Positions 1 through 64,000 of a DNA stretch of 64,000 bases are shown here, piece after piece (the stretch's first letter is position 1; each line of letters opens with the position of its first letter). Source of the stretch: Nonlabens tegetincola (GTDB taxonomy: Bacteria; Bacteroidota; Bacteroidia; Flavobacteriales; Flavobacteriaceae); contig NZ_MQVV01000010.1 in the NCBI RefSeq assembly GCF_002954355.1, positions 248,001-312,000 of the forward strand. The letters run 5' to 3'. The notes beneath the pieces were generated by a model. That model made no database searches. It saw nothing but the letters and a program-made list of their open reading frames with translations, and was not told the origin of the DNA. A program made the position numbers and the translations under genes.

Positions 1-614
1 CTAATTATCCTGAAGGTAAAGAAGAAATCTTACAAGCCGAAAATAGTCAGGAAGATGCATCTAGAGGATATAGAGAAGTACCTTTCTCAAAAGTACTTTA
101 TATAGAACGTGAAGATTATAGGGAAGAAGCTAATAAGAAATTCTTTAGATTAAAGAATGGAAAAGAAGTAAGACTTAAAAATGCCTATATTATTAAGGGT
201 GAAGGTTGTGTAAAAGATGAAAATGGTGTCATCACTGAAATACATGCAACCTACGATCCAGAATCAAAAAGTGGTAGTGGCACTGAGGCCAGTATGCGTC
301 GCGTTAAAGGAACCTTACATTGGGTAAGTGCAGCCCATGCTGTACCAGTTGAGGTAAGATTATACGATAGACTGTTTAATGTTGCACAGCCAGACGCAGA
401 TAAGGATGTGGATTTCATGCAATTCGTAAATAAAGAATCATTAAAAACTATCACAGCGTTTGGTGAACCAGCTTTAAAAGACTTAGAAGTAGGGAAAACG
501 GTACAATTCCAGCGTATGGGTTATTTCTCAGTTGATAGGGATAGTACTTCAGAGAATCGAATTTTCAATAGAACAGTAACTCTAAGAGATACATGGGCAA
601 AAATTGATCAATAG
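1..614 (+). CDS. glnS: Glutamine--tRNA ligase, C-terminal part (5' end outside window)
   Basis: The open frame enters from the left edge (first complete codon at position 3) and gives 203 residues ending at a TAG. Its sequence matches the C-terminal beta-barrel anticodon-binding region of class I glutaminyl-tRNA synthetase, including GTLHWVSAAHAVPVEVRLYD (about residues 100-119 of this fragment), followed by the second barrel with FQRMGYFSVD. The enzyme charges tRNA-Gln with glutamine in the cytoplasm. The catalytic Rossmann domain with HIGH/KMSKS motifs must lie upstream. A hairpin followed by a T-run downstream (702-733) probably ends the transcript. Confidence 0.95.
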   Translation, partial: NYPEGKEEILQAENSQEDASRGYREVPFSKVLYIEREDYREEANKKFFRLKNGKEVRLKNAYIIKGEGCVKDENGVITEIHATYDPESKSGSGTEASMRRVKGTLHWVSAAHAVPVEVRLYDRLFNVAQPDADKDVDFMQFVNKESLKTITAFGEPALKDLEVGKTVQFQRMGYFSVDRDSTSENRIFNRTVTLRDTWAKIDQ

Positions 615-701
615 TTTTTCTTATAATTTGCTTCCTTTGACATGAACTTCATGATTCATGTCTGCAGTCGCGAAAACATACAACATAAAAGCATAATCGC
701 T

Positions 702-733
702 AAAAAGTCATTCAGTAATGGATGGCTTTTTTG
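702..733 (+). terminator. Rho-independent terminator of glnS
   Basis: An A-rich left arm (702-712) pairs with GATGGCTTTT (721-730), with two G-T wobbles, and runs into a T6 tract. It lies about 90 bases past the glnS stop. An 8-bp inverted repeat GACATGAA/TTCATGTC (639-646/655-662) sits between them and has no T-run. Confidence 0.6.
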
Positions 734-851
734 GTTATAAATTGTATGATTTTAACAAAAATTGATAAATATTATATAGATTTTATGCTTTTTCATTGAA
801 TTAATCAAAATGCTTATATATCTATTAACGCTGTAAGCTGTAGGAGTAAGG

Positions 852-859
852 TACATTTG
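852..859 (+). promoter_or_regulatory. Bacteroidota -7 promoter element upstream of the ytxH-like operon
   Basis: TACATTTG is a perfect match to TAnnTTTG and lies 31 bases before the ATG at 891. No clear TTTG -33 box is seen at the expected spacing. It would drive the four-gene run 891-2033. Confidence 0.45.
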
Positions 860-890
860 TAATAACAAACAAATCAAAAAAAATATTACT

Positions 891-1261
891 ATGGCAAAGA
901 CAGGAAATACGATTATAGCACTTGCAGCAGGAGCTGCTCTAGGAGCAATCGCAGGAATTTTATACGCACCAGAAAGCGGTAAAAAAACACGTAAAAAATT
1001 AAAAAAGAAGCTATTAAAGCAAAAGATACTTTTACAGAAAGTGCTCAAAGAACCTATGAACAAGTAGCAGCAAAAACTTCAGAAGTTCGTGGAACAGTAG
1101 GTGAAAGGATAGAAGAAGCACTATCTACAGCTAGTTATAAAGCAGATGATGCTATTGTCGCACTAGAAGAAAAACTAGAACAACTGCGTACACAAAACGC
1201 CAAATTACAAAAACCTAAATCGGTAAGCGGAGCGGTAAAAAAAGCTAAAGCGACTGTATAA
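891..1261 (+). CDS. YtxH domain protein, split by a -1 frameshift at a slippery A AAA AAG site
   Basis: From ATG 891 the frame encodes MAKTGNTIIALAAGAALGAI (one membrane helix), then GILYAPESGKKTRKKLKK, the typical start of Gram-negative YtxH/general-stress-like proteins. It then leaves the family and stops at 1074-1076. The rest of the family pattern (EAIKAKDTFTESAQRTYEQ and an amphipathic tail with EEKLEQLRTQNAKLQK) continues in the -1 frame to TAA 1259-1261. The change falls on A AAA AAG at 1001-1007, in exactly the reading phase of a canonical -1 slippery heptamer. This is either programmed frameshifting, a disrupted gene, or one missing A in a homopolymer. The protein would be an inner-membrane-anchored envelope protein and heads an operon with 1272-2033. 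Confidence 0.7.
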
Positions 1262-1271
1262 AAACTAGATT

Positions 1272-1613
1272 TTGAGTTCTATTACAGACCAAATACAGGA
1301 ATTTCAAGAGGCCAGTAAAAGCTATATTGAAACTACAATTGAATTTCATCGTTTACGATTATTCAAAGGTCTTACGTTGTTTTTAAGTAGCAGTGTTCAC
1401 AAGCTTTTAAGTATTCTATTTATAACATTATCAGCGATCTTTTTAAGCACAGCAGTAGCCTTTTTACTAGGTGAAATATGGGAAAGTTACGCAATGGGCT
1501 TTTTTGCTGTAGGAATCTTCTACTTCATCATCTTTTTATTAGTTCTATTGTTAACTAAGAAGAAAATTGAAACTAATGTTATACAACGTACAAGTAAGAA
1601 ATTTTTTAATTAA
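1272..1613 (+). CDS. Phage-holin-family (YqjE/DUF1469-like) small membrane protein
   Basis: A 113-residue protein with a TTG start at 1272; no ATG lies near the N-terminus. It has a soluble amphipathic N-terminus (about 1-40) and two hydrophobic helices (about 45-70 and 77-100), then a basic tail. The layout and position between a YtxH protein and a small helical protein match the Actinobacteriophage holin superfamily III / YqjE-type proteins of Flavobacteriaceae. No lytic function is implied: such chromosomal copies are thought to be envelope or stress proteins. It starts 10 bases after the ytxH stop and is followed after 6 bases by the next gene. Family assignment is from pattern and context, not from a diagnostic motif. 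Confidence 0.6.
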   Translation: MSSITDQIQEFQEASKSYIETTIEFHRLRLFKGLTLFLSSSVHKLLSILFITLSAIFLSTAVAFLLGEIWESYAMGFFAVGIFYFIIFLLVLLLTKKKIETNVIQRTSKKFFN

Positions 1614-1619
1614 ATATTC

Positions 1620-1826
1620 ATGAAGGTTTACAATAATTTTGACGAGATAAATAAGGAGCTTAACGTTCTATCGTTACAAAAACAAATTCATGAAGAAACG
1701 ATGAAGTTAAAAATAAATGAAGTTAAGGAAGAATTGAGTGCAGTTTCAATTGTTACTAATATGATATCGTCAATTGCAAAAAAAGCGGTAGTTTTAAAAA
1801 TTGTAAATAAATTTTTAAGTCGTTAA
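1620..1826 (+). CDS. Small helical protein, third gene of the ytxH-like operon
   Basis: A 68-residue protein, largely alpha-helical and charged (NKELNVLSLQKQIHEETMKL) with a weakly hydrophobic C-terminal third. It starts with ATG 6 bases after the holin-like gene, and its stop is immediately followed by the ATG of the next gene (zero-base gap). Proteins of this size and style regularly follow YtxH and YqjE-like genes in flavobacteria (I recall the label DUF6327, not checkable here). Its function is unknown; it probably acts with its operon partners at the inner membrane. Confidence 0.6.
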   Translation: MKVYNNFDEINKELNVLSLQKQIHEETMKLKINEVKEELSAVSIVTNMISSIAKKAVVLKIVNKFLSR

Positions 1827-2033
1827 ATGAAAATAGGAAGTATCATTTACTTCATTCTTACACTAATAACACTTATAAGTTCCTCTTACTATTTTTATCT
1901 GATCTACGTGAGACATCATGAATCAGAAAATATATATCTAGTAAGTGGAATTTTTAATGTCATACTATTTTTCTTTTGTCTTTTTTTATGGATAAGAGAA
2001 ATAACAAGAAAAGAAAAAAGCGAGACTAAGTAG
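1827..2033 (+). CDS. Small two-helix membrane protein, unknown function
   Basis: A 68-residue protein starting directly after the previous stop. Two membrane helices (about 4-26 and 38-58) flank a short polar loop with RHHESEN, and the tail is strongly charged (REITRKEKSETK). The last codons lie within the left arm of the terminator hairpin at 2019-2046. I do not recognise a family. Position suggests co-transcription with the ytxH-like operon. Confidence 0.55.
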   Translation: MKIGSIIYFILTLITLISSSYYFYLIYVRHHESENIYLVSGIFNVILFFFCLFLWIREITRKEKSETK

Positions 2034-2046
2034 TCTCGCTTTTATT
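2019..2046 (+). terminator. Terminator of the ytxH-like operon
   Basis: A perfect 9-bp stem AGCGAGACT (2019-2027) / AGTCTCGCT (2032-2040) with loop AAGT, followed by TTTATTTTT and preceded by an A-run. The stop codon of the last gene sits in the loop and right arm. Confidence 0.85.
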
Positions 2047-2062
2047 TTTCAATCCAATAACT

Positions 2063-3031
2063 CTATTCTAAAGAGTCTGTTTCTTTAGAGTCTTTATTTT
2101 TTTTAGAGCTTTGTTTTTTCATTTGCTCACCAATTTGGGCGCTTGCAGTAAAGCTAGCAATCATGTTGTTAAGCATGTCGCTTCCTGCCTGTGGTGAATT
2201 AGGTAACAAAATAAGATTAGAATTTGTCTCTTCACCTATAGATTGTAACGTATCATAATGTTGAGTTACGACTATTAACGCACTGGCTTCTTGTGAATTA
2301 ATCCCTACGTTATTCAATACATCAACAGATTCTTCAAGTCCTCTAGCGATTTCTCTTCGTTGATCTGCGATACCTTGACCTTGTAATCTTTTTGATTCAG
2401 CTTCCGCACGTGCTTTAGCAACGATTTTAATACGCTCTGCTTCCGCTTCGTATTCGGCAGCTACCTTTTCACGTTCCGAGGCATTAATACGGTTCATAGC
2501 GGCTTTAACTTGAATATCTGGATCGATATCAGTTACAAGTGTTTTAATAATGTCGTATCCATAATCCAGCATAGCCTCATTAAGTTCTCTTTTTACCGCA
2601 ATTGCTATATCATCCTTCTTTTCAAAAACGTAGTCTAATTTCATTTTTGGAACTTCGGCACGTACCACGTCAAAAACGTATGATGTAATTTGATCATGAG
2701 GATTTTGAAGTCTATAAAACGCATCATAAACCTTATCTCTAATTACTTGAAATTGAACTGATACTTTTAGTCTAACAAAAACATCATCTTTGGTTTTGGT
2801 TTCGACAACTACATCTAGTTGTTGAATACGTAAATTAATCCTTCCAGCTACACGATCGATCACTGGAATTTTTAATTGTAATCCAGAATGACGCATGCTA
2901 GTAAATTTACCAAAACGTTCAATTACGGCTGCTGTTTGTTGTTTAACTGTAAAAAAAGCGCTCAATAAAATAATAAGAGCGATAACTCCTATAACGATAG
3001 GAACAATGGGAATTAATGGTAGTGTTATCAT
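2063..3031 (-). CDS. SPFH/band 7 (stomatin-like) membrane protein
   Basis: A 322-residue protein. One N-terminal membrane helix (about 3-27) is followed by an SPFH domain (about 28-195) with the stomatin-type TAAVIERFGKF, LKIPVIDRV and SVQFQV stretches. A charged alanine/glutamate-rich helix (about 185-230, EREKVAAEYEAEAERIK) follows, and the tail (about 300-322) is lysine/serine/aspartate-rich. Such proteins oligomerise on the inner membrane and often scaffold membrane proteases or stabilise complexes. The partner NfeD-type gene seen beside many stomatins is not adjacent here. It is separate from the flotillin at 22564, so the window has two SPFH proteins. Confidence 0.85.
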   Translation of the reverse strand: MITLPLIPIVPIVIGVIALIILLSAFFTVKQQTAAVIERFGKFTSMRHSGLQLKIPVIDRVAGRINLRIQQLDVVVETKTKDDVFVRLKVSVQFQVIRDKVYDAFYRLQNPHDQITSYVFDVVRAEVPKMKLDYVFEKKDDIAIAVKRELNEAMLDYGYDIIKTLVTDIDPDIQVKAAMNRINASEREKVAAEYEAEAERIKIVAKARAEAESKRLQGQGIADQRREIARGLEESVDVLNNVGINSQEASALIVVTQHYDTLQSIGEETNSNLILLPNSPQAGSDMLNNMIASFTASAQIGEQMKKQSSKKNKDSKETDSLE

Positions 3032-3166
3032 TTTGTATAAAGTAAATGGTTATGTAAAGGTAAGTGCTTATCTTGAGAATTTTAAAGGGCAATTGCCTTA
3101 TAAAAATTACTCAAATAGTAACATATCTATATTATAGGTAGTATGTTTATGTTCTTTGTTACAATT

Positions 3167-3802
3167 ATGAAATACATTCTCCTTTTTTTGGTTTTTATAT
3201 CTGGATATTACATTCAAGCACAGCGATACACACCTATAAATTATCTAGGGATAGGAGTAGAGGCTACTTCTTACCGTTTGGACATTGATGATCTATCGGT
3301 AGATAGTAATTTAGGATACAAATTCGTTCTTGAAACACGTGGTCAAATAAGAGATGATTTTGATTTTATTTATTCATTAGGTGTTTACAATCATAACTTT
3401 TCAACTAAAGAACTTTTGACGAATCAAGAAATTGAATTTTCTCAATTAGGAGCAGAGCTTAATTTTCTTTTTGCCTGGAAAATAGCACAGAGCAATCATT
3501 TTTCTATTGAATTAGGTCCATCGTTACTATTTAATGGCGATTATAAATTGAAAGATGAATCTGCTTTTGAAAATTCCCAGATAGGATCTTTATCTAATAC
3601 CATCACCGTGTCTGAATTTCAAAAAAATAATCCATTTAACATTAATGGAGTAATTGGATTTTCTACTGGAGTTACCCATGTTAGATTAATGGCACATTAT
3701 CATTATGGTTTTCTCAACAATTTATCAGGACAAGATAATCTTGGTAATGATTTAGAAGGTAAGGCCCGTTTTTACACTTTTGGACTGCGATTTTACTTTT
3801 AA
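3167..3802 (+). CDS. Secreted outer-membrane-barrel-like protein, unknown function
   Basis: The start is set at ATG 3167 because it opens a clean signal peptide (MKYILLFLVFISGYYIQAQ); ATG 3143 would add nine residues ahead of it. The mature part (about 190 residues) alternates polar and hydrophobic residues, has aromatic strand ends (for example FYTFGLRFYF at the very C-terminus) and ends in Phe, as outer-membrane beta-barrels of Bacteroidota do. It is probably an eight-stranded porin-like or PorT-like barrel protein. No specific function can be named. It ends at a hairpin shared with convergent gltX. Confidence 0.6.
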   Translation: MKYILLFLVFISGYYIQAQRYTPINYLGIGVEATSYRLDIDDLSVDSNLGYKFVLETRGQIRDDFDFIYSLGVYNHNFSTKELLTNQEIEFSQLGAELNFLFAWKIAQSNHFSIELGPSLLFNGDYKLKDESAFENSQIGSLSNTITVSEFQKNNPFNINGVIGFSTGVTHVRLMAHYHYGFLNNLSGQDNLGNDLEGKARFYTFGLRFYF

Positions 3803-3815
3803 AATTATTTATAAG

Positions 3816-3850
3816 AAAAAACGATACTTATTTAAATAAGTATCGTTTTA
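3816..3850. terminator. Bidirectional terminator between the barrel gene and gltX
   Basis: A 10-bp stem ACGATACTTA (3821-3830) / TAAGTATCGT (3837-3846) with loop TTTAAA, flanked by A5 on the left and T4 on the right. It can act for both convergent genes. Confidence 0.85.
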
Positions 3851-3877
3851 ATCAATAATAAATATTATTTATCTTTT

Positions 3878-5395
3878 TTATTCTAATATAGATATAGCAG
3901 TTTTTAGCCTAGAAATTGTTTCATTTTTACCTATCATAGAGGCTATTTCAAAAACATCTGGACCCATTAGACTACCTACTAAAGAAAGTCGCATAGGCAT
4001 CATTATTTTACCAAATCCTAGTTCGTTGCTCTTCATCCATCCTTTAATTGAATCACTCAATCCAGATGCGGTATCATCATCAGTTTTTTCAATGACCTCA
4101 ATTAACTGATTCATTAAATCGCTAGTAGATTCTTTCCAAGCTTTTCTAGCATTTTTCTCATCAAATTCTTTCGGCGCTTCAAAAAAGAACCCTGCAAGTT
4201 CAAATAGATCATCTAAAAACACTGCTCTTTCTTTCACTAGACCAACTACTAGATTAACGTAATCCTGTGATCCATAGTTAATATTTTTTGATTGTAACGC
4301 TTTCGCGAAAGCGGCACCTATAACAGCATCATCTTGTTCAACAAAATATTGTTGCTGGAACCATTTAGCCTTATCTGGATCAAACTTGGCGCCTGAACTA
4401 TTTACTTGAGAAAGATCAAATTGTTCTATAAGTTCATCTAGCTTAAATAATTCTTGTTCGGTTCCAGGATTCCAACCTAAAAAGGCTAGCATATTTATAA
4501 CCGCGCTAGGCAGGTAACCATCTTCTCGGTATCCATTGAAAGTTTCATTTTCCTTATCATCATGCCATTCTAAAGGAAATACAGGAAAACCGAATTTTGC
4601 TCCATCTCGTTTACTTAACTTCCCTTTACCAGTTGGTTTAAGTATGAGAGGTAAATGAGCAAAAGATGGAATTTGCCATCCAAAGCTTTCATACAGCAAT
4701 ACGTGTAATGCCATACTAGGTAACCATTCTTCACCGCGTATCACATGTGTGATTTGCATGTTGTGATCATCCACAACATTGGCTAGGTGATAAGTAGGCA
4801 TACCATCACTTTTAAATAAAATTTTATCGTCTAATAGACTGGTATCTATTTGGATTCCTTTACGTATCTCATCAAATAAACCAAGGTTTTTTATTTGTGG
4901 TTTAAACCTTATTACATAGTCCTCACCGTTATCTAGTCGTTGTTGTACTTCTTCTGGTGTAAGTGTAAGTGAGTTGGTAAATTGATCTCGAGTTCTGTGA
5001 TTGTAGATGAAGTTCTTCTTTTGAGACTCTGCGGTAGCGCGTGCTTCATTCAATTCTTGCGCTGTGTCAAATGCATAATAAGCAGCTCCTTTTTCAATAA
5101 GTTCTAGAGCGTATTGTTTATAGGATTCTTTTCTTTCACTTTGTCTATATGGACCAAAGTTACCTTCTTTTCCTATTCCTTCATCAAATGGAATCCCACA
5201 CCAGTTTAAAGCATCTATGATGTACTGTTCTGCTCCTGGAACATATCTGTTTTGATCGGTATCCTCAATCCTTAGGATAAATGTTCCTTTATGTTTTTTT
5301 GCAAATAAGTAATTGAATAATGCGGTTCTCACTCCACCTATGTGAAGTGGTCCAGTCGGGCTAGGGGCAAATCTTACTCTAACTTCTTGACTCAT
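3878..5395 (-). CDS. gltX: Glutamate--tRNA ligase
   Basis: 505 residues, the full length of a bacterial GluRS. The class I signature is at the N-terminus (PSPTGPLHIGG, residues 11-21, HIGH-type). The KMSKS-type loop GKGKLSKRDG is near residue 258 and is followed by the helical anticodon-binding C-terminal half. It charges tRNA-Glu in the cytoplasm. GlnRS is also encoded (1-614), so a misacylating GluRS/GatCAB route to Gln-tRNA is not required here. The repeat palindrome at 4298-4313 encodes AFAKA near residues 362-366, in the anticodon-binding part. TATCTTTG 24 bases upstream is a likely promoter -7 box. Confidence 0.97.
   Translation of the reverse strand: MSQEVRVRFAPSPTGPLHIGGVRTALFNYLFAKKHKGTFILRIEDTDQNRYVPGAEQYIIDALNWCGIPFDEGIGKEGNFGPYRQSERKESYKQYALELIEKGAAYYAFDTAQELNEARATAESQKKNFIYNHRTRDQFTNSLTLTPEEVQQRLDNGEDYVIRFKPQIKNLGLFDEIRKGIQIDTSLLDDKILFKSDGMPTYHLANVVDDHNMQITHVIRGEEWLPSMALHVLLYESFGWQIPSFAHLPLILKPTGKGKLSKRDGAKFGFPVFPLEWHDDKENETFNGYREDGYLPSAVINMLAFLGWNPGTEQELFKLDELIEQFDLSQVNSSGAKFDPDKAKWFQQQYFVEQDDAVIGAAFAKALQSKNINYGSQDYVNLVVGLVKERAVFLDDLFELAGFFFEAPKEFDEKNARKAWKESTSDLMNQLIEVIEKTDDDTASGLSDSIKGWMKSNELGFGKIMMPMRLSLVGSLMGPDVFEIASMIGKNETISRLKTAISILE
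4298..4313. repeat. 16-bp palindrome CGCTTTCGCGAAAGCG, copy 1 (in gltX)
   Basis: Exact copy. Read in the gltX frame it gives AFAKA. Confidence 0.95.
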
Positions 5396-5418
5396 TTTGT
5401 ATGCAGTTTTATAGGCTG

Positions 5419-5426
5419 CAAAGATA
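5419..5426 (-). promoter_or_regulatory. -7 promoter element for gltX
   Basis: CAAAGATA on the plus strand reads TATCTTTG on the minus strand, a perfect TAnnTTTG match, 23 bases from the gltX start codon. No convincing -33 TTTG was found. Confidence 0.5.
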
Positions 5427-5465
5427 GTTAGTCTAAAGAGAGTAAATAGTTAGGTTTTAGGTAAA

Positions 5466-6518
5466 TTACTGTGTGGCCAGTTTAACCATTTCATGTGGAA
5501 CATGTTTATTAACTATAGAAAACCATAACGGTGGAATTGTTGCTATTACCATCATAGTAGGATATCCATAAGGTAATTGTGGACTTATATCGTGATAATC
5601 TAATACTTGATACTTTTTACTCGCTCTATAATGATGATCACTATGTCTTGTTAATTCGTATAGTAATATTCTACCTAATGCGTGATTGCTATTCCAACTA
5701 TGTATCTCTCTAACAACCTCATACCTTCCTGATTTTTTTCTTACTCTTCTTAATCCATAATGTTCTAGATAATTTATTATTTCCAATAATGAAAAACCTA
5801 CTATTGCAATTGCAATTGCTAGTAGGGTAGTGGACCAGGAAAATACAATACCTACAGTTACCAAATAACTCATTTGAATTAAGGTATACCATAGCATATC
5901 GTTTTTTACTGAAAAAATGGAGTAATTATTTACCTGCCTTAGTTTACGTTGTATGCGCCATGCACTTATATATTGTTGAGTTACCGATCTCAACCAAAAT
6001 TTGTATAAATTTTCATTATATCTAGCTGTTGCAGGATCTTCGGGTGTAGCAGCTTGCAAATGATGGTGATGATTGTGCTCTATATAAAAATGCATATAAA
6101 GACTAGGTAACAGCAATATCTTACCTAGAAAGCGTTCCCAACTTTCTTGTCTATGACCTAATTCATGAGCAACATTAATCCCATTACTTCCTGCTACAAT
6201 ACCACAAGATAATATTAATCCAACTACCTCATAAGTAGTTAAAAAAGAATTATTGAAGGTATAAAAAGCATACACTAGCGTACCAAATACGATAGGAACA
6301 TTAAGCCATAATAACAAATCAAAAAACCTATTAGCAGTTTTAGATTCTTTTTCACTGTCTGATAAATTATTTTTTAATGATGGCATCCATAATTCCAGCA
6401 AAGGCACTATTCCAAAAACAACAATCGGTGTTACAAATAACCAATATCCTTTTAGAAATATTCCTAGCACACAGAAAACAGGAATTAGATAGGCAGCTAG
6501 GTATTTTAAGTCTTTCAT
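5466..6518 (-). CDS. AlkB-like membrane di-iron monooxygenase (alkane/fatty-chain hydroxylase family)
   Basis: A 350-residue integral membrane protein with the histidine boxes of alkane 1-monooxygenases in order: HELGH (118-122), HNHHHH (148-153) and HSDHHY (292-297), plus the family motif NYLEHYGL (249-256). About six membrane helices surround them. The family inserts one oxygen atom into terminal carbons of alkanes or similar acyl chains using a di-iron centre at the cytoplasmic face. No rubredoxin, rubredoxin reductase or alkane-use genes are adjacent, so the substrate is open; a lipid or fatty-acid role is as likely as alkane growth. It is a single-gene unit, divergent from 6690. Confidence 0.85.
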   Translation of the reverse strand: MKDLKYLAAYLIPVFCVLGIFLKGYWLFVTPIVVFGIVPLLELWMPSLKNNLSDSEKESKTANRFFDLLLWLNVPIVFGTLVYAFYTFNNSFLTTYEVVGLILSCGIVAGSNGINVAHELGHRQESWERFLGKILLLPSLYMHFYIEHNHHHHLQAATPEDPATARYNENLYKFWLRSVTQQYISAWRIQRKLRQVNNYSIFSVKNDMLWYTLIQMSYLVTVGIVFSWSTTLLAIAIAIVGFSLLEIINYLEHYGLRRVRKKSGRYEVVREIHSWNSNHALGRILLYELTRHSDHHYRASKKYQVLDYHDISPQLPYGYPTMMVIATIPPLWFSIVNKHVPHEMVKLATQ

Positions 6519-6689
6519 TCTAGTAGGGTTGAGTTTGCCTAAAGTTATAACAAACTTTAATTTTTACAATAGGTCAATATTTGGGCACTATTTATGTATG
6601 AAATACGCTAGTAAGTCCACTTATTAAATGGATATGAACAATTTAAGGCTTATTCCTATCTTTACAAGTCTAGATGATGAAAAGGTGCT

Positions 6690-9600
6690 ATGACTAACTT
6701 TCAAATAATACAAAAGAAATTAACTCAATTTATTAGTAAGTACTATCGTAATGAATTGATTAGAGGAGTCATTCTTTTTGCTGCTCTTAGTTTGTTGTAT
6801 TTTCTATTTACTGTGGTAATCGAGCATTTTTTATGGCTTAGTACTGTAGGACGCACCATATTGTTTATTCTATTTGTAATTGTACAATCTTTTTTATTGT
6901 TCAAGTTTGTAGGTATTCCTTTAGCTCGTTTATTCAAGCTTTTTAAAGGAATTGATTTTAGGGATGCAAGTACCATTATAGGAACTCATTTCCCTGAGGT
7001 ATCTGATAAACTTGTAAATGTTTTACAATTACATAAAAATGGAGGTGACGATGAATTGACGTGGGCAAGTATTAATCAAAAAAGTGAAGAACTTAAACCT
7101 ATACCTTTTTCACTTGCCATTGATTATAAAAAGAACTCCAAGTATTTAAAATATTTAGCTATTCCGCTTGTTATAATTGTAGGACTTTTCTTTACCGGTA
7201 ATGATGAGGTGATTACAAAAAGCGCATCACGTGTAGCCGATTTTAATAACGAATATATTCCACCTGCTCCTTATTCATTTAAATTACTTAATGATGATTT
7301 AAGTACATTACAAAATCAAGATTATAAAATTAATGTTCAAGTTGTAGGTAAGAAATTACCTGAATCTGTTTCCATAAGCTATAAGGGTCAAAATTATTTT
7401 ATGAATCAAGATAAAAACGGTAACTACAGTTACGTTTTTAAAAGACCTAGTAGTGACATTGATTTTTTCTTTAATGCAAATGAGGTTGCAAGCCCTAGTT
7501 ATCAACTCAAGGTAGGTGCTGTACCATCTATAGATCAATTCAATATGGTGTGCAGGTTTCCTTCACACATAGGTCGCACTTCTGAAACTATTAAGGGTAC
7601 AGGAAACGCTCTTTTACCAGAAGGTACTCGCGTGCAATGGATCTTGAATACCAGTAATACTCAAGTAGTAGACTTCATTAATGGTGATGATACTTATAGT
7701 TTTAAAAAGCAGGATAATCAGTTCGCTTTCGCGAAAGCGATATCACAACCTACTTCATATGCTATTTCCACCTCTAATTCTAATACTAAAAATTACGAAA
7801 CACTCAATTTTAAAATCGATGTTGTAAAGGATGAATATCCTGAATTGAAGGTGGAAGAAAAGGTCGATTCTTTAAATGAACAAATAAGATATTATAAAGG
7901 TCAGGTTGTGGACGACTACGGCATTAAAAAGATAGTATTGAACTACTATATTCAAGATGATCCCGCAACCGTTAAGAAATTAGTGATAAGTAAAGATAGA
8001 GGATCCTATGAAACGTTTTTATATACCTTTCCTCAAGGTCTTGAACTATTAGAAGGTAAACGTTATGAATATTATTTTGAAGCTTTTGATAATGACGTGG
8101 TAAATAACTTTAAAAGCGTTAAGTCTCAGGTCTATGGTTATCGAAAAATAACCAATAATGAACAGGAACAACGTGAATTACAAGAGCAAAAGGAATCGTT
8201 AGAAAGTATAGAGAAATCCTTAATGGATCAGGAAAAACAGCAGGAAAAACTCAAGGAATTAAGTCGTGAAGCGGTTGAAAAGAAAGATCTAGATTTCAAT
8301 GACCGCAAAAAACTAGAACAGGTCTTAGATAAGCAGCAGAAGCAGGAACAGTTAATGAATAGACAGTTGGATCGATTAAAAAACAATTTGGAAAAATCCA
8401 TAAGAGAAGAATCAGAAGAAAAGGAGGCGCTAAAAGAAAGAATGGAACAAAGTGCCGATCAAATTAAGAAGAATGAAGAACTCTTAAAAAAGATCCAAGA
8501 GTACAAGGACAAGATGCCGCCTGCTGAGCTAAAGGAACAATTAGATAAGGCACAACGCAACTCAAAACAACAGCAACGTAGTCTTGAACAATTATTAGAG
8601 TTAACTAAAAGATTTTATGTCAAGGAGAAATTCAAGCAATTAGCCAAAGATTTATCTCAAATAGCCTTAAAGCAGAAGAAGGCTGCAGATGTTGAATCTT
8701 CAGAACAAGAACAAGATAGTTTAAATAAAGAATTCCAAGAATGGAGAAAGGAACTCGAGGAACTTGAGAAGGAAAATACTAATCTTAAACGTCCACATAA
8801 GTTAGAGTTTGATCCACCACAAGCTGATGAGATCGAGCAGGATCAAAACGATGCTAAAGAAAATATTGAATCTAAAGAGTCTCAAAAGGCATCATCCAAA
8901 CAACGTAGTGCTGCAGATAAGATGAAACGACTATCTCAACAAATGGGCAATCAAATGCGCAGCATGGAAAAGGATCAAATGATGGAGGATGCGGAAACCT
9001 TAAGACAAATTCTAGATAATTTGATAGGTTATAGTCTGGAGCAGGAAGCTTTAATGGACCAAGTTTCATTGATAAATAGAAATAGCCCAAGCTTTGGAAA
9101 AAAATTAATCATGCAAAAAAAGTTAGAATACACCTTTGAGCATGTAGATGATTCTTTGTTTGCTTTAAGTAGCCGTAATCCGAAGGTTGGTGAAGAAATA
9201 AATTCTGTTATCACCGATATTCATTATGGTATAGATACAAGTATGGAGCAATTGGCAGAGTTCAAAATAGAGCGCAGTTTAATGGCGCAACAAGAGGCGT
9301 TTTCAGGTGCCAATAAATTAAGCGCTATGTTAAGTGATGCCATGGATAATATGAATGCTTCTGGATCAAGTGGTCCTGGACAACCAAGTCCTGGTGAAGG
9401 CGGTGCTGGTTTTCAACTTCAGGACATTATACAGAAACAAGAAAGCTTAAGTAGAAAAGGTAAAGGAGATAAATTAGGAAAACAAGGTCAACAAGGACAA
9501 CAAGGTCAGCAAGGTCAATCGGGCAATGCTGGTGAAAATGGTCAAAGCGGTCAAAGCGGTCAATCTGGTAGTGGTGGTGAGCAAGGTGAAAATGGTCAGT

Positions 9601-10145
9601 CTGGTAATGGTGGTGAGGACGGTCAAAGTGGTGAATCTGGCGGAACAGGTGGTTCGTCAGGTAATGGATCTGGTGGTGCTTCCGGTCAATCTGGTAAAGA
9701 TTCAAATACGGGCGAATCTGGTTATCGGGAGTCTGAGTCTGAAGCAGAACGCATTTATGACATATATAAAAAGCAAAAGGAGCTTAGGGATCAATTAGAA
9801 AACATGATTGAAAATAGTGGTATTAAATCCAAGGTAGAATCCATTACCGATAATATGAAAGCGGTCGAGCGTAAGCTGTTGGATCAGGGTTTTGATAGAG
9901 AGGTCGAGGATCTTATGCTACGAATTCAGCACGACTTATTAAAATTAAAGGATGCTGGATTATTACAAGGAAAACAAGAAGAACGTAAGAGTACTACAAA
10001 TCGTAATAGTTTTAATAATGAGACTAATAATAAGCTTCCAGATGCCAGCAACTATTTCAATAATAAGGAGATATTAAACAGACAAGTATTACCTTTGCAG
10101 CCGCTTTTTAAGAACCGAGTTAAAGAGTATTTTAAGAATGATTAG
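6690..10145 (+). CDS. Giant DUF4175-type membrane protein with coiled coil and Gly/Gln/Ser repeat
   Basis: 1,151 residues. Two N-terminal membrane helices (about 20-42 and 48-68) and a third (about 150-170) precede Ig/beta-rich extracytoplasmic segments (about 190-480). A long Glu/Lys/Gln coiled coil follows (about 490-710). A collagen-like low-complexity tract of G, Q, S, N and E lies at about 925-1010, then a charged helical C-terminus. The size, order and location just before ybeY and mnmG match the DUF4175 proteins of Bacteroidota, whose function is unknown. Its last codons overlap the ybeY start. The palindrome at 7724 encodes AFAKA (residues 346-350). TATCTTTA at 6657-6664 may be its -7 box. 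Confidence 0.75.
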   Translation: MTNFQIIQKKLTQFISKYYRNELIRGVILFAALSLLYFLFTVVIEHFLWLSTVGRTILFILFVIVQSFLLFKFVGIPLARLFKLFKGIDFRDASTIIGTHFPEVSDKLVNVLQLHKNGGDDELTWASINQKSEELKPIPFSLAIDYKKNSKYLKYLAIPLVIIVGLFFTGNDEVITKSASRVADFNNEYIPPAPYSFKLLNDDLSTLQNQDYKINVQVVGKKLPESVSISYKGQNYFMNQDKNGNYSYVFKRPSSDIDFFFNANEVASPSYQLKVGAVPSIDQFNMVCRFPSHIGRTSETIKGTGNALLPEGTRVQWILNTSNTQVVDFINGDDTYSFKKQDNQFAFAKAISQPTSYAISTSNSNTKNYETLNFKIDVVKDEYPELKVEEKVDSLNEQIRYYKGQVVDDYGIKKIVLNYYIQDDPATVKKLVISKDRGSYETFLYTFPQGLELLEGKRYEYYFEAFDNDVVNNFKSVKSQVYGYRKITNNEQEQRELQEQKESLESIEKSLMDQEKQQEKLKELSREAVEKKDLDFNDRKKLEQVLDKQQKQEQLMNRQLDRLKNNLEKSIREESEEKEALKERMEQSADQIKKNEELLKKIQEYKDKMPPAELKEQLDKAQRNSKQQQRSLEQLLELTKRFYVKEKFKQLAKDLSQIALKQKKAADVESSEQEQDSLNKEFQEWRKELEELEKENTNLKRPHKLEFDPPQADEIEQDQNDAKENIESKESQKASSKQRSAADKMKRLSQQMGNQMRSMEKDQMMEDAETLRQILDNLIGYSLEQEALMDQVSLINRNSPSFGKKLIMQKKLEYTFEHVDDSLFALSSRNPKVGEEINSVITDIHYGIDTSMEQLAEFKIERSLMAQQEAFSGANKLSAMLSDAMDNMNASGSSGPGQPSPGEGGAGFQLQDIIQKQESLSRKGKGDKLGKQGQQGQQGQQGQSGNAGENGQSGQSGQSGSGGEQGENGQSGNGGEDGQSGESGGTGGSSGNGSGGASGQSGKDSNTGESGYRESESEAERIYDIYKKQKELRDQLENMIENSGIKSKVESITDNMKAVERKLLDQGFDREVEDLMLRIQHDLLKLKDAGLLQGKQEERKSTTNRNSFNNETNNKLPDASNYFNNKEILNRQVLPLQPLFKNRVKEYFKND
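7724..7739. repeat. 16-bp palindrome, copy 2 (in DUF4175 gene)
   Basis: Exact CGCTTTCGCGAAAGCG; read as AFAKA in the host gene. Confidence 0.95.
9484..9720 (+). repeat. Degenerate short tandem repeat coding a GQQ/GQSG tract
   Basis: A run of imperfect 6- and 9-base units of the type GGTCAA/GGTCAATCT codes for repeated Gly-Gln-Gln, Gly-Gln-Ser and Gly-Glu-Asn steps inside the DUF4175 protein. The repeats diverge at codon third positions, so the protein composition seems to be under selection more than the DNA. The tract probably forms a flexible, hydrophilic linker. Confidence 0.8.
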
Positions 10146-10557
10146 TTTTCACTATCAGAATGATTTTGAACCTTTGAATAACGTAGTGTATAATAAATGG
10201 CTCTCAGCCGTTATCGCTTCTGAAAACAAAGCGTTAGATAAAATTGATTTTGTTTTTTGTAGCGATGATTATCTGCATGAAATGAACAAGCAATACCTGG
10301 ATCATGATACTTTTACCGATATAATAACTTTTGATTATTGTGAGGAAAATAGATTATCAGGTGAAATATACATAAGCACTGATCGAGTTGCCGATAATGC
10401 TCAAGTTTTTAATGTGAACTTTGAGCAAGAATTGCACCGCGTTTTGGTTCATGGAATTCTGCATTTATGTGGTTACAAGGATAAGTCACCGCAGGAAATT
10501 GATTTGATGCGTTCAAAAGAAGAAGAAAAAATGAATATGTTTCACGTGAAACATTGA
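10138..10557 (+). CDS. ybeY: Endoribonuclease YbeY (16S rRNA maturation)
   Basis: 139 residues of the YbeY/UPF0054 family, with the metal-site segment HGILHLCGYKDKS at 105-117. The first two zinc ligands, His105 and His109, are present. At the position of the third canonical histidine this protein has Asp115 (and Lys114 in place of Asp). The ATG overlaps the DUF4175 stop by 8 bases, suggesting translational coupling. Its last six codons (MFHVKH) and stop lie on a perfect parS site, so the protein tail is dictated by, or tolerates, the ParB site. mnmG follows after 4 bases. Confidence 0.92.
   Translation: MISFHYQNDFEPLNNVVYNKWLSAVIASENKALDKIDFVFCSDDYLHEMNKQYLDHDTFTDIITFDYCEENRLSGEIYISTDRVADNAQVFNVNFEQELHRVLVHGILHLCGYKDKSPQEIDLMRSKEEEKMNMFHVKH
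10538..10553. promoter_or_regulatory. parS: parS centromere site 1 (ParB-binding palindrome)
   Basis: TGTTTCACGTGAAACA is a perfect 16-of-16 match to the bacterial parS consensus. It spans the 3' end of ybeY, just before mnmG. parS sites load ParB/Spo0J and mark the origin-proximal domain for segregation. parA/parB and dnaA are not in this window. Confidence 0.9.
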
Positions 10558-10561
10558 TGTT

Positions 10562-12433
10562 ATGTTAGGACAAGAATATGATGTAATAGTTGTAGGTGCT
10601 GGACACGCTGGAAGCGAGGCCGCAGCTGCTGCCGCAAATATGGGAGCAAGTACTTTACTTGTAACCATGAATCTTCAAACAATAGGGCAGATGTCTTGCA
10701 ACCCTGCTATGGGTGGTATCGCAAAAGGTCAAATTGTTAGAGAAATTGATGCTTTAGGTGGTTTAAGTGGTATCGTTAGCGATAAAAGTGCTATACAGTT
10801 TAAAATGCTTAATCAATCTAAAGGACCTGCAATGTGGTCGCCGAGAACTCAGAACGATAGAATGCGTTTTGCAGAAGAATGGAGATTACAATTGGAAGCT
10901 ATTCCTAATCTAGACTTTTACCAAGAAATGGTATCGGGTCTTATTATAGAAGGAGATAAAGTGGTTGGTGTTAGAACCTCTTTAGGTCTCGAGTTGCGAT
11001 CAAAAAGTGTGGTATTAACTAATGGAACCTTTTTAAATGGTTTAATTCATATAGGTGAAAAACAATTTGGAGGTGGTCGTGCAGGTGAACGGGCTGCTAC
11101 TGGAATAACACAGGATTTGGTTGATCTAGGTTTTGAAGCAGGTAGGATGAAAACAGGAACTCCACCTCGTGTTGATGGGCGTAGTCTGGATTACTCAAAA
11201 ATGATAGTTCATCCAGGTGATGACATTACAGGTACTTTTAGTTACTCAGATAAGACTACACCTTTGACTAAACAAAGGGATTGTTATATGACTTATACAA
11301 GTCCAGAGGTTCATAATTTGTTACGTGAAGGTTTTGATCGTAGTCCTATGTTCAATGGTAGAATTCAAAGTATAGGTCCTCGTTATTGTCCATCTATTGA
11401 AGATAAAATTGATCGTTTTGCCGATAAGGACAGACATCAAATTTTTGTTGAGCCAGAAGGTTGGGATACGGTTGAGGTCTATGTAAATGGTTTCAGTACC
11501 AGTTTACCTGAAGATGTTCAGTTTAAAGCGCTGCGTTCAGTTGCAGGTTTTGAAAATGTTAAGTTCTTTAGACCAGGATATGCAATTGAGTATGATTACT
11601 TTCCACCTACTCAATTAAAACATACCTTGGAAACCAAAATCGTAAATAATCTATACTTTGCTGGTCAAATTAATGGAACCACCGGTTATGAAGAAGCTGC
11701 AAGCCAAGGATTAATGGCTGGTATTAATGCGGTTTTAAAGATTCGTGAGGAAGAGGCGTTTGTGCTTAATCGTGACGAGGCGTATATAGGTGTTTTAGTA
11801 GATGATCTGATCACAAAAGGAACTGAAGAACCTTATAGGATGTTTACTTCAAGAGCTGAATATAGAACACTATTACGCCAGGATAATGCAGATTTACGTT
11901 TAACTCCTCTTGCTTATAAACTTGGAATAGTTAAGGACGATGCAATGCGTAGGGTAGAAGAGAAGCAAGCGAAGTCTAAACAAATGATTGATTTTCTTGA
12001 AAACACCAGTTATAACTTTCAAGAAATGAACGAAATTCTGGTGGAGAAAGGTTCTGCGCCAGTGAAGCAAAATGGGAAGTTATATAAAGTTTTTTCTAGA
12101 CCTCAAATTGATTTAAGTGATATGTTGCGTGTTAATGAGGTTGCTAGCTTTATTGAAAAAAACGATATTAATAAGGATGTTCTTGAACAAGTGGAAGTTC
12201 ACGTTAAATATGCTGGTTACATAGAGAAGGAAAAAAACAATGCAGACAAGCTTCATAGATTGGAAAATATAAGAATTCCTGAAAACTATGATTACTCTCA
12301 AATTAAATCTTTGAGTTACGAGGCTAAAGAGAAATTGACTAAAATTAAACCTGTTACTGTATCCCAGGCTTCTCGTATTTCGGGTGTATCACCTAGTGAT
12401 ATTTCTGTGCTGTTAGTACATATGGGAAGATAG
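10562..12433 (+). CDS. mnmG: tRNA 5-carboxymethylaminomethyl-uridine(34) synthesis protein MnmG (GidA)
   Basis: 623 residues, full length. The N-terminal FAD-binding dinucleotide fold shows VIVVGAGHAGSEAA (residues 8-21). The family motif GTPPRVDGRS is near 200, and the C-terminal helical tRNA-binding region ends in a typical PSDISVLLVHM segment. With MnmE it modifies U34 in the wobble position of several tRNAs. It sits between two parS sites and behind ybeY, an arrangement in keeping with its frequent origin-proximal location in bacteria. Confidence 0.97.
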   Translation: MLGQEYDVIVVGAGHAGSEAAAAAANMGASTLLVTMNLQTIGQMSCNPAMGGIAKGQIVREIDALGGLSGIVSDKSAIQFKMLNQSKGPAMWSPRTQNDRMRFAEEWRLQLEAIPNLDFYQEMVSGLIIEGDKVVGVRTSLGLELRSKSVVLTNGTFLNGLIHIGEKQFGGGRAGERAATGITQDLVDLGFEAGRMKTGTPPRVDGRSLDYSKMIVHPGDDITGTFSYSDKTTPLTKQRDCYMTYTSPEVHNLLREGFDRSPMFNGRIQSIGPRYCPSIEDKIDRFADKDRHQIFVEPEGWDTVEVYVNGFSTSLPEDVQFKALRSVAGFENVKFFRPGYAIEYDYFPPTQLKHTLETKIVNNLYFAGQINGTTGYEEAASQGLMAGINAVLKIREEEAFVLNRDEAYIGVLVDDLITKGTEEPYRMFTSRAEYRTLLRQDNADLRLTPLAYKLGIVKDDAMRRVEEKQAKSKQMIDFLENTSYNFQEMNEILVEKGSAPVKQNGKLYKVFSRPQIDLSDMLRVNEVASFIEKNDINKDVLEQVEVHVKYAGYIEKEKNNADKLHRLENIRIPENYDYSQIKSLSYEAKEKLTKIKPVTVSQASRISGVSPSDISVLLVHMGR

Positions 12434-12447
12434 TTTCACGTGAAACA
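12432..12447. promoter_or_regulatory. parS: parS centromere site 2 (ParB-binding palindrome)
   Basis: AGTTTCACGTGAAACA matches the parS consensus at 15 of 16 positions (first base A instead of T) and keeps the full 14-bp core. It lies between the mnmG stop and the methyltransferase start, 1.9 kb from site 1. Its last base is the A of the next gene's ATG. Confidence 0.88.
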
Positions 12448-13313
12448 TGATAGATTTTAACTTCAATAAATCAGTTTTAAGAACTAAGGATTATTTCTTT
12501 TCTAAAGAAAAATTTGAACTTTTTAAAGATGATACCACTGGTATTTTAAAAACGGTACCTCAACCTAAAGAGTTGTCGAAATATTATGAATCTGAAGATT
12601 ATTATTCTCATGGTAATAATAAAGAATCCTTTTTTTCCAAGATTTATAATGTCGTTAAGAGAAGAAATATTCAAACAAAAACTCGATTAATAACCAACGT
12701 TATTAATGAACATTTTGGCTCTTCTACAAACATTAAAGTTTGTGATGTAGGTGCAGGCTCTGGTGAATTGGTTCAATCATTAATTGATAATAACATCTCT
12801 GCTTGTGGCGTTGAACCTTCTAAAAAGGCTAGAGATTTTGCGAAACAAAATTTTAGTTTAGAATTACAACCTGATAGTTCAATTTATGAAGAAAATTATT
12901 TTGATGTAATTACCATGTATCATGTTCTAGAACATGTTCCCAATTTGTCACAACAGATATTAGAATTAGTAAGATTATTAAAACCTGATGGAATTTTAAT
13001 TTTGGCTTTACCTAATTATCAATGTTTAGATGCTAGGGTTTTTAAGGAACATTGGGCAGCTTACGATGTTCCTCGTCACACTTTCCATTTTTCAAAACAT
13101 TCTGTAGAAATATTATTTAAAAGCAAATTCCGATTAGTAAATACAATTCCTATGTGGTGGGATAGTTTTTACGTTTCAATATTATCTGCTAGATATAAAA
13201 AATGGCCTATACCTTTTATTTCAGGTACACTGGTAGGATTTATTTCTAATTTGTCCTGTTTAATTACAAAGCAAGCCTCTTCACATCAATTTATACTTAA
13301 AAAATTCAAATAA
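12447..13313 (+). CDS. Class I SAM-dependent methyltransferase, substrate unknown
   Basis: 288 residues. The SAM-binding motif I is VCDVGAGSGELVQ (98-110), with an acidic residue after beta2 (CGVEPS) and a post-motif MYHVLEHVPN typical of the Methyltransf_23 group. An N-terminal segment (about 20-60) resembles the small region found ahead of this domain in sugar or quinone-type methyltransferases. The C-terminal 60 residues are hydrophobic-basic. The start codon touches parS site 2, so ParB binding could interfere with its promoter. Target is unknown. Confidence 0.75.
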   Translation: MIDFNFNKSVLRTKDYFFSKEKFELFKDDTTGILKTVPQPKELSKYYESEDYYSHGNNKESFFSKIYNVVKRRNIQTKTRLITNVINEHFGSSTNIKVCDVGAGSGELVQSLIDNNISACGVEPSKKARDFAKQNFSLELQPDSSIYEENYFDVITMYHVLEHVPNLSQQILELVRLLKPDGILILALPNYQCLDARVFKEHWAAYDVPRHTFHFSKHSVEILFKSKFRLVNTIPMWWDSFYVSILSARYKKWPIPFISGTLVGFISNLSCLITKQASSHQFILKKFK

Positions 13314-13441
13314 GCACATTTTACAGAGCCTTTTTTAAGTTACCTTACCCATGGCATGTGAAGGAAATAAAGTTTCTTAAATCGCTTAATTCAAAGCCGT
13401 TTTCAATAAAGTCTATTTATGATTTTTAATTTTAGCATAGT

Positions 13442-13831
13442 TTATGCTAATGAAACCCATAATAGGCCTAAACTCGTTATCCCAAAGTAAATGGCTGTTC
13501 TAGAAGCGCCTTCGTAATCTCTAATGATTCTTAATCCTATTAGTAGGATAATAAATACTAATGATGATCCTATGAAAGTATATTTTGCAAAATCTAGAGT
13601 ACCAGAAGAGTAAATTTTATAAAGAGCAAATAGGGCTAAGGTAGCAATTAACACCTCGGCCAGTAATATAAAGATGGTAATTACCTTTACTAATAGTTCT
13701 CCAAAATATTTAGAGTACATATTGAGAAAGTCAAGCAAAGTTTCTTCCCATCTGTAGACTTTTTCATATGCAGAAATACAAAAAGTTACGAGTATAAAAA
13801 TCAGTAGTAAAACTATTCCTGTGTTGTCCAA
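13442..13831 (-). CDS. Four-helix membrane protein, unknown function
   Basis: 129 residues with about four membrane helices (roughly 5-21, 47-70, 80-102 and 112-128) and a short cytoplasmic-like segment KVYRWEETLLDF between the first two. I recognise no family motif. It is a monocistronic gene, convergent with the methyltransferase and 81 bases downstream of convergently oriented holB's stop on the same strand, so it may be read through from holB. Confidence 0.5.
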   Translation of the reverse strand: MDNTGIVLLLIFILVTFCISAYEKVYRWEETLLDFLNMYSKYFGELLVKVITIFILLAEVLIATLALFALYKIYSSGTLDFAKYTFIGSSLVFIILLIGLRIIRDYEGASRTAIYFGITSLGLLWVSLA

Positions 13832-13912
13832 TCAAATAATATTCTTTTTGCAAGTATAAGTAATTTTAATCTTGTGAAAACAAAAGACTTAAACTGTGTC
13901 GTTAACAAAATA

Positions 13913-15040
13913 TTAAGAAGGGCCGTGTAAAATACGCGTCATACCTATAGCAAGATCCGTAAGAATAACCTTTCCATTTCCATTTCTTTGAATATGATAA
14001 AGTGAAGTTTCAATTTGTTCTTGGACCGCAATCATTCTGTTTCCAGTAATAAAAGGAGCAAATTTCTTAAGGTCAAATCCAGTTTTTGGATTCAAATACA
14101 CGATACGATCTGCCTTATAATTTAAAAGCATCGCTTGTCTAAAAAATTCAATAGCATAATTTAAAAAGCGTTGTTGCTTTTCTCTATTTAAAGAGGAAAT
14201 TGCAGTAGCCCAATTTATCAGTTCTGTGATAGCGCTAGGTTTGGTCTTTGCTTGGTAAGCGGTTCTTACCCATTTAATCAAAAGCTCTTCAAATTCATTG
14301 TCCTCTGAAATATTAGATGCTAATTCAAGTGCTTTAAAGAAATCACCATTTGCTTGTCTAGCAATAGCTGTAGATTCATTTTCGTTTAAAGAATTCTGTA
14401 GTTGTAAGCCAGTAGTGATTACAGATACTGGCAATTTTGGAACTTCAATTACCTGACACCTGCTTATTATAGTGTTAAGCATGCGATCAGTATTTTCTGC
14501 AACCAGCAGGATTACTGTATTTTTAGGAGGTTCCTCTATTAGCTTCAATAATTTATTTGCAGCTTCAGAATTCATTCTGTCTGCTTGCCACATGATTAAC
14601 ACCTTATAACCACCTTCATAGGATTTAAGACTCAACTTTTTCATTATAAGTTCGCCTTCACCTACCTTAATCTCAATATTTTTCTTCTCAAGATCAACGT
14701 ATTTTGCCCAGGCACTTATATTGCCATAAGGATGTTCTTTTACAAATGATCTAAATGATTTTAAATAATCATCACTAGTGGCCTTACTACCAGTTTCTTT
14801 GGTACTTGCGCTAGGAAATGAAAAATGCAAATCTGGATGAGCTAGTTGATCCATTTGAATATGGCAACTATCAGGATTTTTTTGACATAATATGGCTCTA
14901 GCATAAAAGATCGCTAGTGGTAGGGTACCGCTGCCTGATGGCCCTACAAATAACTGTGCATGAGCAATACGCCCGTTTTCAACAGTACTTAATAAATGCT
15001 TTTTAATGTGCTCTAGTCCTAGGATAGATTCCTTCCTCAT
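13913..15040 (-). CDS. holB: DNA polymerase III subunit delta' (clamp-loader subunit)
   Basis: 375 residues with the AAA+ clamp-loader layout. The P-loop position reads GPSGSGTL (33-40), lacking the catalytic Lys, as expected for the ATPase-inactive delta' subunit. The C-x-x family features EVPKLPV and SRCQVIE (sensor-1/SRC motif) follow, then a helical collar domain. It is part of the clamp loader that puts the beta clamp on DNA. A TATATTTG -7 element ends only 4 bases before the start codon, suggesting a leaderless mRNA. Confidence 0.92.
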   Translation of the reverse strand: MRKESILGLEHIKKHLLSTVENGRIAHAQLFVGPSGSGTLPLAIFYARAILCQKNPDSCHIQMDQLAHPDLHFSFPSASTKETGSKATSDDYLKSFRSFVKEHPYGNISAWAKYVDLEKKNIEIKVGEGELIMKKLSLKSYEGGYKVLIMWQADRMNSEAANKLLKLIEEPPKNTVILLVAENTDRMLNTIISRCQVIEVPKLPVSVITTGLQLQNSLNENESTAIARQANGDFFKALELASNISEDNEFEELLIKWVRTAYQAKTKPSAITELINWATAISSLNREKQQRFLNYAIEFFRQAMLLNYKADRIVYLNPKTGFDLKKFAPFITGNRMIAVQEQIETSLYHIQRNGNGKVILTDLAIGMTRILHGPS

Positions 15041-15044
15041 AATG

Positions 15045-15052
15045 CAAATATA
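15045..15052 (-). promoter_or_regulatory. -7 promoter element for holB, start-proximal
   Basis: Plus-strand CAAATATA reads TATATTTG, a perfect TAnnTTTG, on the minus strand. Only 4 bases separate it from the holB ATG, so the transcript would have almost no leader. Confidence 0.5.
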
Positions 15053-15095
15053 AAGTTTAACGGCATCTATAAATTTATCTCTCAGATTATCCCTT

Positions 15096-15103
15096 TATAT
15101 TTG
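15096..15103 (+). promoter_or_regulatory. -7 promoter element for pgk
   Basis: TATATTTG with TTTA 18 bases upstream (15074-15077) as a weak -33 box, giving a 28-base leader before the pgk ATG. Confidence 0.55.
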
Positions 15104-15131
15104 TTTTTTTACAACATACTTACCATCGAAT

Positions 15132-16313
15132 ATGACAATTAACGATATCAATTTCAAAGACAAAAAGGCTCTAGTAAGAGTAGATTTCAATGTTCCGTTA
15201 GACGACAATCTTAATGTAACCGATACCACTCGTATTGAGGCAGCAAAAGACACTATTATTCATGTGCTAGAAAATGACGGTGCTGTGATTTTAATGTCAC
15301 ACCTAGGACGTCCTAAAAATAATGAGAATGAATTTTCTTTAAAACATGTTGTAGAAAAAGCTAGCGACATTTTGGGAGTCCAGGTCAAATTTGCCGAGGA
15401 TTGTGTAGGGCAAAGTGCTATTCAAGCTGCTCAAGACCTTCAAAGCGGCGAGGTTCTTTTATTAGAAAATTTGAGATATCATGACGAGGAGAAAGCTGGT
15501 GATTCCGCTTTCGCGAAAGCGCTATCTCAATTAGGCGATGTGTACATTAACGATGCATTTGGAACAGCTCATAGAGCACATGCTAGTACCGCTATAATTG
15601 CACAGTTTTTTGAGGAGAAATGCTTTGGTTTTTTAATGAATCGTGAAATTGAAAACCTCAATAAAGTATTAGAAACCCCAGAAAGACCATTGCTAGCAAT
15701 ATTAGGCGGTGCCAAGGTGTCTTCAAAAATTACAGTGATAGAAAATATTTTACAAAAAGTAGATCATTTGATAATCGCTGGTGGAATGGCTTATACCTTT
15801 ATAAAAGCCCAAGGAGGAAAAATTGGAAATTCATTGGTTGAGGACGATAAGCAAGAACTAGCTCTTGAAATTCTTAAAAAAGCACAAGAACACAATACAC
15901 AAATTCATTTACCAGTGGATGTTTTAATGGCTGACGATTTCAGTGAAACAGCTAATAGAAAAGAGGCTGCCATTGATCAAATACCCGATGGTTGGATGGG
16001 ATTAGACATAGGTGAAAAAACACAACAGCAATTCCATGATTTAATACAGAAAGCACAAACTATATTGTGGAACGGTCCTGCTGGAGTATTTGAAATGCAA
16101 GCCTTTGCTCAAGGGACCAAAGCACTAGGTGATGCTATTGCAGTAGCTACTAAAAACGGTGCATTTTCTCTTGTTGGTGGTGGTGATTCTGTTGCTGCAG
16201 TTAAACAATTTGGCTATGCCGATAAGGTGAGTTATGTATCAACAGGTGGTGGCGCTATGTTAGAATTACTAGAAGGTAAAACATTACCTGGTATCGCTGC
16301 TATAGTAGACTAG
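15132..16313 (+). CDS. pgk: Phosphoglycerate kinase
   Basis: 393 residues, full length. The N-terminal signature [12 protein letters not shown] starts at residue 16. The mid-protein GGAKVSSKI begins the nucleotide-binding domain and the C-terminal GGGDSVAAV contacts ATP. It makes ATP from 1,3-bisphosphoglycerate in glycolysis, or runs in reverse in gluconeogenesis. The palindrome at 15506-15521 encodes AFAKA (about residues 126-130) just before the conserved [11 protein letters not shown], a surface helix where AFAK-type residues are natural. mltD-like and DUF4837 genes follow on the same strand. Confidence 0.98.
15506..15521. repeat. 16-bp palindrome, copy 3 (in pgk)
   Basis: Exact copy; read as AFAKA. 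Confidence 0.95.
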
Positions 16314-16346
16314 TGACTGTGGCAAGAATCTTGAATTAAAATCTAT

Positions 16347-17915
16347 ATGCGATCTAGAATATTAGGAACTTGTTTATCCATCATAGGGATGGTTATTTTA
16401 CATGCACAGCAACCAGATTCGGTTGCTGTGAAAAGCAAGGTGTTTACCTATGAAGAATACAAACAAAAACAAAGCGTAAAAGATTCCCTTAAAACAGACT
16501 CTCTTAAAGTAGAATCAACCACAGTAACCAATACTGTTATTCCTATTCTTGAGGTAGAAGATGGATCTGGATTAAAGGAATATCCTGAGGTAGATGAGTT
16601 TGATGAGAATTTATTAGAAGAATTGTACAACAATGATTTGTACGATTATATGTATGATGATTTTGTAAATCTGGATGATGCAGCTATCGTTAAACAAGTA
16701 GTACCTACCGACACTCTAAAAGCAAGATTAAAACGCATTAATGCTACAACACCTTTTAACATAGAATATAATCCTATACTGGAAAAGCTTATCAATAAAA
16801 AGCTTAGTTATAGACGAGTTTATCTGGAGCGATTAATGACTTTAAGCGACTATTACTTTCCTATGTTTGAGGAGCAGCTGGATCAATATGACATACCATT
16901 GGAGATGAAGTACCTTGCAGTGGTAGAAAGTGCACTAGATGCCAAGGCAAAAAGTAGAGTAGGAGCTACTGGAATGTGGCAATTTATGTTTGCTACAGGG
17001 CGCAATTATGGACTTGAGGTAAATAGTTACGTTGATGAGCGCATGGATCCAGAAAAAGCTACCGTTGCAGCTTGTAAATTTTTACGTAGCTTGTATAATA
17101 TCTATGGTGACTGGGACTTAGCTTTGGCTGCCTATAATTCTGGACCAGGTAATGTTAACAAGGCAATAAGACGTAGCGGCGGATATAGAAATTACTGGAA
17201 TTTACGTCCCTATCTTCCACGTGAAACAGCTGGATATGTTCCAGCATTTCAAGCGATGTTATATCTGTTTACCTATGCCAGCGAGCACGGTTTTAAACCA
17301 TTACAAAATGAACACAGATCTATAGTTACAGATTCTGTTCAGGTTAAAAAGATGATTGCTCTAGAACACGTGGCACAGTTCACAGATCAAGATATTGAAG
17401 TAGTTCAATTTCACAATCCTAGCTATAAATTGGATCTCATTCCCGTGGTTGAAGGACGTAAGTATTATTTAAGATTACCACTTAAAGCGATGTCTAAATT
17501 TGTGAGTAATGAGGATAGTGTTTACGCTTTCGCGAAAGCGGAATTTGATAAAAGAGAAAAACCATTACCTGAATTACTAAAGGCAGAAAGTCGTGTGGTT
17601 TATCGAGTCAAAAGTGGCGATTACCTAGGTAAAATTGCCAATAAGTATGGTGTGAGTGTGAGTAAATTGAAAAGATGGAATAATTTAAGATCTTCTAAAT
17701 TACGGATAGGACAAAAATTATATATCCATCCTAGACGACCAGTTGCTACTATACCGGTCTCTCAGAACAATACCTCGACTACTCATAAAGTGAAAAGTGG
17801 AGATAGTTTGTGGACAATTGCTAGAAAATATGGTACTTCGGTACGCAATTTGAAGAAGCTTAATCCAGATAAAACCGAGAACTTAAAACCAGGTATGGTT
17901 CTTAAGTTGAAATAA
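16347..17915 (+). CDS. mltD: Membrane-bound lytic murein transglycosylase D-like protein with two LysM domains
   Basis: 522 residues. A signal peptide (about 1-20, ending ILHAQ) and an acidic linker lead to a lysozyme-like SLT domain (about 165-290) with the catalytic-Glu motif LAVVESALDAKAKS and GATGMWQFM, and AAYNSGPGNVNKAI. Two LysM peptidoglycan-binding repeats lie at about 417-460 and 478-521. It cleaves glycan strands in the periplasm with 1,6-anhydro product formation. The palindrome at 17525 encodes AFAKA in the linker before LysM 1. Unlike E. coli MltD no lipobox is evident. Confidence 0.92.
   Translation: MRSRILGTCLSIIGMVILHAQQPDSVAVKSKVFTYEEYKQKQSVKDSLKTDSLKVESTTVTNTVIPILEVEDGSGLKEYPEVDEFDENLLEELYNNDLYDYMYDDFVNLDDAAIVKQVVPTDTLKARLKRINATTPFNIEYNPILEKLINKKLSYRRVYLERLMTLSDYYFPMFEEQLDQYDIPLEMKYLAVVESALDAKAKSRVGATGMWQFMFATGRNYGLEVNSYVDERMDPEKATVAACKFLRSLYNIYGDWDLALAAYNSGPGNVNKAIRRSGGYRNYWNLRPYLPRETAGYVPAFQAMLYLFTYASEHGFKPLQNEHRSIVTDSVQVKKMIALEHVAQFTDQDIEVVQFHNPSYKLDLIPVVEGRKYYLRLPLKAMSKFVSNEDSVYAFAKAEFDKREKPLPELLKAESRVVYRVKSGDYLGKIANKYGVSVSKLKRWNNLRSSKLRIGQKLYIHPRRPVATIPVSQNNTSTTHKVKSGDSLWTIARKYGTSVRNLKKLNPDKTENLKPGMVLKLK
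17525..17540. repeat. 16-bp palindrome, copy 4 (in mltD-like gene)
   Basis: Exact copy; read as AFAKA in the inter-domain linker. Confidence 0.95.
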
Positions 17916-17932
17916 TCAAAAACCTACTCCCG

Positions 17933-18913
17933 ATGAAAAAATTTATATTCACTATATGTACTGCATTATTACTACTGTCTTGTGACGATCAACCTGTTAC
18001 TGTTCAAGATAGTATGGGCCAACTCAATAAAATAATGGTTGTTATTGAAAATGAAGATTGGGATGGACAAGTAGGTGATACAATACGCAATGTGCTAGCA
18101 CAATCTGTCGTAGGTATTGTAAGAGATGAACCTCTATTTACTTTGAATCACGTAAAACCTAGGAGTTTTAAAGGCGCTATTCAAAAATCACGTAATTTTT
18201 TACAGATCAAGAAATCCGATAGTGTAAAAGTAAGTGTTAAGGAAAACCCGTATGCAAATCCTCAATTGGGAATTATTGTAAGTGGTCCAAATCCTGATGC
18301 TGTGGCACAAGCTGTTTACGATAATCAAAATGATATCATTAAACTATTTACTAAAAGTGAGGTTAGCTACAAAAAAGGTTTAATGGATAAGGTAGCGCTT
18401 AATGTAGACCGAATTAAAAAGCGTTTTGGTATTGATCTTACTGTGCCTAGAGCTTATAGATATGCAGCGGTAAATGACCCTGATTTTGTATGGTTGCGTC
18501 GTAATATTCCCGAAGGCACAATGGACCTTATGATTTACGAGGTTGACCGATCATTAATCACTCGTGATTCAAATACTGTATCACAAATTATAAAGGTTCG
18601 TGACAGTATAGGCGGTTTAAAAATTCCAGTGGATGAAGGTGGTGTTTTTCAAACGGAACCTATATTCACTCCGTCGTTATTTGAAAGCGAGGTGGCTGGT
18701 GCTTTTGCCTTTGAAACTAGAGGTACTTGGGAAGTGAAAAATATGTTTATGGCAGGACCGTTCATAAACTACGCAGTGTATAATAAAGAACGTGACAACT
18801 GGCTTATTTTAGAAGGTTATGTGAGCGCACCAAATGCAGATAAGCGCAATTACCTTTTTGAGATAGAAGCTATTTTAAGGAGTGCTAGTTTTGTAGCCGC
18901 TCCTAGCGAATAG
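17933..18913 (+). CDS. DUF4837 family lipoprotein
   Basis: 326 residues starting with a lipoprotein signal whose cysteine is residue 17 (LLLLSCDD). The body contains stretches such as YRYAAVNDPDFVWLRRNIPE and FETRGTWEVKN that I associate with DUF4837 proteins of Bacteroidota, which also typically follow the LysM transglycosylase gene. It is probably anchored in the envelope; function is unknown. It starts 17 bases after the mltD-like stop and ends at a strong terminator, so pgk-mltD-DUF4837 may be one transcript. Confidence 0.8.
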   Translation: MKKFIFTICTALLLLSCDDQPVTVQDSMGQLNKIMVVIENEDWDGQVGDTIRNVLAQSVVGIVRDEPLFTLNHVKPRSFKGAIQKSRNFLQIKKSDSVKVSVKENPYANPQLGIIVSGPNPDAVAQAVYDNQNDIIKLFTKSEVSYKKGLMDKVALNVDRIKKRFGIDLTVPRAYRYAAVNDPDFVWLRRNIPEGTMDLMIYEVDRSLITRDSNTVSQIIKVRDSIGGLKIPVDEGGVFQTEPIFTPSLFESEVAGAFAFETRGTWEVKNMFMAGPFINYAVYNKERDNWLILEGYVSAPNADKRNYLFEIEAILRSASFVAAPSE

Positions 18914-18935
18914 GCACTAATGGTAAAGATTAAAA

Positions 18936-18968
18936 AAACCGCTTAGAAACTTTCTAAGCGGTTTTTTT
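18936..18968. terminator. Bidirectional terminator between DUF4837 gene and tatA
   Basis: An 11-bp stem CCGCTTAGAAA (18939-18949) / TTTCTAAGCGG (18951-18961), preceded by A7 and followed by T7. It serves both convergent genes. Confidence 0.9.
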
Positions 18969-18988
18969 ATTTTATAAGAAGGATAGAA

Positions 18989-19183
18989 CTAGCTGTTAAG
19001 GCTGTTATTATTATCTTCTTTTTTTTCATCATCTTTTGTAGCGTCTTTAAACTCCTTAATTCCACCACCTAGACCTCTCATTAATTCAGGTATTTTTTTA
19101 CCACCAAAAATTAATAAAACAACCAGCGCAATTAATACGAACTGCCATGGTCCAAACATTCCTAAGAAAATACTAGCTAACAT
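18989..19183 (-). CDS. tatA: Sec-independent translocase protein TatA
   Basis: 64 residues from the ATG at 19183, chosen because it opens the TatA pattern; an in-frame upstream start would add ten unrelated residues. A short N-terminal membrane helix (about 8-26) leads through FGGKKIPELMRGLGGGIKEF, the conserved hinge and amphipathic helix, to an acidic tail. TatA forms the twin-arginine transport pore; tatB/tatC are not adjacent. TATCTTTG at 19203-19210 (minus strand) is a likely -7 box with a 19-base leader. Confidence 0.93.
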   Translation of the reverse strand: MLASIFLGMFGPWQFVLIALVVLLIFGGKKIPELMRGLGGGIKEFKDATKDDEKKEDNNNSLNS

Positions 19184-19202
19184 TGCTTTTAATTTTAAAA
19201 TA

Positions 19203-19210
19203 CAAAGATA
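19203..19210 (-). promoter_or_regulatory. -7 promoter element for tatA
   Basis: Plus-strand CAAAGATA reads TATCTTTG on the minus strand, 19 bases before the TatA ATG. Confidence 0.5.
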
Positions 19211-19279
19211 CAATTCTACGTGGTTATAGACGCTTTTATACTGTTATAGTTTAAAGATTAAGTGTTAAACCCTTCTCAT

Positions 19280-20041
19280 TTAAAGAGAATCATGATTTTT
19301 AATGGCTTTTAATTGAGCTTCAATTAAGGCAAGTTTATCCTCAAAACTATCGGTTAATTCAGGCACACGTCTAAAAAATACATAACGCACTCGCCACAAT
19401 TGTTTAATTTCTTTCATGGTAACTTTAATATCATCAATATTTTTATGATCTGCTCTTAAAACTATTCCGTTTTCAGTTGTGTATAGTCTACGTAAGATAA
19501 TGTGATCATTGATCAAGGCAAAAACAACAGTACCGTTATTTAGTTTCTGGATCACCTTATGGGGTACTAATTCACCAATTACAATATCCTTTGGATAAAA
19601 TCCCTTATCATGACTGGTCATTTCTAGATTGTTTACAGTAAAGCCTCTAAATGTTTTTTCAGTATTTATAGGAAGAGATAAACTAGGCATGTCTTTTACA
19701 AAAAACTCATTATCAAAATGAGCTATGTAATCCTGATAGTTTTTTGCGGTAATACAAGGTACAGTGGCAAAGTGTTCCTTTTCTAGATCTTCTGGGTCTA
19801 GAGTAATATTGTCATTGAATCTTAATAATTGATTCACTGTTAATTCTGAGGTAAGTAAATCATCTATAGAAATGCTAAAATAATTAGCAACCTTAATTAT
19901 TGTTTCAATTTTCGGTTCGCTTCTACCTTCTTCATAGGCACCTAAAGTGCCTCTTTTTAAGTTAAATAGGTCTGCAAATGCTTGTTGACTTAAGCTCTTG
20001 ACTCCTCTAATTTTTTTAATGTTTTTACCGAAAAAAGACAT
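19280..20041 (-). CDS. XRE-family regulator with degenerate S24/LexA-like domain
   Basis: 253 residues. The HTH_3 domain is at about 5-60 (LSQQAFADLFNLKRGTLGAYEEGR). The C-terminal part (about 125-215) has the LexA/CI fold pattern, but the usual Ser-Met nucleophile site reads NLEMTSHDKGFYPKDIVIGE (Glu instead of Ser), and the Lys position reads IILRRL (Arg). So self-cleavage is not expected and the domain may be a sensor or dimerisation module. It faces away from the PspA/flotillin operon, with inverted-repeat operator-like sites between them, and is its probable regulator. Confidence 0.8.
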   Translation of the reverse strand: MSFFGKNIKKIRGVKSLSQQAFADLFNLKRGTLGAYEEGRSEPKIETIIKVANYFSISIDDLLTSELTVNQLLRFNDNITLDPEDLEKEHFATVPCITAKNYQDYIAHFDNEFFVKDMPSLSLPINTEKTFRGFTVNNLEMTSHDKGFYPKDIVIGELVPHKVIQKLNNGTVVFALINDHIILRRLYTTENGIVLRADHKNIDDIKVTMKEIKQLWRVRYVFFRRVPELTDSFEDKLALIEAQLKAIKNHDSL

Positions 20042-20042
20042 A

Positions 20043-20055
20043 AATTGCTAATTTT
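20043..20055. promoter_or_regulatory. Operator-like half site, left arm
   Basis: AATTGCTAATTTT is the exact reverse complement of 20096-20108. It abuts the regulator's start codon and lies just upstream of the -33 box of the operon promoter. A third core copy, AATTGCTA, is at 20139-20146. Confidence 0.6.
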
Positions 20056-20056
20056 A

Positions 20057-20087
20057 TTTGCAAGATTAAATTTTTATTGTATCTTTA
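20057..20087 (+). promoter_or_regulatory. Promoter of the PspA/flotillin operon
   Basis: TTTG (20057-20060), 19-base spacer, TATCTTTA (20080-20087). This is the best full -33/-7 match to the Bacteroidota consensus in the window (last base A instead of G). Predicted transcription start is near 20092-20096, leaving a leader of about 280 bases before 20376. Confidence 0.65.
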
Positions 20088-20095
20088 CGCTATCA

Positions 20096-20108
20096 AAATT
20101 AGCAATTA
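20096..20108. promoter_or_regulatory. Operator-like half site, right arm
   Basis: AAAATTAGCAATT is the reverse complement of 20043-20055 and covers the predicted transcription start. Two 13-base arms separated by 40 bases flank the promoter, a layout suited to repression by the adjacent XRE protein. Confidence 0.6.
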
Positions 20109-20375
20109 CCAATCAATTAAGCTAATATTTTGAGTAAAAATTGCTATGAAAGGAATTATTAAGGGTCTAACCAGCCCAGTTCCTTTCTTTAAAAATTGTT
20201 TAACCAAAAACTATAACCATGATTAACCTAGTAGTATTTGTAATCGAACTGGCCGCTAGAATTTTTCTAGCATGACAAGGTCTTTTTTTGTAATATTATC
20301 GTTATTCAAAACAGTGTTTTTTTATGCGGTAATTAAAAGAAGAATTACTTTAAATTAAAATAGACCAAAAGAAAA
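20109..20375 (+). other. Structured leader of the PspA/flotillin operon with two tiny reading frames
   Basis: This stretch has no ordinary gene. It holds a third operator core (20139-20146), a hairpin with outer stem GAAAGGAA/TTCCTTTC (20148-20155/20180-20187) and inner GGG/CCC, and a perfect stem GCTAGAA/TTCTAGC (20255-20261/20265-20271). Two overlapping frames are present: 26 codons at 20146-20226 and a hydrophobic 18-codon frame at 20219-20275 (MINLVVFVIELAARIFLA). Neither has a recognisable ribosome-binding site. T-runs at about 20281 and 20321 could permit attenuation. Coding is unproven. Confidence 0.4.
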
Positions 20376-20771
20376 ATGAACGACCATTACCAAAAAATCA
20401 AAGAATACCTTCAACAACTAGATTTTGATATTACTCGAGAGAATCCATCTTCTGGAATTCTTGTAATTGAAAAAGAAGATGTAGGTATCAAAAATCTTAT
20501 CATGGGTATTGCACCACCTATTCTTATAATGGAGCAATACATTTTTAAAATAAATAACCATAGAGATGAGGTTTTTAAAAGTTTACTACAAAAAAATCGC
20601 GATATTATTCATGGTGCTTTTGTGCTAGACGAAACTGGTACCAAGGTGATTTTTAGAGACACCTTACAAATTGAAAATTTAGACCTGAATGAGTTAGAAG
20701 GATCGCTTAACTCACTCAGCTTACTGTTAAGTGAATACAGCGACCAGATAATTACTTTTTCAAAGTATTAA
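20376..20771 (+). CDS. YbjN/T3S-chaperone-fold-like protein
   Basis: 131 residues with the pattern of YbjN-type (CesT/Tir-chaperone-like) domains: an N-terminal helix (about 2-16), beta strands, and the C-terminal HGAFVLDETGTKVIFRDTLQ followed by ENLDLNELEGSLNSLSLLLS. Such proteins accompany PspA in several bacteria (for example the YjfI-YjfJ pair of E. coli). Here it is the first gene of the operon, 11 bases ahead of pspA, so a role as PspA partner or regulator is a reasonable inference. The exact family (YbjN versus DUF2170) cannot be settled by eye. Confidence 0.6.
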   Translation: MNDHYQKIKEYLQQLDFDITRENPSSGILVIEKEDVGIKNLIMGIAPPILIMEQYIFKINNHRDEVFKSLLQKNRDIIHGAFVLDETGTKVIFRDTLQIENLDLNELEGSLNSLSLLLSEYSDQIITFSKY

Positions 20772-20782
20772 AAAACATTGTT

Positions 20783-21481
20783 ATGAATATTTTTAGAAGA
20801 CTATTTAAAATAGGAGAAGCACACGCAAATAAAGCCGTTGATAATCTTGAGGATCCTATTACCATGACCGAACAAGGGATCAGGGATATGAAAGAAGATC
20901 TTAATAAAAGTGTCGAAGCTATGGCACAAGTTAAAGCATTGGCAATAAGATCAAAAAATGATTTAAATGCTTATCAAGAAAAGGCTAAAGACTATGAGCA
21001 AAAAGCGGTTTTAATCCTTAAAAAAGCTCAAAAAGGAGACATCTCTACAGATGAAGCGGATCGATTGGCCAAAGAAGCCCTACTTAAAAAGGAAGAGACT
21101 CAAGCAAAAATCAATCAAACTCAGGAGGAAACTGAAAAGTATGAGAAAAATGTTGAAAAGCTTAAATCTTCTATCGACACGATTAAGGGTAACATTACAA
21201 AATGGGAAAATGAACTCAAAACTCTTAAAGCAAGAGTAAAAGTAAGTGACGCCACAAAAAATGTGAACAAGCAAATGGCCGAGCTTGATAGTGCTGGTAC
21301 AGTAAGTATGCTAGAACGCATGAAAGAAAAAGTCGCTCAAGAAGAGGCACTAGCTGAAGCTTATGGTGAAATGGCAGATCAAGGTAAAAGTATCGATCAA
21401 GAACTTGATGAGGCAGCTAGCTCTACCGATGCGCAAATAGATGATGAATTAGAGCGTCTTAAAAAGCAACTTAATTCTTAA
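20783..21481 (+). CDS. pspA: PspA/IM30 (Vipp1) family membrane-remodelling protein
   Basis: 232 residues, almost entirely coiled-coil helix, the hallmark of ESCRT-III-like PspA/IM30. The family start is MNIFRRLFKIGEAHANKAVDN, with a membrane-inserting amphipathic N-terminal helix, then the PITMTEQGIRDMKEDL segment and a long heptad region (about 30-200). The C-terminal acidic segment ends in DDELERLKKQLN. It acts at the cytoplasmic face of the inner membrane under envelope stress. It is second in an operon with YbjN-like, zinc-ribbon, NfeD/YqiJ-like and flotillin genes; no PspB/C/F is present. Confidence 0.92.
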   Translation: MNIFRRLFKIGEAHANKAVDNLEDPITMTEQGIRDMKEDLNKSVEAMAQVKALAIRSKNDLNAYQEKAKDYEQKAVLILKKAQKGDISTDEADRLAKEALLKKEETQAKINQTQEETEKYEKNVEKLKSSIDTIKGNITKWENELKTLKARVKVSDATKNVNKQMAELDSAGTVSMLERMKEKVAQEEALAEAYGEMADQGKSIDQELDEAASSTDAQIDDELERLKKQLNS

Positions 21482-21528
21482 AATGAATGAGTGGCTATAT
21501 CCTTAGTCACTTCAATCAGAATTCCATT

Positions 21529-21738
21529 ATGAAAAATTTGAATTATAGCTGTGCAAAGTGCGGTCATCATCAATATGAAACAGGTGAAATGCGCGCTACA
21601 GGTGGTACCTTGTCCAAAATCTTTGACGTTCAAAATAAAAAATTCAGTTATGTAGCGTGTAAACGCTGCAAGTATACTGAGTTTTATAAAGCCAGTACAG
21701 GAGCATTAAGTAACATCTTTGATTTTCTAACTAATTAA
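21529..21738 (+). CDS. Small zinc-ribbon protein
   Basis: 69 residues from ATG 21529, preferred over an in-frame ATG at 21487 because it directly precedes the domain. Two CxxC pairs (Cys8/Cys11 and Cys44/Cys47) form a rubredoxin-like zinc ribbon. GEMRATGGTLSKIFDVQNKK between them, and a similar GALSNIFDF near the end, match the DUF2116-like or nucleic-acid-binding zinc-ribbon proteins common in Bacteroidota. It lies in the middle of the PspA-flotillin operon, 47 bases after pspA. Function is unknown. Confidence 0.7.
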   Translation: MKNLNYSCAKCGHHQYETGEMRATGGTLSKIFDVQNKKFSYVACKRCKYTEFYKASTGALSNIFDFLTN

Positions 21739-21765
21739 AAATTGTAACCAACAAAAACCAATAAC

Positions 21766-22473
21766 TTGAATAATTTCCTAGATCTCATATTTTCCGATGT
21801 AAACAGCATCCTTACGGTTTTAATTATACTACTAGCTATCTATTGGATTCTTACTGCAATAAGCGGTGTAGACTTTGATTTAGACGTAGATATTGACATA
21901 GATGTGGATGCTGATATGGATCTAGATATTGATACTGTAGATCCAGGAAATATCGAGTTTGGTGATGTTGCAAGTTCCGAGGTGCAAAAGGAACACGTCG
22001 TTAACAAAGGAACCAGACGTCTTAAATGGTGGCAAATTGTTTTGATTTATTTCAATTTTGTAGGATTACCATTTATGTTCACTTTCACCTCATGGATATT
22101 TGTATGGTGGATATGTACCCTACTAGCAACAGATATTACAGGTACTGAAAATAATACGATTGGTTTCTTATTTATGCTAGCCTTACTTATTCCTAGCTTA
22201 TTCCTTAATAAATTATTTACTACACCATTTAAAAGCTTCTTTGCAAAACTTAATAAAAATGGTGACGTACCAGTAGATTTTTTGGGACGTACTGCAACTT
22301 TACTTAGCAGTATTTCAGGTGAAAAATTAGGTAATGCTGAGGTGGTCGTAGATGGAAACCCAATGAGTATCTATGTGAAATCTTTAGATGGTTCGCTATT
22401 AAGCTTTCGCGAAAGCGTGCTCATAATCAAGCAATCCCAGGATAAAAATTACTATTACGTGAGTAAAGAATAA
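21766..22473 (+). CDS. NfeD/YqiJ-like membrane protein with OB-fold tail and alternating-Asp segment
   Basis: 235 residues with a TTG start (no ATG is available upstream of the first helix). Membrane helix (about 14-33), then residues 36-58 alternate Asp with hydrophobics (DFDLDVDIDIDVDADMDLDI), then two more helices (about 95-118 and 125-145) and a C-terminal OB-like domain (about 160-225, VDFLGRTATLLSS). YqiJ/NfeD proteins pair with flotillins (E. coli yqiJ-yqiK, B. subtilis yuaF-yuaG), and the next gene here is a flotillin. The Asp-alternating strand may bind divalent cations, which is an inference. The palindrome at 22402 is read in the SFRES frame. Confidence 0.75.
   Translation: MNNFLDLIFSDVNSILTVLIILLAIYWILTAISGVDFDLDVDIDIDVDADMDLDIDTVDPGNIEFGDVASSEVQKEHVVNKGTRRLKWWQIVLIYFNFVGLPFMFTFTSWIFVWWICTLLATDITGTENNTIGFLFMLALLIPSLFLNKLFTTPFKSFFAKLNKNGDVPVDFLGRTATLLSSISGEKLGNAEVVVDGNPMSIYVKSLDGSLLSFRESVLIIKQSQDKNYYYVSKE
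22402..22417. repeat. 16-bp palindrome, copy 5 (one mismatch, in NfeD/YqiJ-like gene)
   Basis: AGCTTTCGCGAAAGCG: first base A instead of C, inner 14-bp palindrome intact. It is read as SFRES, not AFAKA. Confidence 0.85.
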
Positions 22474-22563
22474 CAAACGTATCAAAAGTGACAGTTACAC
22501 TTAGGTACTCTTTAATAAACCTTCAATAACAATTAATTTAACTAACTAAAAATTTAAAAACGC

Positions 22564-24633
22564 ATGAATACAGGAGCCATAGCAATTGCAGTAGTGGTAG
22601 GCATAGTAGCCATTATTGTAATTTATTTTTTAATCATAGCCCTTTTTTACAAAAAGGTACATCAAGGTGAGGCGCTAGTGCGCACCGGTTTCGGTGGTAC
22701 CAAAGTAGCAACAGACAAAGGTCTTTTTGTTGTCCCAGTATTTCACCGTGTAGAGGTCATGGACATTTCGGTAAAGAAAATCCAGATCGAGCGTATGAAT
22801 GTAGAAGGACTTATCTGTAAAGACAACCTACGTGCCGATATTAAGGTAGCATTCTTTGTACGTGTAAACAATGAAGTGGACTACATTAAAAAAGTAGCTC
22901 AAACCATAGGTGTTCAACGTGCATCACGCATTGAAACCTTAGAAGATCTTTTTGAAGCAAAATTTTCTGAAGCGCTTAAAACAGTCGGTAAAAAGTTTGA
23001 TTTTATCCAGCTATATGAAGCTCGTAGAGAATTTCGCGATGAGATTGTAGACATTATCGGTACAGATTTAAATGGGTATACACTAGAAGATTGTGCTATT
23101 GATTATCTAGAACAAACCGCTGTCAGCCATTTAAAGCCAGACAATATTTTAGACGCAGAAGGGATTAAGAAAATTACCGACTTAACGGCTGCGCAAAACA
23201 TCAAGGCTAACCTCATCAAACGTGATGAAGAAAAAACCATCCGTAAGCAAGATGTAGAGGCTCGTGAAGCAATTCTTGAGTTGGATAAGCAATTAGCTGA
23301 AAAAGAAGAGCAACAAAAGCGTGAGATAGCAAATATCAAATCTCGTGAAGAAGCAGAAACATTAAAAGTAGCAGAAGAAGAACGTCTGAAATCAGAAACA
23401 GCTCGCATTGCTACAGAAGAGAAAGTAAAAGTTGCCGAAGAAAACATGCAACGCCAGATCATCGTTGCAGAGAAGAACAAGCAACGTACCGATGCTGTAG
23501 AGGCAGAACGTGTAGAAAAAGATCGCTTACTTGAGGCTACAGAGCGTGAAAGAGTTGTGACGCTAGCCCAAATCGAAAAAGAAAAAGTAGTTGAGGTAGA
23601 GAAAAAGAACATTCAGGATGTAATACGCGACCGCGTTATGCTTGAAAAAGGCGTGGTTGAAGAGCAGGAAAACATGAAAGACATTGAAGCTTTCAAAACT
23701 GCAGACCGTATCAAACAAGTAACCATCACTAATGCCGAGGCTGCCGCTCAAGAAGATCTCATTAAAACAATAAAAGCTGCCGAAGCTCAAAAAGAAGCAG
23801 CAAAACAAAAAGCCGAAGAAATCAATATCGAGGCACAAGCTCATAAAGAAGCTAGTGAGAAAGAAGCACAAGCACGTAAAATACTTGCCGAAGCTCAAGC
23901 TAAAGAAGAAGCAACAGTAGGCCTTTCTGAAGCACAAGTAATGCATGCTAAAGCTGATGCGAGTGAGCGACAAGGTATTGTTGATGCAGTGGTAATCGAG
24001 AAAAAAGCTCTTGCCGAAGCCGCTGGAATCCAGGCCAAGGCTGAAGCAAAACGTAAAGACGGTCTTGCCGAAGCTGAGGTGATTAAAGAAAAAGCCCTTG
24101 CTGATGCTGCTGGAATAGAAGAAAAAGCAGAAGCTATGAAGAAATTAGATGGTGTAGGTAAAGAACACGAAGAGTTCAAACTACGACTAGATAAAGAACT
24201 TCAAGTAGACCTAGCGCAAATCAATATTCAAAAAGATATTGCCGATGCTCAAGCCAAAGTAATAGGTGATGCCCTTAAGGCTGCAAACATTGATATAGTA
24301 GGTGGTGAAACCATGTTCTTTGACCAAATCATTGGACAGATTACAAAGGCTAAAGGTTACGACCGTTTAGTAAGTCATTCCGAAACCGTAACTGAAGTTA
24401 AGGATGCGATTCTAGGTAGTGATGATGTAAAAGGAAATCTACTAGATAAGGTTAAAGAGTTTACAGATAAATACAACATCAGTTCAGAGGATATTAAGAA
24501 CCTCACCATCGCAAACTTGTTGAGCAACTTACAAGGCAAGTCAAACGATGGCGACGAAAAAACCATGCTGGGTAACCTTATGAACCTGGCAAAAGGGATG
24601 GGATTGTCTAATAAGAAGTTAGGGAATATTTAA
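22564..24633 (+). CDS. Flotillin family protein (YqiK-like)
   Basis: 689 residues. N-terminal membrane helix (about 5-28), SPFH domain (about 32-205) with RTGFGGTKVATDKGLFVVPV, and a very long Ala/Glu/Lys coiled coil (about 210-560) with repeated AEA/AAGI units such as AEAAGIQAKAEAKRK. The C-terminal domain (about 560-689) is flotillin-like. Flotillins assemble on the inner membrane and organise fluid or stress-linked microdomains. It follows its usual NfeD/YqiJ partner by 90 bases and ends the tight operon; a hairpin-rich spacer then precedes the AAA+ gene. Confidence 0.92.
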   Translation: MNTGAIAIAVVVGIVAIIVIYFLIIALFYKKVHQGEALVRTGFGGTKVATDKGLFVVPVFHRVEVMDISVKKIQIERMNVEGLICKDNLRADIKVAFFVRVNNEVDYIKKVAQTIGVQRASRIETLEDLFEAKFSEALKTVGKKFDFIQLYEARREFRDEIVDIIGTDLNGYTLEDCAIDYLEQTAVSHLKPDNILDAEGIKKITDLTAAQNIKANLIKRDEEKTIRKQDVEAREAILELDKQLAEKEEQQKREIANIKSREEAETLKVAEEERLKSETARIATEEKVKVAEENMQRQIIVAEKNKQRTDAVEAERVEKDRLLEATERERVVTLAQIEKEKVVEVEKKNIQDVIRDRVMLEKGVVEEQENMKDIEAFKTADRIKQVTITNAEAAAQEDLIKTIKAAEAQKEAAKQKAEEINIEAQAHKEASEKEAQARKILAEAQAKEEATVGLSEAQVMHAKADASERQGIVDAVVIEKKALAEAAGIQAKAEAKRKDGLAEAEVIKEKALADAAGIEEKAEAMKKLDGVGKEHEEFKLRLDKELQVDLAQINIQKDIADAQAKVIGDALKAANIDIVGGETMFFDQIIGQITKAKGYDRLVSHSETVTEVKDAILGSDDVKGNLLDKVKEFTDKYNISSEDIKNLTIANLLSNLQGKSNDGDEKTMLGNLMNLAKGMGLSNKKLGNI

Positions 24634-24640
24634 AAGTTGT

Positions 24641-24682
24641 GATAGGGCGCTCCGCTGCTCGCAAGAGCAGCGGCAGGCTATC
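24641..24682. other. GC-rich hairpin with GCAA tetraloop downstream of the flotillin gene
   Basis: CCGCTGCTC (24652-24660) pairs perfectly with GAGCAGCGG (24665-24673) around a GCAA loop (GNRA class). GATAG (24641-24645) and CTATC (24678-24682) extend an outer stem. There is no T-run, so it is not a simple terminator. It is strikingly GC-rich for its surroundings and resembles a REP-type or mRNA-stabilising element. Confidence 0.6.
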
Positions 24683-24690
24683 CACTATAT

Positions 24691-24735
24691 CTTTTGAAAA
24701 ACTCATAGGTTATAATACCTATGAGTTGTCAAAAG
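24691..24735. other. Long two-part hairpin between flotillin and AAA+ genes
   Basis: The inner stem ACTCATAGGT/ACCTATGAGT (24701-24710/24717-24726) has loop TATAAT. The outer stem CTTTTGA/TCAAAAG is at 24691-24697/24729-24735. It is not followed by a T-run until about 24762. It could be a processing site, attenuator or operator. Confidence 0.55.
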
Positions 24736-24806
24736 GATGTCGTTACTATCCTTAGCGCAGTTTTTCACTCTATATTCATTTTTACCATTCTACAGACTTA
24801 ACATTC

Positions 24807-27800
24807 ATGGCGACTACACCAAAAGATACCACACAACTAGACTCAGGAACCTACGAGATTATTCAAAGTAGGCTGCAAAAACAAAAATCCGATTTGCAGC
24901 AACGTTTGTCTCGACTTAATGAAGCTCGTAAAAAAGTTTTTGGATCACTAGAAACCAGACTTATAGCAAACGACCGCATTAATACAGAAAACAACTGTAT
25001 TGCGCAGGACATCATTGCATTAGGTAACACTTGTATTTTTGGATATAATGTACATTTTGGGTTGCGTACTCAAATTCAGTTGAGTGATGTATTTAGTATT
25101 TATACTTTTGAAAAGGTAGATGGAGAGGTGAGTTTTCGCGCAAGCGAGATAGGTCTGCAGCTTTTAGATGATGCTGTTTTTAAGACTGATTTTGAAAATC
25201 TATACAAGTATTATAGAAATACCGTGTTTACAAAGTTTGCCATTATGGGTAACTACTTGCACATGGTTTTTCAGCTTAGTGATTCGGTAACAGATATTAA
25301 AACCTTTAAATGGCTCATTAATGGTGAACATTTAGAATATGTGGATAACCGTAGCGAGCATGAATACAAATTTCCATCACAATACGGTTTTCAATGGGTA
25401 CAAGCAGGTCGCGATGATCAACGTTATGGCGAGCATGCTCATGTATCTATAAAAGACAAGGTTTTTGTTGAAACTATAGGTGGTGATTTAACCATTAAAG
25501 TAGAAGATAACACTAGCGATGGTTTAGGGATTTATAACGAGCCAGTAGAACATCGTGATCAAACACTAGATGATGGACAATACAGATTTGCCGACCTAGG
25601 AAACCTCATTATTCTTGAAATAAAACCCTTTCAAGAACAACCTAGATATTTCGTTTACAATCATAAAATACAATCAGTAGAGAAAATTGATAGTATTTCA
25701 CAAGCTGCGGTGTTACTACCCGATGATCAAGGGATTATTTTCCCTAGTGGTTATTACCTACAAACAGGTGAGTATAATGTATTCCCAGGCGATGTAGGTA
25801 GCCTTAAATTTCAGCAACGAGTGGCGTCACCTAATGGTGAAGACCACTTATATATTTTCTATAATCAGGAGAAAGGTATTTATGTTTTAATGGCCTATAA
25901 TGTCATAGAGCAACAAGTGCAAACTCCTATTATTTGTAATGGGTTTACATTGTTAGAAGGTGGTGAACTTGCTTATTTTAGAACCGAGGATGAGCAAACA
26001 AAACATCACATGATGCAAATATGGCAAACACCCTTTTTAAAAGGTGACGTGCTGCCATCTGAACATCAAGATACCTTACTCTTTAAAATAGGCAATAAAG
26101 ACATTGTAAAGGCCATGGCCGAGTCGAATGAGCTCATCACTCTTCTCAATAAAGAGGATAGCTATGAAGGCCTTTATGACGATATCGCACGGGCATCAAA
26201 AGATGTTATTGACGCCTATTATTGGTTAAATGAGGAAGAAACCCAGCAGCTTTCAATACCGCTTAAAGAAATTAACAAAGCAGCCAATGCTGCTGTTGAC
26301 GAATTTGAAAAGGTTAAACAATTGCGCAAGCAAGCTGCCAAGGAAACCCAGTCAATCAGTAAAAAATCTGAAGAGCTTTTTAATAAAATTAAAAGCACTT
26401 CTTTTAAAAGTATTCAGGACTTTGTACACCTGCTTACACAACTTAGAACCTTACGAGGTGAAGTCATAAGCCTTAATGAAATAAGGTATACCGACGATGC
26501 TTTTATAGAGGAAAAGGAACAGCAAATTGTAGAACAAAATGAACTAATCTCACGTAGAGCGGTTACTTTTTTACTGCAGGATACAGCATTGTCACCCTAC
26601 CACCAAGCGGTTGAAGAAAAACAGGAGCAGCTAGAAAAAGTAGACAAGGTTATTGATATTAAACAGCTGGAAAAAGAGGTAAATCAAATTGCCGAAGATC
26701 TAGAACTGCTCATTGACATTGTTTCTAATTTAAAAATAGAAGACACTTCACATTCTACTAAAATCATTGAAAATATTTCATTGATATTCGCTACAATAAA
26801 CCAACTTAAGGCTGCTCTTAAAAACAAAATAAAAGCAGTAGGTAAGAAGGAAGCTCAGGCAGACTTTGCTGCTCAACTTAAGTTAGTAGATCAAAGTATT
26901 ATCAACTACCTTGATATTGCCGATACTCCAGAGAAATGTGATGAATTCCTAACCAAAATTTCGATCACTCTTGAGGAATTAGAAGGGAAATTTGCCGACT
27001 TTGATGAGTATATCACTACTATCATTGAAAAACGTGAAGAAGTTTATGCAGCTTTTGACTCACGTAAAAACAGTCTGGTTGAAGCTCGTAATAAAAAGGC
27101 AATTTCATTACAAAATGCCGCAAATCGAATCATTAAAGGAGCTCAAAAACGAGCACAATCACTAGCCAGTACGATTGAAATTAATGGATACTTTGCTAGT
27201 GATTTAATGATCAATAAAGTTCGTGACATCATTAAACAGTTACAAGAACTAGATGATGCTGGTAAAGCAGAATCACTAGAAACTGCATTAAAATCGTCAA
27301 GAGAAGATGCCTTGAGAAAACTCAAGGACAAGCAGGAGCTTTATGAAGATGGTGAGAACATCATTAAACTAGGTCAACATAAATTTGGTGTAAACAAACA
27401 ACAGTTAGACCTTACCATAGTTTATAAAAATGATTCACTGTATTACCATCTTACAGGAACAGATTTTTACCAAAAATTAAATAACGAAATTCTAGAGCAA
27501 TCTCGTTCACTATGGGATCAAGAACTAGTTTCAGAAAACCACGATGTTTATAGATCCAGCTATCTAGCTTATACCATATTTCAATCACAAGATACAGAAC
27601 AACTTGCGCAGTCTAGTGAAGCCGATTTGTTACAACAGGTTCAACAAATTGCTAGTCAAAATTATGCAGGTGGTTATGTAAAAGGTGTACACGACCATGA
27701 TGCCGCAGCCATTTTAAATGTCTTGGTTCAAAAACATCATGATCTTGAGTTGTTAAGATTTACGCCCAAAGTAAGAGCTCATGCTCAACTTTTCTGGCAG

Positions 27801-29702
27801 CAGCTAAGTCAGGAGATTAAAAATAAATACAACCAGATTATTAAACGTGCTGGTCACGTATTGCAAGTATTTCCTAATAGTGATAACCACATTTTTGTTA
27901 TAGATCAACTCATAATTGAAATTACAAATAGCAATCAAACGGCTATAACAATTATCGAAAAGCAAAGTGATTTTAACGAGCACATAAAGCAAATGGCGAC
28001 CTATTTATTTTATGAGCTCAAGGACAATGATCATTTTGTTGTGAGTCAAAATGCTATAGATCTACAAAATTCATTTGAAAAAACACTGCAATCTCAAAAT
28101 GCCTACACACAATTCAATAGAGCGCTAGATGAGTGTGATACTCAAAAGGATAAAGTTGACACGGTGCGTCATTGGGTTTCCGCTTTCGCGAAAGCGGAAC
28201 AACCACAATCTTTACAATACCACATTGAAGAATGTGTGGCACACATGCTCTATGGGTCAAGCGCTGAGGTGGTAAACAGCATAAATGCTACCCAAACCAT
28301 AACTAATCTCAAAGGCACGCATAGTACTATTATCGATGGAGAATTTGAGTTTAATTACCACAGATTTGTAGCCTTATTAGATGATTATGTTAAGTATAAA
28401 GTACCAGCTTATGAGATGTTTAAAAAAACAAAGCATCAAGTAACCGAGGACCTAAAAAGCCAACTAAGACTAGAAGAATTTAAACCAAGAGTACTTAGCA
28501 GTTTTGTGCGTAATAAATTGATCAATCAGGTTTATTTTCCATTAATAGGAGATAATTTATCCAAACAATTAGGGACAGTAGGTGATTCAAAACGTACTGA
28601 TCGCATGGGAATGCTGCTACTCATATCGCCGCCAGGATACGGTAAAACCACACTTATGGAATATGTGGCAAATCGATTGGGATTAATTTTCATGAAAATT
28701 AATGGACCAGCGATAGGTCATGAAGTAACTAATGTGGATCCAGAAGCGGCAACCAATGCGGCAACTAGAGAAGAACTTAAAAAGCTTAACCTAGCTTTTG
28801 AAATGGGCGATAATGTGATGTTATACCTAGACGATATCCAGCATTGTAATCCAGAATTCCTGCAAAAATTCATAAGCCTGGCTGATGGTACAAGAAAAAT
28901 AGAAGGTGTGTTTAACGGCAAACCCAAAACCTATGACTTAAGTAGTAATAAGTTTTGTGTGATTATGGCTGGTAACCCATATACGGAGAGTGGTGACAAA
29001 TTCCAAATACCAGACATGCTCGCAAACCGTGCAGATATCTATAACCTAGGTGATATCATAGGAGATACGGCTCATTTGTTTGAATTATCATTGATTGAGA
29101 ATGCGCTTACTAGTAATCCAGTACTACAACAATTAAGCAACAAACATTTTGATGATGTTTATGCTTTATTAGATAGAGTAGAGAATGGCGCGGCAGATAA
29201 TGAACTTAAAGGCAATCACAGCAGTCAAGAATTAGCCGATTATGAAGCTGTTTTGGAAAAGGTGGTTCGTATAAGAGATACGGTTCTCAAGGTAAATGAA
29301 ACCTACATTTCTAGTGCTGCGATGGACGATGCTTACCGCACAGAACCTAGTTTTAAACTACAAGGTTCTTATAGAGACATGAATAAACTAGTGGCCAAAA
29401 TTGTTCCTATCATGGATGATAAAGAACTTACCACATTGTTGCTGTCACATTATGAAAGTGAATCCCAAACACTCACTACTGCCGCCGAGGCCAATTTGTT
29501 AAAGTATAAAGAACTTACAAGTACCCTTTCTAGTGAAGAGCATGATCGATGGAATAGCATTAAGGAAACCTTTTTAAAGAACAACAAACTTAAGGGACTA
29601 GGGAATGACCAATCCATGGCTCAAATCCTATCTCAAATGATGGAATTTACCGATAATTTAGAAGGGATTAAAGAGGTGCTGAGGAATGGTTTGAATAAGT
29701 AA
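24807..29702 (+). CDS. Giant DUF3686-type AAA+ ATPase ('DNA repair ATPase' family by annotation habit)
   Basis: 1,631 residues. The N-terminus is helical (about 15-60). A beta-rich region follows (about 65-480), then a long coiled coil (about 500-860), a middle helical region, and a C-terminal MoxR/dynein-like AAA+ module: Walker A PPGYGKTT (about 1274), Walker B VMLYLDDIQ (about 1336-1344) and sensor-1 VIMAGNPY with FQIPDMLANRADIYNL (about 1380-1410). The layout fits DUF3686 proteins often labelled DNA-repair ATPases without experimental support. Placement behind PspA-flotillin genes argues instead for a membrane-stress remodelling ATPase. The palindrome at 28181 gives AFAKA near residue 1126. 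Confidence 0.75.
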   Translation: MATTPKDTTQLDSGTYEIIQSRLQKQKSDLQQRLSRLNEARKKVFGSLETRLIANDRINTENNCIAQDIIALGNTCIFGYNVHFGLRTQIQLSDVFSIYTFEKVDGEVSFRASEIGLQLLDDAVFKTDFENLYKYYRNTVFTKFAIMGNYLHMVFQLSDSVTDIKTFKWLINGEHLEYVDNRSEHEYKFPSQYGFQWVQAGRDDQRYGEHAHVSIKDKVFVETIGGDLTIKVEDNTSDGLGIYNEPVEHRDQTLDDGQYRFADLGNLIILEIKPFQEQPRYFVYNHKIQSVEKIDSISQAAVLLPDDQGIIFPSGYYLQTGEYNVFPGDVGSLKFQQRVASPNGEDHLYIFYNQEKGIYVLMAYNVIEQQVQTPIICNGFTLLEGGELAYFRTEDEQTKHHMMQIWQTPFLKGDVLPSEHQDTLLFKIGNKDIVKAMAESNELITLLNKEDSYEGLYDDIARASKDVIDAYYWLNEEETQQLSIPLKEINKAANAAVDEFEKVKQLRKQAAKETQSISKKSEELFNKIKSTSFKSIQDFVHLLTQLRTLRGEVISLNEIRYTDDAFIEEKEQQIVEQNELISRRAVTFLLQDTALSPYHQAVEEKQEQLEKVDKVIDIKQLEKEVNQIAEDLELLIDIVSNLKIEDTSHSTKIIENISLIFATINQLKAALKNKIKAVGKKEAQADFAAQLKLVDQSIINYLDIADTPEKCDEFLTKISITLEELEGKFADFDEYITTIIEKREEVYAAFDSRKNSLVEARNKKAISLQNAANRIIKGAQKRAQSLASTIEINGYFASDLMINKVRDIIKQLQELDDAGKAESLETALKSSREDALRKLKDKQELYEDGENIIKLGQHKFGVNKQQLDLTIVYKNDSLYYHLTGTDFYQKLNNEILEQSRSLWDQELVSENHDVYRSSYLAYTIFQSQDTEQLAQSSEADLLQQVQQIASQNYAGGYVKGVHDHDAAAILNVLVQKHHDLELLRFTPKVRAHAQLFWQQLSQEIKNKYNQIIKRAGHVLQVFPNSDNHIFVIDQLIIEITNSNQTAITIIEKQSDFNEHIKQMATYLFYELKDNDHFVVSQNAIDLQNSFEKTLQSQNAYTQFNRALDECDTQKDKVDTVRHWVSAFAKAEQPQSLQYHIEECVAHMLYGSSAEVVNSINATQTITNLKGTHSTIIDGEFEFNYHRFVALLDDYVKYKVPAYEMFKKTKHQVTEDLKSQLRLEEFKPRVLSSFVRNKLINQVYFPLIGDNLSKQLGTVGDSKRTDRMGMLLLISPPGYGKTTLMEYVANRLGLIFMKINGPAIGHEVTNVDPEAATNAATREELKKLNLAFEMGDNVMLYLDDIQHCNPEFLQKFISLADGTRKIEGVFNGKPKTYDLSSNKFCVIMAGNPYTESGDKFQIPDMLANRADIYNLGDIIGDTAHLFELSLIENALTSNPVLQQLSNKHFDDVYALLDRVENGAADNELKGNHSSQELADYEAVLEKVVRIRDTVLKVNETYISSAAMDDAYRTEPSFKLQGSYRDMNKLVAKIVPIMDDKELTTLLLSHYESESQTLTTAAEANLLKYKELTSTLSSEEHDRWNSIKETFLKNNKLKGLGNDQSMAQILSQMMEFTDNLEGIKEVLRNGLNK
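28181..28196. repeat. 16-bp palindrome, copy 6 (in AAA+ gene)
   Basis: Exact copy; read as AFAKA. A degenerate relative (three mismatches) is at 25131-25146 in the same gene. Confidence 0.95.
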
Positions 29703-29703
29703 T

Positions 29704-30306
29704 TCAAACCATTCGCAACATCTCCACGAGATCATTCTCGATATCTTTTCCTTTGTCTTTGTTGTACCAGGTTTGTAGTTCTTGCTTAAATTCTGGTGAT
29801 AATGAACCTTTTGCAGCTTTTTCTGCAGCAACCAGTGCTGTGGCTTTTGTAGGTCGTGGACCCCAAGTTGCTACTGGCAAATTTGTTTTGGCATCAATTA
29901 AAATAAGCTTGGCAATTGCTCGATTCCCATTAGTAAGGAACTCATCCATCAATTTTGGATTTTTATCTCTTAAAACAACCTTGTAATTGATTTGTGCAGC
30001 TACTGCAACTTTATTTATCATGGGCATGGCATGAGCAGCATCACCACACCAGCTTTCTGTAATAACAAGGAAGTACACGTCTTTATCAAAATTTTCAAGA
30101 AATTCTTGACTTTCTGGTAACAGTTTCAAGGTTTTATCCAGTCGTCGCATTCTTTGATGATTCAATCTCGTATACTCCGCAAGAGCTTCAGTTATTTGAT
30201 CTCCTGTATTAGTTTGATTAATTACGTGGTCTTCGACAAGTTTGCGATACTCTAAGTAGGAAATGGCGTTTGACGCGGCTTGCTTAATAATTTCTGCTAA
30301 ATTCAT
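29704..30306 (-). CDS. Thioredoxin-fold protein lacking a CxxC pair
   Basis: 200 residues. An N-terminal helical region precedes a thioredoxin-like fold (about 70-170) with the active-site loop ESWCGDAAHAMP, in which only Cys87 of the usual CxxC is present (WCGD). A downstream LILIDAKTNLPVATWGPRP strand-turn resembles the Thioredoxin_9 group (PF14595). With one cysteine it is unlikely to be a dithiol reductase and may be a monothiol or redox-sensing form. It converges on the AAA+ gene with one base between stops and no terminator. Confidence 0.75.
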   Translation of the reverse strand: MNLAEIIKQAASNAISYLEYRKLVEDHVINQTNTGDQITEALAEYTRLNHQRMRRLDKTLKLLPESQEFLENFDKDVYFLVITESWCGDAAHAMPMINKVAVAAQINYKVVLRDKNPKLMDEFLTNGNRAIAKLILIDAKTNLPVATWGPRPTKATALVAAEKAAKGSLSPEFKQELQTWYNKDKGKDIENDLVEMLRMV

Positions 30307-30375
30307 ATTACAAAAGTAATCTAGTACGCACCTTGAACTATGTGACTTTTATCACCTAGATAGGTATATTTTTCC

Positions 30376-31473
30376 TTAGGCTAGGGTAAACAGTTTACCA
30401 GGTAATGGTTGCACCACACCTTTAAGTTCCATAGACATAAGAACTGAGGCTAATTGGTGAACGGGTAGTTCCATTTCTAGCGCAATGATATCTAGTAATT
30501 CCTTATCTCGTTTTTTAAGAAATTGAAAGACTCTTTTTTCAATCTCGTTAAGCTCTACAAACAATTGCTTTTGTACCGCGATGTCACGTTCCTTCCATCC
30601 TAAAATGTAAGGAATATCGGCAGTTTTAGTAAGCATGTGTGCTTTAGCTTGTTTGATAAGTTCATTGCAACCTATACTGTATTTGTCGTTGACTCTACCA
30701 GGTACTGCAAAAACCTCGCGGTTGTAACCATTTGCAAGATCTGCTGTTACTAGTGAACCACCTTTTGAGGCACTTTCAATAACAACTGTGGCCTCGCTCA
30801 TACCAGCGATAATTCTATTACGTCCTAAAAAGTTTTTACGATCAAAAGTATCAGTATGCCAAAAATCGGTAATAAATCCGCCATTTTTCATGAGGTCCTC
30901 ATTGTGCGCACTGTGATTCTTAGGGTAGGTTTGATTGAGACCATGAGCCATAACTGCGATGGTTTGTAAACCTAATTCTATAGCCATTTTATGTGCTAGA
31001 ATGTCAACTCCATAGGCATAACCACTTACTATTACTGGATTAAGTGGCGCAATTTCATTCATGAATTTTTCCAAAAAAGCAGCACCAGTTGTGGTAATTT
31101 GTCTAGTACCTACAATGCTTAGAAAATAGGGATTTGAATAATCAATAGTACCTTTTTCAAAAAAAACAATCGGGCTATCAATACAGTATTTCAAACGTTC
31201 TGGATAATCATCCTGATTGTATACTTTGCATTTGATTTGATTGGCATGGATAAATTCTAATTCCTTTTTTGCTTTATCAAATAAAGTCTCTTTATGTTTT
31301 ATAAAACTGGCCTTTTTATCTCCTAGACCATCAATGGCAGCAATATCCTTAACTTTTTGTGCAAATACATCCTGAGCACTACCAAATTCCCTTAGCAGTT
31401 TTTTAGCCATTATATCTCCTACAAGTGGAGCTTTTTTAAGGGCTAGTAAGGCTAGTAATTCTTGTTCTTGCAT
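30376..31473 (-). CDS. dprA: DNA-processing protein DprA
   Basis: 365 residues, the usual length. A short N-terminal HhH/SAM-like region (about 10-65, IDGLGDKKASFI) is followed by the Rossmann-like DprA core with SIVGTRQITTTGAAFLEKF, VSGYAYGVDILAHKMA and GGSLVTADLA. A C-terminal winged-helix region (about 300-365) ends the protein. DprA loads RecA on incoming single-stranded DNA during natural transformation. A palindrome copy lies just upstream of its start (31490-31505), the only intergenic copy in the window. Confidence 0.96.
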   Translation of the reverse strand: MQEQELLALLALKKAPLVGDIMAKKLLREFGSAQDVFAQKVKDIAAIDGLGDKKASFIKHKETLFDKAKKELEFIHANQIKCKVYNQDDYPERLKYCIDSPIVFFEKGTIDYSNPYFLSIVGTRQITTTGAAFLEKFMNEIAPLNPVIVSGYAYGVDILAHKMAIELGLQTIAVMAHGLNQTYPKNHSAHNEDLMKNGGFITDFWHTDTFDRKNFLGRNRIIAGMSEATVVIESASKGGSLVTADLANGYNREVFAVPGRVNDKYSIGCNELIKQAKAHMLTKTADIPYILGWKERDIAVQKQLFVELNEIEKRVFQFLKKRDKELLDIIALEMELPVHQLASVLMSMELKGVVQPLPGKLFTLA

Positions 31474-31489
31474 GGTTTGTTAGTGATTA

Positions 31490-31505
31490 CGCTTTCGCGA
31501 AAGCG
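31490..31505. repeat. 16-bp palindrome, copy 7 (intergenic, upstream of dprA)
   Basis: Exact copy, between the dprA start (31473) and the stop of the next gene (31509). It is the only copy that is not in a reading frame. Confidence 0.95.
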
Positions 31506-31508
31506 AAC

Positions 31509-32789
31509 TTATCTATTATCCTTCTCAAAGGTATCAATCACTTTTTCATGTGACAATACTAAGGAGCCTGCCGATGTTGACGCATTGAAATTTAAGACAA
31601 ATAAAAAATTAAGGAATAAAGAAAAGTAAAAAACTCCTTCTTGTCGTTCTAGAATATTTTCTGCCAGCATCCACACGGCAAATAAGAATAATAGGGCAAC
31701 AGCTAGATAATTCTTTTTATTCAACGATTGAATCCCTAAATAGCCATAGGATAAAAAGAAGACCAATAGACCTATGAAACCTACTGCTAGTATTAAGCTT
31801 AAATATTGATTATGTGTGTTATAAGAGAGATCAAACAAGGCACTTTCCTTACTGGCAAAACAATCCAATAATTCCTGCTTGCTATCACCAATTCCATAAC
31901 CAAATAAACTAGCATGCGGCATTATTTCAAAACTACATTCATTAATCGTATTTCTAATAGTAACAGATTCTAGGGTTTTATGTTCAGGGTTTTTTACTAT
32001 GAGCAGTTCAGAGAACCTGCTATTTATAGAAGGTACAAAGACGATGAGTCCTAAAATACAGACGAATAATCCGCTAAAAAGAATCCACAACTTGCGTTGA
32101 TTTATAAGAATCGTTAACATGGCAATACCTAGTAAAAACGCCATGATACTAGCTTTAAAGGAAAAGTAAAGCAAAACGCTGAATAAGAATATAAATACTA
32201 GTGAACCACCTAGTGCTTTCCAGCTTTTTTTAGATATAAAAAACAAATAACCTGTGACAAGCGTTGCTATGGATAGGTGATAGGATAAGTACAAACTATC
32301 AATATTATTCCACAACCCTAGTTGATGTAGAAAGGATCTTTTTCCCTGTAAAATTATATCAAGATCATAATTGGAGAGCATCATGAACAAGCTTATAAGA
32401 ACTAGTACGATTATGGAAGCTACATAAACTTTCAAAAAGTCTTTCAGGTGATTACGTAAGTATTCAATCACCACAGAAGGGACAACAGCAAAGCTTAAAG
32501 GAAGTAATAATAAAGGCGTAAGCGTCCCTAATTTTTTAAGGGCATACTCGCTGTTTGAGCTATAAAAAAGACTAGTCAACAAAACAAAATATATAGCAGC
32601 AGTTGCTATAAAGTAATTAACTCGAAAAACCTTTTGCTTGTTAGTTAAGCTTATTAATAATGATAAACCTACAAATATCCCTATGGTTATATTACTCACG
32701 ATTTTTGGTAAAATAGGAAGAGCAAATAAAGTATAGGTAAAAAGTAAATGTATACGTTGTAAAATACTTTTATTGGGATAGGTTTTCAA
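31509..32789 (-). CDS. O-antigen ligase / polymerase-type membrane protein (Wzy_C family)
   Basis: 426 residues with about ten membrane helices and a large periplasmic loop (about 245-320, containing ECSFEIMPHASLFGYGIGDS) followed by HNQYLSLILAVGFIG, the conserved pattern of the O-antigen ligase/WaaL-Wzy_C superfamily. It transfers or polymerises surface polysaccharide at the periplasmic face. Its homologue at 33906 has the same loop motif, so the locus holds two. Which is ligase and which is polymerase cannot be told from sequence. Divergent from the GT4 gene at 32861. Confidence 0.8.
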   Translation of the reverse strand: MKTYPNKSILQRIHLLFTYTLFALPILPKIVSNITIGIFVGLSLLISLTNKQKVFRVNYFIATAAIYFVLLTSLFYSSNSEYALKKLGTLTPLLLLPLSFAVVPSVVIEYLRNHLKDFLKVYVASIIVLVLISLFMMLSNYDLDIILQGKRSFLHQLGLWNNIDSLYLSYHLSIATLVTGYLFFISKKSWKALGGSLVFIFLFSVLLYFSFKASIMAFLLGIAMLTILINQRKLWILFSGLFVCILGLIVFVPSINSRFSELLIVKNPEHKTLESVTIRNTINECSFEIMPHASLFGYGIGDSKQELLDCFASKESALFDLSYNTHNQYLSLILAVGFIGLLVFFLSYGYLGIQSLNKKNYLAVALLFLFAVWMLAENILERQEGVFYFSLFLNFLFVLNFNASTSAGSLVLSHEKVIDTFEKDNR

Positions 32790-32846
32790 TGTGTTTACTT
32801 TATTGCGAATATGAACAAAAAAGATACTACAAGCAAGATTACCTCT

Positions 32847-32854
32847 TACCTTTG
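32847..32854 (+). promoter_or_regulatory. -7 promoter element, start-proximal, for the GT4 gene
   Basis: TACCTTTG is a perfect TAnnTTTG, ending 6 bases before the ATG at 32861, implying a very short or absent leader. Confidence 0.5.
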
Positions 32855-32860
32855 TAACCT

Positions 32861-33952
32861 ATGAACAATAGGAAACTTAAAGTTTTTCACGTAATTGAAG
32901 CCTTAGGTGGTGGAGTTTATAGCTATTTCTGTGATTTGACTCAGGTTTTTGGTCCTAGTGATCGAGTACAAACTACTATTATTTATAATGATCAACGTGC
33001 AGAAATAATCCCTGAAAATGTCCAAAAAGATTTTCATTCCAATGTCAGGCTTCTTAAAGTTCCCATGAATGAAAATATCTCGCCGATTAACGACTATAAA
33101 AGTATAATGGCGCTTTCTAGAATTTTTAAAAAGGAACAACCAGATGTTATTCATCTTCATAGCTCAAAAGCTGGTGTTCTAGGTAAGGTTGCAGCAAAAA
33201 TCGCGAGTTCTCAAGGTCAACTATTTTACACGCCACATGGTTATAGTTTTTTACGCAAGGATATTTCAAGCAGTAAAGCTGCGGTTTTTAAGGCTATTGA
33301 AAAAAGAATGGCTTCCTTTTATGGCTTTACAACCATAGCTTGTGGTGATACAGAATTTGATGAAGCAAAAAAACTACATGATAGGGTAGAGCTTATTAGA
33401 AATGGTGTCCCATACAACAAGATAAAAACCTTTTTGAATACCCAACCAACCTCAAAGTTTACTGTAGGTATTTTAGGTAGGATTACACACGCTCGCAATC
33501 CTAAATTGTTTAATGAAATTGCTATTCAATTACCCGATGTACAATTCGTCTGGATAGGAGATGGTATTCTCAAGGATCAAATTACAGCTCCCAATATCAC
33601 AGTAACAGGTTGGTTCATGAATAGGAAAGAAGGTCTAGAGCATCTTAATAGATTGGATGTTTATTTACAAACCTCACTTTGGGAAGGATTACCTATTGCT
33701 GTACTTGAGGCTATGGTTTTTGAAAAGCCCGTGGTGGCTACCAATGTGATAGGAAATAGAGACATAGTACTACCATCTCAAACAGGGTTTTTAATTGATG
33801 ACGCTGCACAAGCCGTTCAAGCTATTACACAGCTATTTGACAAAGATTTGAGGTTGCAAATGGGGAAAAATGGTAGTAAACGCGTTGATGAGGTTTTCAA
33901 TTCAACTAAGAACTTTTCTCAATTGATTGACTTGTACTACAGTCGTTCTTAA
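32861..33952 (+). CDS. GT4-family glycosyltransferase
   Basis: 363 residues with the GT-B two-Rossmann layout. The N-terminal half contains ALGGGVYSYFCDL and DVIHLHSSKAGVLGKVA (acceptor side). The C-terminal half has GILGRITHARNPK and the donor-site motif EGLPIAVLEAMVFEKPVVAT (EX7E type). It probably adds one sugar from a nucleotide-sugar donor to the lipid-linked repeat unit in the cytoplasm. Its last 47 bases overlap the end of the convergent ligase-like gene at 33906. Confidence 0.9.
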   Translation: MNNRKLKVFHVIEALGGGVYSYFCDLTQVFGPSDRVQTTIIYNDQRAEIIPENVQKDFHSNVRLLKVPMNENISPINDYKSIMALSRIFKKEQPDVIHLHSSKAGVLGKVAAKIASSQGQLFYTPHGYSFLRKDISSSKAAVFKAIEKRMASFYGFTTIACGDTEFDEAKKLHDRVELIRNGVPYNKIKTFLNTQPTSKFTVGILGRITHARNPKLFNEIAIQLPDVQFVWIGDGILKDQITAPNITVTGWFMNRKEGLEHLNRLDVYLQTSLWEGLPIAVLEAMVFEKPVVATNVIGNRDIVLPSQTGFLIDDAAQAVQAITQLFDKDLRLQMGKNGSKRVDEVFNSTKNFSQLIDLYYSRS

Positions 33953-35225
33953 TAAACAGCGCACTAAAAATACTTATCCACAAGGCGCTGAAGGTGATAC
34001 CATCATAACGGATTAAAAAATCATCGGTAAGATTTGAGGTGAAGAACAATACAAAGAAAAACAGAACAACGCTGTGCTGTAATCTCCAGCCTAGCCACAA
34101 AATATTAAGTACATAAAGAAGCACCGCAAGCAATCCTAATAAACCAAATTTGAGTAAGAAATCTAAGTACTGGTTGTGAGTAGGAAATTTATACTTGGCT
34201 AGAAACTGCTGATTAGTATCCAGGTAGGCCTGATTAAGCTCGTCCTTGCCATCTGCAGCGCCTACACCTATCCAAATATCTTGTTGAGCTCTTTCCCAGG
34301 CTGTTTTCCAAATACTTACACGAGTTACAAAACTATTGAATACCTCACCTTCTGGGTTTTCAAAATCATCAAGTTTACCTACTTTATCCATGTGAGCAAA
34401 GGTGACGGTGGTATACTTTTTTGTGATGTAAGGAAACGCTTTCGCGAAAGCGAACACCATTAAAATCAATACTGCCAGTGTACTGGCTGTGACAGTTACC
34501 AGTTTCTTGCGTGATACCTTTTTAAACAATTCTAAAAACAAAACTAAAAATATACCGATAAATGCATTTGCGACGGCAAGCCTAGTATTGATAATAAGAA
34601 GCAGAAATACAGAAATTAAAAATAATAGAGTCCTATAATTAAGGATTTTCCAGCTAGATTCGATCAAGTATCTTATAGCGAGATAGGTGTTTACAACTAC
34701 TAGAAAAGCCACATGCAAGTTGAGAGCTGGCGCATGAACACCGGTGCTATTTGCAAAAGAATAACCCATTTCCCATAGGTGAATACCTTTCAAATATTTT
34801 GAAACGAGTTCGGGCTCAATAATTAGGAATCTTATTAATAGAACGACTAGTAAACATGTGAATAATATGGAGTAGTAGGTAAGTACTTTTTTAAAATTGA
34901 TTTTAATAGGTGACCCTATAAGAACAACAGGAAATAACAACATACTCATTCGTTTTTCCATGTGTTTAAATCCTTCTGATAGTTCAACATTGTTCCACAG
35001 GAATAGTACATCCAGTAGAAATGGTAAGGCGATCAAACCAATTTTCCAAAATGAATTTTTAGAAAATTTAAAAGATCTTGCGATTAACAGGTGACTTACT
35101 ATAAAAAGAATGATAGCAATAGTCCCAGGTTTCCTAAACACTAGTATACTAGCTAGAATTCCTATTAATAACTCATAATTATTAAGATACCAAGACCTAG
35201 TTGTTTTTAGCCAATTTGAAAACAT
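33906..35225 (-). CDS. O-antigen ligase / polymerase-type membrane protein, second copy
   Basis: 439 residues and about ten to twelve membrane helices. The periplasmic loop contains RVSIWKTAWERAQQDIWIGV and then FPTHNQYLDFLLKFGLLG, the ligase-superfamily signature. The palindrome at 34437 encodes AFAKA in a loop just after a membrane helix (about residue 258-262). The 3' end overlaps the convergent GT4 gene by 47 bases. The 5' end overlaps the previous gene by 29 bases, showing translational coupling in the run 37569 to 33906. Confidence 0.8.
   Translation of the reverse strand: MFSNWLKTTRSWYLNNYELLIGILASILVFRKPGTIAIILFIVSHLLIARSFKFSKNSFWKIGLIALPFLLDVLFLWNNVELSEGFKHMEKRMSMLLFPVVLIGSPIKINFKKVLTYYSILFTCLLVVLLIRFLIIEPELVSKYLKGIHLWEMGYSFANSTGVHAPALNLHVAFLVVVNTYLAIRYLIESSWKILNYRTLLFLISVFLLLIINTRLAVANAFIGIFLVLFLELFKKVSRKKLVTVTASTLAVLILMVFAFAKAFPYITKKYTTVTFAHMDKVGKLDDFENPEGEVFNSFVTRVSIWKTAWERAQQDIWIGVGAADGKDELNQAYLDTNQQFLAKYKFPTHNQYLDFLLKFGLLGLLAVLLYVLNILWLGWRLQHSVVLFFFVLFFTSNLTDDFLIRYDGITFSALWISIFSALFIKNDCSTSQSIEKSS
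34437..34452. repeat. 16-bp palindrome, copy 8 (in ligase-like gene)
   Basis: Exact copy; read as AFAKA. Confidence 0.95.
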
Positions 35226-36294
35226 ATCGTTTAATTTTTGTAGGTCGTTTTATAAGTCCTTTGTTATAATAAAACGCTAGCCATATCCATGGAAAAACGC
35301 CAAGTTTATGTTTTACAGCACTTCCTAAATCGGGTTCAAATACACCTTGTATAACAAAATAAGCGAATAGTAAGTGAAAAACCCATTGCTCGTGAAGGTA
35401 TTTCTCCTTGTTTTTTAAAACAATACTGTACAGATATAATAAGTAAATAAATAGGCCTAATTGCCATATTACAAATGCAATTACATGAGGTTTTAAAATG
35501 AATCTAAGTCCGGTGACAGGAAGGTTTACTGTGAAAAAACCATAGACTATTCCAAATGCTTCACCATGAAAGGTATCTGTTTCTACAGGTGAAACAATCA
35601 TTGTGGCAGCATTTGAATCACCTCTTTCAACTCTTCGTTTATTAAGAGCTTCTCTAGAGCCTTGCGACATAAACTCACCCTTAACGAGTCCATAACTTAA
35701 GGACATAAAACAGGCAGTTAAAATACCTACTACAAGCACAGTAAGAACTCTATTTTTAATTTTTATATAGCTCAGGCCGTAAATGACTAATGCTAGAAAC
35801 GGTATGAGCAAAAAGTATTGTCTGTAAAACCAACCAAAAAACGCAAGAAGTAAAAATGTTAAAGCGATTTTTAAAAATAGGTTGAGTCTTGAGATAAGAA
35901 CAAGACTCAATAAATAGATGTAGATAGCAGTAATAAATTCTTTAGAAGGGAAACCTACATATATACCGAACATAAGTAAACCCAGCCAAATAATCGCGTT
36001 TTTTAAATTGAATTGATGAAAGCTTCTGGGTATTTTCAAATGTTTAAACATCAAAAAAATGATAGGCAATTGAATTAAAGCAACCATAGGAAATGGTAGT
36101 CTACCTACACCTGTTATATGATAAATCATCATAGAAAAAGGATAGCTACCCAACCATCCTTTTTCATTATACCTATCTAAGCCTATGGTATAAGCATCAA
36201 ACATAAATCTATCAGGTAGAATGAAGCTAGCAATCATTCCAACTAAAATTGTAACGATAGCAATAAATAAAAAGGTAAGCTTACTTCTTTTCAA
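35197..36294 (-). CDS. Polysaccharide polymerase-like multispanning membrane protein
   Basis: 365 residues with about nine to ten membrane helices. Loops carry a long soluble-looking segment around residues 215-245 (RREALNKRRVERGDSNAATM type composition), and SVVLK-like basic ends face the cytoplasm. No diagnostic motif was seen. Location between a flippase and a ligase-like gene, size and helix count suggest an EpsG/Wzy-like polymerase. An alternative is an O-acetyl or other transmembrane modifier. It is 9 bases from the flippase stop upstream and overlaps the ligase-like gene downstream. Confidence 0.55.
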   Translation of the reverse strand: MKRSKLTFLFIAIVTILVGMIASFILPDRFMFDAYTIGLDRYNEKGWLGSYPFSMMIYHITGVGRLPFPMVALIQLPIIFLMFKHLKIPRSFHQFNLKNAIIWLGLLMFGIYVGFPSKEFITAIYIYLLSLVLISRLNLFLKIALTFLLLAFFGWFYRQYFLLIPFLALVIYGLSYIKIKNRVLTVLVVGILTACFMSLSYGLVKGEFMSQGSREALNKRRVERGDSNAATMIVSPVETDTFHGEAFGIVYGFFTVNLPVTGLRFILKPHVIAFVIWQLGLFIYLLYLYSIVLKNKEKYLHEQWVFHLLFAYFVIQGVFEPDLGSAVKHKLGVFPWIWLAFYYNKGLIKRPTKIKRYVFKLAKNN

Positions 36295-36303
36295 ACTAGA
36301 TGA

Positions 36304-37569
36304 TTAATGAATTGCAAGAACTATATTATCTCGCTTATAAACATAAAATACAATAACCAAATTCCAAAAAATTAAGCAGATAGAGCTAGCGATTGCGGCA
36401 CCAATAATACCATAAATTGGTATAAGTATGAGGTTAAGGATAATATTTATAAAAATGGTAATAAATATAATATTTCTAAATTGAGACTGCTTATTAGTCA
36501 TATTCATATAAATACTGGTACAACCACATAATGCATTTACGATACAACCAACTAATAAAATCATTAATGCATATGAACCTTCAATATAATCTGACCCGAA
36601 TAAAGATAGAAGAAACTTTGGTATGAATAGTAGAACGATTACTAATGGCAAACTTATAATCGCAATGGTTCGAGTTGTTTTTTTAATTAATTGGTCTAAA
36701 GCTCTATAGTCTTTTTTAAAAAAACATGTGGCTAGTTGTTTTGAAATAGAAGCTTGTAGAGTAGTTTGAATCATCGCTATTAAGCTGATAATCTTAACAG
36801 GTTGTGCATAAACCGCGACGGCTTCATTACCTTCAAAATATTTTAATAAGATAACATCAATCGACAGTAATAAAAAGAACCCCAATCCTGTAAGGGCCAT
36901 GGGCATTGAAACTTTATAAATATCTAGAGTCTTAAAGGATGTTTTCCAAGATTGATTTTTAATTTTAGGTACTATTTGAAAGGTAGAAACAATAAATAAA
37001 ATCACAAACGAAAATAAAAAGACATCTATAATAAATGCTTGATTTGAACTATTCATCAAATATATAGCAGCACAAAATAATAGTATGTATTTAAAGATAC
37101 CACGATACAATTCTGCCCACATGTTTAACTCAAAAACTCTAAACACTTCAGTGTTTAAGGTGGCTCCAGCATAGAAAAACAGGCTTATGATAATTTTAAA
37201 GATGATAGAATCTGAAAAGAAATTTTGATAGTATTCAACTGGAATTAAGACATAAACTAGTAGAATAAGCAAACAGAGAAGACCTATTAATTTAAGGCTA
37301 TTTAAATAAACACCCAGAAAAGTATCAAACCTGCCAGCACTTTCTAACCTACCAGCAAACTGGATTATAGATCGATCTGTTCCCGCAACAACAATTGCTC
37401 CTGTTAACAGCAAAATAGTTCTAGATAACTCAAATTCACCAACTAAATTCTGAGGATAGTAATTGGTCATTATTAATGTCGCCAGAAACAAAAGACTTAC
37501 ACCAGCTAATCTCAAAACAATTAGAGTAATTTGGTTAGAGGCAATAAACCGATTGATAAGCTGTTTCAT
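36304..37569 (-). CDS. Wzx-type oligosaccharide flippase (MOP superfamily)
   Basis: 421 residues and about twelve membrane helices in the pattern of polysaccharide exporters. The N-terminal half contains GTDRSIIQFAGRL; the C-terminal half has the MOP-type segment near FGSDYIEGSYALMILLVG and IPIYGIIGAAIASSICLI. It would move undecaprenyl-linked repeat units across the inner membrane. It is the first gene of the minus-strand run 37569-33906. The DNA is noticeably more AT-rich than the neighbouring housekeeping genes, as common for polysaccharide genes, which may be laterally acquired. Confidence 0.85.
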   Translation of the reverse strand: MKQLINRFIASNQITLIVLRLAGVSLLFLATLIMTNYYPQNLVGEFELSRTILLLTGAIVVAGTDRSIIQFAGRLESAGRFDTFLGVYLNSLKLIGLLCLLILLVYVLIPVEYYQNFFSDSIIFKIIISLFFYAGATLNTEVFRVFELNMWAELYRGIFKYILLFCAAIYLMNSSNQAFIIDVFLFSFVILFIVSTFQIVPKIKNQSWKTSFKTLDIYKVSMPMALTGLGFFLLLSIDVILLKYFEGNEAVAVYAQPVKIISLIAMIQTTLQASISKQLATCFFKKDYRALDQLIKKTTRTIAIISLPLVIVLLFIPKFLLSLFGSDYIEGSYALMILLVGCIVNALCGCTSIYMNMTNKQSQFRNIIFITIFINIILNLILIPIYGIIGAAIASSICLIFWNLVIVFYVYKRDNIVLAIH

Positions 37570-37636
37570 TATCTTAATAGAACTTATTCAAACAAAAATA
37601 GCAGTACTTCAGTCTTTAATCTATCTTTTATGAAGT

Positions 37637-37644
37637 TATATTTG
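37637..37644 (+). promoter_or_regulatory. -7 promoter element for the second GT4 gene
   Basis: TATATTTG, with TTTA 18 bases upstream (37615-37618), 26 bases before the ATG at 37671. Confidence 0.5.
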
Positions 37645-37670
37645 AATTATTCTGAACCCTTCAAATTTAT

Positions 37671-38762
37671 ATGAAGAATAAATTTTTGCTTTATACTCCT
37701 ACACTTGAAGGCGGCGGTGCCGAAAAGGTTTTTATAAAATTAGCGTCTTATTTGATTGAAAATAATTACGACGTACGTTTAATTACCGCTTATGGAACTG
37801 CTTACCAAGATATTCAAAATGAACATTTGACAGTTATTAGAATGTTCAATAAAAAGCCATCTCAATCAAAGCTGCTGAATCTCTTTTTAAGATTGTGTAT
37901 AATGCCATTCATTATATGTTTTGAATTGATAAGGTTTAAGCCTCATTATTTTATTACCGCTGTTCTAGAGGCCAATGTTTTTGGTAATATTTCTCACTTT
38001 ATTTGCCAGTCAAAAAGTAAGTTGATCATCAGGCAAGCAGGAGAACTTGCTAATGAGACGCATCCTGGAAAATTAAGTATTCTGCTCAAATGGGCTTTTA
38101 ATAGAAGTCACTTGCTCATTGCAAACTCAGATGGCACTAAAACTTCAATGATTAATTTTCATAAAACTATAAGTTCAAAAATTGAAGTCATTGGAAACCC
38201 GATTTATGAATCAAAAACAGTAAAAATTAACAATTCCGCAGGTGAACGTTACTTACTAGCCGTAGGACGACTAGAGTCTCAAAAAGATTATCCCACTTTA
38301 CTCAAGTCATTTGCGCTTATTAAAGACGATTTGAATGTGAAGCTTAAAATTGCAGGCGATGGTATATTAAAGGATGAACTTATTCAATTAACAAATGAAT
38401 TAAAAATTAGCTATAGCGTCGAATTTTTAGGTTTTCTTGAGGATCTAGATGATTACTACGCAAATTGTATTGCGTTAGTTTTGAGTTCGCATAATGAAGC
38501 TTTTGGGAATGTAATTATAGAAGCAATGTCCTATGGGAAGCCTGTAATCAGCACTAGGTGTGCTGGCCCAGAATTTATTATAAATAACGATTCTATTGGA
38601 GAACTTTGTGCTATAAAAAATCCACGATCAATGGCCGATTCAATAATTAAGGTCGTAAACTCGCCACAGAATTATGATTCAGACTTAATTATTAAAAGAG
38701 CACAGGACTTTTCATTAGAACGAATAGGCAATAAGTATCTAACTGCTATAACTGCGTTATAG
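37671..38762 (+). CDS. GT4-family glycosyltransferase
   Basis: 363 residues, GT-B fold. The glycine-rich N-terminal loop is TPTLEGGGAEKVFIKLA. In the C-terminal half are YLLAVGRLESQKDYPTLLKS and the donor-binding motif HNEAFGNVIIEAMSYGKPVI, followed by STRCAGPEFI. It probably assembles the same surface glycan as the flanking genes. Its stop overlaps the convergent rfbD by 6 bases. Confidence 0.9.
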   Translation: MKNKFLLYTPTLEGGGAEKVFIKLASYLIENNYDVRLITAYGTAYQDIQNEHLTVIRMFNKKPSQSKLLNLFLRLCIMPFIICFELIRFKPHYFITAVLEANVFGNISHFICQSKSKLIIRQAGELANETHPGKLSILLKWAFNRSHLLIANSDGTKTSMINFHKTISSKIEVIGNPIYESKTVKINNSAGERYLLAVGRLESQKDYPTLLKSFALIKDDLNVKLKIAGDGILKDELIQLTNELKISYSVEFLGFLEDLDDYYANCIALVLSSHNEAFGNVIIEAMSYGKPVISTRCAGPEFIINNDSIGELCAIKNPRSMADSIIKVVNSPQNYDSDLIIKRAQDFSLERIGNKYLTAITAL

Positions 38763-39587
38763 GCGTTCAATTACCTTTTCTAATTCGATTTGATAAGGAG
38801 ATAGTAGGTATTTGAATACCTCTTCTGTCTTTGAGGTGTCCATCACGCTAAATGCAGGTCGTCGCGCAGCAGTAGGGTAGTGGTCTACGGCATGAATACC
38901 TTTTTTAAGTTCTGCCAGTTCATTTATTTTTAAAGCAAACTCATACCAACTCACCTTTCCTTGATCCACATAATGATACAAGCCATACTGTAAAGGATCT
39001 TGTTTAATAACATGATGTATAAAATTGGCAACACTCAAGGCACTTGTAGGTGATCCTACTTGACTAGTTACGATATTTAATTGCTGTTGATCGGTAGTCG
39101 TAAGCCATGTAAAAAAGTTTTTACCAAAAGGCGCATACAACCATGAAATTCTAAATATATAATACTTAGAAGCTAGCATTTCAATCGCTTTTTCACCAGC
39201 GAGCTTACTAGCACCATATTCATTGATCGGGTTTGTGATATCATGTGGTTGATAAGGAATATTAGAGGTCCCATCAAAAACATAATCAGTAGAAAAATGA
39301 ATTAATGTAGCATCATACTGGGCTGCGATTTGGGCTAATTTTTCTACTGCAGTTGCGTTTATTTTGAAGGCTTTTTCCCGTTGTTCTTCAGCTAGATCTA
39401 CAGCTGTGTAGGCAGCACAGTTAATAATATAGTCAGGTCTTAGGGTTGCAACCTTTTCTTGTACTTTGTGTGCACAAGTTATATTTAGTTCTTTGCTTGT
39501 GAAAGTGAACAATTCAACACTGGTCAACCGCTTACTTATGGCTGTTCCCAACATCCCATTTGCACCAGTGATTAGAACTTTTATCAT
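38757..39587 (-). CDS. rfbD: dTDP-4-dehydrorhamnose reductase
   Basis: 276 residues, NAD(P)-binding SDR fold. The N-terminal ITGANGMLGTAISKRL is the cofactor loop, with INCAAYTAVDLAE, HFSTDYVFDG and the catalytic YGASKLAGEKAI (YxxxK). It makes dTDP-L-rhamnose from the 4-keto form. The start overlaps the rfbC stop (ATGA type). rfbA and rfbB are not in the window and must be elsewhere. Confidence 0.94.
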   Translation of the reverse strand: MIKVLITGANGMLGTAISKRLTSVELFTFTSKELNITCAHKVQEKVATLRPDYIINCAAYTAVDLAEEQREKAFKINATAVEKLAQIAAQYDATLIHFSTDYVFDGTSNIPYQPHDITNPINEYGASKLAGEKAIEMLASKYYIFRISWLYAPFGKNFFTWLTTTDQQQLNIVTSQVGSPTSALSVANFIHHVIKQDPLQYGLYHYVDQGKVSWYEFALKINELAELKKGIHAVDHYPTAARRPAFSVMDTSKTEEVFKYLLSPYQIELEKVIERL

Positions 39588-40123
39588 AATTGAGATAGAT
39601 ATGGAGCAGCACTATCTTTTTCAGAAAGGACGACATCCTTTTCTGGTATTTGCCAATCAATAGCAAGCTGTGGATCATCGTATCTTACTGCAAGTTCGGT
39701 TTCAGGTTGATAAGTATTGTCAATTTGATAGTTCACAATCGCAGTTGATGAAAGTACCGAGAAACCATGTAAAAAGCCTCTAGGGACATATAATTGCTTG
39801 TTGTTTTCTGCACTCAATTTGATTGCAAAATGTTTCAAATAGGTTGGAGAATCTACCCTAAAATCTACAGCAACGTCTAATATCTCACCTTGCACACAAC
39901 GTACTAGTTTTGCCTGTGCAGCATCTCCTTTTTGTAAGTGTAAACCTCGAATAACGCCATAGGTTGAGGTACTCTCATTAATTACAATAAACGGGTTGGA
40001 TTGAGGTAACGCTTTCGCGAAAGCGAGACTATCAAAAGCAACAACAAATTTACCACGCTGGTCACCATACACAGCTGGCTCGATAACTTTACAATCCTTT
40101 AATGACGTTTCTTTTACTATCAT
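39584..40123 (-). CDS. rfbC: dTDP-4-dehydrorhamnose 3,5-epimerase
   Basis: 179 residues of the cupin-type epimerase family. The catalytic-His segment is GVIRGLHLQKG (about 53-63), followed by LVRCVQGEILDVAVDFR and YVPRGFLHGFSVLS. It epimerises C3 and C5 of dTDP-4-keto-6-deoxyglucose in the dTDP-rhamnose pathway. Start and stop overlap the neighbours by 4 bases, giving a tight wzz-rfbC-rfbD unit. The palindrome at 40010 encodes AFAKA (about residues 33-37) in the N-terminal strand region. Confidence 0.95.
   Translation of the reverse strand: MIVKETSLKDCKVIEPAVYGDQRGKFVVAFDSLAFAKALPQSNPFIVINESTSTYGVIRGLHLQKGDAAQAKLVRCVQGEILDVAVDFRVDSPTYLKHFAIKLSAENNKQLYVPRGFLHGFSVLSSTAIVNYQIDNTYQPETELAVRYDDPQLAIDWQIPEKDVVLSEKDSAAPYLSQL
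40010..40025. repeat. 16-bp palindrome, copy 9 (in rfbC)
   Basis: Exact copy; read as AFAKA. Confidence 0.95.
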
Positions 40124-41160
40124 TTTCGTTGCGACTCTAACCTGTTAAGATAACTCCACAATAAAGGAATTAAGGCTAGTAGCATACCGCAACCTAGAAA
40201 GATAAAGGCCAATTTGATCTTGTAATGCTTCTTCTCTACCGATCCTTTAGTAACGTATTGTGATAATACATTTACGGTTTTGGCAAACTTGTACTTGTCT
40301 TCTCTAGCCTCTGAAATTTTATACAGTAGCGTTGATTTCTGACCGAAGAGATCTTTAAGAGCATCAGACGGCTTTTGATCTCCTAAATATAGGTTTGTTC
40401 CAGACGATGCGCTGCTTGTTGAATTTCCTGCAATCGCTTTTTGGTAACTAGCGATAAGTGAATCGGTTTCTTGTAATTGATATTCGAGCACTTTTAAGTC
40501 AAATGCATTGTTCTCCTTTGCCGATTGACGTAAAGCTTTAATCCCTGAATTATCTTGAACCGTTACTGCCGGCTCACTTACTTTATTAACCACCTCGCGA
40601 TCGGTTCCAGCAATAATTACCTTATAAAATTCATAATCGATATCTCGTTTTGCCGCTTTAAATCCTTCAAAAGTAAAATTCATAAGCGCCATGGTATCGC
40701 TTTTTCTTGCTAGTGCATCGTATTCTGCTAGTAGCTCATTATCTGTATAGCTAGCCTCGATTTCAAAAGACCCTAAGGTTTGTGCCTGTTCCTCGTTAAT
40801 CTCTAGCTTATTGGCTAGACTTGCAAAATCCTCTTGTTCAATAAGCGACTGGTACAAGTTAATATTTGAAATAAGTTGAGCAGCACTATTGAAATTAGGT
40901 TGTACTCTAAGTATGGCATTAAAGGATTTTTTGTTTTGTAAATCCAGGTAATAACCTAATCCAGCTCCTATTAAAAACAGAACAGCTAGTAAAACTAGGT
41001 GTTTTTTCATGAATAGTAGGGTAAGAACTAGGAAGTTACCTATTCCTTTAAACACATCTCCTATGGCTTTAAAGAGAGTTTTAAAACCATTACCTATCCA
41101 TGTAAAAACAGGTACTAGATCTACCTCTTTTTCCTCCTGATTATTGGGCTGGTCGCTCAT
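40120..41160 (-). CDS. Wzz-like polysaccharide chain-length / co-polymerase protein
   Basis: 346 residues. An acidic N-terminus and amphipathic region (about 1-45) lead to membrane helix 1 (about 50-68). A periplasmic helical domain (about 75-310) follows, then membrane helix 2 (about 317-337) and a short basic tail. This two-helix, long-periplasmic-arm design is that of Wzz/PCP proteins. The first helix is followed by RVQPNFNSAAQLISNI, resembling the conserved start of these arms in Bacteroidota. No tyrosine-kinase domain is fused. It probably sets chain length for the adjacent polysaccharide. Confidence 0.7.
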   Translation of the reverse strand: MSDQPNNQEEKEVDLVPVFTWIGNGFKTLFKAIGDVFKGIGNFLVLTLLFMKKHLVLLAVLFLIGAGLGYYLDLQNKKSFNAILRVQPNFNSAAQLISNINLYQSLIEQEDFASLANKLEINEEQAQTLGSFEIEASYTDNELLAEYDALARKSDTMALMNFTFEGFKAAKRDIDYEFYKVIIAGTDREVVNKVSEPAVTVQDNSGIKALRQSAKENNAFDLKVLEYQLQETDSLIASYQKAIAGNSTSSASSGTNLYLGDQKPSDALKDLFGQKSTLLYKISEAREDKYKFAKTVNVLSQYVTKGSVEKKHYKIKLAFIFLGCGMLLALIPLLWSYLNRLESQRK

Positions 41161-41245
41161 ATGTAAGTTTTTATGGTGTCAAATATAAGTTTTGTTCACA
41201 ATTTAGAACGCAACCTGGCAGTACTAAGTATAATCGAAGAATTAA

Positions 41246-42949
41246 TTACAGACTTTCCTCCATGATTTGTTCTAGGATTTTTTCGGTAATCACATATACC
41301 GGTTTTACTCCTAGTAAACCTAATCCACCACTTGCAAGAGTATGACCTGTTTTTAAAGGATTATCACTTGCATAGTAGGCATATCTTACTTTTACATCAC
41401 GATTTATACTTCTACGTACCTGTGATGCAGACTGCACAGCTTTTTGGTAATGAGCACCTTCCATTTCTAGACCTATAACTCTCCAACTACTGGTGTGAAA
41501 AAACTCTAGTAAATCTTTGTTTTGTAGCGAGGTTCCTAGAACGGTAACCATACTTCCACTTACTATATTAATGCCATCTTCTTGTAAATCTTCTTCTGTA
41601 AGTTGATTTTCAAAAGGATAATTATCTGCTGTTCCTTCAAAAACATGAGCATCAGGTATCATGATGTCACCTTTATCACCGGTAAGAATACCTGCTTTAC
41701 CCATTACATTAACGGATTTGACATTCATCTTGTGCTTAGTTCCGTTTTCATCGGTATACGGTTTAAGCAATTCATCCATCGTCTCAAATGCTTGCTCACC
41801 AAAGGCATAGTCCATTACGACAAGAACTGGTTTTGTGCTGTTATCGCTTTCGCGAAAGCGTACTGAACAAAAATCAACGTCCATGTAAGCACATTCACTG
41901 GTATCAAATATCTGCACATCGATATTAGTACCACTAGTATCTTTAAGTTCATACATACCATTGGTAACGGCATGTTTTTTTATACGGTCACGCAGGTTTT
42001 TATTTGCCTCGTCACTGAGTTTTGCAAAAAGAGACATGCGGTCAGTGTCTTTAAGCTGTTTTTGTAGGGCTTTTGGACCGTACAAGGAATTCATGACACT
42101 GTGCAAGTTGGCACTTATTATATGAATAGGTCTTTCGAATAAATTGTTATCGACTAAAAATTGCTTGATACGAGACGCCCAAATATCTCCATGGATGTGA
42201 TGACCCAATCGTTCTCTAAGAACAGGAGAAAAGGTAATCAACCGTTTTTGCTCATCCAGAATTTCTTTTCTGGCAAGTGCTCCCATGTGATAAATTATAC
42301 TGAGGAAGCGATTAGGATTATCAACTGTTGCAAATTTAGGATAGGTACTTTTCACCTCTTTAAAGGTTCTACCTAGAATGGTAGCGACGTGCGTCATTGC
42401 AATATCTTTCTCCTCTTGAGAAAGTTTCTTCTTTGTAACAGCATTTTCTAGACATTGCCAGTCTCTTGTAGTTTGTTTGTTCTCACCTACCATTACTTGC
42501 TTCATGATTTTATGAGATTCTATCATGAGAAAAGTAAGGTGAGTAAGTATGTCATAAATCTCTGATCTGCCACGAGTAACCTCAATATTCATTTGGTGAT
42601 CGTCGATACGATAGCAATTACGTCTACGTTTAAGAGGAATTATAGGCTTAAAATGACTTTGCTCATAACCTTCATTACTGGTGAGATTGATGTAAGTACA
42701 CTCTTCAATCCCTACAGGTAAACGATCCATAACATACAGTAAACCATCTAGTTCTACCTTTTCATCGGCGATGGATCCATAGATTTCAGGTTTTAGTGTA
42801 AGGAGTGATTCTCTTAACGATTCACCACTCACACCCATAGGTTTGTAAAATCCACGATTGAATAAATGTCTCATTGTGATGTACATGCGTTCAATCGCAT
42901 TAGTACTTTCTTGAGCCTTAGTACGTGGTTGAATTTGGAATGATGCCAT
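41246..42949 (-). CDS. Conserved protein of unknown function with phosphorylase-like C-terminal part
   Basis: 567 residues, soluble. The N-terminal half (about 1-300) is helical with no motif I know; I recall a Bacteroidota family DUF6909 of this size but cannot verify it. The C-terminal third looks like the nucleoside phosphorylase/nucleosidase fold: VMGKAGILTGDKGDIMIPD, then EGTADNYPFEN, ...GSMVTVLGTSLQN, and GLEMEGAHYQKAV, whose EMEG matches the ribose-binding Met-Glu of that superfamily. The palindrome at 41845 is read as RFRES. TATCTTTG 15 bases upstream is a likely promoter. Confidence 0.55.
   Translation of the reverse strand: MASFQIQPRTKAQESTNAIERMYITMRHLFNRGFYKPMGVSGESLRESLLTLKPEIYGSIADEKVELDGLLYVMDRLPVGIEECTYINLTSNEGYEQSHFKPIIPLKRRRNCYRIDDHQMNIEVTRGRSEIYDILTHLTFLMIESHKIMKQVMVGENKQTTRDWQCLENAVTKKKLSQEEKDIAMTHVATILGRTFKEVKSTYPKFATVDNPNRFLSIIYHMGALARKEILDEQKRLITFSPVLRERLGHHIHGDIWASRIKQFLVDNNLFERPIHIISANLHSVMNSLYGPKALQKQLKDTDRMSLFAKLSDEANKNLRDRIKKHAVTNGMYELKDTSGTNIDVQIFDTSECAYMDVDFCSVRFRESDNSTKPVLVVMDYAFGEQAFETMDELLKPYTDENGTKHKMNVKSVNVMGKAGILTGDKGDIMIPDAHVFEGTADNYPFENQLTEEDLQEDGINIVSGSMVTVLGTSLQNKDLLEFFHTSSWRVIGLEMEGAHYQKAVQSASQVRRSINRDVKVRYAYYASDNPLKTGHTLASGGLGLLGVKPVYVITEKILEQIMEESL
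41845..41860. repeat. 16-bp palindrome, copy 10 (in 567-residue protein gene)
   Basis: Exact copy; read as FRES (frame differs from the AFAKA frame). Confidence 0.95.
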
Positions 42950-42964
42950 AAACTATTTTCTCGA

Positions 42965-42972
42965 CAAAGATA
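42965..42972 (-). promoter_or_regulatory. -7 promoter element for the 567-residue protein gene
   Basis: Plus-strand CAAAGATA reads TATCTTTG on the minus strand, 15 bases before the start codon at 42949. Confidence 0.5.
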
Positions 42973-43137
42973 TTCTTTTTAAAAATCATAAAGTATTAAG
43001 AAATAGATAAGGCTTTGTTTTTCAATTGAAAAGTTTTCTATCATGCTAGTTTTTAATAGCCATGAAAGGCAAGGTATCGTACAAAACAATAACGTAATTT
43101 TAATGACATCAATTTTATAGGCACTTATTTTTAACGC

Positions 43138-43902
43138 ATGAAAGTATCATTAATCCAAAGTGAACTAGTCTGGGAAAATCCTGTTGAGAATAAAAAGGTT
43201 TTTGACACCAAACTGATTAAACTCTATCAACAAACTGATCTGGTAGTGTTACCCGAAATGTTTACTACTGGTTTCTCTATGAATCCACAAGGTATTGCAA
43301 GTAATTACGAAATTTTAAACTATTTAAAAGTGCACGCCTCTAAAGGGAACTTTGCTATTTATGGCAGTGTAATGTACGCTACTGATACTGGATATGTAAA
43401 TAGAGGAATTTTTATGAATCCCAATGGCGAGCATACATTTTATGATAAACGCCACACGTTTACTCTTGCAGGTGAACACAATGTTTATGATAAAGGAGAA
43501 GAGCCTGTGGTTGTTTCATTTAAAAATTGGAAAATCAATCTTCAAATATGTTATGATTTGCGTTTTCCTGTTTATTCTAGAAATACCAGCGACTATGACA
43601 TATGTATTTATGTGGCTAACTGGCCTGTGCCTAGGGTAAACGCTTGGGATGCACTTTTAAAGGCTAGAGCGATTGAAAATATGTGTTATACAATAGGTGT
43701 TAACCGTACAGGAAAAGATGGTACAGGAATGGATTATAACGGACATTCACAGGTGTATGATGTCCTAGGTAAGGAGTTAATTGATGAACATCCTTGGGAG
43801 CAAAACGGAATAAAAACGGTTCTTTTAGATAAAAATCATATCTCACATTACAGAGATAAACTGAAGTTTCTACAAGATAGAGATAGGTTTAATTTATTAT
43901 AA
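43138..43902 (+). CDS. Omega-amidase, YafV-type carbon-nitrogen hydrolase
   Basis: 254 residues of the nitrilase superfamily with the catalytic triad visible: Glu40 (LPEMFTTGF), Lys104 (YDKRHTF) and Cys138 (LQICYDLRFP). The sequence around the Lys (KRHTFTLAGEH) and the start VSLIQSELVWENP match YafV/Nit2-like enzymes that hydrolyse alpha-ketoglutaramate or alpha-ketosuccinamate, repairing side products of glutamine transaminases. It is cytoplasmic. Its 3' end overlaps the convergent lipoprotein gene by 14 bases. Confidence 0.9.
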   Translation: MKVSLIQSELVWENPVENKKVFDTKLIKLYQQTDLVVLPEMFTTGFSMNPQGIASNYEILNYLKVHASKGNFAIYGSVMYATDTGYVNRGIFMNPNGEHTFYDKRHTFTLAGEHNVYDKGEEPVVVSFKNWKINLQICYDLRFPVYSRNTSDYDICIYVANWPVPRVNAWDALLKARAIENMCYTIGVNRTGKDGTGMDYNGHSQVYDVLGKELIDEHPWEQNGIKTVLLDKNHISHYRDKLKFLQDRDRFNLL

Positions 43903-45487
43903 CTGTTTGACGTAAGTCCCAGTTTGCCTGAAGTTTTTGTAATTCTGGAAAATACTCGACCTTTTCTGGTTGTTTGTTTTTGAAAAAATCTCCAGAATCA
44001 TACCTACCATTATCATTGGAATCATAGATTAATCTAATGTAGTAGTTACCTGGAATTAAATAATTAAACTCAAGAGTTGTATTTTCTCTTGCAGTTTGTT
44101 GTTCTACAACCTCTAATTTTTCATCAACAATTTCCACTAGTATAGGAAACTCTTTCCCACCGGTCAATGTCACCCAGATGTTACCTAGTGAAGAGGATTT
44201 GTTTGTGTTGTATGTAAAATTAAGCGTGTCGATATTTTTTGCTCCAAAATAATCAGTGATTGCCTCGGGTAACATTTGTAATTTATACTTCTGGTTTTCT
44301 TGTGAGTCGATAGCTAATTCCAATTGATTTTTAAACCGGTCTAACTTAAAGTTAGTTTGAACCACGGCACTATCCTTATCAATTAATTTAAAAAGGTTTG
44401 TGTTGTAGTCTTCAATAGGAGTAGTGGCTGTAATCAAAATGTTTTTACCTATTCCAAACTTTCCAGACTTGCTTACTACCAGACTGTCTTTTTTCTCCTC
44501 TTTGTAGAATACCTTTACCGTATCTGTAAATTGTTTATAATAAGCATTAAATAAAACAGAATCCTTTATTACAGCAGGTTTTTGCCATATTTCAAGAGTA
44601 TCCTTTTTTGTAAGTTTTGTAATGCGTAAATCACTTATAGGATAATCAGGTAGAGATTTCAGGTTAAGACTGTCTAACGGACCTGTATAACCTAAATCCC
44701 ATCGTTGAGGGTTTTTAAATATGGGTTTTGTAATACTAGGTTCCTGCGCCTGCTTGAATAGTTTAAGTTCATACGTTTGATCGCTAGGAACAGTTATTAA
44801 GTCTGAAACAAAACCAATTTTATCACTGCTGGGATCAAATTTTAAATTACGATTATCCTCCTTTAAAGCAACCATTTTATAAGTACCAGCTTTGATATTA
44901 TGCATGGTAAATGTTGACAGACTATCCAGTGTGTTAAGAACGTAATTAGGTTTACCTTTTGTGACTACCGTATCTATAAATTCTCCGTTTACTTCATATA
45001 GTAAAACGTTCACAAATTTTTCAGATTTGAATTTTAGGGCGTCAGTGATTTTTCCTTTTACGGTTAATGAATCAATTACATCTCCGGTACTAAACACATA
45101 CCTGAAAAAAGGAAATGGATTTCCTTCATTGTTATCTACAATACTTTGTCCAAAATCCAACACATAAGTGGTATTGTCTTGAAGCGTATCTTTAATTTCA
45201 ATGGTTAACTTTTTTGAAACTCCACCTTGAGGAGTTATCACAGGTTGGTATTCTAATGGCGGTGATACCACTAGTTGCTTTTGTAAATCTTTTAATTTGA
45301 TGAACTCATCAAATTCTATTTCTATCACCTGATTTTTAAATCTAGTAGAATAATTATCAGGATAGGCCCTTAAAATAACAGGAGCTTCTTCATCTACCGG
45401 TCCACCAGTAGGACGACCACGTTTGGCACATGACAATACAGTAATGAGTAAAAGGACACCGCATAATCTGGCTAACAATGATTTCAT
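43889..45487 (-). CDS. Ig-like (Big_5-type) domain lipoprotein
   Basis: 532 residues from ATG 45487, which opens the lipoprotein signal; an upstream in-frame ATG would add nine residues. Lipobox LSC with Cys20, followed by a Gly/Pro spacer (GRPTGGPVDEEAP). An Ig-like domain (about 30-125, EIEFDEFIKLKDL and YVLDFGQSIVDNNEGNP) is followed by several beta-rich segments, and it closes with YLIPGNYYIRLIYDSNDNGR. This matches large Bacteroidota Ig-like lipoproteins of unknown function, probably periplasmic or surface-anchored. Confidence 0.75.
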   Translation of the reverse strand: MKSLLARLCGVLLLITVLSCAKRGRPTGGPVDEEAPVILRAYPDNYSTRFKNQVIEIEFDEFIKLKDLQKQLVVSPPLEYQPVITPQGGVSKKLTIEIKDTLQDNTTYVLDFGQSIVDNNEGNPFPFFRYVFSTGDVIDSLTVKGKITDALKFKSEKFVNVLLYEVNGEFIDTVVTKGKPNYVLNTLDSLSTFTMHNIKAGTYKMVALKEDNRNLKFDPSSDKIGFVSDLITVPSDQTYELKLFKQAQEPSITKPIFKNPQRWDLGYTGPLDSLNLKSLPDYPISDLRITKLTKKDTLEIWQKPAVIKDSVLFNAYYKQFTDTVKVFYKEEKKDSLVVSKSGKFGIGKNILITATTPIEDYNTNLFKLIDKDSAVVQTNFKLDRFKNQLELAIDSQENQKYKLQMLPEAITDYFGAKNIDTLNFTYNTNKSSSLGNIWVTLTGGKEFPILVEIVDEKLEVVEQQTARENTTLEFNYLIPGNYYIRLIYDSNDNGRYDSGDFFKNKQPEKVEYFPELQKLQANWDLRQTVIIN

Positions 45488-45531
45488 GATAAGGAAACGC
45501 TTTAGGTAGTACAAAAGTATAAGTTATATAT

Positions 45532-46434
45532 CTATACCCAGTTTTTAGGATTTTGGAGAACCTTTAGTAATTCATGTTCAGGGCTTTCTGGTACAGGATG
45601 GTGGTCGTATTTCCATTGAACATGTGGAGGCAAACTCATTAGAATACTTTCTATTCTTCCATTAGTTTTAAGTCCAAACAAGGTTCCTTTATCATGAACT
45701 AAATTGAATTCTACATAGCGACCTCGCCTTATTTCTTGCCAGTCTCTATGATTTTGATCATATTCCAGATCTTTACGTTTCTCCACTATTGGCACATAGG
45801 CTTCTAAGAAGTGACTGGCCATATCTATTTGAAAAGCATACCAATCTTCCCTTGTAAAACTCTCATTTGCTTTACAATAATCATAGAACAATCCTCCTAT
45901 TCCTCGTGCCTCGTTACGATGACTATTGTGAAAATATTCGTCGCATTTTTTCTTAAAAAGGGTATAGTCTGCAACCTCGTGTCGATCACACACCATTTTA
46001 CATATTTTGTGGAAATGCGTTGCATCCTCCTCAAATAAGTAATAGGGTGTAAGATCTAATCCACCACCGAACCAACTGTCGACTATCCTACCTTTTTCAT
46101 CATACATTTCAAAATATCTAAAATTACAATGCACAGTAGGGACAAAAGGATTTTTAGGATGTAAAACCAAACTTAAACCTGTAGCATAAAAATCAACATC
46201 ATTGACTTTAAAATAATTTTGCATGGACACTGGCAACGGGCCGTGAACAGCACTTATATTGACACCACCTTTTTCAAAGACAGCGCCGTTTTCAATGACA
46301 CGTGATCTACCGCCACCACCTTCTTCTCGTTCCCATAAATCCTGCTTGAAAGAGGCTACTCCATCAAGTTTTTCAAGGGTTCCAGATATCGTATCTTGTA
46401 ATTCTAAAATAAATGAATAGAATTTTTCTTTCAT
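45532..46434 (-). CDS. hemF: Oxygen-dependent coproporphyrinogen III oxidase
   Basis: 300 residues, full length. Family signatures are present: GGGGRSRVIENG near residue 38, a long segment with WFGGGLDLTPYYLFEED, and HNSHRNEARGIGGLFYDY. It decarboxylates coproporphyrinogen III to protoporphyrinogen IX using O2, so haem synthesis can run aerobically. The ATG overlaps the stop of the EI24-type gene (ATGA). It is the last gene of the hemD-hemE-EI24-hemF run. Confidence 0.97.
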   Translation of the reverse strand: MKEKFYSFILELQDTISGTLEKLDGVASFKQDLWEREEGGGGRSRVIENGAVFEKGGVNISAVHGPLPVSMQNYFKVNDVDFYATGLSLVLHPKNPFVPTVHCNFRYFEMYDEKGRIVDSWFGGGLDLTPYYLFEEDATHFHKICKMVCDRHEVADYTLFKKKCDEYFHNSHRNEARGIGGLFYDYCKANESFTREDWYAFQIDMASHFLEAYVPIVEKRKDLEYDQNHRDWQEIRRGRYVEFNLVHDKGTLFGLKTNGRIESILMSLPPHVQWKYDHHPVPESPEHELLKVLQNPKNWV

Positions 46435-47228
46435 GAAGTTATTTCATTAATAGATTCACTTGTAGGCTCGATGGGAATGAACAGCTCTCGATCTTTCATT
46501 TCGTTAAGAGTTAATCTTGAAGCTGCAGTTACTGAAAAAGGCAATACTAGAATAACACCTATAATCGGTATTAATACCATTCCCATAAATACTAAACCAT
46601 TACCTATAGCAAGGCCTCTACGTTGTTTTACAAATTTGACAGAATCGGCATATTTAAAATGACGCTCTAGTGTATAGTCCATGTTTCCAAACCCAGCATA
46701 ATAGGCTTGAACGATAAACGCAATGATGGTAAATACAATACCAACTACAGGAATAAAACTCAGTAATAATAAAGGTATTGTTAGTAACAATTCATAACCT
46801 AGGTTACGCACATTAATGCGTAAACCACGCCAAAGCTGTTCTAGATTATTAGTATTTCTATGAGGATAAGTATGAGTGTAATTAGGGTAAAGGTGCTTTT
46901 CAATACGTTCTGAAACAGGAGACATAAAAGGAGCGCTTAATATCATAACCACATGCTTGTAAAGGATTAAACCAATGATTATTATGATAGCTCCGCTTAT
47001 CCATTCGGCAATGGTGTGAAAGGTTTGTGAGCCCGTTTCCCATATCCATAATTTATCCATAATATTGGCTAGGTTATCGCTCAACCCATAGGCAGCAAAT
47101 CCAATTCCTACAAAGAAGAAAAAGCTTATAAGCATGGGTACCAAAAAGAATTGCCAAAGATTAAGCTTACTAATCAAAGCAAATCCATCAGAATAGGCCT
47201 TAATACCCTTCCAAACATTTTTAAACAT
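46431..47228 (-). CDS. EI24/CysZ-like membrane protein in the hem operon
   Basis: 265 residues with about four membrane helices, a GFALISKLNLWQFFLVP start and a mid-region (about 115-140) with SERIEKHLYP. This is the EI24/CysZ fold, found between hemE and hemF in many Bacteroidota. CysZ is a sulfate channel in E. coli, but the haem context here argues for another role, perhaps porphyrin-related. This is context only. It follows hemE by 2 bases. Confidence 0.8.
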   Translation of the reverse strand: MFKNVWKGIKAYSDGFALISKLNLWQFFLVPMLISFFFFVGIGFAAYGLSDNLANIMDKLWIWETGSQTFHTIAEWISGAIIIIIGLILYKHVVMILSAPFMSPVSERIEKHLYPNYTHTYPHRNTNNLEQLWRGLRINVRNLGYELLLTIPLLLLSFIPVVGIVFTIIAFIVQAYYAGFGNMDYTLERHFKYADSVKFVKQRRGLAIGNGLVFMGMVLIPIIGVILVLPFSVTAASRLTLNEMKDRELFIPIEPTSESINEITS

Positions 47229-47230
47229 TA

Positions 47231-48253
47231 TTATGCGTATTCTTTAACCGCGTCTACAAATGCTTGTGCATTTTCAACGGGTATATTAGGTAAAATTCCA
47301 TGACCTAAATTTACTACATATTTGTCTTTACCAAATTCATCAATCATCTCCTTCACCATTTTTTTAATAGTTGCTGGTGGAGATAATAGTCTCGATGGAT
47401 CAAAGTTTCCTTGTAATGTTATATCGCCACCTGTCAAGTACCTAGCATTTCTTGCACTACAGGTCCAATCTACTCCTAGTGCACTAGCACCACTACGCGA
47501 CATTTCTTGTAAGGCAAACCAGCATCCTTTACCAAAAACGATCACCTCGGTAAGTGGTTTTAATGCGTCAATTATTTGTTGGATATATTGAAACGAAAAT
47601 TCTTGATAATCAACCGGCGAAAGCATTCCACCCCATGAATCAAAAACTTGAACAGCATTAACACCATGTTTTACTTTTTCTTTAAGGTAAGCAATGGTAG
47701 TATCAGTTATACGTTGCAGTAAATCATGAGCAGCTTCTGGTTGTGTAAAACAAAACTCTTTGGCCTTGTCAAAGTTTTTACTTCCTTGTCCTTGAACACA
47801 ATAGCATAAAATCGTCCAAGGTGATCCAGCAAATCCAATTAATGGCACTCTGTCATCCAGAACTTTTTTAGTCATGTCGATGGCTTCCATCACGTAACTA
47901 AGCGCATCACTCACATCTGGCACCACTACTCTGTCTAGATCCTTAACAGTTCTTATAGGGTCTGGCAGCCATGGTCCTACACCAGCTCTCATTTCTACAT
48001 CGATATTCATCGCTTGTGGTATAACCAGGATATCAGAAAACAGTATAGCTGCATCGGTACCTATTTGATCAATAGGCATAACAGTAATTTCGGTAGCCAA
48101 TTCCGGAGTTTGACATCGTGTGAAAAAATCATATTTTTCTTTAAGCTTCATAAAGTCTGGCAGGTATCTTCCTGCTTGTCTCATCATCCATACTGGTGGA
48201 CGTTCTACGGTTTCACCTTTAAGAGCTTTAAGAAATAAATCGTTTTTAATCAT
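47231..48253 (-). CDS. hemE: Uroporphyrinogen decarboxylase
   Basis: 340 residues. The N-terminal signature [17 protein letters not shown] is at 18-34, then [20 protein letters not shown] and the C-terminal [19 protein letters not shown]. It converts uroporphyrinogen III to coproporphyrinogen III in the cytoplasm. It overlaps the hemD stop by 8 bases. Confidence 0.98.
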
Positions 48254-48902
48254 TTTTGTATGTCTTTAATACTGTTTTAATTACGTGTGTTACACTAGGT
48301 TCTTCAGCTACTATTACCGTTTTAAAGAAATTTCTAGCAGCTGTTGCTGTCGTTTCTCCTATACAAATTGCAGTAGAGGTATTTGTTGAGTTCGCTTTCG
48401 CGAAAGCGTAAACACCACGAGGACTGTAACACAAAACGACGTCAAAAGTACAACTGAAGCTTTTTTTCACCATAATTGTATCATAGACATAAATCTCGTT
48501 ATACGATATTTTATTGTCGGTTAAGGTATCGGGAAGCTCATTCCGTCGATGAGGTGATGTTAGATAATCAAACTTAGTATTGTGGTAGTGTGCGCAAATG
48601 TGGTGAGCAAGCTCTTTTGCATTATGATGAGTGACAACAACGTTATAACCATTTTCTTGAAGTAAGGATGACGTGTTTATTCCTACACAGTAACAAGAAA
48701 CTAATTGTGAATCATAATTCTTTTTAAGAAAAGGAATGGCATTTTGTGAGGTAATGATAATATGATTATTTCTTAAAGAAACTCTAGGTGAAAGCAGTAC
48801 CTTTTTTAAAGGTTCTAAATCAACGACGTTGTCAAATATATCAAGGAGCTGATTTTTGTGTTCATTAGAAAGGCTTTTTAGAGATAGAATTCTTGATTTC
48901 AT
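48246..48902 (-). CDS. hemD: Uroporphyrinogen-III synthase
   Basis: 218 residues from ATG 48902; an earlier TTG at 48911 is less likely. HemD proteins are poorly conserved, but this has the two-lobe pattern ([38 protein letters not shown]; ...[15 protein letters not shown]) and precedes hemE. It closes the tetrapyrrole ring. The palindrome at 48393 encodes AFAKA immediately after the conserved FSPRGV-type motif. The usual hemA-hemC genes upstream are absent; a divergent Crp-type gene is there instead. Confidence 0.9.
48393..48408. repeat. 16-bp palindrome, copy 11 (in hemD)
   Basis: Exact copy; read as AFAKA. Confidence 0.95.
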
Positions 48903-48918
48903 TGTATGCAAAATAAGT

Positions 48919-48926
48919 CAAATGTA
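48919..48926 (-). promoter_or_regulatory. -7 promoter element for hemD operon
   Basis: Plus-strand CAAATGTA reads TACATTTG on the minus strand, 16 bases before the chosen ATG at 48902. This supports ATG 48902 as the start. Confidence 0.5.
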
Positions 48927-49159
48927 GGCTTAGACCACTTGAAATCGACAAATTTTGCAATGTTGAGGTGCTCTTGTCTGAAAAAATTATTTCTTTATTG
49001 TGTATTTCGTCGATAATCTATACTCTTTTGTCTACTATATAAAAAAGGTTTAACATATGTTTTCTAGATGAGTATATAAGACATTTTTTTGTCTTTCAAA
49101 ATAGGTATATTGCAAATGTATGCCTAATAAAAAGTTAATAAACTCCTAATTATTATCAT

Positions 49160-49768
49160 ATGGAATTGCCCTCTTTTTTACATGATTTGACAGGTGATGA
49201 AGGAAGACCGTCATTAGAGTACGCAAATGAAATCTTCGGATTATTAGAGGTAAAAAAAGTTAAGAAAAGGGACATTTTACTGCATTTAGGTGAAGTGTCC
49301 AGTCATATTTATGTAGTTAAAAAAGGCGTACTTAAAGGTAGCATTATTGACGAAAAAGGTGACCTTCATACTGTAAGATTTGTTGCCGATGGTGATGTGA
49401 TGACCGCGATGTATAGTTTTATTGATCAAAAACCCAGCGATCTACAAATTGAATGTGTAGAAAGCGGTGAGGTTTTATGTTTTCAATATGAAGACTTTGA
49501 GTACATGAGTAAGCTGTATCCCGGTCTAGAGCCGGCCTTTCACAAAATAATGCTTAAGCGTTATCAATCCATGCTAGATGAAAAATCTAGAATGATTAGT
49601 CATGATGCCACAACTAGATATTTGAAGTTTGTAGAACGATATGAGCCTATAGTTCACAGACTACCATTGAAGGAAATCGCATCATTTTTAGGAATTCGCC
49701 AGCAATCATTAAGTAGATTACGCAATAAGCTAGAGCAAGATAAGATGACTGAGCAGCATTCTGTTTAG
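49160..49768 (+). CDS. Crp/Fnr-family transcription regulator
   Basis: 202 residues. The N-terminal cyclic-nucleotide-binding-like barrel (about 20-130, ILLHLGEVSSHIYVVKKGVL) is followed by a dimerisation helix and a C-terminal HTH (about 170-195, LKEIASFLGIRQQSLSRLRN). The classical cAMP-contact Glu/Arg pair is not evident and there are no clustered cysteines for an Fe-S Fnr switch, so the ligand is unknown. It is divergent from the hemD operon (248-bp shared spacer) and may control it. yicC follows after 22 bases but has its own -7 box. Confidence 0.85.
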   Translation: MELPSFLHDLTGDEGRPSLEYANEIFGLLEVKKVKKRDILLHLGEVSSHIYVVKKGVLKGSIIDEKGDLHTVRFVADGDVMTAMYSFIDQKPSDLQIECVESGEVLCFQYEDFEYMSKLYPGLEPAFHKIMLKRYQSMLDEKSRMISHDATTRYLKFVERYEPIVHRLPLKEIASFLGIRQQSLSRLRNKLEQDKMTEQHSV

Positions 49769-49776
49769 TATCTTTG
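49769..49776 (+). promoter_or_regulatory. -7 promoter element for the yicC operon
   Basis: TATCTTTG, directly after the crp-like stop codon and 14 bases before the yicC ATG. Confidence 0.5.
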
Positions 49777-49790
49777 TCCAAAATTGTTCT

Positions 49791-50666
49791 ATGATTATTT
49801 CCATGACCGGTTATGGAAAAGCTGTTACACAGCTTTCTGATAAAAAAATCACAGTAGAGATAAGGACTCTTAACAGCAAAAATCTTGACTTAAACCTACG
49901 GATGAGCAATGCTTATCGTGAAACCGAGCTAGATTTACGTAAAAATGCTGCCAAAATTCTAAAACGAGGTAAGGTAGATTTTTCTTTACATGTCGAAGAT
50001 TCTGGTGCTGCTTCAATTCCTGCTTTGAATATTGAAGTTATAGATACTTACTTAAAGCAATTAGAGCAAATTGAACTAGTTAAAGCAACTTCTACAAATC
50101 ATAAAATTGACTTACTTAAAGTAATCTCTCAATTTCCTGATATTTTCAAACCTCAAGACGATGATCTTTCTGACGAGGTTAAAGAAACTATTTTCTCAAC
50201 TGCTCAAGAAGCAATCGAGGCCGCAATGGAGTTTAGAAAATCCGAAGGAAACCAGTTAGAATTTGATTTTAACTCGCGTATATCTACACTTACAAACTTA
50301 CTTAACGAGGTGATTACAATCGATGAAGAGCGATTGAAAGATGTAAGAGTAAGATTAGAAAAGGCTGTAAAAGAAGTTAAAGAAGAGGTTGATTCTAATA
50401 GGTTTGAGCAGGAACTAATTTATTATTTAGAAAAATACGATATCACCGAGGAGAAAGTAAGGCTTAAGAATCATCTTAATTATTTTGTAGAAACAATGAA
50501 ACAACCAGTTTCTCAAGGTAAAAAGTTAGGTTTTATTTCTCAAGAAATAGGTCGTGAGATTAACACTATTGGTAGCAAGGCAAATCATGCACCTATGCAA
50601 AAGCTAGTAGTACAAATGAAAGACGAGCTGGAAAAGATTAAAGAACAACTTCTCAACGTATTATAA
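49791..50666 (+). CDS. YicC/YloC family endoribonuclease
   Basis: 291 residues, full length. The start MIISMTGYGKA with EIRTLNSKNLDLNLRM is the family N-terminal signature; the C-terminal helical DUF1732 part contains GKKLGFISQEIGREINTIGSKANHAPM. E. coli YicC and B. subtilis YloC are associated with RNA cleavage or turnover. The stop TAA overlaps the gmk ATG by one base (TAATG); yicC-gmk linkage is common. Confidence 0.93.
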   Translation: MIISMTGYGKAVTQLSDKKITVEIRTLNSKNLDLNLRMSNAYRETELDLRKNAAKILKRGKVDFSLHVEDSGAASIPALNIEVIDTYLKQLEQIELVKATSTNHKIDLLKVISQFPDIFKPQDDDLSDEVKETIFSTAQEAIEAAMEFRKSEGNQLEFDFNSRISTLTNLLNEVITIDEERLKDVRVRLEKAVKEVKEEVDSNRFEQELIYYLEKYDITEEKVRLKNHLNYFVETMKQPVSQGKKLGFISQEIGREINTIGSKANHAPMQKLVVQMKDELEKIKEQLLNVL

Positions 50667-51262
50667 TGACTACACAACCCAAATTAATAGTGTTTAGCGC
50701 GCCTTCTGGAGCTGGAAAAACAACACTTGTGAAGTACTTATTACAACAACCTGAGCTTAATTTGGCCTTTTCAATTAGTGCTGCATCTAGAGAAGCAAGA
50801 GGTGAAGAGCAACATGGTAAAGATTATTACTTTCTAGGCATTGAAGAGTTTAAAAACCGTATTAGAAACAAAGAATTTCTTGAATTTGAAGAGGTTTATA
50901 AGGATCAGTTTTATGGAACTTTAAAGAAAGAGGTAGAACGTTTATGGGCCTTAGGTAAAAATGTAATTTTTGATATTGACGTGGTTGGTGGATTGCGATT
51001 GAAAAGTAAGTATCCAGAACGTTGTCTGGCTGTTTTTGTAAAGCCGCCGTCAATCAACGAGTTGCAAAAGAGGTTAAAAGGTCGTAAAACAGAAAGCCCT
51101 GAGAAAATAGCTATGCGAGTGGCTAAAGCCAGTACGGAAATGGCAACAGCGCCTCAATTTGACGTGATCGTTGAAAATAATGACCTTGAAAAAGCAAAGC
51201 TCAAAAGTTACAATTTAGTCAAAGAGTTTATTTCACAGTCCATTAAAGATGAAGAAGAATAG
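50666..51262 (+). CDS. gmk: Guanylate kinase
   Basis: 198 residues. P-loop SAPSGAGKTT (11-20), then the GMP-binding SISAASREARGEEQHGKDYYF and FEEVYKDQFYGT. It phosphorylates GMP to GDP with ATP in the cytoplasm. Translationally coupled to yicC; its last 14 bases overlap nadD. Confidence 0.97.
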   Translation: MTTQPKLIVFSAPSGAGKTTLVKYLLQQPELNLAFSISAASREARGEEQHGKDYYFLGIEEFKNRIRNKEFLEFEEVYKDQFYGTLKKEVERLWALGKNVIFDIDVVGGLRLKSKYPERCLAVFVKPPSINELQKRLKGRKTESPEKIAMRVAKASTEMATAPQFDVIVENNDLEKAKLKSYNLVKEFISQSIKDEEE

Positions 51263-51839
51263 AATAGGACTTTATTTTGGTACGTTCAATCCTGTTCACA
51301 TAGGACATCTTGCTATTGCAAATTATCTGGTAGAATTTGGTGATATTGACCAAGTATGGATGGTAGTTACACCACATAATCCTCATAAAAAGAAACAAAA
51401 CTTGTTAGATGATTATCAAAGATTACATATGGTTCATCTAGCAACTGAGGAATATGAAAAAATTACAGCAAGCAATGTTGAATTTGGTCTACCACAACCT
51501 AATTATACCGTTCATACACTTGCACATCTTACTGAAAAGTATCCTGATAAAGAGTTTGTACTCATTATGGGTGAGGATAACTTGAAAAGTTTACACAAAT
51601 GGAAAAATTACGAGGTAATATTAGAAGATTATTCCATTATAGTGTATCCTAGAATAGGTGATGGACAGATTCCTGATCGTTTTAAAAACCACCAAAAAAT
51701 TACCAGGATTGACGCTCCAATTATGGAAATCTCTTCTACCATGATAAGAAATGGAATTAAAGAAGGAAAAGATTTAAGATACTACATGCATCATGATGTA
51801 TTTAATTACGTTGATGAGATGCATTTTTATAGAAAATAA
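51249..51839 (+). CDS. nadD: Nicotinate-nucleotide adenylyltransferase
   Basis: 196 residues. The nucleotidyltransferase motif GTFNPVHIGH is at 11-20 and the C-terminal ISSTMIRNGI (ISxTxxR motif) is at about 162-171. It adenylates NaMN in NAD synthesis. Starts inside the gmk 3' end in another frame. Confidence 0.96.
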   Translation: MKKNRIGLYFGTFNPVHIGHLAIANYLVEFGDIDQVWMVVTPHNPHKKKQNLLDDYQRLHMVHLATEEYEKITASNVEFGLPQPNYTVHTLAHLTEKYPDKEFVLIMGEDNLKSLHKWKNYEVILEDYSIIVYPRIGDGQIPDRFKNHQKITRIDAPIMEISSTMIRNGIKEGKDLRYYMHHDVFNYVDEMHFYRK

Positions 51840-51949
51840 CTCAATATTGACTCAATGGTTGACGTTAAAATCTTTAGCATTAACTAAATAAAATAAGTAT
51901 AGGGAAATATTACTTTGTTATTTTTGTTTTAATAAGATTTTTAATCAAT

Positions 51950-52828
51950 ATGTCACACCCGTCAAGTTATCAAAAACGCAGATTATTTAGTTCCTATTTT
52001 TGGGTGGTGGTAAGTTTGTTTTTGGTACTGTTTTTATTAGGATTACAAGGCTTTTTACTTTTAAACAGTCAGCAACTAGCTAACTATTTTAGGGAACAAA
52101 TTCCAATGAGTATTTATTTTAAAGATACTGCAAAGGATTTGGAAATGAAACAACTAGAAACTACGTTACAAATGGCTGATTATACAAAAAGTGCTGTTTT
52201 TGTAAGTAGTGAAGAAGGTGCAAAGAAAACTCAAGAGAGTTTAGGGGAAAATTTTGTGGAACAATTAGGTGGTTTTAATCCGATACCGAATAGTATTGAT
52301 ATACGATTAAATGCTCAATATGTTACACAGACTGATATAGATACTATTGTAGAAGAACTGTCTTCAAAACCTTATATTCAAGAGATTAGATATGACAAAC
52401 CACTGGTGTCTTTACTTAATCAAAATGTAAAAAAGATTTCATTTTACATGCTTATCTTGAGTGGTGTTTTTGTTTTAATCGCGTTTTTATTGATTAATTC
52501 ATCGATTAGATTATCTGTATACGCTAAACGTTTTACCATCAAAACTATGCAAATGGTTGGCGCAACAAAAGGTTTTATTAGAAGGCCATTTATTTGGACT
52601 AGCTTAAAGCTAGGTTTAATCGGTTCTATCTTAGCTCTTGCTGCCTTGTCGGTTGTAGTTTATTATGCAGACCGATTAGTGCCTGAATTAAGTATTCTTG
52701 AAAATTATGAGATGCTTGGATTATTGATTGCTGGTGTTATTGGTTTTGGACTATTGATCAGTTTGATAAGCACCTTTTTTGCCACGACCAGATATTTAAA
52801 TTTAAGAACAGATCAACTCTATTATTAA
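51950..52828 (+). CDS. ftsX: Cell division permease-like protein FtsX
   Basis: 292 residues. Membrane helix 1 (about 18-38), a periplasmic domain (about 45-165) with PMSIYFKDTAKD and NPIPNSIDIRLNAQY, and three C-terminal helices (about 165-190, 215-240, 258-285) around KTMQMVGATKGFIRRPF. With the ATPase FtsE it activates peptidoglycan hydrolases at the division site. ftsE is not adjacent. It heads ftsX-DUF3098-uppP-DinB. Confidence 0.93.
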   Translation: MSHPSSYQKRRLFSSYFWVVVSLFLVLFLLGLQGFLLLNSQQLANYFREQIPMSIYFKDTAKDLEMKQLETTLQMADYTKSAVFVSSEEGAKKTQESLGENFVEQLGGFNPIPNSIDIRLNAQYVTQTDIDTIVEELSSKPYIQEIRYDKPLVSLLNQNVKKISFYMLILSGVFVLIAFLLINSSIRLSVYAKRFTIKTMQMVGATKGFIRRPFIWTSLKLGLIGSILALAALSVVVYYADRLVPELSILENYEMLGLLIAGVIGFGLLISLISTFFATTRYLNLRTDQLYY

Positions 52829-52843
52829 TCAACTATTTCACAT

Positions 52844-53116
52844 ATGAATAACGATCAGAAAGATATCAAAAGCGACGAGCAAAACTTGAAGCCTAAAGTA
52901 GAGTTCCTGTTTAAAAAGAAAAACTACTTATGGATGATTATAGGTCTAGTAGTAATTGCTACAGGTTTCATCTTAATGTCTGGAGGCGCTTCTAGTGATC
53001 CTAATGTTTTTAATGAAGAAATATTCTCATGGAGAAGAATCAGGTTAGCTCCGGCAATTGTTATTCTAGGCTTTGGTATTGAGGTTTATGCTATTTTATT
53101 AAACCCAGATAAGTAA
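52844..53116 (+). CDS. DUF3098 small membrane protein
   Basis: 90 residues with two membrane helices (about 29-47 and 63-85). The motif FLFKKKNYLWMIIGLVVIATGF and the GGASSDP...FSWRRIRLAPAIVILGF segment are characteristic of DUF3098, which sits between ftsX and uppP across Bacteroidota. Function unknown. Its stop overlaps the uppP ATG (TAATG). Confidence 0.9.
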   Translation: MNNDQKDIKSDEQNLKPKVEFLFKKKNYLWMIIGLVVIATGFILMSGGASSDPNVFNEEIFSWRRIRLAPAIVILGFGIEVYAILLNPDK

Positions 53117-53910
53117 TGGAATTAGTTGATGCGATTATTCTAGGAGTAATACAAGGTCTTACTGAGTTTCTCCCAGTGTCTTCCAGTGGCCATATAGAGT
53201 TAGGAAAAGCAATTTTAGACACGCAAGTACAAGATCCAGATGAAAATTTACTATTTACAGTTCTTGTACATTTTGCAACAGCATTGAGCACTATTATTGT
53301 TTTTAGAAAGGACATTTTTGAATTATTTAAAGGCATATTTCAATTTAAATGGAATGAAGAGTTTCTATTTGCTCTTAAAATTGTATTGTCAATGATTCCT
53401 GCGGTGATAGTAGGTTTATTTTTTGAAGAGCAACTAGAGTCCCTTTTTTCAGGTAATGTATTATTAGTAGGCTTTATGCTTATTATTACAGGTTTACTGC
53501 TGTTCCTGGCTGGTAAAGCAAGGGATACAAATAAAAATGTTTCTTGGAAAGATGCTGTAATAATTGGAGTTTCTCAGGCAATTGCAATGTTACCTGGTAT
53601 TTCCCGTAGCGGTGCTACTATTAGTACTAGTGTCCTATTAGGAAACGACAGGACTAAAGCTGCAAGGTTTTCATTTTTAATGGTTGTTCCTTTAATATTT
53701 GGGAAAATTGCCAAAGATCTCTTAGGTGGTAAAATAGAATTTCAAGCAGATCAAAATTTACCTTTAATTGCTGGTTTTATAGCTGCGTTTGTAACAGGAT
53801 GGATAGCATGTAAATGGATGATTAAGTTAGTTAAAAAAGCAAAACTACATTACTTCTCATATTACTGCTTTGCAGTAGGGCTTATTGCTATAATCGCTCA
53901 CTTTATATAA
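53116..53910 (+). CDS. uppP: Undecaprenyl-diphosphatase (BacA/UppP)
   Basis: 264 residues, about eight membrane helices. Signature motifs QGLTEFLPVSSSGHIEL (14-30) and LPGISRSGATIS form the two halves of the active site. It recycles undecaprenyl diphosphate to the monophosphate carrier used for peptidoglycan and for the polysaccharide locus in this window. Translationally coupled to DUF3098. Confidence 0.97.
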   Translation: MELVDAIILGVIQGLTEFLPVSSSGHIELGKAILDTQVQDPDENLLFTVLVHFATALSTIIVFRKDIFELFKGIFQFKWNEEFLFALKIVLSMIPAVIVGLFFEEQLESLFSGNVLLVGFMLIITGLLLFLAGKARDTNKNVSWKDAVIIGVSQAIAMLPGISRSGATISTSVLLGNDRTKAARFSFLMVVPLIFGKIAKDLLGGKIEFQADQNLPLIAGFIAAFVTGWIACKWMIKLVKKAKLHYFSYYCFAVGLIAIIAHFI

Positions 53911-53912
53911 TT

Positions 53913-54425
53913 ATGAGACTTTTCCTTACAGCACTACTAATAGTAACTACTAACCTAATTATGGCACAACAATCTACGGTAAAAGGTGCTTTTCTTGAAA
54001 AATGGAATAATTCAAAAGAATATTTAGTAGAAATAGCTCAATCAATGCCAGAGGAGTTATACAATTATAGACCTACTGAACGAGAGATGACTTTTAAAGG
54101 ACAATTACTTCATGTAATTGGTAATATGAAATGGTTGAGTACAAGTTACTTTTCAAATGAAAAATTTGAAAGGGAAACCTATGATCCTAACTTAAGTAAG
54201 CAGCAGGTCCTAGAGTTGTTAGAAGCAACTTTTGATGAGGTTTATCAAAGAATTGAATCGACTTCAGAGTCTGAATTATCGGTCGAGGTAGATTTCTTTG
54301 CGGGTAAAAAATCTAAATTACAAATCTTGAATCTGCTTCAAGATCACGTTACTCATCATAGAGGACAATTGATTGTTTATATTAATATGAAGGGAATAAA
54401 ACCACCAAGATATGTGGGATGGTAA
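53913..54425 (+). CDS. DinB-family protein with a signal peptide
   Basis: 170 residues with a signal peptide ending LIMAQ (about residue 19) and a DinB/YfiT-like four-helix bundle. Metal-ligand histidines are visible in GQLLHVIGNMKW (His68) and DHVTHHRGQL. Most DinB proteins are cytoplasmic thiol-transfer enzymes, so export to the periplasm makes this a less common version. Starts 2 bases after the uppP stop. Confidence 0.85.
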   Translation: MRLFLTALLIVTTNLIMAQQSTVKGAFLEKWNNSKEYLVEIAQSMPEELYNYRPTEREMTFKGQLLHVIGNMKWLSTSYFSNEKFERETYDPNLSKQQVLELLEATFDEVYQRIESTSESELSVEVDFFAGKKSKLQILNLLQDHVTHHRGQLIVYINMKGIKPPRYVGW

Positions 54426-54448
54426 ATAATTTAAAAACGAATAAATAA

Positions 54449-54477
54449 AAAGCCCAGTTTAAAAAACTGGGCTTTAA
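54449..54477. terminator. Bidirectional terminator after the ftsX-uppP-DinB operon
   Basis: Stem AGCCCAGTTT (54451-54460) / AAACTGGGCT (54464-54473) with loop AAA, flanked by A and T runs. Confidence 0.9.
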
Positions 54478-54487
54478 TATTCTTAGA

Positions 54488-54709
54488 TTACACTTGTATT
54501 TTAGGATTAAGTCGCTTCTCGATTTTCTGCTTTTTAGCTGTAAGTTCTTTCATTAATTCCATTAACTCAGGATCCTTAGATTCCTTAAATAAATCATTAA
54601 CTCCTAGTACAAGCCTTTTAGCTTCTCTCGATGCGTGTACGCGGTCACTTGTTGACATGTTGCTCATAGAGCTGTCTAACCATTCACGAGCTTCTTCAAT
54701 TATTGTCAT
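54488..54709 (-). CDS. Small soluble helical protein, unknown function
   Basis: 73 residues, nearly all charged helix (EEAREWLDSSMSNMSTSDRV, KDPELMELMKELTAKKQKI), without cysteine or membrane segment. No family recognised. It stands alone between two stop-side neighbours, ends beside the shared terminator at 54449-54477, and has good reading-frame quality for its strand. Confidence 0.55.
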   Translation of the reverse strand: MTIIEEAREWLDSSMSNMSTSDRVHASREAKRLVLGVNDLFKESKDPELMELMKELTAKKQKIEKRLNPKIQV

Positions 54710-54840
54710 ACTGCTTCAATCTTTTTAGTGCATTTAGTGAATTGAAAATCAAAACTTAAACACATTAATTTATACATAATGTCGCAATGTAACGTATTTA
54801 ATTTTAATTTTTCAGCTAAAATTTTCTTAATTAAGATAAT

Positions 54841-56157
54841 TTAATATCTGTAATATTCAGGTTTGAATGGACCTTTAACTTCTACACCTATATATTTTGC
54901 TTGGTCTTGACGTAGTTCAGTTAATTCTGCACCTATTCTTTGCAAGTGTAATTCAGCTACCTTTTCATCGAGATGTTTCGGTAACATGTAAACCTCATTT
55001 TTATAATTTTCACTGTTGTTCCATAACTCGATTTGAGCTAAAGTTTGGTTAGTGAAGGAATTACTCATTACAAAACTAGGGTGACCAGTAGCACAACCTA
55101 GGTTTACTAAACGACCTTCTGCAAGTAAAATAATATCCTTACCATCGATAGTATACTTGTCTACCTGTGGTTTGATTTCTACCTTAGTATCTCCGTAATT
55201 GTCATTCAAAAAGGCAACATCAATCTCGTTGTCAAAGTGTCCAATATTACAAACAATCACTTTATCACGCATTGCTTTAAAATGCTCACCTCTTACGATG
55301 TCTTTGTTTCCAGTAGTAGTTATTACAACATCAGCATTACCAACAACCGATTCTAACTTTTTCACCTCAAAACCATCCATCGCCGCTTGTAAAGCACAAA
55401 TAGGATCTATTTCGGTCACTGTAACTATTGAACCAGCACCGCGGAATGAAGCAGCAGTACCCTTACCTACATCACCATATCCACAAACCACAACACGCTT
55501 TCCAGCTAGCATCGTGTCAGTAGCTCTACGTACGGCGTCAACAGCACTTTCTCTACATCCGTATTTGTTATCAAATTTTGATTTGGTAACAGAGTCATTT
55601 ACGTTAATAGCAGGCATTACAAGAGTTCCGTTTTTCATACGTTCGTATAAACGATGTACTCCAGTTGTAGTTTCTTCTGAAAGACCTTTGATTCCTTTAG
55701 CTAACTCTGGATACTCATCAAAAACCATGTTCGTTAAATCACCACCATCATCTAATATCATGTTAAGCGGTTCACGATCTTCACCAAAGAACAAAGTTTG
55801 TTCTATACACCAGTTAAACTCTTCTTCAGTCATACCTTTCCATGCGTATACAGGAATTCCAGCAGCAGCGATTGCAGCAGCAGCATGATCCTGTGTAGAG
55901 AAAATGTTACAAGAAGACCAAGTTACATCAGCTCCTAAGGCAACTAAAGTTTCTATAAGAACTGCAGTTTGAATTGTCATGTGTAGACATCCTGCGATGC
56001 GAGCTCCTTTCAAAGGTTGCTCATCTTTATATTCTTCCCTTAACGCCATTAAACCAGGCATTTCTGCCTCAGCTAGTTCAATTTCTAGACGACCGTATTC
56101 GGCTAGTGACATGTCCTTTACTTTGTAAGGAACATAAGGTACTTTTGTATCACTCAT
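54841..56157 (-). CDS. ahcY: Adenosylhomocysteinase
   Basis: 438 residues from ATG 56157 ([15 protein letters not shown]); an upstream in-frame ATG would add a 12-residue tail ahead of the domain. NAD-binding motif [14 protein letters not shown] is near residue 225, substrate motif [17 protein letters not shown] near 70, and C-terminal LPKHLDEKV...[18 protein letters not shown]. It hydrolyses S-adenosylhomocysteine to adenosine and homocysteine. The leader (about 87 bases) shows no SAH riboswitch I can recognise. Confidence 0.98.
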
Positions 56158-56244
56158 AATTGTAAAATATTTAAGCTTGTTTGATAAAAACACTGTTTAT
56201 AATCAGTAATTTACAAGCCTTTATTATTTATTAAATTGCGGCAG

Positions 56245-56252
56245 CAAAGCTA
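56245..56252 (-). promoter_or_regulatory. -7 promoter element for ahcY
   Basis: Plus-strand CAAAGCTA reads TAGCTTTG (TAnnTTTG) on the minus strand, 87 bases from the ATG at 56157. Confidence 0.4.
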
Positions 56253-56271
56253 CTAAAAAACTGCCATATTA

Positions 56272-56898
56272 ATGCCTCTTTACAAAACCCTTAACAACAG
56301 ACACAACACGGTTGTTCATATTTGGAAAATCACAGAAACTGAAGCCCAGTTACGCTCGGGAATTACCCTAAGTGAAAACAGTAAACAACGGTTGTTGACC
56401 ATGAGCTCAGAGTTACATAGAAGAGGTTTCTTGAGTATACGTCATTTATTACATGTAGCTGGTTATACAGACCTTGATTTGTTCTATGATGATAAAGGTA
56501 AACCGCATCTTAATGATGGAAAATTCATCTCAATAACGCACAGTTATGAGTTCACGGCAATAATAGTGAGCGATGCTCCTGTAGGGATCGATATTGAGAA
56601 AAAAAGAGAGAAAATTAAACGCATTGCTAAAAAGTTTATCAAATACGAAAACACCTGTGTTTATAATAGTTCACAACAAGTCAAATTACTGACCATCATT
56701 TGGGGTGCAAAGGAATCGATGTACAAATTGTATGGGTCAAAGGGATTGGGATTTAAAGCTCATTGTCAGGTAGAACCTATCGATTTTTCTCATCCTAAGT
56801 CACGCTGTAGCATTAATTTTAATGGTGAATCAAGTTATTACGACTTGTTTTATTTGGGTTTTGAGAACTTTATGATGGTTTACGTTATTCCTGCTTAA
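56272..56898 (+). CDS. 4'-phosphopantetheinyl transferase
   Basis: 208 residues of the Sfp/AcpT fold. Magnesium-site motif GIDIEKKREK (105-114, Asp107/Glu109) and WGAKESMYKLYG (144-155, Glu148). It attaches phosphopantetheine from CoA to acyl carrier proteins. Two bases apart from the following GGGP-synthase gene, suggesting a lipid-linked operon. Confidence 0.93.
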   Translation: MPLYKTLNNRHNTVVHIWKITETEAQLRSGITLSENSKQRLLTMSSELHRRGFLSIRHLLHVAGYTDLDLFYDDKGKPHLNDGKFISITHSYEFTAIIVSDAPVGIDIEKKREKIKRIAKKFIKYENTCVYNSSQQVKLLTIIWGAKESMYKLYGSKGLGFKAHCQVEPIDFSHPKSRCSINFNGESSYYDLFYLGFENFMMVYVIPA

Positions 56899-56901
56899 TT
56901 T

Positions 56902-57618
56902 ATGGATTGGGTATCTCGCATTAAGTCAGGTAGATCGTTAGCCATTTTAATTGATCCAGAAAAGACTGCTGTTGATTACGCTTTCGCGAAAGCGATATCT
57001 AAAAAAGCATTTTCTTTAAAAAAGAAATTGAACCTAAATGAGGTGTTTTTCTTTATAGGAGGTAGCACTATGGAAATTGATCTAGATAAATGGTTAAAGG
57101 AATTTAAAGGTCTAGTTACGCTACCTGTAATTATTTTTCCTGGATCTCACGAGCAAGTCTCTATTCATTGTGACGCCTTGCTGTATTTACAATTCATGAG
57201 CAGTCGCAATGCGCAGTACCTCATTGAAGAACAAATTAAAAGTGCACTTTTCATAAAACAACATAAGATAGTTACCATCCCTACATCTTATTTACTGATT
57301 GATGGAGGAAAGTCTACAGCTGTACAACGTGTTACGAACTCACAACCCTACAAGCAAACAGATATAGAATTAATCACAGCGACAACGGTTGCTGGAGAAC
57401 TTTTGGGGCACAAACTAGTTTATCTAGAAGCTGGTAGCGGTGCTGTCATACCTGTTGCAGCTGGTATTATTGAAAAAGTAAAGAGTAGTTGTTCACTGCC
57501 TATAATAGTAGGTGGAGGATTGCGTGATGTAAGTCAAATTGAACGAGCGTTTACTGCCGGTGCTAGTTTGTGCGTAGTAGGAACTGCGATTGAGGAAAAT
57601 GTGGAATGGATGGACTAA
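56902..57618 (+). CDS. Geranylgeranylglyceryl-phosphate synthase family protein (PcrB-like)
   Basis: 238 residues, TIM-barrel. The family start ILIDPEKT, the mid-loop YLEAGSGA and the phosphate-binding VGGGLRD near the C-terminus are clear. Archaeal members make GGGP for ether lipids; bacterial PcrB makes heptaprenylglyceryl phosphate; the enzyme of Flavobacterium johnsoniae is known to have GGGP-type activity. Substrate chain length cannot be read from sequence. The palindrome at 56979 encodes AFAKA (27-31). Confidence 0.88.
   Translation: MDWVSRIKSGRSLAILIDPEKTAVDYAFAKAISKKAFSLKKKLNLNEVFFFIGGSTMEIDLDKWLKEFKGLVTLPVIIFPGSHEQVSIHCDALLYLQFMSSRNAQYLIEEQIKSALFIKQHKIVTIPTSYLLIDGGKSTAVQRVTNSQPYKQTDIELITATTVAGELLGHKLVYLEAGSGAVIPVAAGIIEKVKSSCSLPIIVGGGLRDVSQIERAFTAGASLCVVGTAIEENVEWMD
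56979..56994. repeat. 16-bp palindrome, copy 12 (in GGGP synthase gene)
   Basis: Exact copy; read as AFAKA. Confidence 0.95.
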
Positions 57619-57637
57619 GTTTGCAATAAAATCAACT

Positions 57638-57898
57638 ATGAAAGTTTCTATAGAATTAACCATGTCCCCTTTACAAGATGGATATGAGCAACTCATAATC
57701 GAGTTTATCAAAACCTTGCGTAATTCACCCTTTAAGATTCTAGAAAACCCACTTTCTACTCAAATTTATGGAGATTATAGACCATTAATGGAATTTTTGA
57801 CTGATGCTATAGAGACTAGTTTTGATAATCAAGAAGCGGTTCTTGTTTACATGAAACTGGTAAAATCTGATCGTAGTGACTACCAACCTTTCTTTTAA
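57638..57898 (+). CDS. Thiamine-binding/YkoF-like small protein
   Basis: 86 residues from ATG 57638, 19 bases after the GGGP synthase stop; an earlier in-frame ATG at 57590 would overlap that gene. The fold pattern (IELTMSPLQDGYEQLIIEFI, then ILENPLSTQIYGDYRPLME, ending DRSDYQPFF) resembles the MTH1187/YkoF thiamine-binding superfamily. Its stop overlaps the pnuC ATG. This pairing suggests the PnuC protein carries thiamine or a related vitamin rather than nicotinamide riboside. Confidence 0.65.
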   Translation: MKVSIELTMSPLQDGYEQLIIEFIKTLRNSPFKILENPLSTQIYGDYRPLMEFLTDAIETSFDNQEAVLVYMKLVKSDRSDYQPFF

Positions 57899-58533
57899 TG
57901 GAAGTTATTGATTTCTTATTTTCCCAGTATTCTGAGTATTCAAGCACTCACATAGTACTTGAGTTGACAGCTGTTGTGGCTAGCGTTGTAAGTGTGCTTT
58001 ATTCTTATCGTAACAGCTTTTTAGTGTTTCCTTTTGGGATTGTAAGCACTGCCATATTTACTTACTTGTTAGTAAACTGGAATTTATTGGGAGATGCCGT
58101 TATAAACTTGTACTATTTAATTATGAGTATATACGGTTGGTATCTTTGGATTAAAGGAGGGAAGAATAACAAAGAACTTCAAATCTCTTTGACTTCAAAA
58201 CAGCAATGGATTAGAGCTATTACAATCTCAATATTCGCGGCATTGTGCATCTATATTCTTTATGTATCTACAAATCGTATGGAAAATGTAGTATCCTACA
58301 TTGACATGGTAACGACAGGATTGTTTTTTGCAGGAATGTGGTTGATGGCAAAAAGGAAGTTAGAGCATTGGTTAGTTCTAGGCATAGGTAATTTTATCTC
58401 AATACCTTTATATTTTTATAAGGGTTACACTTTTAGTGCATTTTTATACCTATTTTTATTGATAATGGCTGTGGCTGGATTTTATGCATGGAAGAAATAC
58501 CTAAACAACTTAATTATCAAGGCAAGCGTATAG
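57898..58533 (+). CDS. PnuC-family vitamin transporter
   Basis: 211 residues with about seven helices and the PnuC motifs SVLYSYRNSFLVFPFGIVS, NLYYLIMSIYGWYLW and LGIGNFISIPLYFYKGY. PnuC proteins import nicotinamide riboside by facilitated diffusion, with trapping by phosphorylation; PnuT variants take thiamine. The upstream thiamine-binding-like gene favours thiamine; the downstream NadR-like kinase favours nicotinamide riboside. Its last 46 bases overlap the kinase gene in another frame. Confidence 0.9.
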   Translation: MEVIDFLFSQYSEYSSTHIVLELTAVVASVVSVLYSYRNSFLVFPFGIVSTAIFTYLLVNWNLLGDAVINLYYLIMSIYGWYLWIKGGKNNKELQISLTSKQQWIRAITISIFAALCIYILYVSTNRMENVVSYIDMVTTGLFFAGMWLMAKRKLEHWLVLGIGNFISIPLYFYKGYTFSAFLYLFLLIMAVAGFYAWKKYLNNLIIKASV

Positions 58534-59045
58534 TACTTTATGGTCCAGAGAGTACAGGAAAAAGTACTATCGCACGAGAACTAGCGCTTCATTACAACTC
58601 AATTTCCATCCCAGAATTTGCAAGAGAATACTTGCAAAGAAAGTGGGATGAGTCAAAACACGTTTGCACATTACAGGATCTTAAACCTATTGCAGTAGGT
58701 CAAAGAAATCTTGAGAATCAGGCAACATTAAAGGGATCTGATTATGTTTTTTGTGATACAGACATCTTAGAAACCTATGTTTATAGTTTAGCTTATTTTA
58801 ATCAAGTTCCATTGTCGATTGAAAAGGCTATTCATGAATCTCATTATGATTTATATTTATTGATGGATGTGGATATTAGTTGGGTTAAGGATGATTTAAG
58901 GGACAAACCAGAAGAGCGAGAAGAAATGTTTCATAAATTTGAATCCGCTTTACAAACATTTAATAAGCCCTATAAACGTATTTCAGGAAAGGGATCTGAA
59001 AGATTAAAAAATGCTATCGCTGCTATAGATTCTTTATCTATTTAA
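58488..59045 (+). CDS. NadR-like P-loop kinase (nicotinamide riboside / vitamin kinase)
   Basis: 185 residues. Walker A YGPESTGKST (18-27), then the NadR-type PEFAREYLQRKW and DTDILETYVYS. It matches the ribosylnicotinamide-kinase domain alone, without the NMN adenylyltransferase and HTH parts of E. coli NadR. It would phosphorylate and trap the vitamin imported by PnuC. Start inside pnuC implies coupling. Confidence 0.85.
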   Translation: MEEIPKQLNYQGKRIVLYGPESTGKSTIARELALHYNSISIPEFAREYLQRKWDESKHVCTLQDLKPIAVGQRNLENQATLKGSDYVFCDTDILETYVYSLAYFNQVPLSIEKAIHESHYDLYLLMDVDISWVKDDLRDKPEEREEMFHKFESALQTFNKPYKRISGKGSERLKNAIAAIDSLSI

Positions 59046-59048
59046 CAA

Positions 59049-60590
59049 ATGAATTATACTGACTACCAAATACAACAGCTAAAAGAAAAAGGTATTTCCA
59101 TAGATCAAGTTAATGAACAAATTGATCGATTTAGAAAGGGATTTCCTAAATTAGATTTAGACAGGCCTGCTACTTTAAATGATGGGATTAATAAACACAA
59201 TGATCAGGAGCAAGCAGAGTATATATATAAATATGAACAACTAGGCGAGAACCTTGAAAAGGTGAATTTTATTCCTGCTAGTGGTGCTGCAACTAGAATG
59301 TTTAAATTTCTCCATGAATTTTTACACTCTTACAATCCTGATGAAATTAGCTTAAATGCTTATATTAATAAAACTAAGAGCGACCAGTTATTCACCTTTC
59401 TTGTCGCCCTTGAAAAATTCCCTTTTTACCGAGATATTGAACAGCAACTAAAGGCTCAAAATCCAATTTATGAAGGGTTGAAAAAGTATCAACAACAATT
59501 GGAATTCATAAAATTTCTTTTGTCTGAGAATGGTGCAAATTATGCAAGTAAACCCAAAGGTTTAATCCCATTTCATGATTATGGTAGCTATGTACGTACA
59601 GCTTTTGAAGAACACTTAAGCGAGACAGCTGGTTACGCAAGTGTTAATGATCAGGTTAAACTCCATTTTACGGTATCACCTAATCACCACAAGGACTTTT
59701 TAGATGAATTAGAAGCTATTAAGGACCACATTGAAAGAAGAGTTCAAAAGAAGCTTGTAGTAGATTTTTCGTTTCAAGATACAGCTACCGATACAGTTGC
59801 AGTAAATTTAAATAACCAGCCCATACTTGATGATAAAGGTGGTTTGTTCTTTAGACCAGCTGGGCATGGAGCATTATTAAAAAATCTGAATGCAATTGAT
59901 GCCGATCTTATTTTTATTAAAAACATTGATAATGTCACTACAACAGCAATGCATCAAGAATCTGCATATTTTAAAAAATACCTTGCAGGTATAGCAGTCA
60001 CATACAAGAAACAAATAGATTCCTATTTAAATCAATTATTAAATGGAACTATTACTGATATTTCACATATTGTAGATTTTCTAGAAAGCTCAATAGGAAC
60101 GGCTTTACCTAAGGATTTTTCAAAGTATTCCTTCCAAAATCAGATAGAAACCCTGATAGATTGTTTAAACAGACCATTAAGAGTGTGCGGTATGGTTAAA
60201 AATGAAGGAGAACCAGGTGGTGGTCCGTTTTGGGTAAAATCTAGTTACGGAATTAATTTACAAATTGTGGAAAGCGCACAGGTGAATAAAGAAAATGAGA
60301 AACAAAAAAACATTGCTAAAGAATGTACTCATTTTAATCCAGTTGATATAGTTTGCTGTGTACGTGATTATAAAGGAGATAAATTTGATCTACAAAAATA
60401 TTGTGACCCAGAAATGGGTTTTATTACCCTAAAATCTAGGTTTGGTTTTAAGCTTAAAGCACAAGAGCTTCCTGGATTATGGAATGGCTCAATGGCTTAT
60501 TGGAATACCATTTTTGTAGAGGTTCCTGTTTCTACTTTTAATCCAGTTAAAACTGTTAATGATTTACTCAAACCAGCGCACCTTAGGTAA
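59049..60590 (+). CDS. DUF4301 family protein
   Basis: 513 residues, soluble. The phrases FIPASGAATRMFK, KPKGLIPFHDYG and FRPAGHGALLKNLNAI are typical of DUF4301, which resembles nucleotidyltransferases (the GxAATRMFKxL loop looks like a sugar-nucleotidyltransferase NTP loop). Function is unproven. Starts 3 bases after the kinase stop; its stop overlaps the arfB ATG. Confidence 0.85.
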   Translation: MNYTDYQIQQLKEKGISIDQVNEQIDRFRKGFPKLDLDRPATLNDGINKHNDQEQAEYIYKYEQLGENLEKVNFIPASGAATRMFKFLHEFLHSYNPDEISLNAYINKTKSDQLFTFLVALEKFPFYRDIEQQLKAQNPIYEGLKKYQQQLEFIKFLLSENGANYASKPKGLIPFHDYGSYVRTAFEEHLSETAGYASVNDQVKLHFTVSPNHHKDFLDELEAIKDHIERRVQKKLVVDFSFQDTATDTVAVNLNNQPILDDKGGLFFRPAGHGALLKNLNAIDADLIFIKNIDNVTTTAMHQESAYFKKYLAGIAVTYKKQIDSYLNQLLNGTITDISHIVDFLESSIGTALPKDFSKYSFQNQIETLIDCLNRPLRVCGMVKNEGEPGGGPFWVKSSYGINLQIVESAQVNKENEKQKNIAKECTHFNPVDIVCCVRDYKGDKFDLQKYCDPEMGFITLKSRFGFKLKAQELPGLWNGSMAYWNTIFVEVPVSTFNPVKTVNDLLKPAHLR

Positions 60591-60988
60591 TGAATGTTGA
60601 ACAAATTAAAAACGAGGTAACATTTAAAGCTGTTGCAAGTAGTGGCCCTGGTGGTCAACACGCTAATAAGGTGGCAACAAAGGTTCAATTAGAGTTTGAT
60701 GTTATTAATAGTTACGCTTTCGCGGAAGCGGAAAAACAAACTATCTTAGAAAACCTAAAAAGTCAGCTTACTCAACAAGGCAGCATCAAAATAAGCTGTC
60801 AAGAATCTAGAAGTCAAGCTAAAAATAAAGAGCTTGTCCTTAAAAAATTAATCAATTTGCTCGCTGGCGCAAGTCAAAGAAAAAAGAAGCGTAAGAAGAC
60901 AGCTATTCCTAAAATTGCTAAGTTAAAAAGACTGAGAGCAAAGAAATTGAACAGTGAAAAAAAACAAAACCGAAAGTTTAAATATTAG
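60590..60988 (+). CDS. arfB: Ribosome-rescue peptidyl-tRNA hydrolase ArfB
   Basis: 132 residues. The class I release-factor GGQ loop is SSGPGGQHANKVATKV (18-33) and there is a strongly basic C-terminal tail (QRKKKRKKTAIPKI...KKQNRKFKY) that enters the empty mRNA channel. It frees stalled ribosomes without a stop codon. The variant palindrome at 60715 encodes AFAEA. Its stop lies in a terminator hairpin. Coupled to DUF4301. Confidence 0.95.
   Translation: MNVEQIKNEVTFKAVASSGPGGQHANKVATKVQLEFDVINSYAFAEAEKQTILENLKSQLTQQGSIKISCQESRSQAKNKELVLKKLINLLAGASQRKKKRKKTAIPKIAKLKRLRAKKLNSEKKQNRKFKY
60715..60730. repeat. 16-bp palindrome, copy 13 (one mismatch, in arfB)
   Basis: CGCTTTCGCGGAAGCG; one substitution (A to G) breaks the perfect palindrome and turns Lys to Glu (AFAEA). 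Confidence 0.8.
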
Positions 60989-61002
60989 ACTTTCGGTTTT
61001 TT
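60966..61002. terminator. Bidirectional terminator between arfB and pepP
   Basis: Stem AAAACCGAAAGT (60966-60977) / ACTTTCGGTTTT (60989-61000); the arfB stop codon is in the loop. T-run follows. Confidence 0.85.
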
Positions 61003-61009
61003 AATTATA

Positions 61010-62299
61010 TTAATTCATTAGTTCTTCAATTTCTTCAACTTCAATAGGTATGTTTTCCATTAAATTAATCGGTTCTCCGCTTTCTTGGATAACGACGTCG
61101 TCTTCTAATCTTATTCCAAATCCTTCTTCTGGTACATATATTCCAGGTTCTACGGTAAATACATTTCCTGCTTGCATAGGTTCCCATAGTATACCGTAAT
61201 CATGAGTATCTAACCCTATGTGGTGCGATGTACCATGCATGAAATACTTTTTGTAGGCAGGCCATTCAGGGTTTTCGTTCTGTACATCGGCCTTATCTAA
61301 TAATCCTAGATCAATTAATTCACTAGTCATCAATTTTCCCACCTCAACGTGATACTCTTTCCACATTGTTCCAGGTAGGAGCATTTTTGTAGCTTCATTT
61401 TTAACCTTTAAAACAGCATTATACACTTGTTTTTGACGTTTAGTAAACGTTCCATTTACAGGAATGGTTCTAGACATGTCACTAGAGTAATTTGCATAAC
61501 TAGCTCCTACATCCATAAGTATTAATTCACCATCCTTACATTGATTATTATTTTCAATATAATGAAGAACATTTGCATTATTGCCACTAGCGATAATAGG
61601 TGTGTAGGCAAATCCGTCACTGCGTGATTTTATAAACTCATGAAGATATTCTGCCTCTATTTCATATTCCCAAACTCCTGGTTTTACAAAATCTAATACA
61701 CGACGGAAACCAGCATTTGTAATGTCGCAAGCGTGTTTTAATAGATCAATTTCAATAGGATCTTTTATAGCTCTCAATCTCTGTAAAATAGGATTACTTT
61801 TAGCATAATTGTGAGCAGGGAATTGAGATTTACATTTTTTGATAAATCTATCTTCACGTGTTTCCATTTCCACTGCTTGACGATAGTGTTCGTTTGTATT
61901 AAAATAAACCGTATCACACATAGTCATCATTTCAAAAAACTTTTTATCAAAGTCTTTAAGCCAAAAAACACTTGTAATACCGGTTATTTCAGTAGCTTTT
62001 TCTTTAGTTAATTTTTCTCCTTCCCAAATAGCTATGTGCTCATTGGTCTCGGTCACAAAAAGTACTTCCCTTAAATTAGGGTCTGGACAATCAGGAAAAA
62101 GTACCAAAATAGTGTCTTCTTGATCAGCCCCAGAAAGGTAAAAGATGTCCCTATGTTGTTTGAAAGGCATGGTGCTGTCTGCACCTGTTTTGAAAATATC
62201 GTTTGAATTAAAAACAGCTAGGCTTGATGGTTTCATCATCCCCATAAAGTTTTTGCGGTTTTTAATGAATAATTGTGGATTAATTGGGTTGTATTTCAT
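61010..62299 (-). CDS. pepP: Xaa-Pro aminopeptidase (M24 family, PepP type)
   Basis: 429 residues from ATG 62299 (MKYNPINPQLF), preferred over an upstream in-frame start that adds 12 residues. The N-terminal aminopeptidase P domain (about 1-160) is followed by the pita-bread fold with metal ligands in LMDVGASYANYSSDMSRTI (two Asp), HGTSHHIGLDTHD (His), TVEPGIYVPEE (Glu) and GIRLEDDVVI (Glu). It releases N-terminal residues ahead of proline. Confidence 0.96.
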   Translation of the reverse strand: MKYNPINPQLFIKNRKNFMGMMKPSSLAVFNSNDIFKTGADSTMPFKQHRDIFYLSGADQEDTILVLFPDCPDPNLREVLFVTETNEHIAIWEGEKLTKEKATEITGITSVFWLKDFDKKFFEMMTMCDTVYFNTNEHYRQAVEMETREDRFIKKCKSQFPAHNYAKSNPILQRLRAIKDPIEIDLLKHACDITNAGFRRVLDFVKPGVWEYEIEAEYLHEFIKSRSDGFAYTPIIASGNNANVLHYIENNNQCKDGELILMDVGASYANYSSDMSRTIPVNGTFTKRQKQVYNAVLKVKNEATKMLLPGTMWKEYHVEVGKLMTSELIDLGLLDKADVQNENPEWPAYKKYFMHGTSHHIGLDTHDYGILWEPMQAGNVFTVEPGIYVPEEGFGIRLEDDVVIQESGEPINLMENIPIEVEEIEELMN

Positions 62300-62363
62300 A
62301 GTCCAGTTTGATTTTTTACTGCATAAGCAAGTCAAGCAAAGATATCATTAGTCTAAAGAAAAA

Positions 62364-62388
62364 GAAAGCTGGCTAGTAGCCAGCTTTC
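62364..62388 (-). terminator. Terminator of the 34-residue gene
   Basis: Stem GAAAGCTGGCT (62364-62374) / AGCCAGCTTTC (62378-62388) with a 3-base loop, next to A/T runs. It lies between the small gene and pepP on the minus strand. Confidence 0.8.
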
Positions 62389-62389
62389 T

Positions 62390-62494
62390 TTATTTTCTAA
62401 GTCTTCTTTTCTTTTTATTCTTCATGTATGTAACTACTAAAAGAACGACAATAAGAATACATATTCCTAAAATAAAATATCTAATTCCTTCCAT
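62390..62494 (-). CDS. 34-residue single-helix membrane peptide
   Basis: The minus-strand frame reads MEGIRYFILGICILIVVLLV, then VTYMKNKKKRRLRK and TAA. One hydrophobic helix (about 7-22) is followed by a strongly basic tail (positive-inside). It is followed directly by a strong hairpin terminator, which supports a real transcript. No family is recognised; it may be a membrane microprotein like those found in many bacteria. Confidence 0.55.
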   Translation of the reverse strand: MEGIRYFILGICILIVVLLVVTYMKNKKKRRLRK

Positions 62495-62538
62495 AATGTA
62501 TTGAGTTAGTTTACTCTATGAAAGGTACGTCATTTATT

Positions 62539-63339
62539 TTAGTCAACATAAATGCCATTTTCTGGTTTTTTGAACATACCATTATCCATTGGAGCATTGT
62601 CTACGTCAATTTTTTCAAAAACACGGGCATCACCTCTAGGAGTATCTGGTTTCCCATCTTTTACGGTGTACCATTGTAATTTTACAGGTAGTAGTAACCC
62701 GTTTACTTCATTCCAGTCTTCATATTTAATAAAGCTATAATTGTTGGACTCTTCATTTTTACCATAGGTCACAGTATAAGCTAACCACTTCATTTCATAG
62801 CTAGAAGGATCGTAATAGAGAATATAATTGTCGTCAGGTGCATCACCTATTCCTTCATTATAACTTATTTTGATACCTGGGAAAGTTTCATTCTTATAAG
62901 TTAGAGAATCTGCTGGCGAATAATTAATACCATCGTCAGATAATACAAATGGCATGGCATAGAAATAAAACATAAGGTTGTGATAGAATCTAGCCCTACC
63001 TGGATCAAAAAAAGTACTATCTTGTGCGATCCATACTTTACCATCATTACCGCCTATCATATAGTTGTCTGTTTCCAGTAGTATGTTTCGACTTTGTAGG
63101 TCTGTTACAGTAGACTGCTCATTTAATTGATACGTCATGCTACGCATGCTTTTCCAAGTTTCTAATCCACCATGTGCTTTAAAAACCTTAATGAGTTCTT
63201 CTGGATAGGCAGAATAGTCTACTTTGGGCATTTGATTTTCTACTATAGAAACTTTTTCCTGAGTTTCCACTTTTTGCGCTTCGTTTTTACAGCTTATAGC
63301 TACAAGAAGAATGGCTACGATTGATAAAATTTGTTTCAT
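62539..63339 (-). CDS. Lipoprotein of a Bacteroidota family (DUF6503-like)
   Basis: 266 residues. Lipoprotein signal with Cys17 (VAISCKN), then a spacer and a beta-rich domain starting at AHGGLETWKSMRSMTYQL. It ends in VNGLLLPVKLQWY...FKKPENGIYVD. The pattern resembles LolA-like lipid-binding folds (as in DUF6503 proteins); I am not sure of the number. Function unknown, anchored in the envelope. Confidence 0.6.
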   Translation of the reverse strand: MKQILSIVAILLVAISCKNEAQKVETQEKVSIVENQMPKVDYSAYPEELIKVFKAHGGLETWKSMRSMTYQLNEQSTVTDLQSRNILLETDNYMIGGNDGKVWIAQDSTFFDPGRARFYHNLMFYFYAMPFVLSDDGINYSPADSLTYKNETFPGIKISYNEGIGDAPDDNYILYYDPSSYEMKWLAYTVTYGKNEESNNYSFIKYEDWNEVNGLLLPVKLQWYTVKDGKPDTPRGDARVFEKIDVDNAPMDNGMFKKPENGIYVD

Positions 63340-63474
63340 GAGCGAAAATTAATCTCATCTGTTGAAGCTATATGTTAGAATAACTATAAAACATATCACA
63401 AATTTATAACAGATAAAAAAATACAAGTATTACTGATACTTAAACCTAATTAACGGTAGTTTTAAAATACATAG

Positions 63475-63482
63475 TACCTTTG
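63475..63482 (+). promoter_or_regulatory. -7 promoter element, start-proximal, for dusB
   Basis: TACCTTTG, perfect TAnnTTTG, ends 4 bases before the ATG at 63487. Predicted leaderless or nearly so. Confidence 0.5.
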
Positions 63483-63486
63483 CAGT

Positions 63487-64000
63487 ATGCCTAAAATTGG
63501 AGATATACAATTACCAGATTTTCCTCTTCTTCTTGCCCCTATGGAAGACGTGAGTGATCCGCCTTTTAGAGCCTTGTGCAAAGAAAATGGCGCCGATGTC
63601 GTTTACACAGAATTTATTTCTAGTGAAGGATTGATACGAGATGCCGCAAAAAGTACAATGAAACTTGATATTTACGAGGCTGAACGTCCTGTGGGAATTC
63701 AAATCTTTGGAGCTAATCTAGATTCAATGCTCAAGAGTGTTGAAATAGTTGAACAAACTAAACCGGATATTATCGATATCAACTTCGGCTGTCCTGTTAA
63801 AAAAGTAGTTTCTAAAGGAGCTGGTGCTGGTATATTAAAAGATATCGATTTAATGGTATCACTAACCGAGGCTATGGTAAAACACACCAAGCTTCCTATA
63901 ACGGTAAAAACAAGATTAGGTTGGGATCATGATTCCATTAAAATTGTCGAGGTTGCTGAGCGTTTACAAGATGTAGGTATTAAGGCAATCTCCATTCATG
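63487..64000 (+). CDS. dusB: tRNA-dihydrouridine synthase, N-terminal part (continues past window)
   Basis: 171 codons of a DusB-like flavoprotein: start MPKIGDIQLPDFPLLLAPME, FMN-barrel motif EDVSDPPFRALCKENGA, FISSEGL, the catalytic-Cys loop DINFGCPVKKVVSKGAGAGI and TVKTRLGWD. It reduces uridine to dihydrouridine in tRNA. The ATG follows a -7 box by 4 bases. Confidence 0.96.
   Translation, partial: MPKIGDIQLPDFPLLLAPMEDVSDPPFRALCKENGADVVYTEFISSEGLIRDAAKSTMKLDIYEAERPVGIQIFGANLDSMLKSVEIVEQTKPDIIDINFGCPVKKVVSKGAGAGILKDIDLMVSLTEAMVKHTKLPITVKTRLGWDHDSIKIVEVAERLQDVGIKAISIH

Follow-up and report, generated by a model that had tools for sequence, protein, structure and literature searches.

A 16-bp palindrome iterated across Nonlabens genomes, possibly the core of a regularly spaced site for a dimeric DNA-binding protein

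The window analysed here, a 64,000-nucleotide stretch of the Nonlabens tegetincola genome, carries a perfect 16-bp palindrome, CGCTTTCGCGAAAGCG, in 11 exact and two one-mismatch copies, together with one further match at three mismatches at position 25131. These 14 matches at up to three mismatches compare with a mean of 0.10 and a largest count of 1 in 100 dinucleotide-preserving shuffles of the window. A preliminary description had placed all 11 exact and two one-mismatch copies correctly, and its naming of gltX, pgk, hemD and rfbC as word-bearing genes agrees with Pfam, while the GC content that it gave as about 36% is measured at 34.7%. Its remark that the word never occurs twice in one gene holds within the window and fails genome-wide, one outer-membrane efflux gene of the same genome (L317) containing two exact copies. 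The sites are as follows (a dot indicates that no strand is assigned; G numbers denote compared genomes):

4298..4313, strand., exact word in gltX (frame AFAKA), footprint ~4281-4330; exact, with the same codons, in G394, G242 and G010
7724..7739, strand., exact word in a 1151-aa ORF (6690-10145); exact in G394 and G010, 1 mismatch in G242
15506..15521, strand., exact word in pgk; same codons in G394, G242, G010, G206 and G190, and 6-8 mismatches in 7 aligned word-poor genomes
17525..17540, strand., exact word in an SLT/LysM gene; exact in G394, G242 and G010, 1 mismatch in G190
22402..22417, strand., one-mismatch word in ORF 21766-22473, which has no Pfam match; exact in G242
28181..28196, strand., exact word in a DUF3686 AAA gene; exact in G242, 1 mismatch in G010
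31490..31505, strand., exact word, intergenic, flanked by two - strand ORFs
34437..34452, strand., exact word in an O-antigen ligase-like gene; exact in G010, the G242 and G394 rows being too distant (24-25% identity) to be informative
40010..40025, strand., exact word in rfbC (dTDP-sugar epimerase); exact in G010, G242 and G394
41845..41860, strand., exact word in a DUF6909 gene (frame RFRES); exact in G394, eroded in G010 and G242
48393..48408, strand., exact word in hemD; orthologue not found in the fetched stretches of the compared genomes
56979..56994, strand., exact word in a PcrB-family gene; orthologue not found in the fetched stretches of the compared genomes
60715..60730, strand., one-mismatch word in an RF-1-domain gene

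Alignment of the window sites with three congeners returned 17 exact words out of 21, at a flank identity of ~72%. At 4298, 7724, 15506 and 17525 the word-poor orthologues possess the homologous segment without the word. As read from these alignments, the copies at the four sites are substitutions in place, which upholds there the earlier view that the word is unlike a mobile repeat; an insertional origin as a mobile palindromic element (RPE, REP or MITE) is ruled out at these four testable sites.

The genome of origin (3.03 Mb, an assembly of 21 contigs) contains 464 exact copies and none of the reversed control word. Thus, the word is not limited to these 64 kb, and the proposal of a genome-wide, strongly selected signal is confirmed, with presence in the whole genus and conservation in place. 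All 23 Nonlabens genomes carry it, at 180-737 copies each, and among 397 Flavobacteriaceae genomes just six exceed 100 copies, namely four Nonlabens, G206 (probably Dokdonia sinensis) and G190. In an unrooted four-gene tree of 13 genomes, G206 and G190 fall together (83), and the word-poor group is recovered at 61. Four-mismatch neighbours are fewer in the genome of origin than for shuffled palindromes (4 vs ~20), and 200 kb of G206 and of G190 contain 18 and 13 of them, respectively. To our knowledge, few exact words as long as this one recur throughout bacterial genes. Plasmid and phage records searched with a 46-nt consensus gave weak matches only (E 0.8 or worse), and the word is absent from two Nonlabens phages. 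A test near highly expressed genes yielded four motif matches, too few loci for a result. A 12-bp palindrome, TTCCACGTGGAA, was found 2-3 times in stretches of G007, G087, G130 and G032; its role as a substitute word there is disfavoured, since its resemblance to what we take to be parS fits better. Such parS-like sites are present separately from the word.

Considering that degenerate copies are few (in 464 kb of the genome of origin, 80 exact copies are accompanied by 23 with one, 5 with two and 1 with three mismatches) and that half-sites and inner subwords occurring elsewhere stay near Markov expectation, the whole 16-bp palindrome is the unit. Nonetheless, the motif is really ~50 bp long and dyad-symmetric, not 16 bp alone. 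Across 255 sites (165 coding, 72 intergenic and 18 edge), each strand is G-poor for ~17 nt 3' of the palindrome (G 5-10% vs ~18% further out), in all three classes of site, with A peaks at +2, +3, +6, +9 and +12, and its 5' flank is T/G-rich with a 3-nt periodicity. At intergenic positions, A was found at +6, +9 and +12 in 259/432 cases versus 353/864 at neighbouring positions. The flanks are weaker in G190. The two flanks do not covary consistently, so the word is not part of a longer hairpin, and 58 of the 80 exact sites lie inside ORFs and therefore do not form a promoter set; an intrinsic terminator or RNA hairpin is ruled out on these same two observations. Selection on the encoded peptide is likewise ruled out, the word being used in three frames.

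Spacing of the word is regular in Nonlabens, far more so than that of control words or of E. coli Chi. The coefficient of variation (CV) is 0.51 for exact copies in the genome of origin, falling to 0.43 when copies with up to two mismatches are included, and three congeners range from 0.30 to 0.47 on 15-19 sites per genome, while for 1000 7-mers taken from this DNA as controls the mean is 1.01 and the lowest value 0.71, and E. coli Chi, sampled over 200 kb, is randomly placed (CV 1.04, mean spacing 4.4 kb). Near-miss copies occupy the gaps between exact ones: the mean distance to the closest exact copy is 4.2 kb for the 28 near misses and 2.05 kb for random points, and 0 of 5000 simulations attained the former. 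The CV reaches 0.59 in G206 (minimum spacing 411 bp) and 0.81 in G190, and in G397 gaps of 34 and 20 kb separate exact copies among the places listed. Depletion near the terminus, a check that the preliminary description had named, is not seen in G190, where 8 terminus-proximal stretches contain 26 sites, 7 origin-proximal ones also 26 and the 16 lying between them 58 (3.25 sites per 20 kb for the terminus vs 3.7 for the origin), so terminus exclusion is rejected for this genome.

Copies on a copper island were compared between hosts at 30 loci with two sites each. From these 60 positions, 9 with at least 5 of 16 bases different were dropped (one in G394; in word-poor hosts, seven first-site and one second-site positions), leaving 7 and 44. 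All 7 are exact in word-using hosts versus 17 of the 44 in word-poor hosts (Fisher 0.003, with rows that are not independent). Judged from these alignments, copper-island copies erode more in hosts lacking the word system. Several were eroded synonymously with AFAKA retained (e.g. L314, L315, L329-L331), which also contradicts peptide selection. The word also tags DNA that has left word-rich genera.

In our tentative reading, given a probability of about 0.42, the word is read by a putative dimeric DNA-binding protein that is confined to this lineage and acts along the whole chromosome in a manner dependent on spacing; we infer both the dimeric reader and its architectural job. The word would be the core of a ~50-bp dyad-symmetric double-stranded site, and the putative protein, restricted to Nonlabens, Dokdonia and a third genus, would occupy such sites along the chromosome every ~3-6 kb in fairly regular fashion and serve a structural function for which spacing matters, for instance folding the nucleoid or anchoring loops. 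This architectural reading is supported by (i) the genome-wide presence, (ii) the requirement for the whole palindrome, (iii) the symmetric footprint, (iv) the regular spacing in the genus, (v) the positional conservation, and (vi) the erosion in hosts without the system. Against it stand the less regular spacing and weaker flanks of G190, with G206 intermediate, the long gaps listed for G397, the need for RNA polymerase to pass a tight 50-bp complex in genes such as pgk, the 17 of 44 copper-island copies still exact in word-poor hosts, and the fact that biased DNA uptake could yield many of these patterns. No binding protein was found either: a ParB-family search (PF02195) of the genome of origin gave one match, and a Noc-like ParB paralogue as reader of the word was thus rejected. 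It is rather doubtful that the word acts as a chromosome ruler, with the dimeric protein on a 50-bp site every 3-6 kb, the spacing itself mattering and integrated mobile DNA, in the form of a conjugative-type island and a temperate phage, carrying sites at host density. Such a ruler would amount to a chromatin lattice coded in sequence and phased at regular intervals, and we know of no bacterial system like it.

Among the guesses previously offered, a nucleoid- or segregation-protein site is favoured over an uptake sequence because of the dyad symmetry and the lattice-like spacing. An uptake or self-recognition signal, by which word-bearing DNA would be preferred in transformation and copies multiplied by biased uptake and recombination, is unlikely, even though it would account for the hundreds of near-exact copies, their presence in both coding and non-coding sequence and their flank preference, and for a word carried by integrated mobile DNA, missing from the two phages and eroding elsewhere. 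According to part of one source (PMC7965970), Riemerella, which it assigns to Flavobacteriaceae, shows competence, with R. columbina favouring its own DNA. Excerpts of another (PMC1939737) describe significantly even spacing for uptake sequences too, but take those of H. influenzae and Neisseria to be spaced less evenly than a compaction signal would be, and the latter sequences, unlike the word, are not palindromic. Partial words are also not enriched, and the type IV pilus/T2SS ATPase (PF00437) exceeds the cut-off in one of six word-rich genomes (G242, the genome of origin being negative) and in 0 of 14 word-poor ones, although flavobacterial competence may do without this pilus-type motor.

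A Chi-like site redirecting an AddAB-type nuclease-helicase, effective from both sides as a palindrome, is decidedly improbable. PF12705 PD-(D/E)XK genes of AddB/AddA-like size, putatively AddAB on domain and size only, pass the cut-off in 20/20 genomes, the density of one word per 4-6 kb resembles that of E. coli Chi, and the T/G-rich periodic 5' flank would suit RecA loading, given its presumed preference. On the contrary, those genes are equally present in word-poor genomes, single-strand half-words are not enriched, the full palindrome being required, and Chi is short, non-palindromic, read as one strand and, in the E. coli sample, randomly spaced. Other cell-level uses of a dimeric protein (nucleoid occlusion, segregation or regulation) would share the dyad symmetry of parS, Noc (NBS) and SlmA (SBS) sites, palindromes of ~12-16 bp for a dimeric protein, and are quite unlikely in view of the absent terminus depletion in G190, the single ParB-family protein in the genome of origin and the intragenic location of most sites. 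Highly improbable is the HIP1-like word previously suggested, here taken as associated with either a restriction enzyme or a methyltransferase of orphan type, as a methyltransferase site would be unusually long at 16 bp plus flanks. HIP1 (GCGATCGC) is likewise a palindrome highly iterated across a clade, the cyanobacteria, in coding and non-coding DNA, as part of one source states (PMC4390886). It is nonetheless another octamer, which the window lacks altogether (0 copies), and away from the word itself the inner subwords show no enrichment (in 464 kb, observed vs expected: TCGCGA 28 vs 26.7, CGCG 243 vs 327 and TTCGCGAA 1 vs 0.3).

If a protein does read the word, it would provide a sequence-coded handle on chromosome organization or DNA self-recognition in Bacteroidota, and three word-rich genera amid word-poor relatives constitute a natural experiment. 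Regarding known systems, the DUS/USS of Neisseriaceae and Pasteurellaceae share with the word hundreds of near-exact copies, a flank preference, tolerance within genes and lineage specificity, whereas the word is palindromic, lattice-like in the genus and borne by a genome without a pilus ATPase above the cut-off. Chi offers a similar density, of one per ~4-5 kb, and AddAB-like genes, and differs in length, symmetry and its random spacing in the E. coli sample. HIP1 resembles the word as a clade-wide, highly iterated palindrome of open function in coding and non-coding DNA, while the word is a 16-bp core in a 50-bp footprint, lattice-like in spacing and with inner subwords unenriched elsewhere. 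Finally, Noc, SlmA and parS sites are likewise palindromes for a dimeric protein, putative in the present case, whereas the word occurs in several hundred copies, with no terminus gap in G190 and no ParB paralogue found.

The 16-bp palindrome (the word) was recovered in the window as 11 exact and two one-mismatch copies, bearing out the counts of the preliminary description, together with a three-mismatch copy at 25131, which carries several Gs in its 3' flank and was left out of the site count; in shuffled window DNA, 0.10 copies are expected at 0-3 mismatches, all classes pooled. The proposed count over the full genome (3.03 Mb, 21 contigs) yielded 464 exact copies, versus none of a backwards control word. 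Within 464 kb of this genome, 80, 23, 5 and 1 copies were found at 0, 1, 2 and 3 mismatches, the corresponding means for 20 shuffled palindromes being 0, 0, 0 and 1.75. Half-words and inner subwords outside the sites were near expectation, without enrichment, indicating that the whole palindrome is read. Other features recorded in the window were:

3818-3849: 32-bp perfect AT-rich palindrome, terminator-like, between two genes
10538-10553 and 12432-12447: parS-like sites, one exact and one with 1 mismatch, that flank mnmG and suggest the region of the origin
24667-24761, minus strand: Flavo-1 RNA, score at the gathering threshold

Beyond the palindrome, the 3' side of each strand is G-poor over ~17 nt and favours AA at +2/+3, A also peaking at +6, +9 and +12, a pattern that is similar in G206 (probably Dokdonia sinensis) and weaker in G190, from one more genus. 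Counted over 34 positions of flank, disfavoured bases averaged 6.0 at random positions, 2.26 at exact sites and 2.79 at near-miss sites, and thus better flanks do not compensate for the mismatch in the latter. Flank bias was at least as strong at intergenic as at coding sites in a set of 255 distinct sites, drawn from the own genome and G206, from three congeners and from 67 of the 80 listed named loci (the other 13 loci and G190 did not contribute), after removal of duplicates and of sites near stretch ends. A crude ORF caller placed 58 of 80 sites in coding DNA and 22 in intergenic DNA, the latter making up only 7% of bases. The leading frame reads AFAKA (118/165 coding sites), and in it the preferred A positions coincide with wobble bases.

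Exact copies in the own genome are 1835 to 14441 bp apart, with a spread of spacing (CV) of 0.51; allowing up to two mismatches, the CV falls to 0.43 (mean 4292, minimum 845, maximum 9178), near-miss copies occupying gaps between exact ones. CVs were 0.47, 0.30 and 0.33 in the congeners G394, G242 and G010, 0.59 in G206 and 0.81 in G190, compared with 1.01 (SD 0.10) for control words. Density along the single contig of G190 (31 stretches) did not vary significantly with origin distance (Spearman -0.23, p 0.22), the origin being set at mnmG (~1.02 Mb), the turning point of GC skew.

The proposed check in related genera found the word abundant throughout the genus (23/23 genomes, 180-737 copies each), with more than 100 copies in only six of 397 family genomes: four of the genus (448-579), G206 (630) and G190 (153 exact; 536 when 14-mer matches with one mismatch or none are counted). 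Below these six, the highest count was 13, and 48/397 had at least one. Across the class, the 14-mer occurred in 24 of 395 genomes including the own one, none of the others exceeding 4 copies. A scan of named records matched at least 104 stretches; among the 80 loci listed, titles assign 27 to Nonlabens, 36 to Dokdonia, 4 to Flavobacteria bacterium BBFL7 and 13 to others.

Eleven coding window sites were compared, four of them having word-poor orthologues in the DNA examined; at those four the homologous segment is present and the word absent. In pgk, five word-rich relatives encode AFAKA versus xFAKx or xFAEx in word-poor genomes. Among the three congeners, 17 of 21 aligned window sites were exact.

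In word-poor genomes copies are clustered rather than spread: 16/16 (14-mer) within 78 kb of one contig in G076, 18/19 on two contigs in G287, 16/17 on two contigs in G051, and 5/7 in 10 kb in G396. These clusters include an OEP efflux gene, neighboured in G078 by CusA-like, multicopper oxidase and P-type ATPase genes. A word-bearing copper-efflux island was seen in many Flavobacteriaceae genera (L045, G076:C3:32331-110016, G287:C5:177799-239830), so that the word serves as a tracer of transferred DNA; we only infer the island to be of conjugative type. Across 30 OEP loci, alignable sites were exact in 7/7 cases in word-rich hosts versus 17/44 in others: sites erode in hosts lacking the system. 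One UViG with integrase and tape-measure genes held 4 copies over 23.9 kb, and none was present, even at three mismatches, in two Nonlabens phage records (35.7 kb each) that have no annotated integrase. Several of the 41 viral stretches matched combine high GC and poor flanks, and probably reflect chance.

A 20-bp palindrome, CCTGCCTGCCGGCAGGCAGG, had 14 copies in G206, 11 in G190 and none in G000 and G394. Among eight copies read in each, it lay inside a word or near-word in five (G206; as CGCT/TTCGCGAAAGCG or its mirror) and two (G190), others lying in a GCGAA/GGCGG repeat or in tRNA-like DNA uncalled by ARAGORN. It seems to be a small element targeting the word. Loci concerned are:

L288, L290, L292, L298, L300: G206
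L289, L295: G190

Separately, a strong T2SSE ATPase match (E 1.7e-120, G242:C8:126205-127296) was the sole one above cut-off in 20 genomes, and AddB-like and AddA-like genes lie ~357 kb apart in G000 (C10:164170 and 521166), a distance of ~5 kb in 14/20 genomes searched.

The 50-bp dyad symmetry, the need for the full palindrome and the lattice-like spacing point to a putative dimeric protein that would read a ~50-bp dyad-symmetric site along the whole chromosome, where its role would be structural. In the literature searched, mostly outside subscription papers, neither 16-mer nor 14-mer was found, nor was a highly iterated palindrome in flavobacteria reported; papers mentioning Dokdonia or Nonlabens together with palindromes were off topic, judging by title and start of abstract. 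The strongest rival to a structural protein site is a DNA uptake signal, for which the comparison draws on PMC1939737 and, regarding Riemerella, on PMC7965970. A Chi-like site is less likely, since Chi is randomly spaced (CV 1.04 for E. coli, 200 kb, 44 sites), and less likely still is methylation of the HIP1 kind (PMC4390886).
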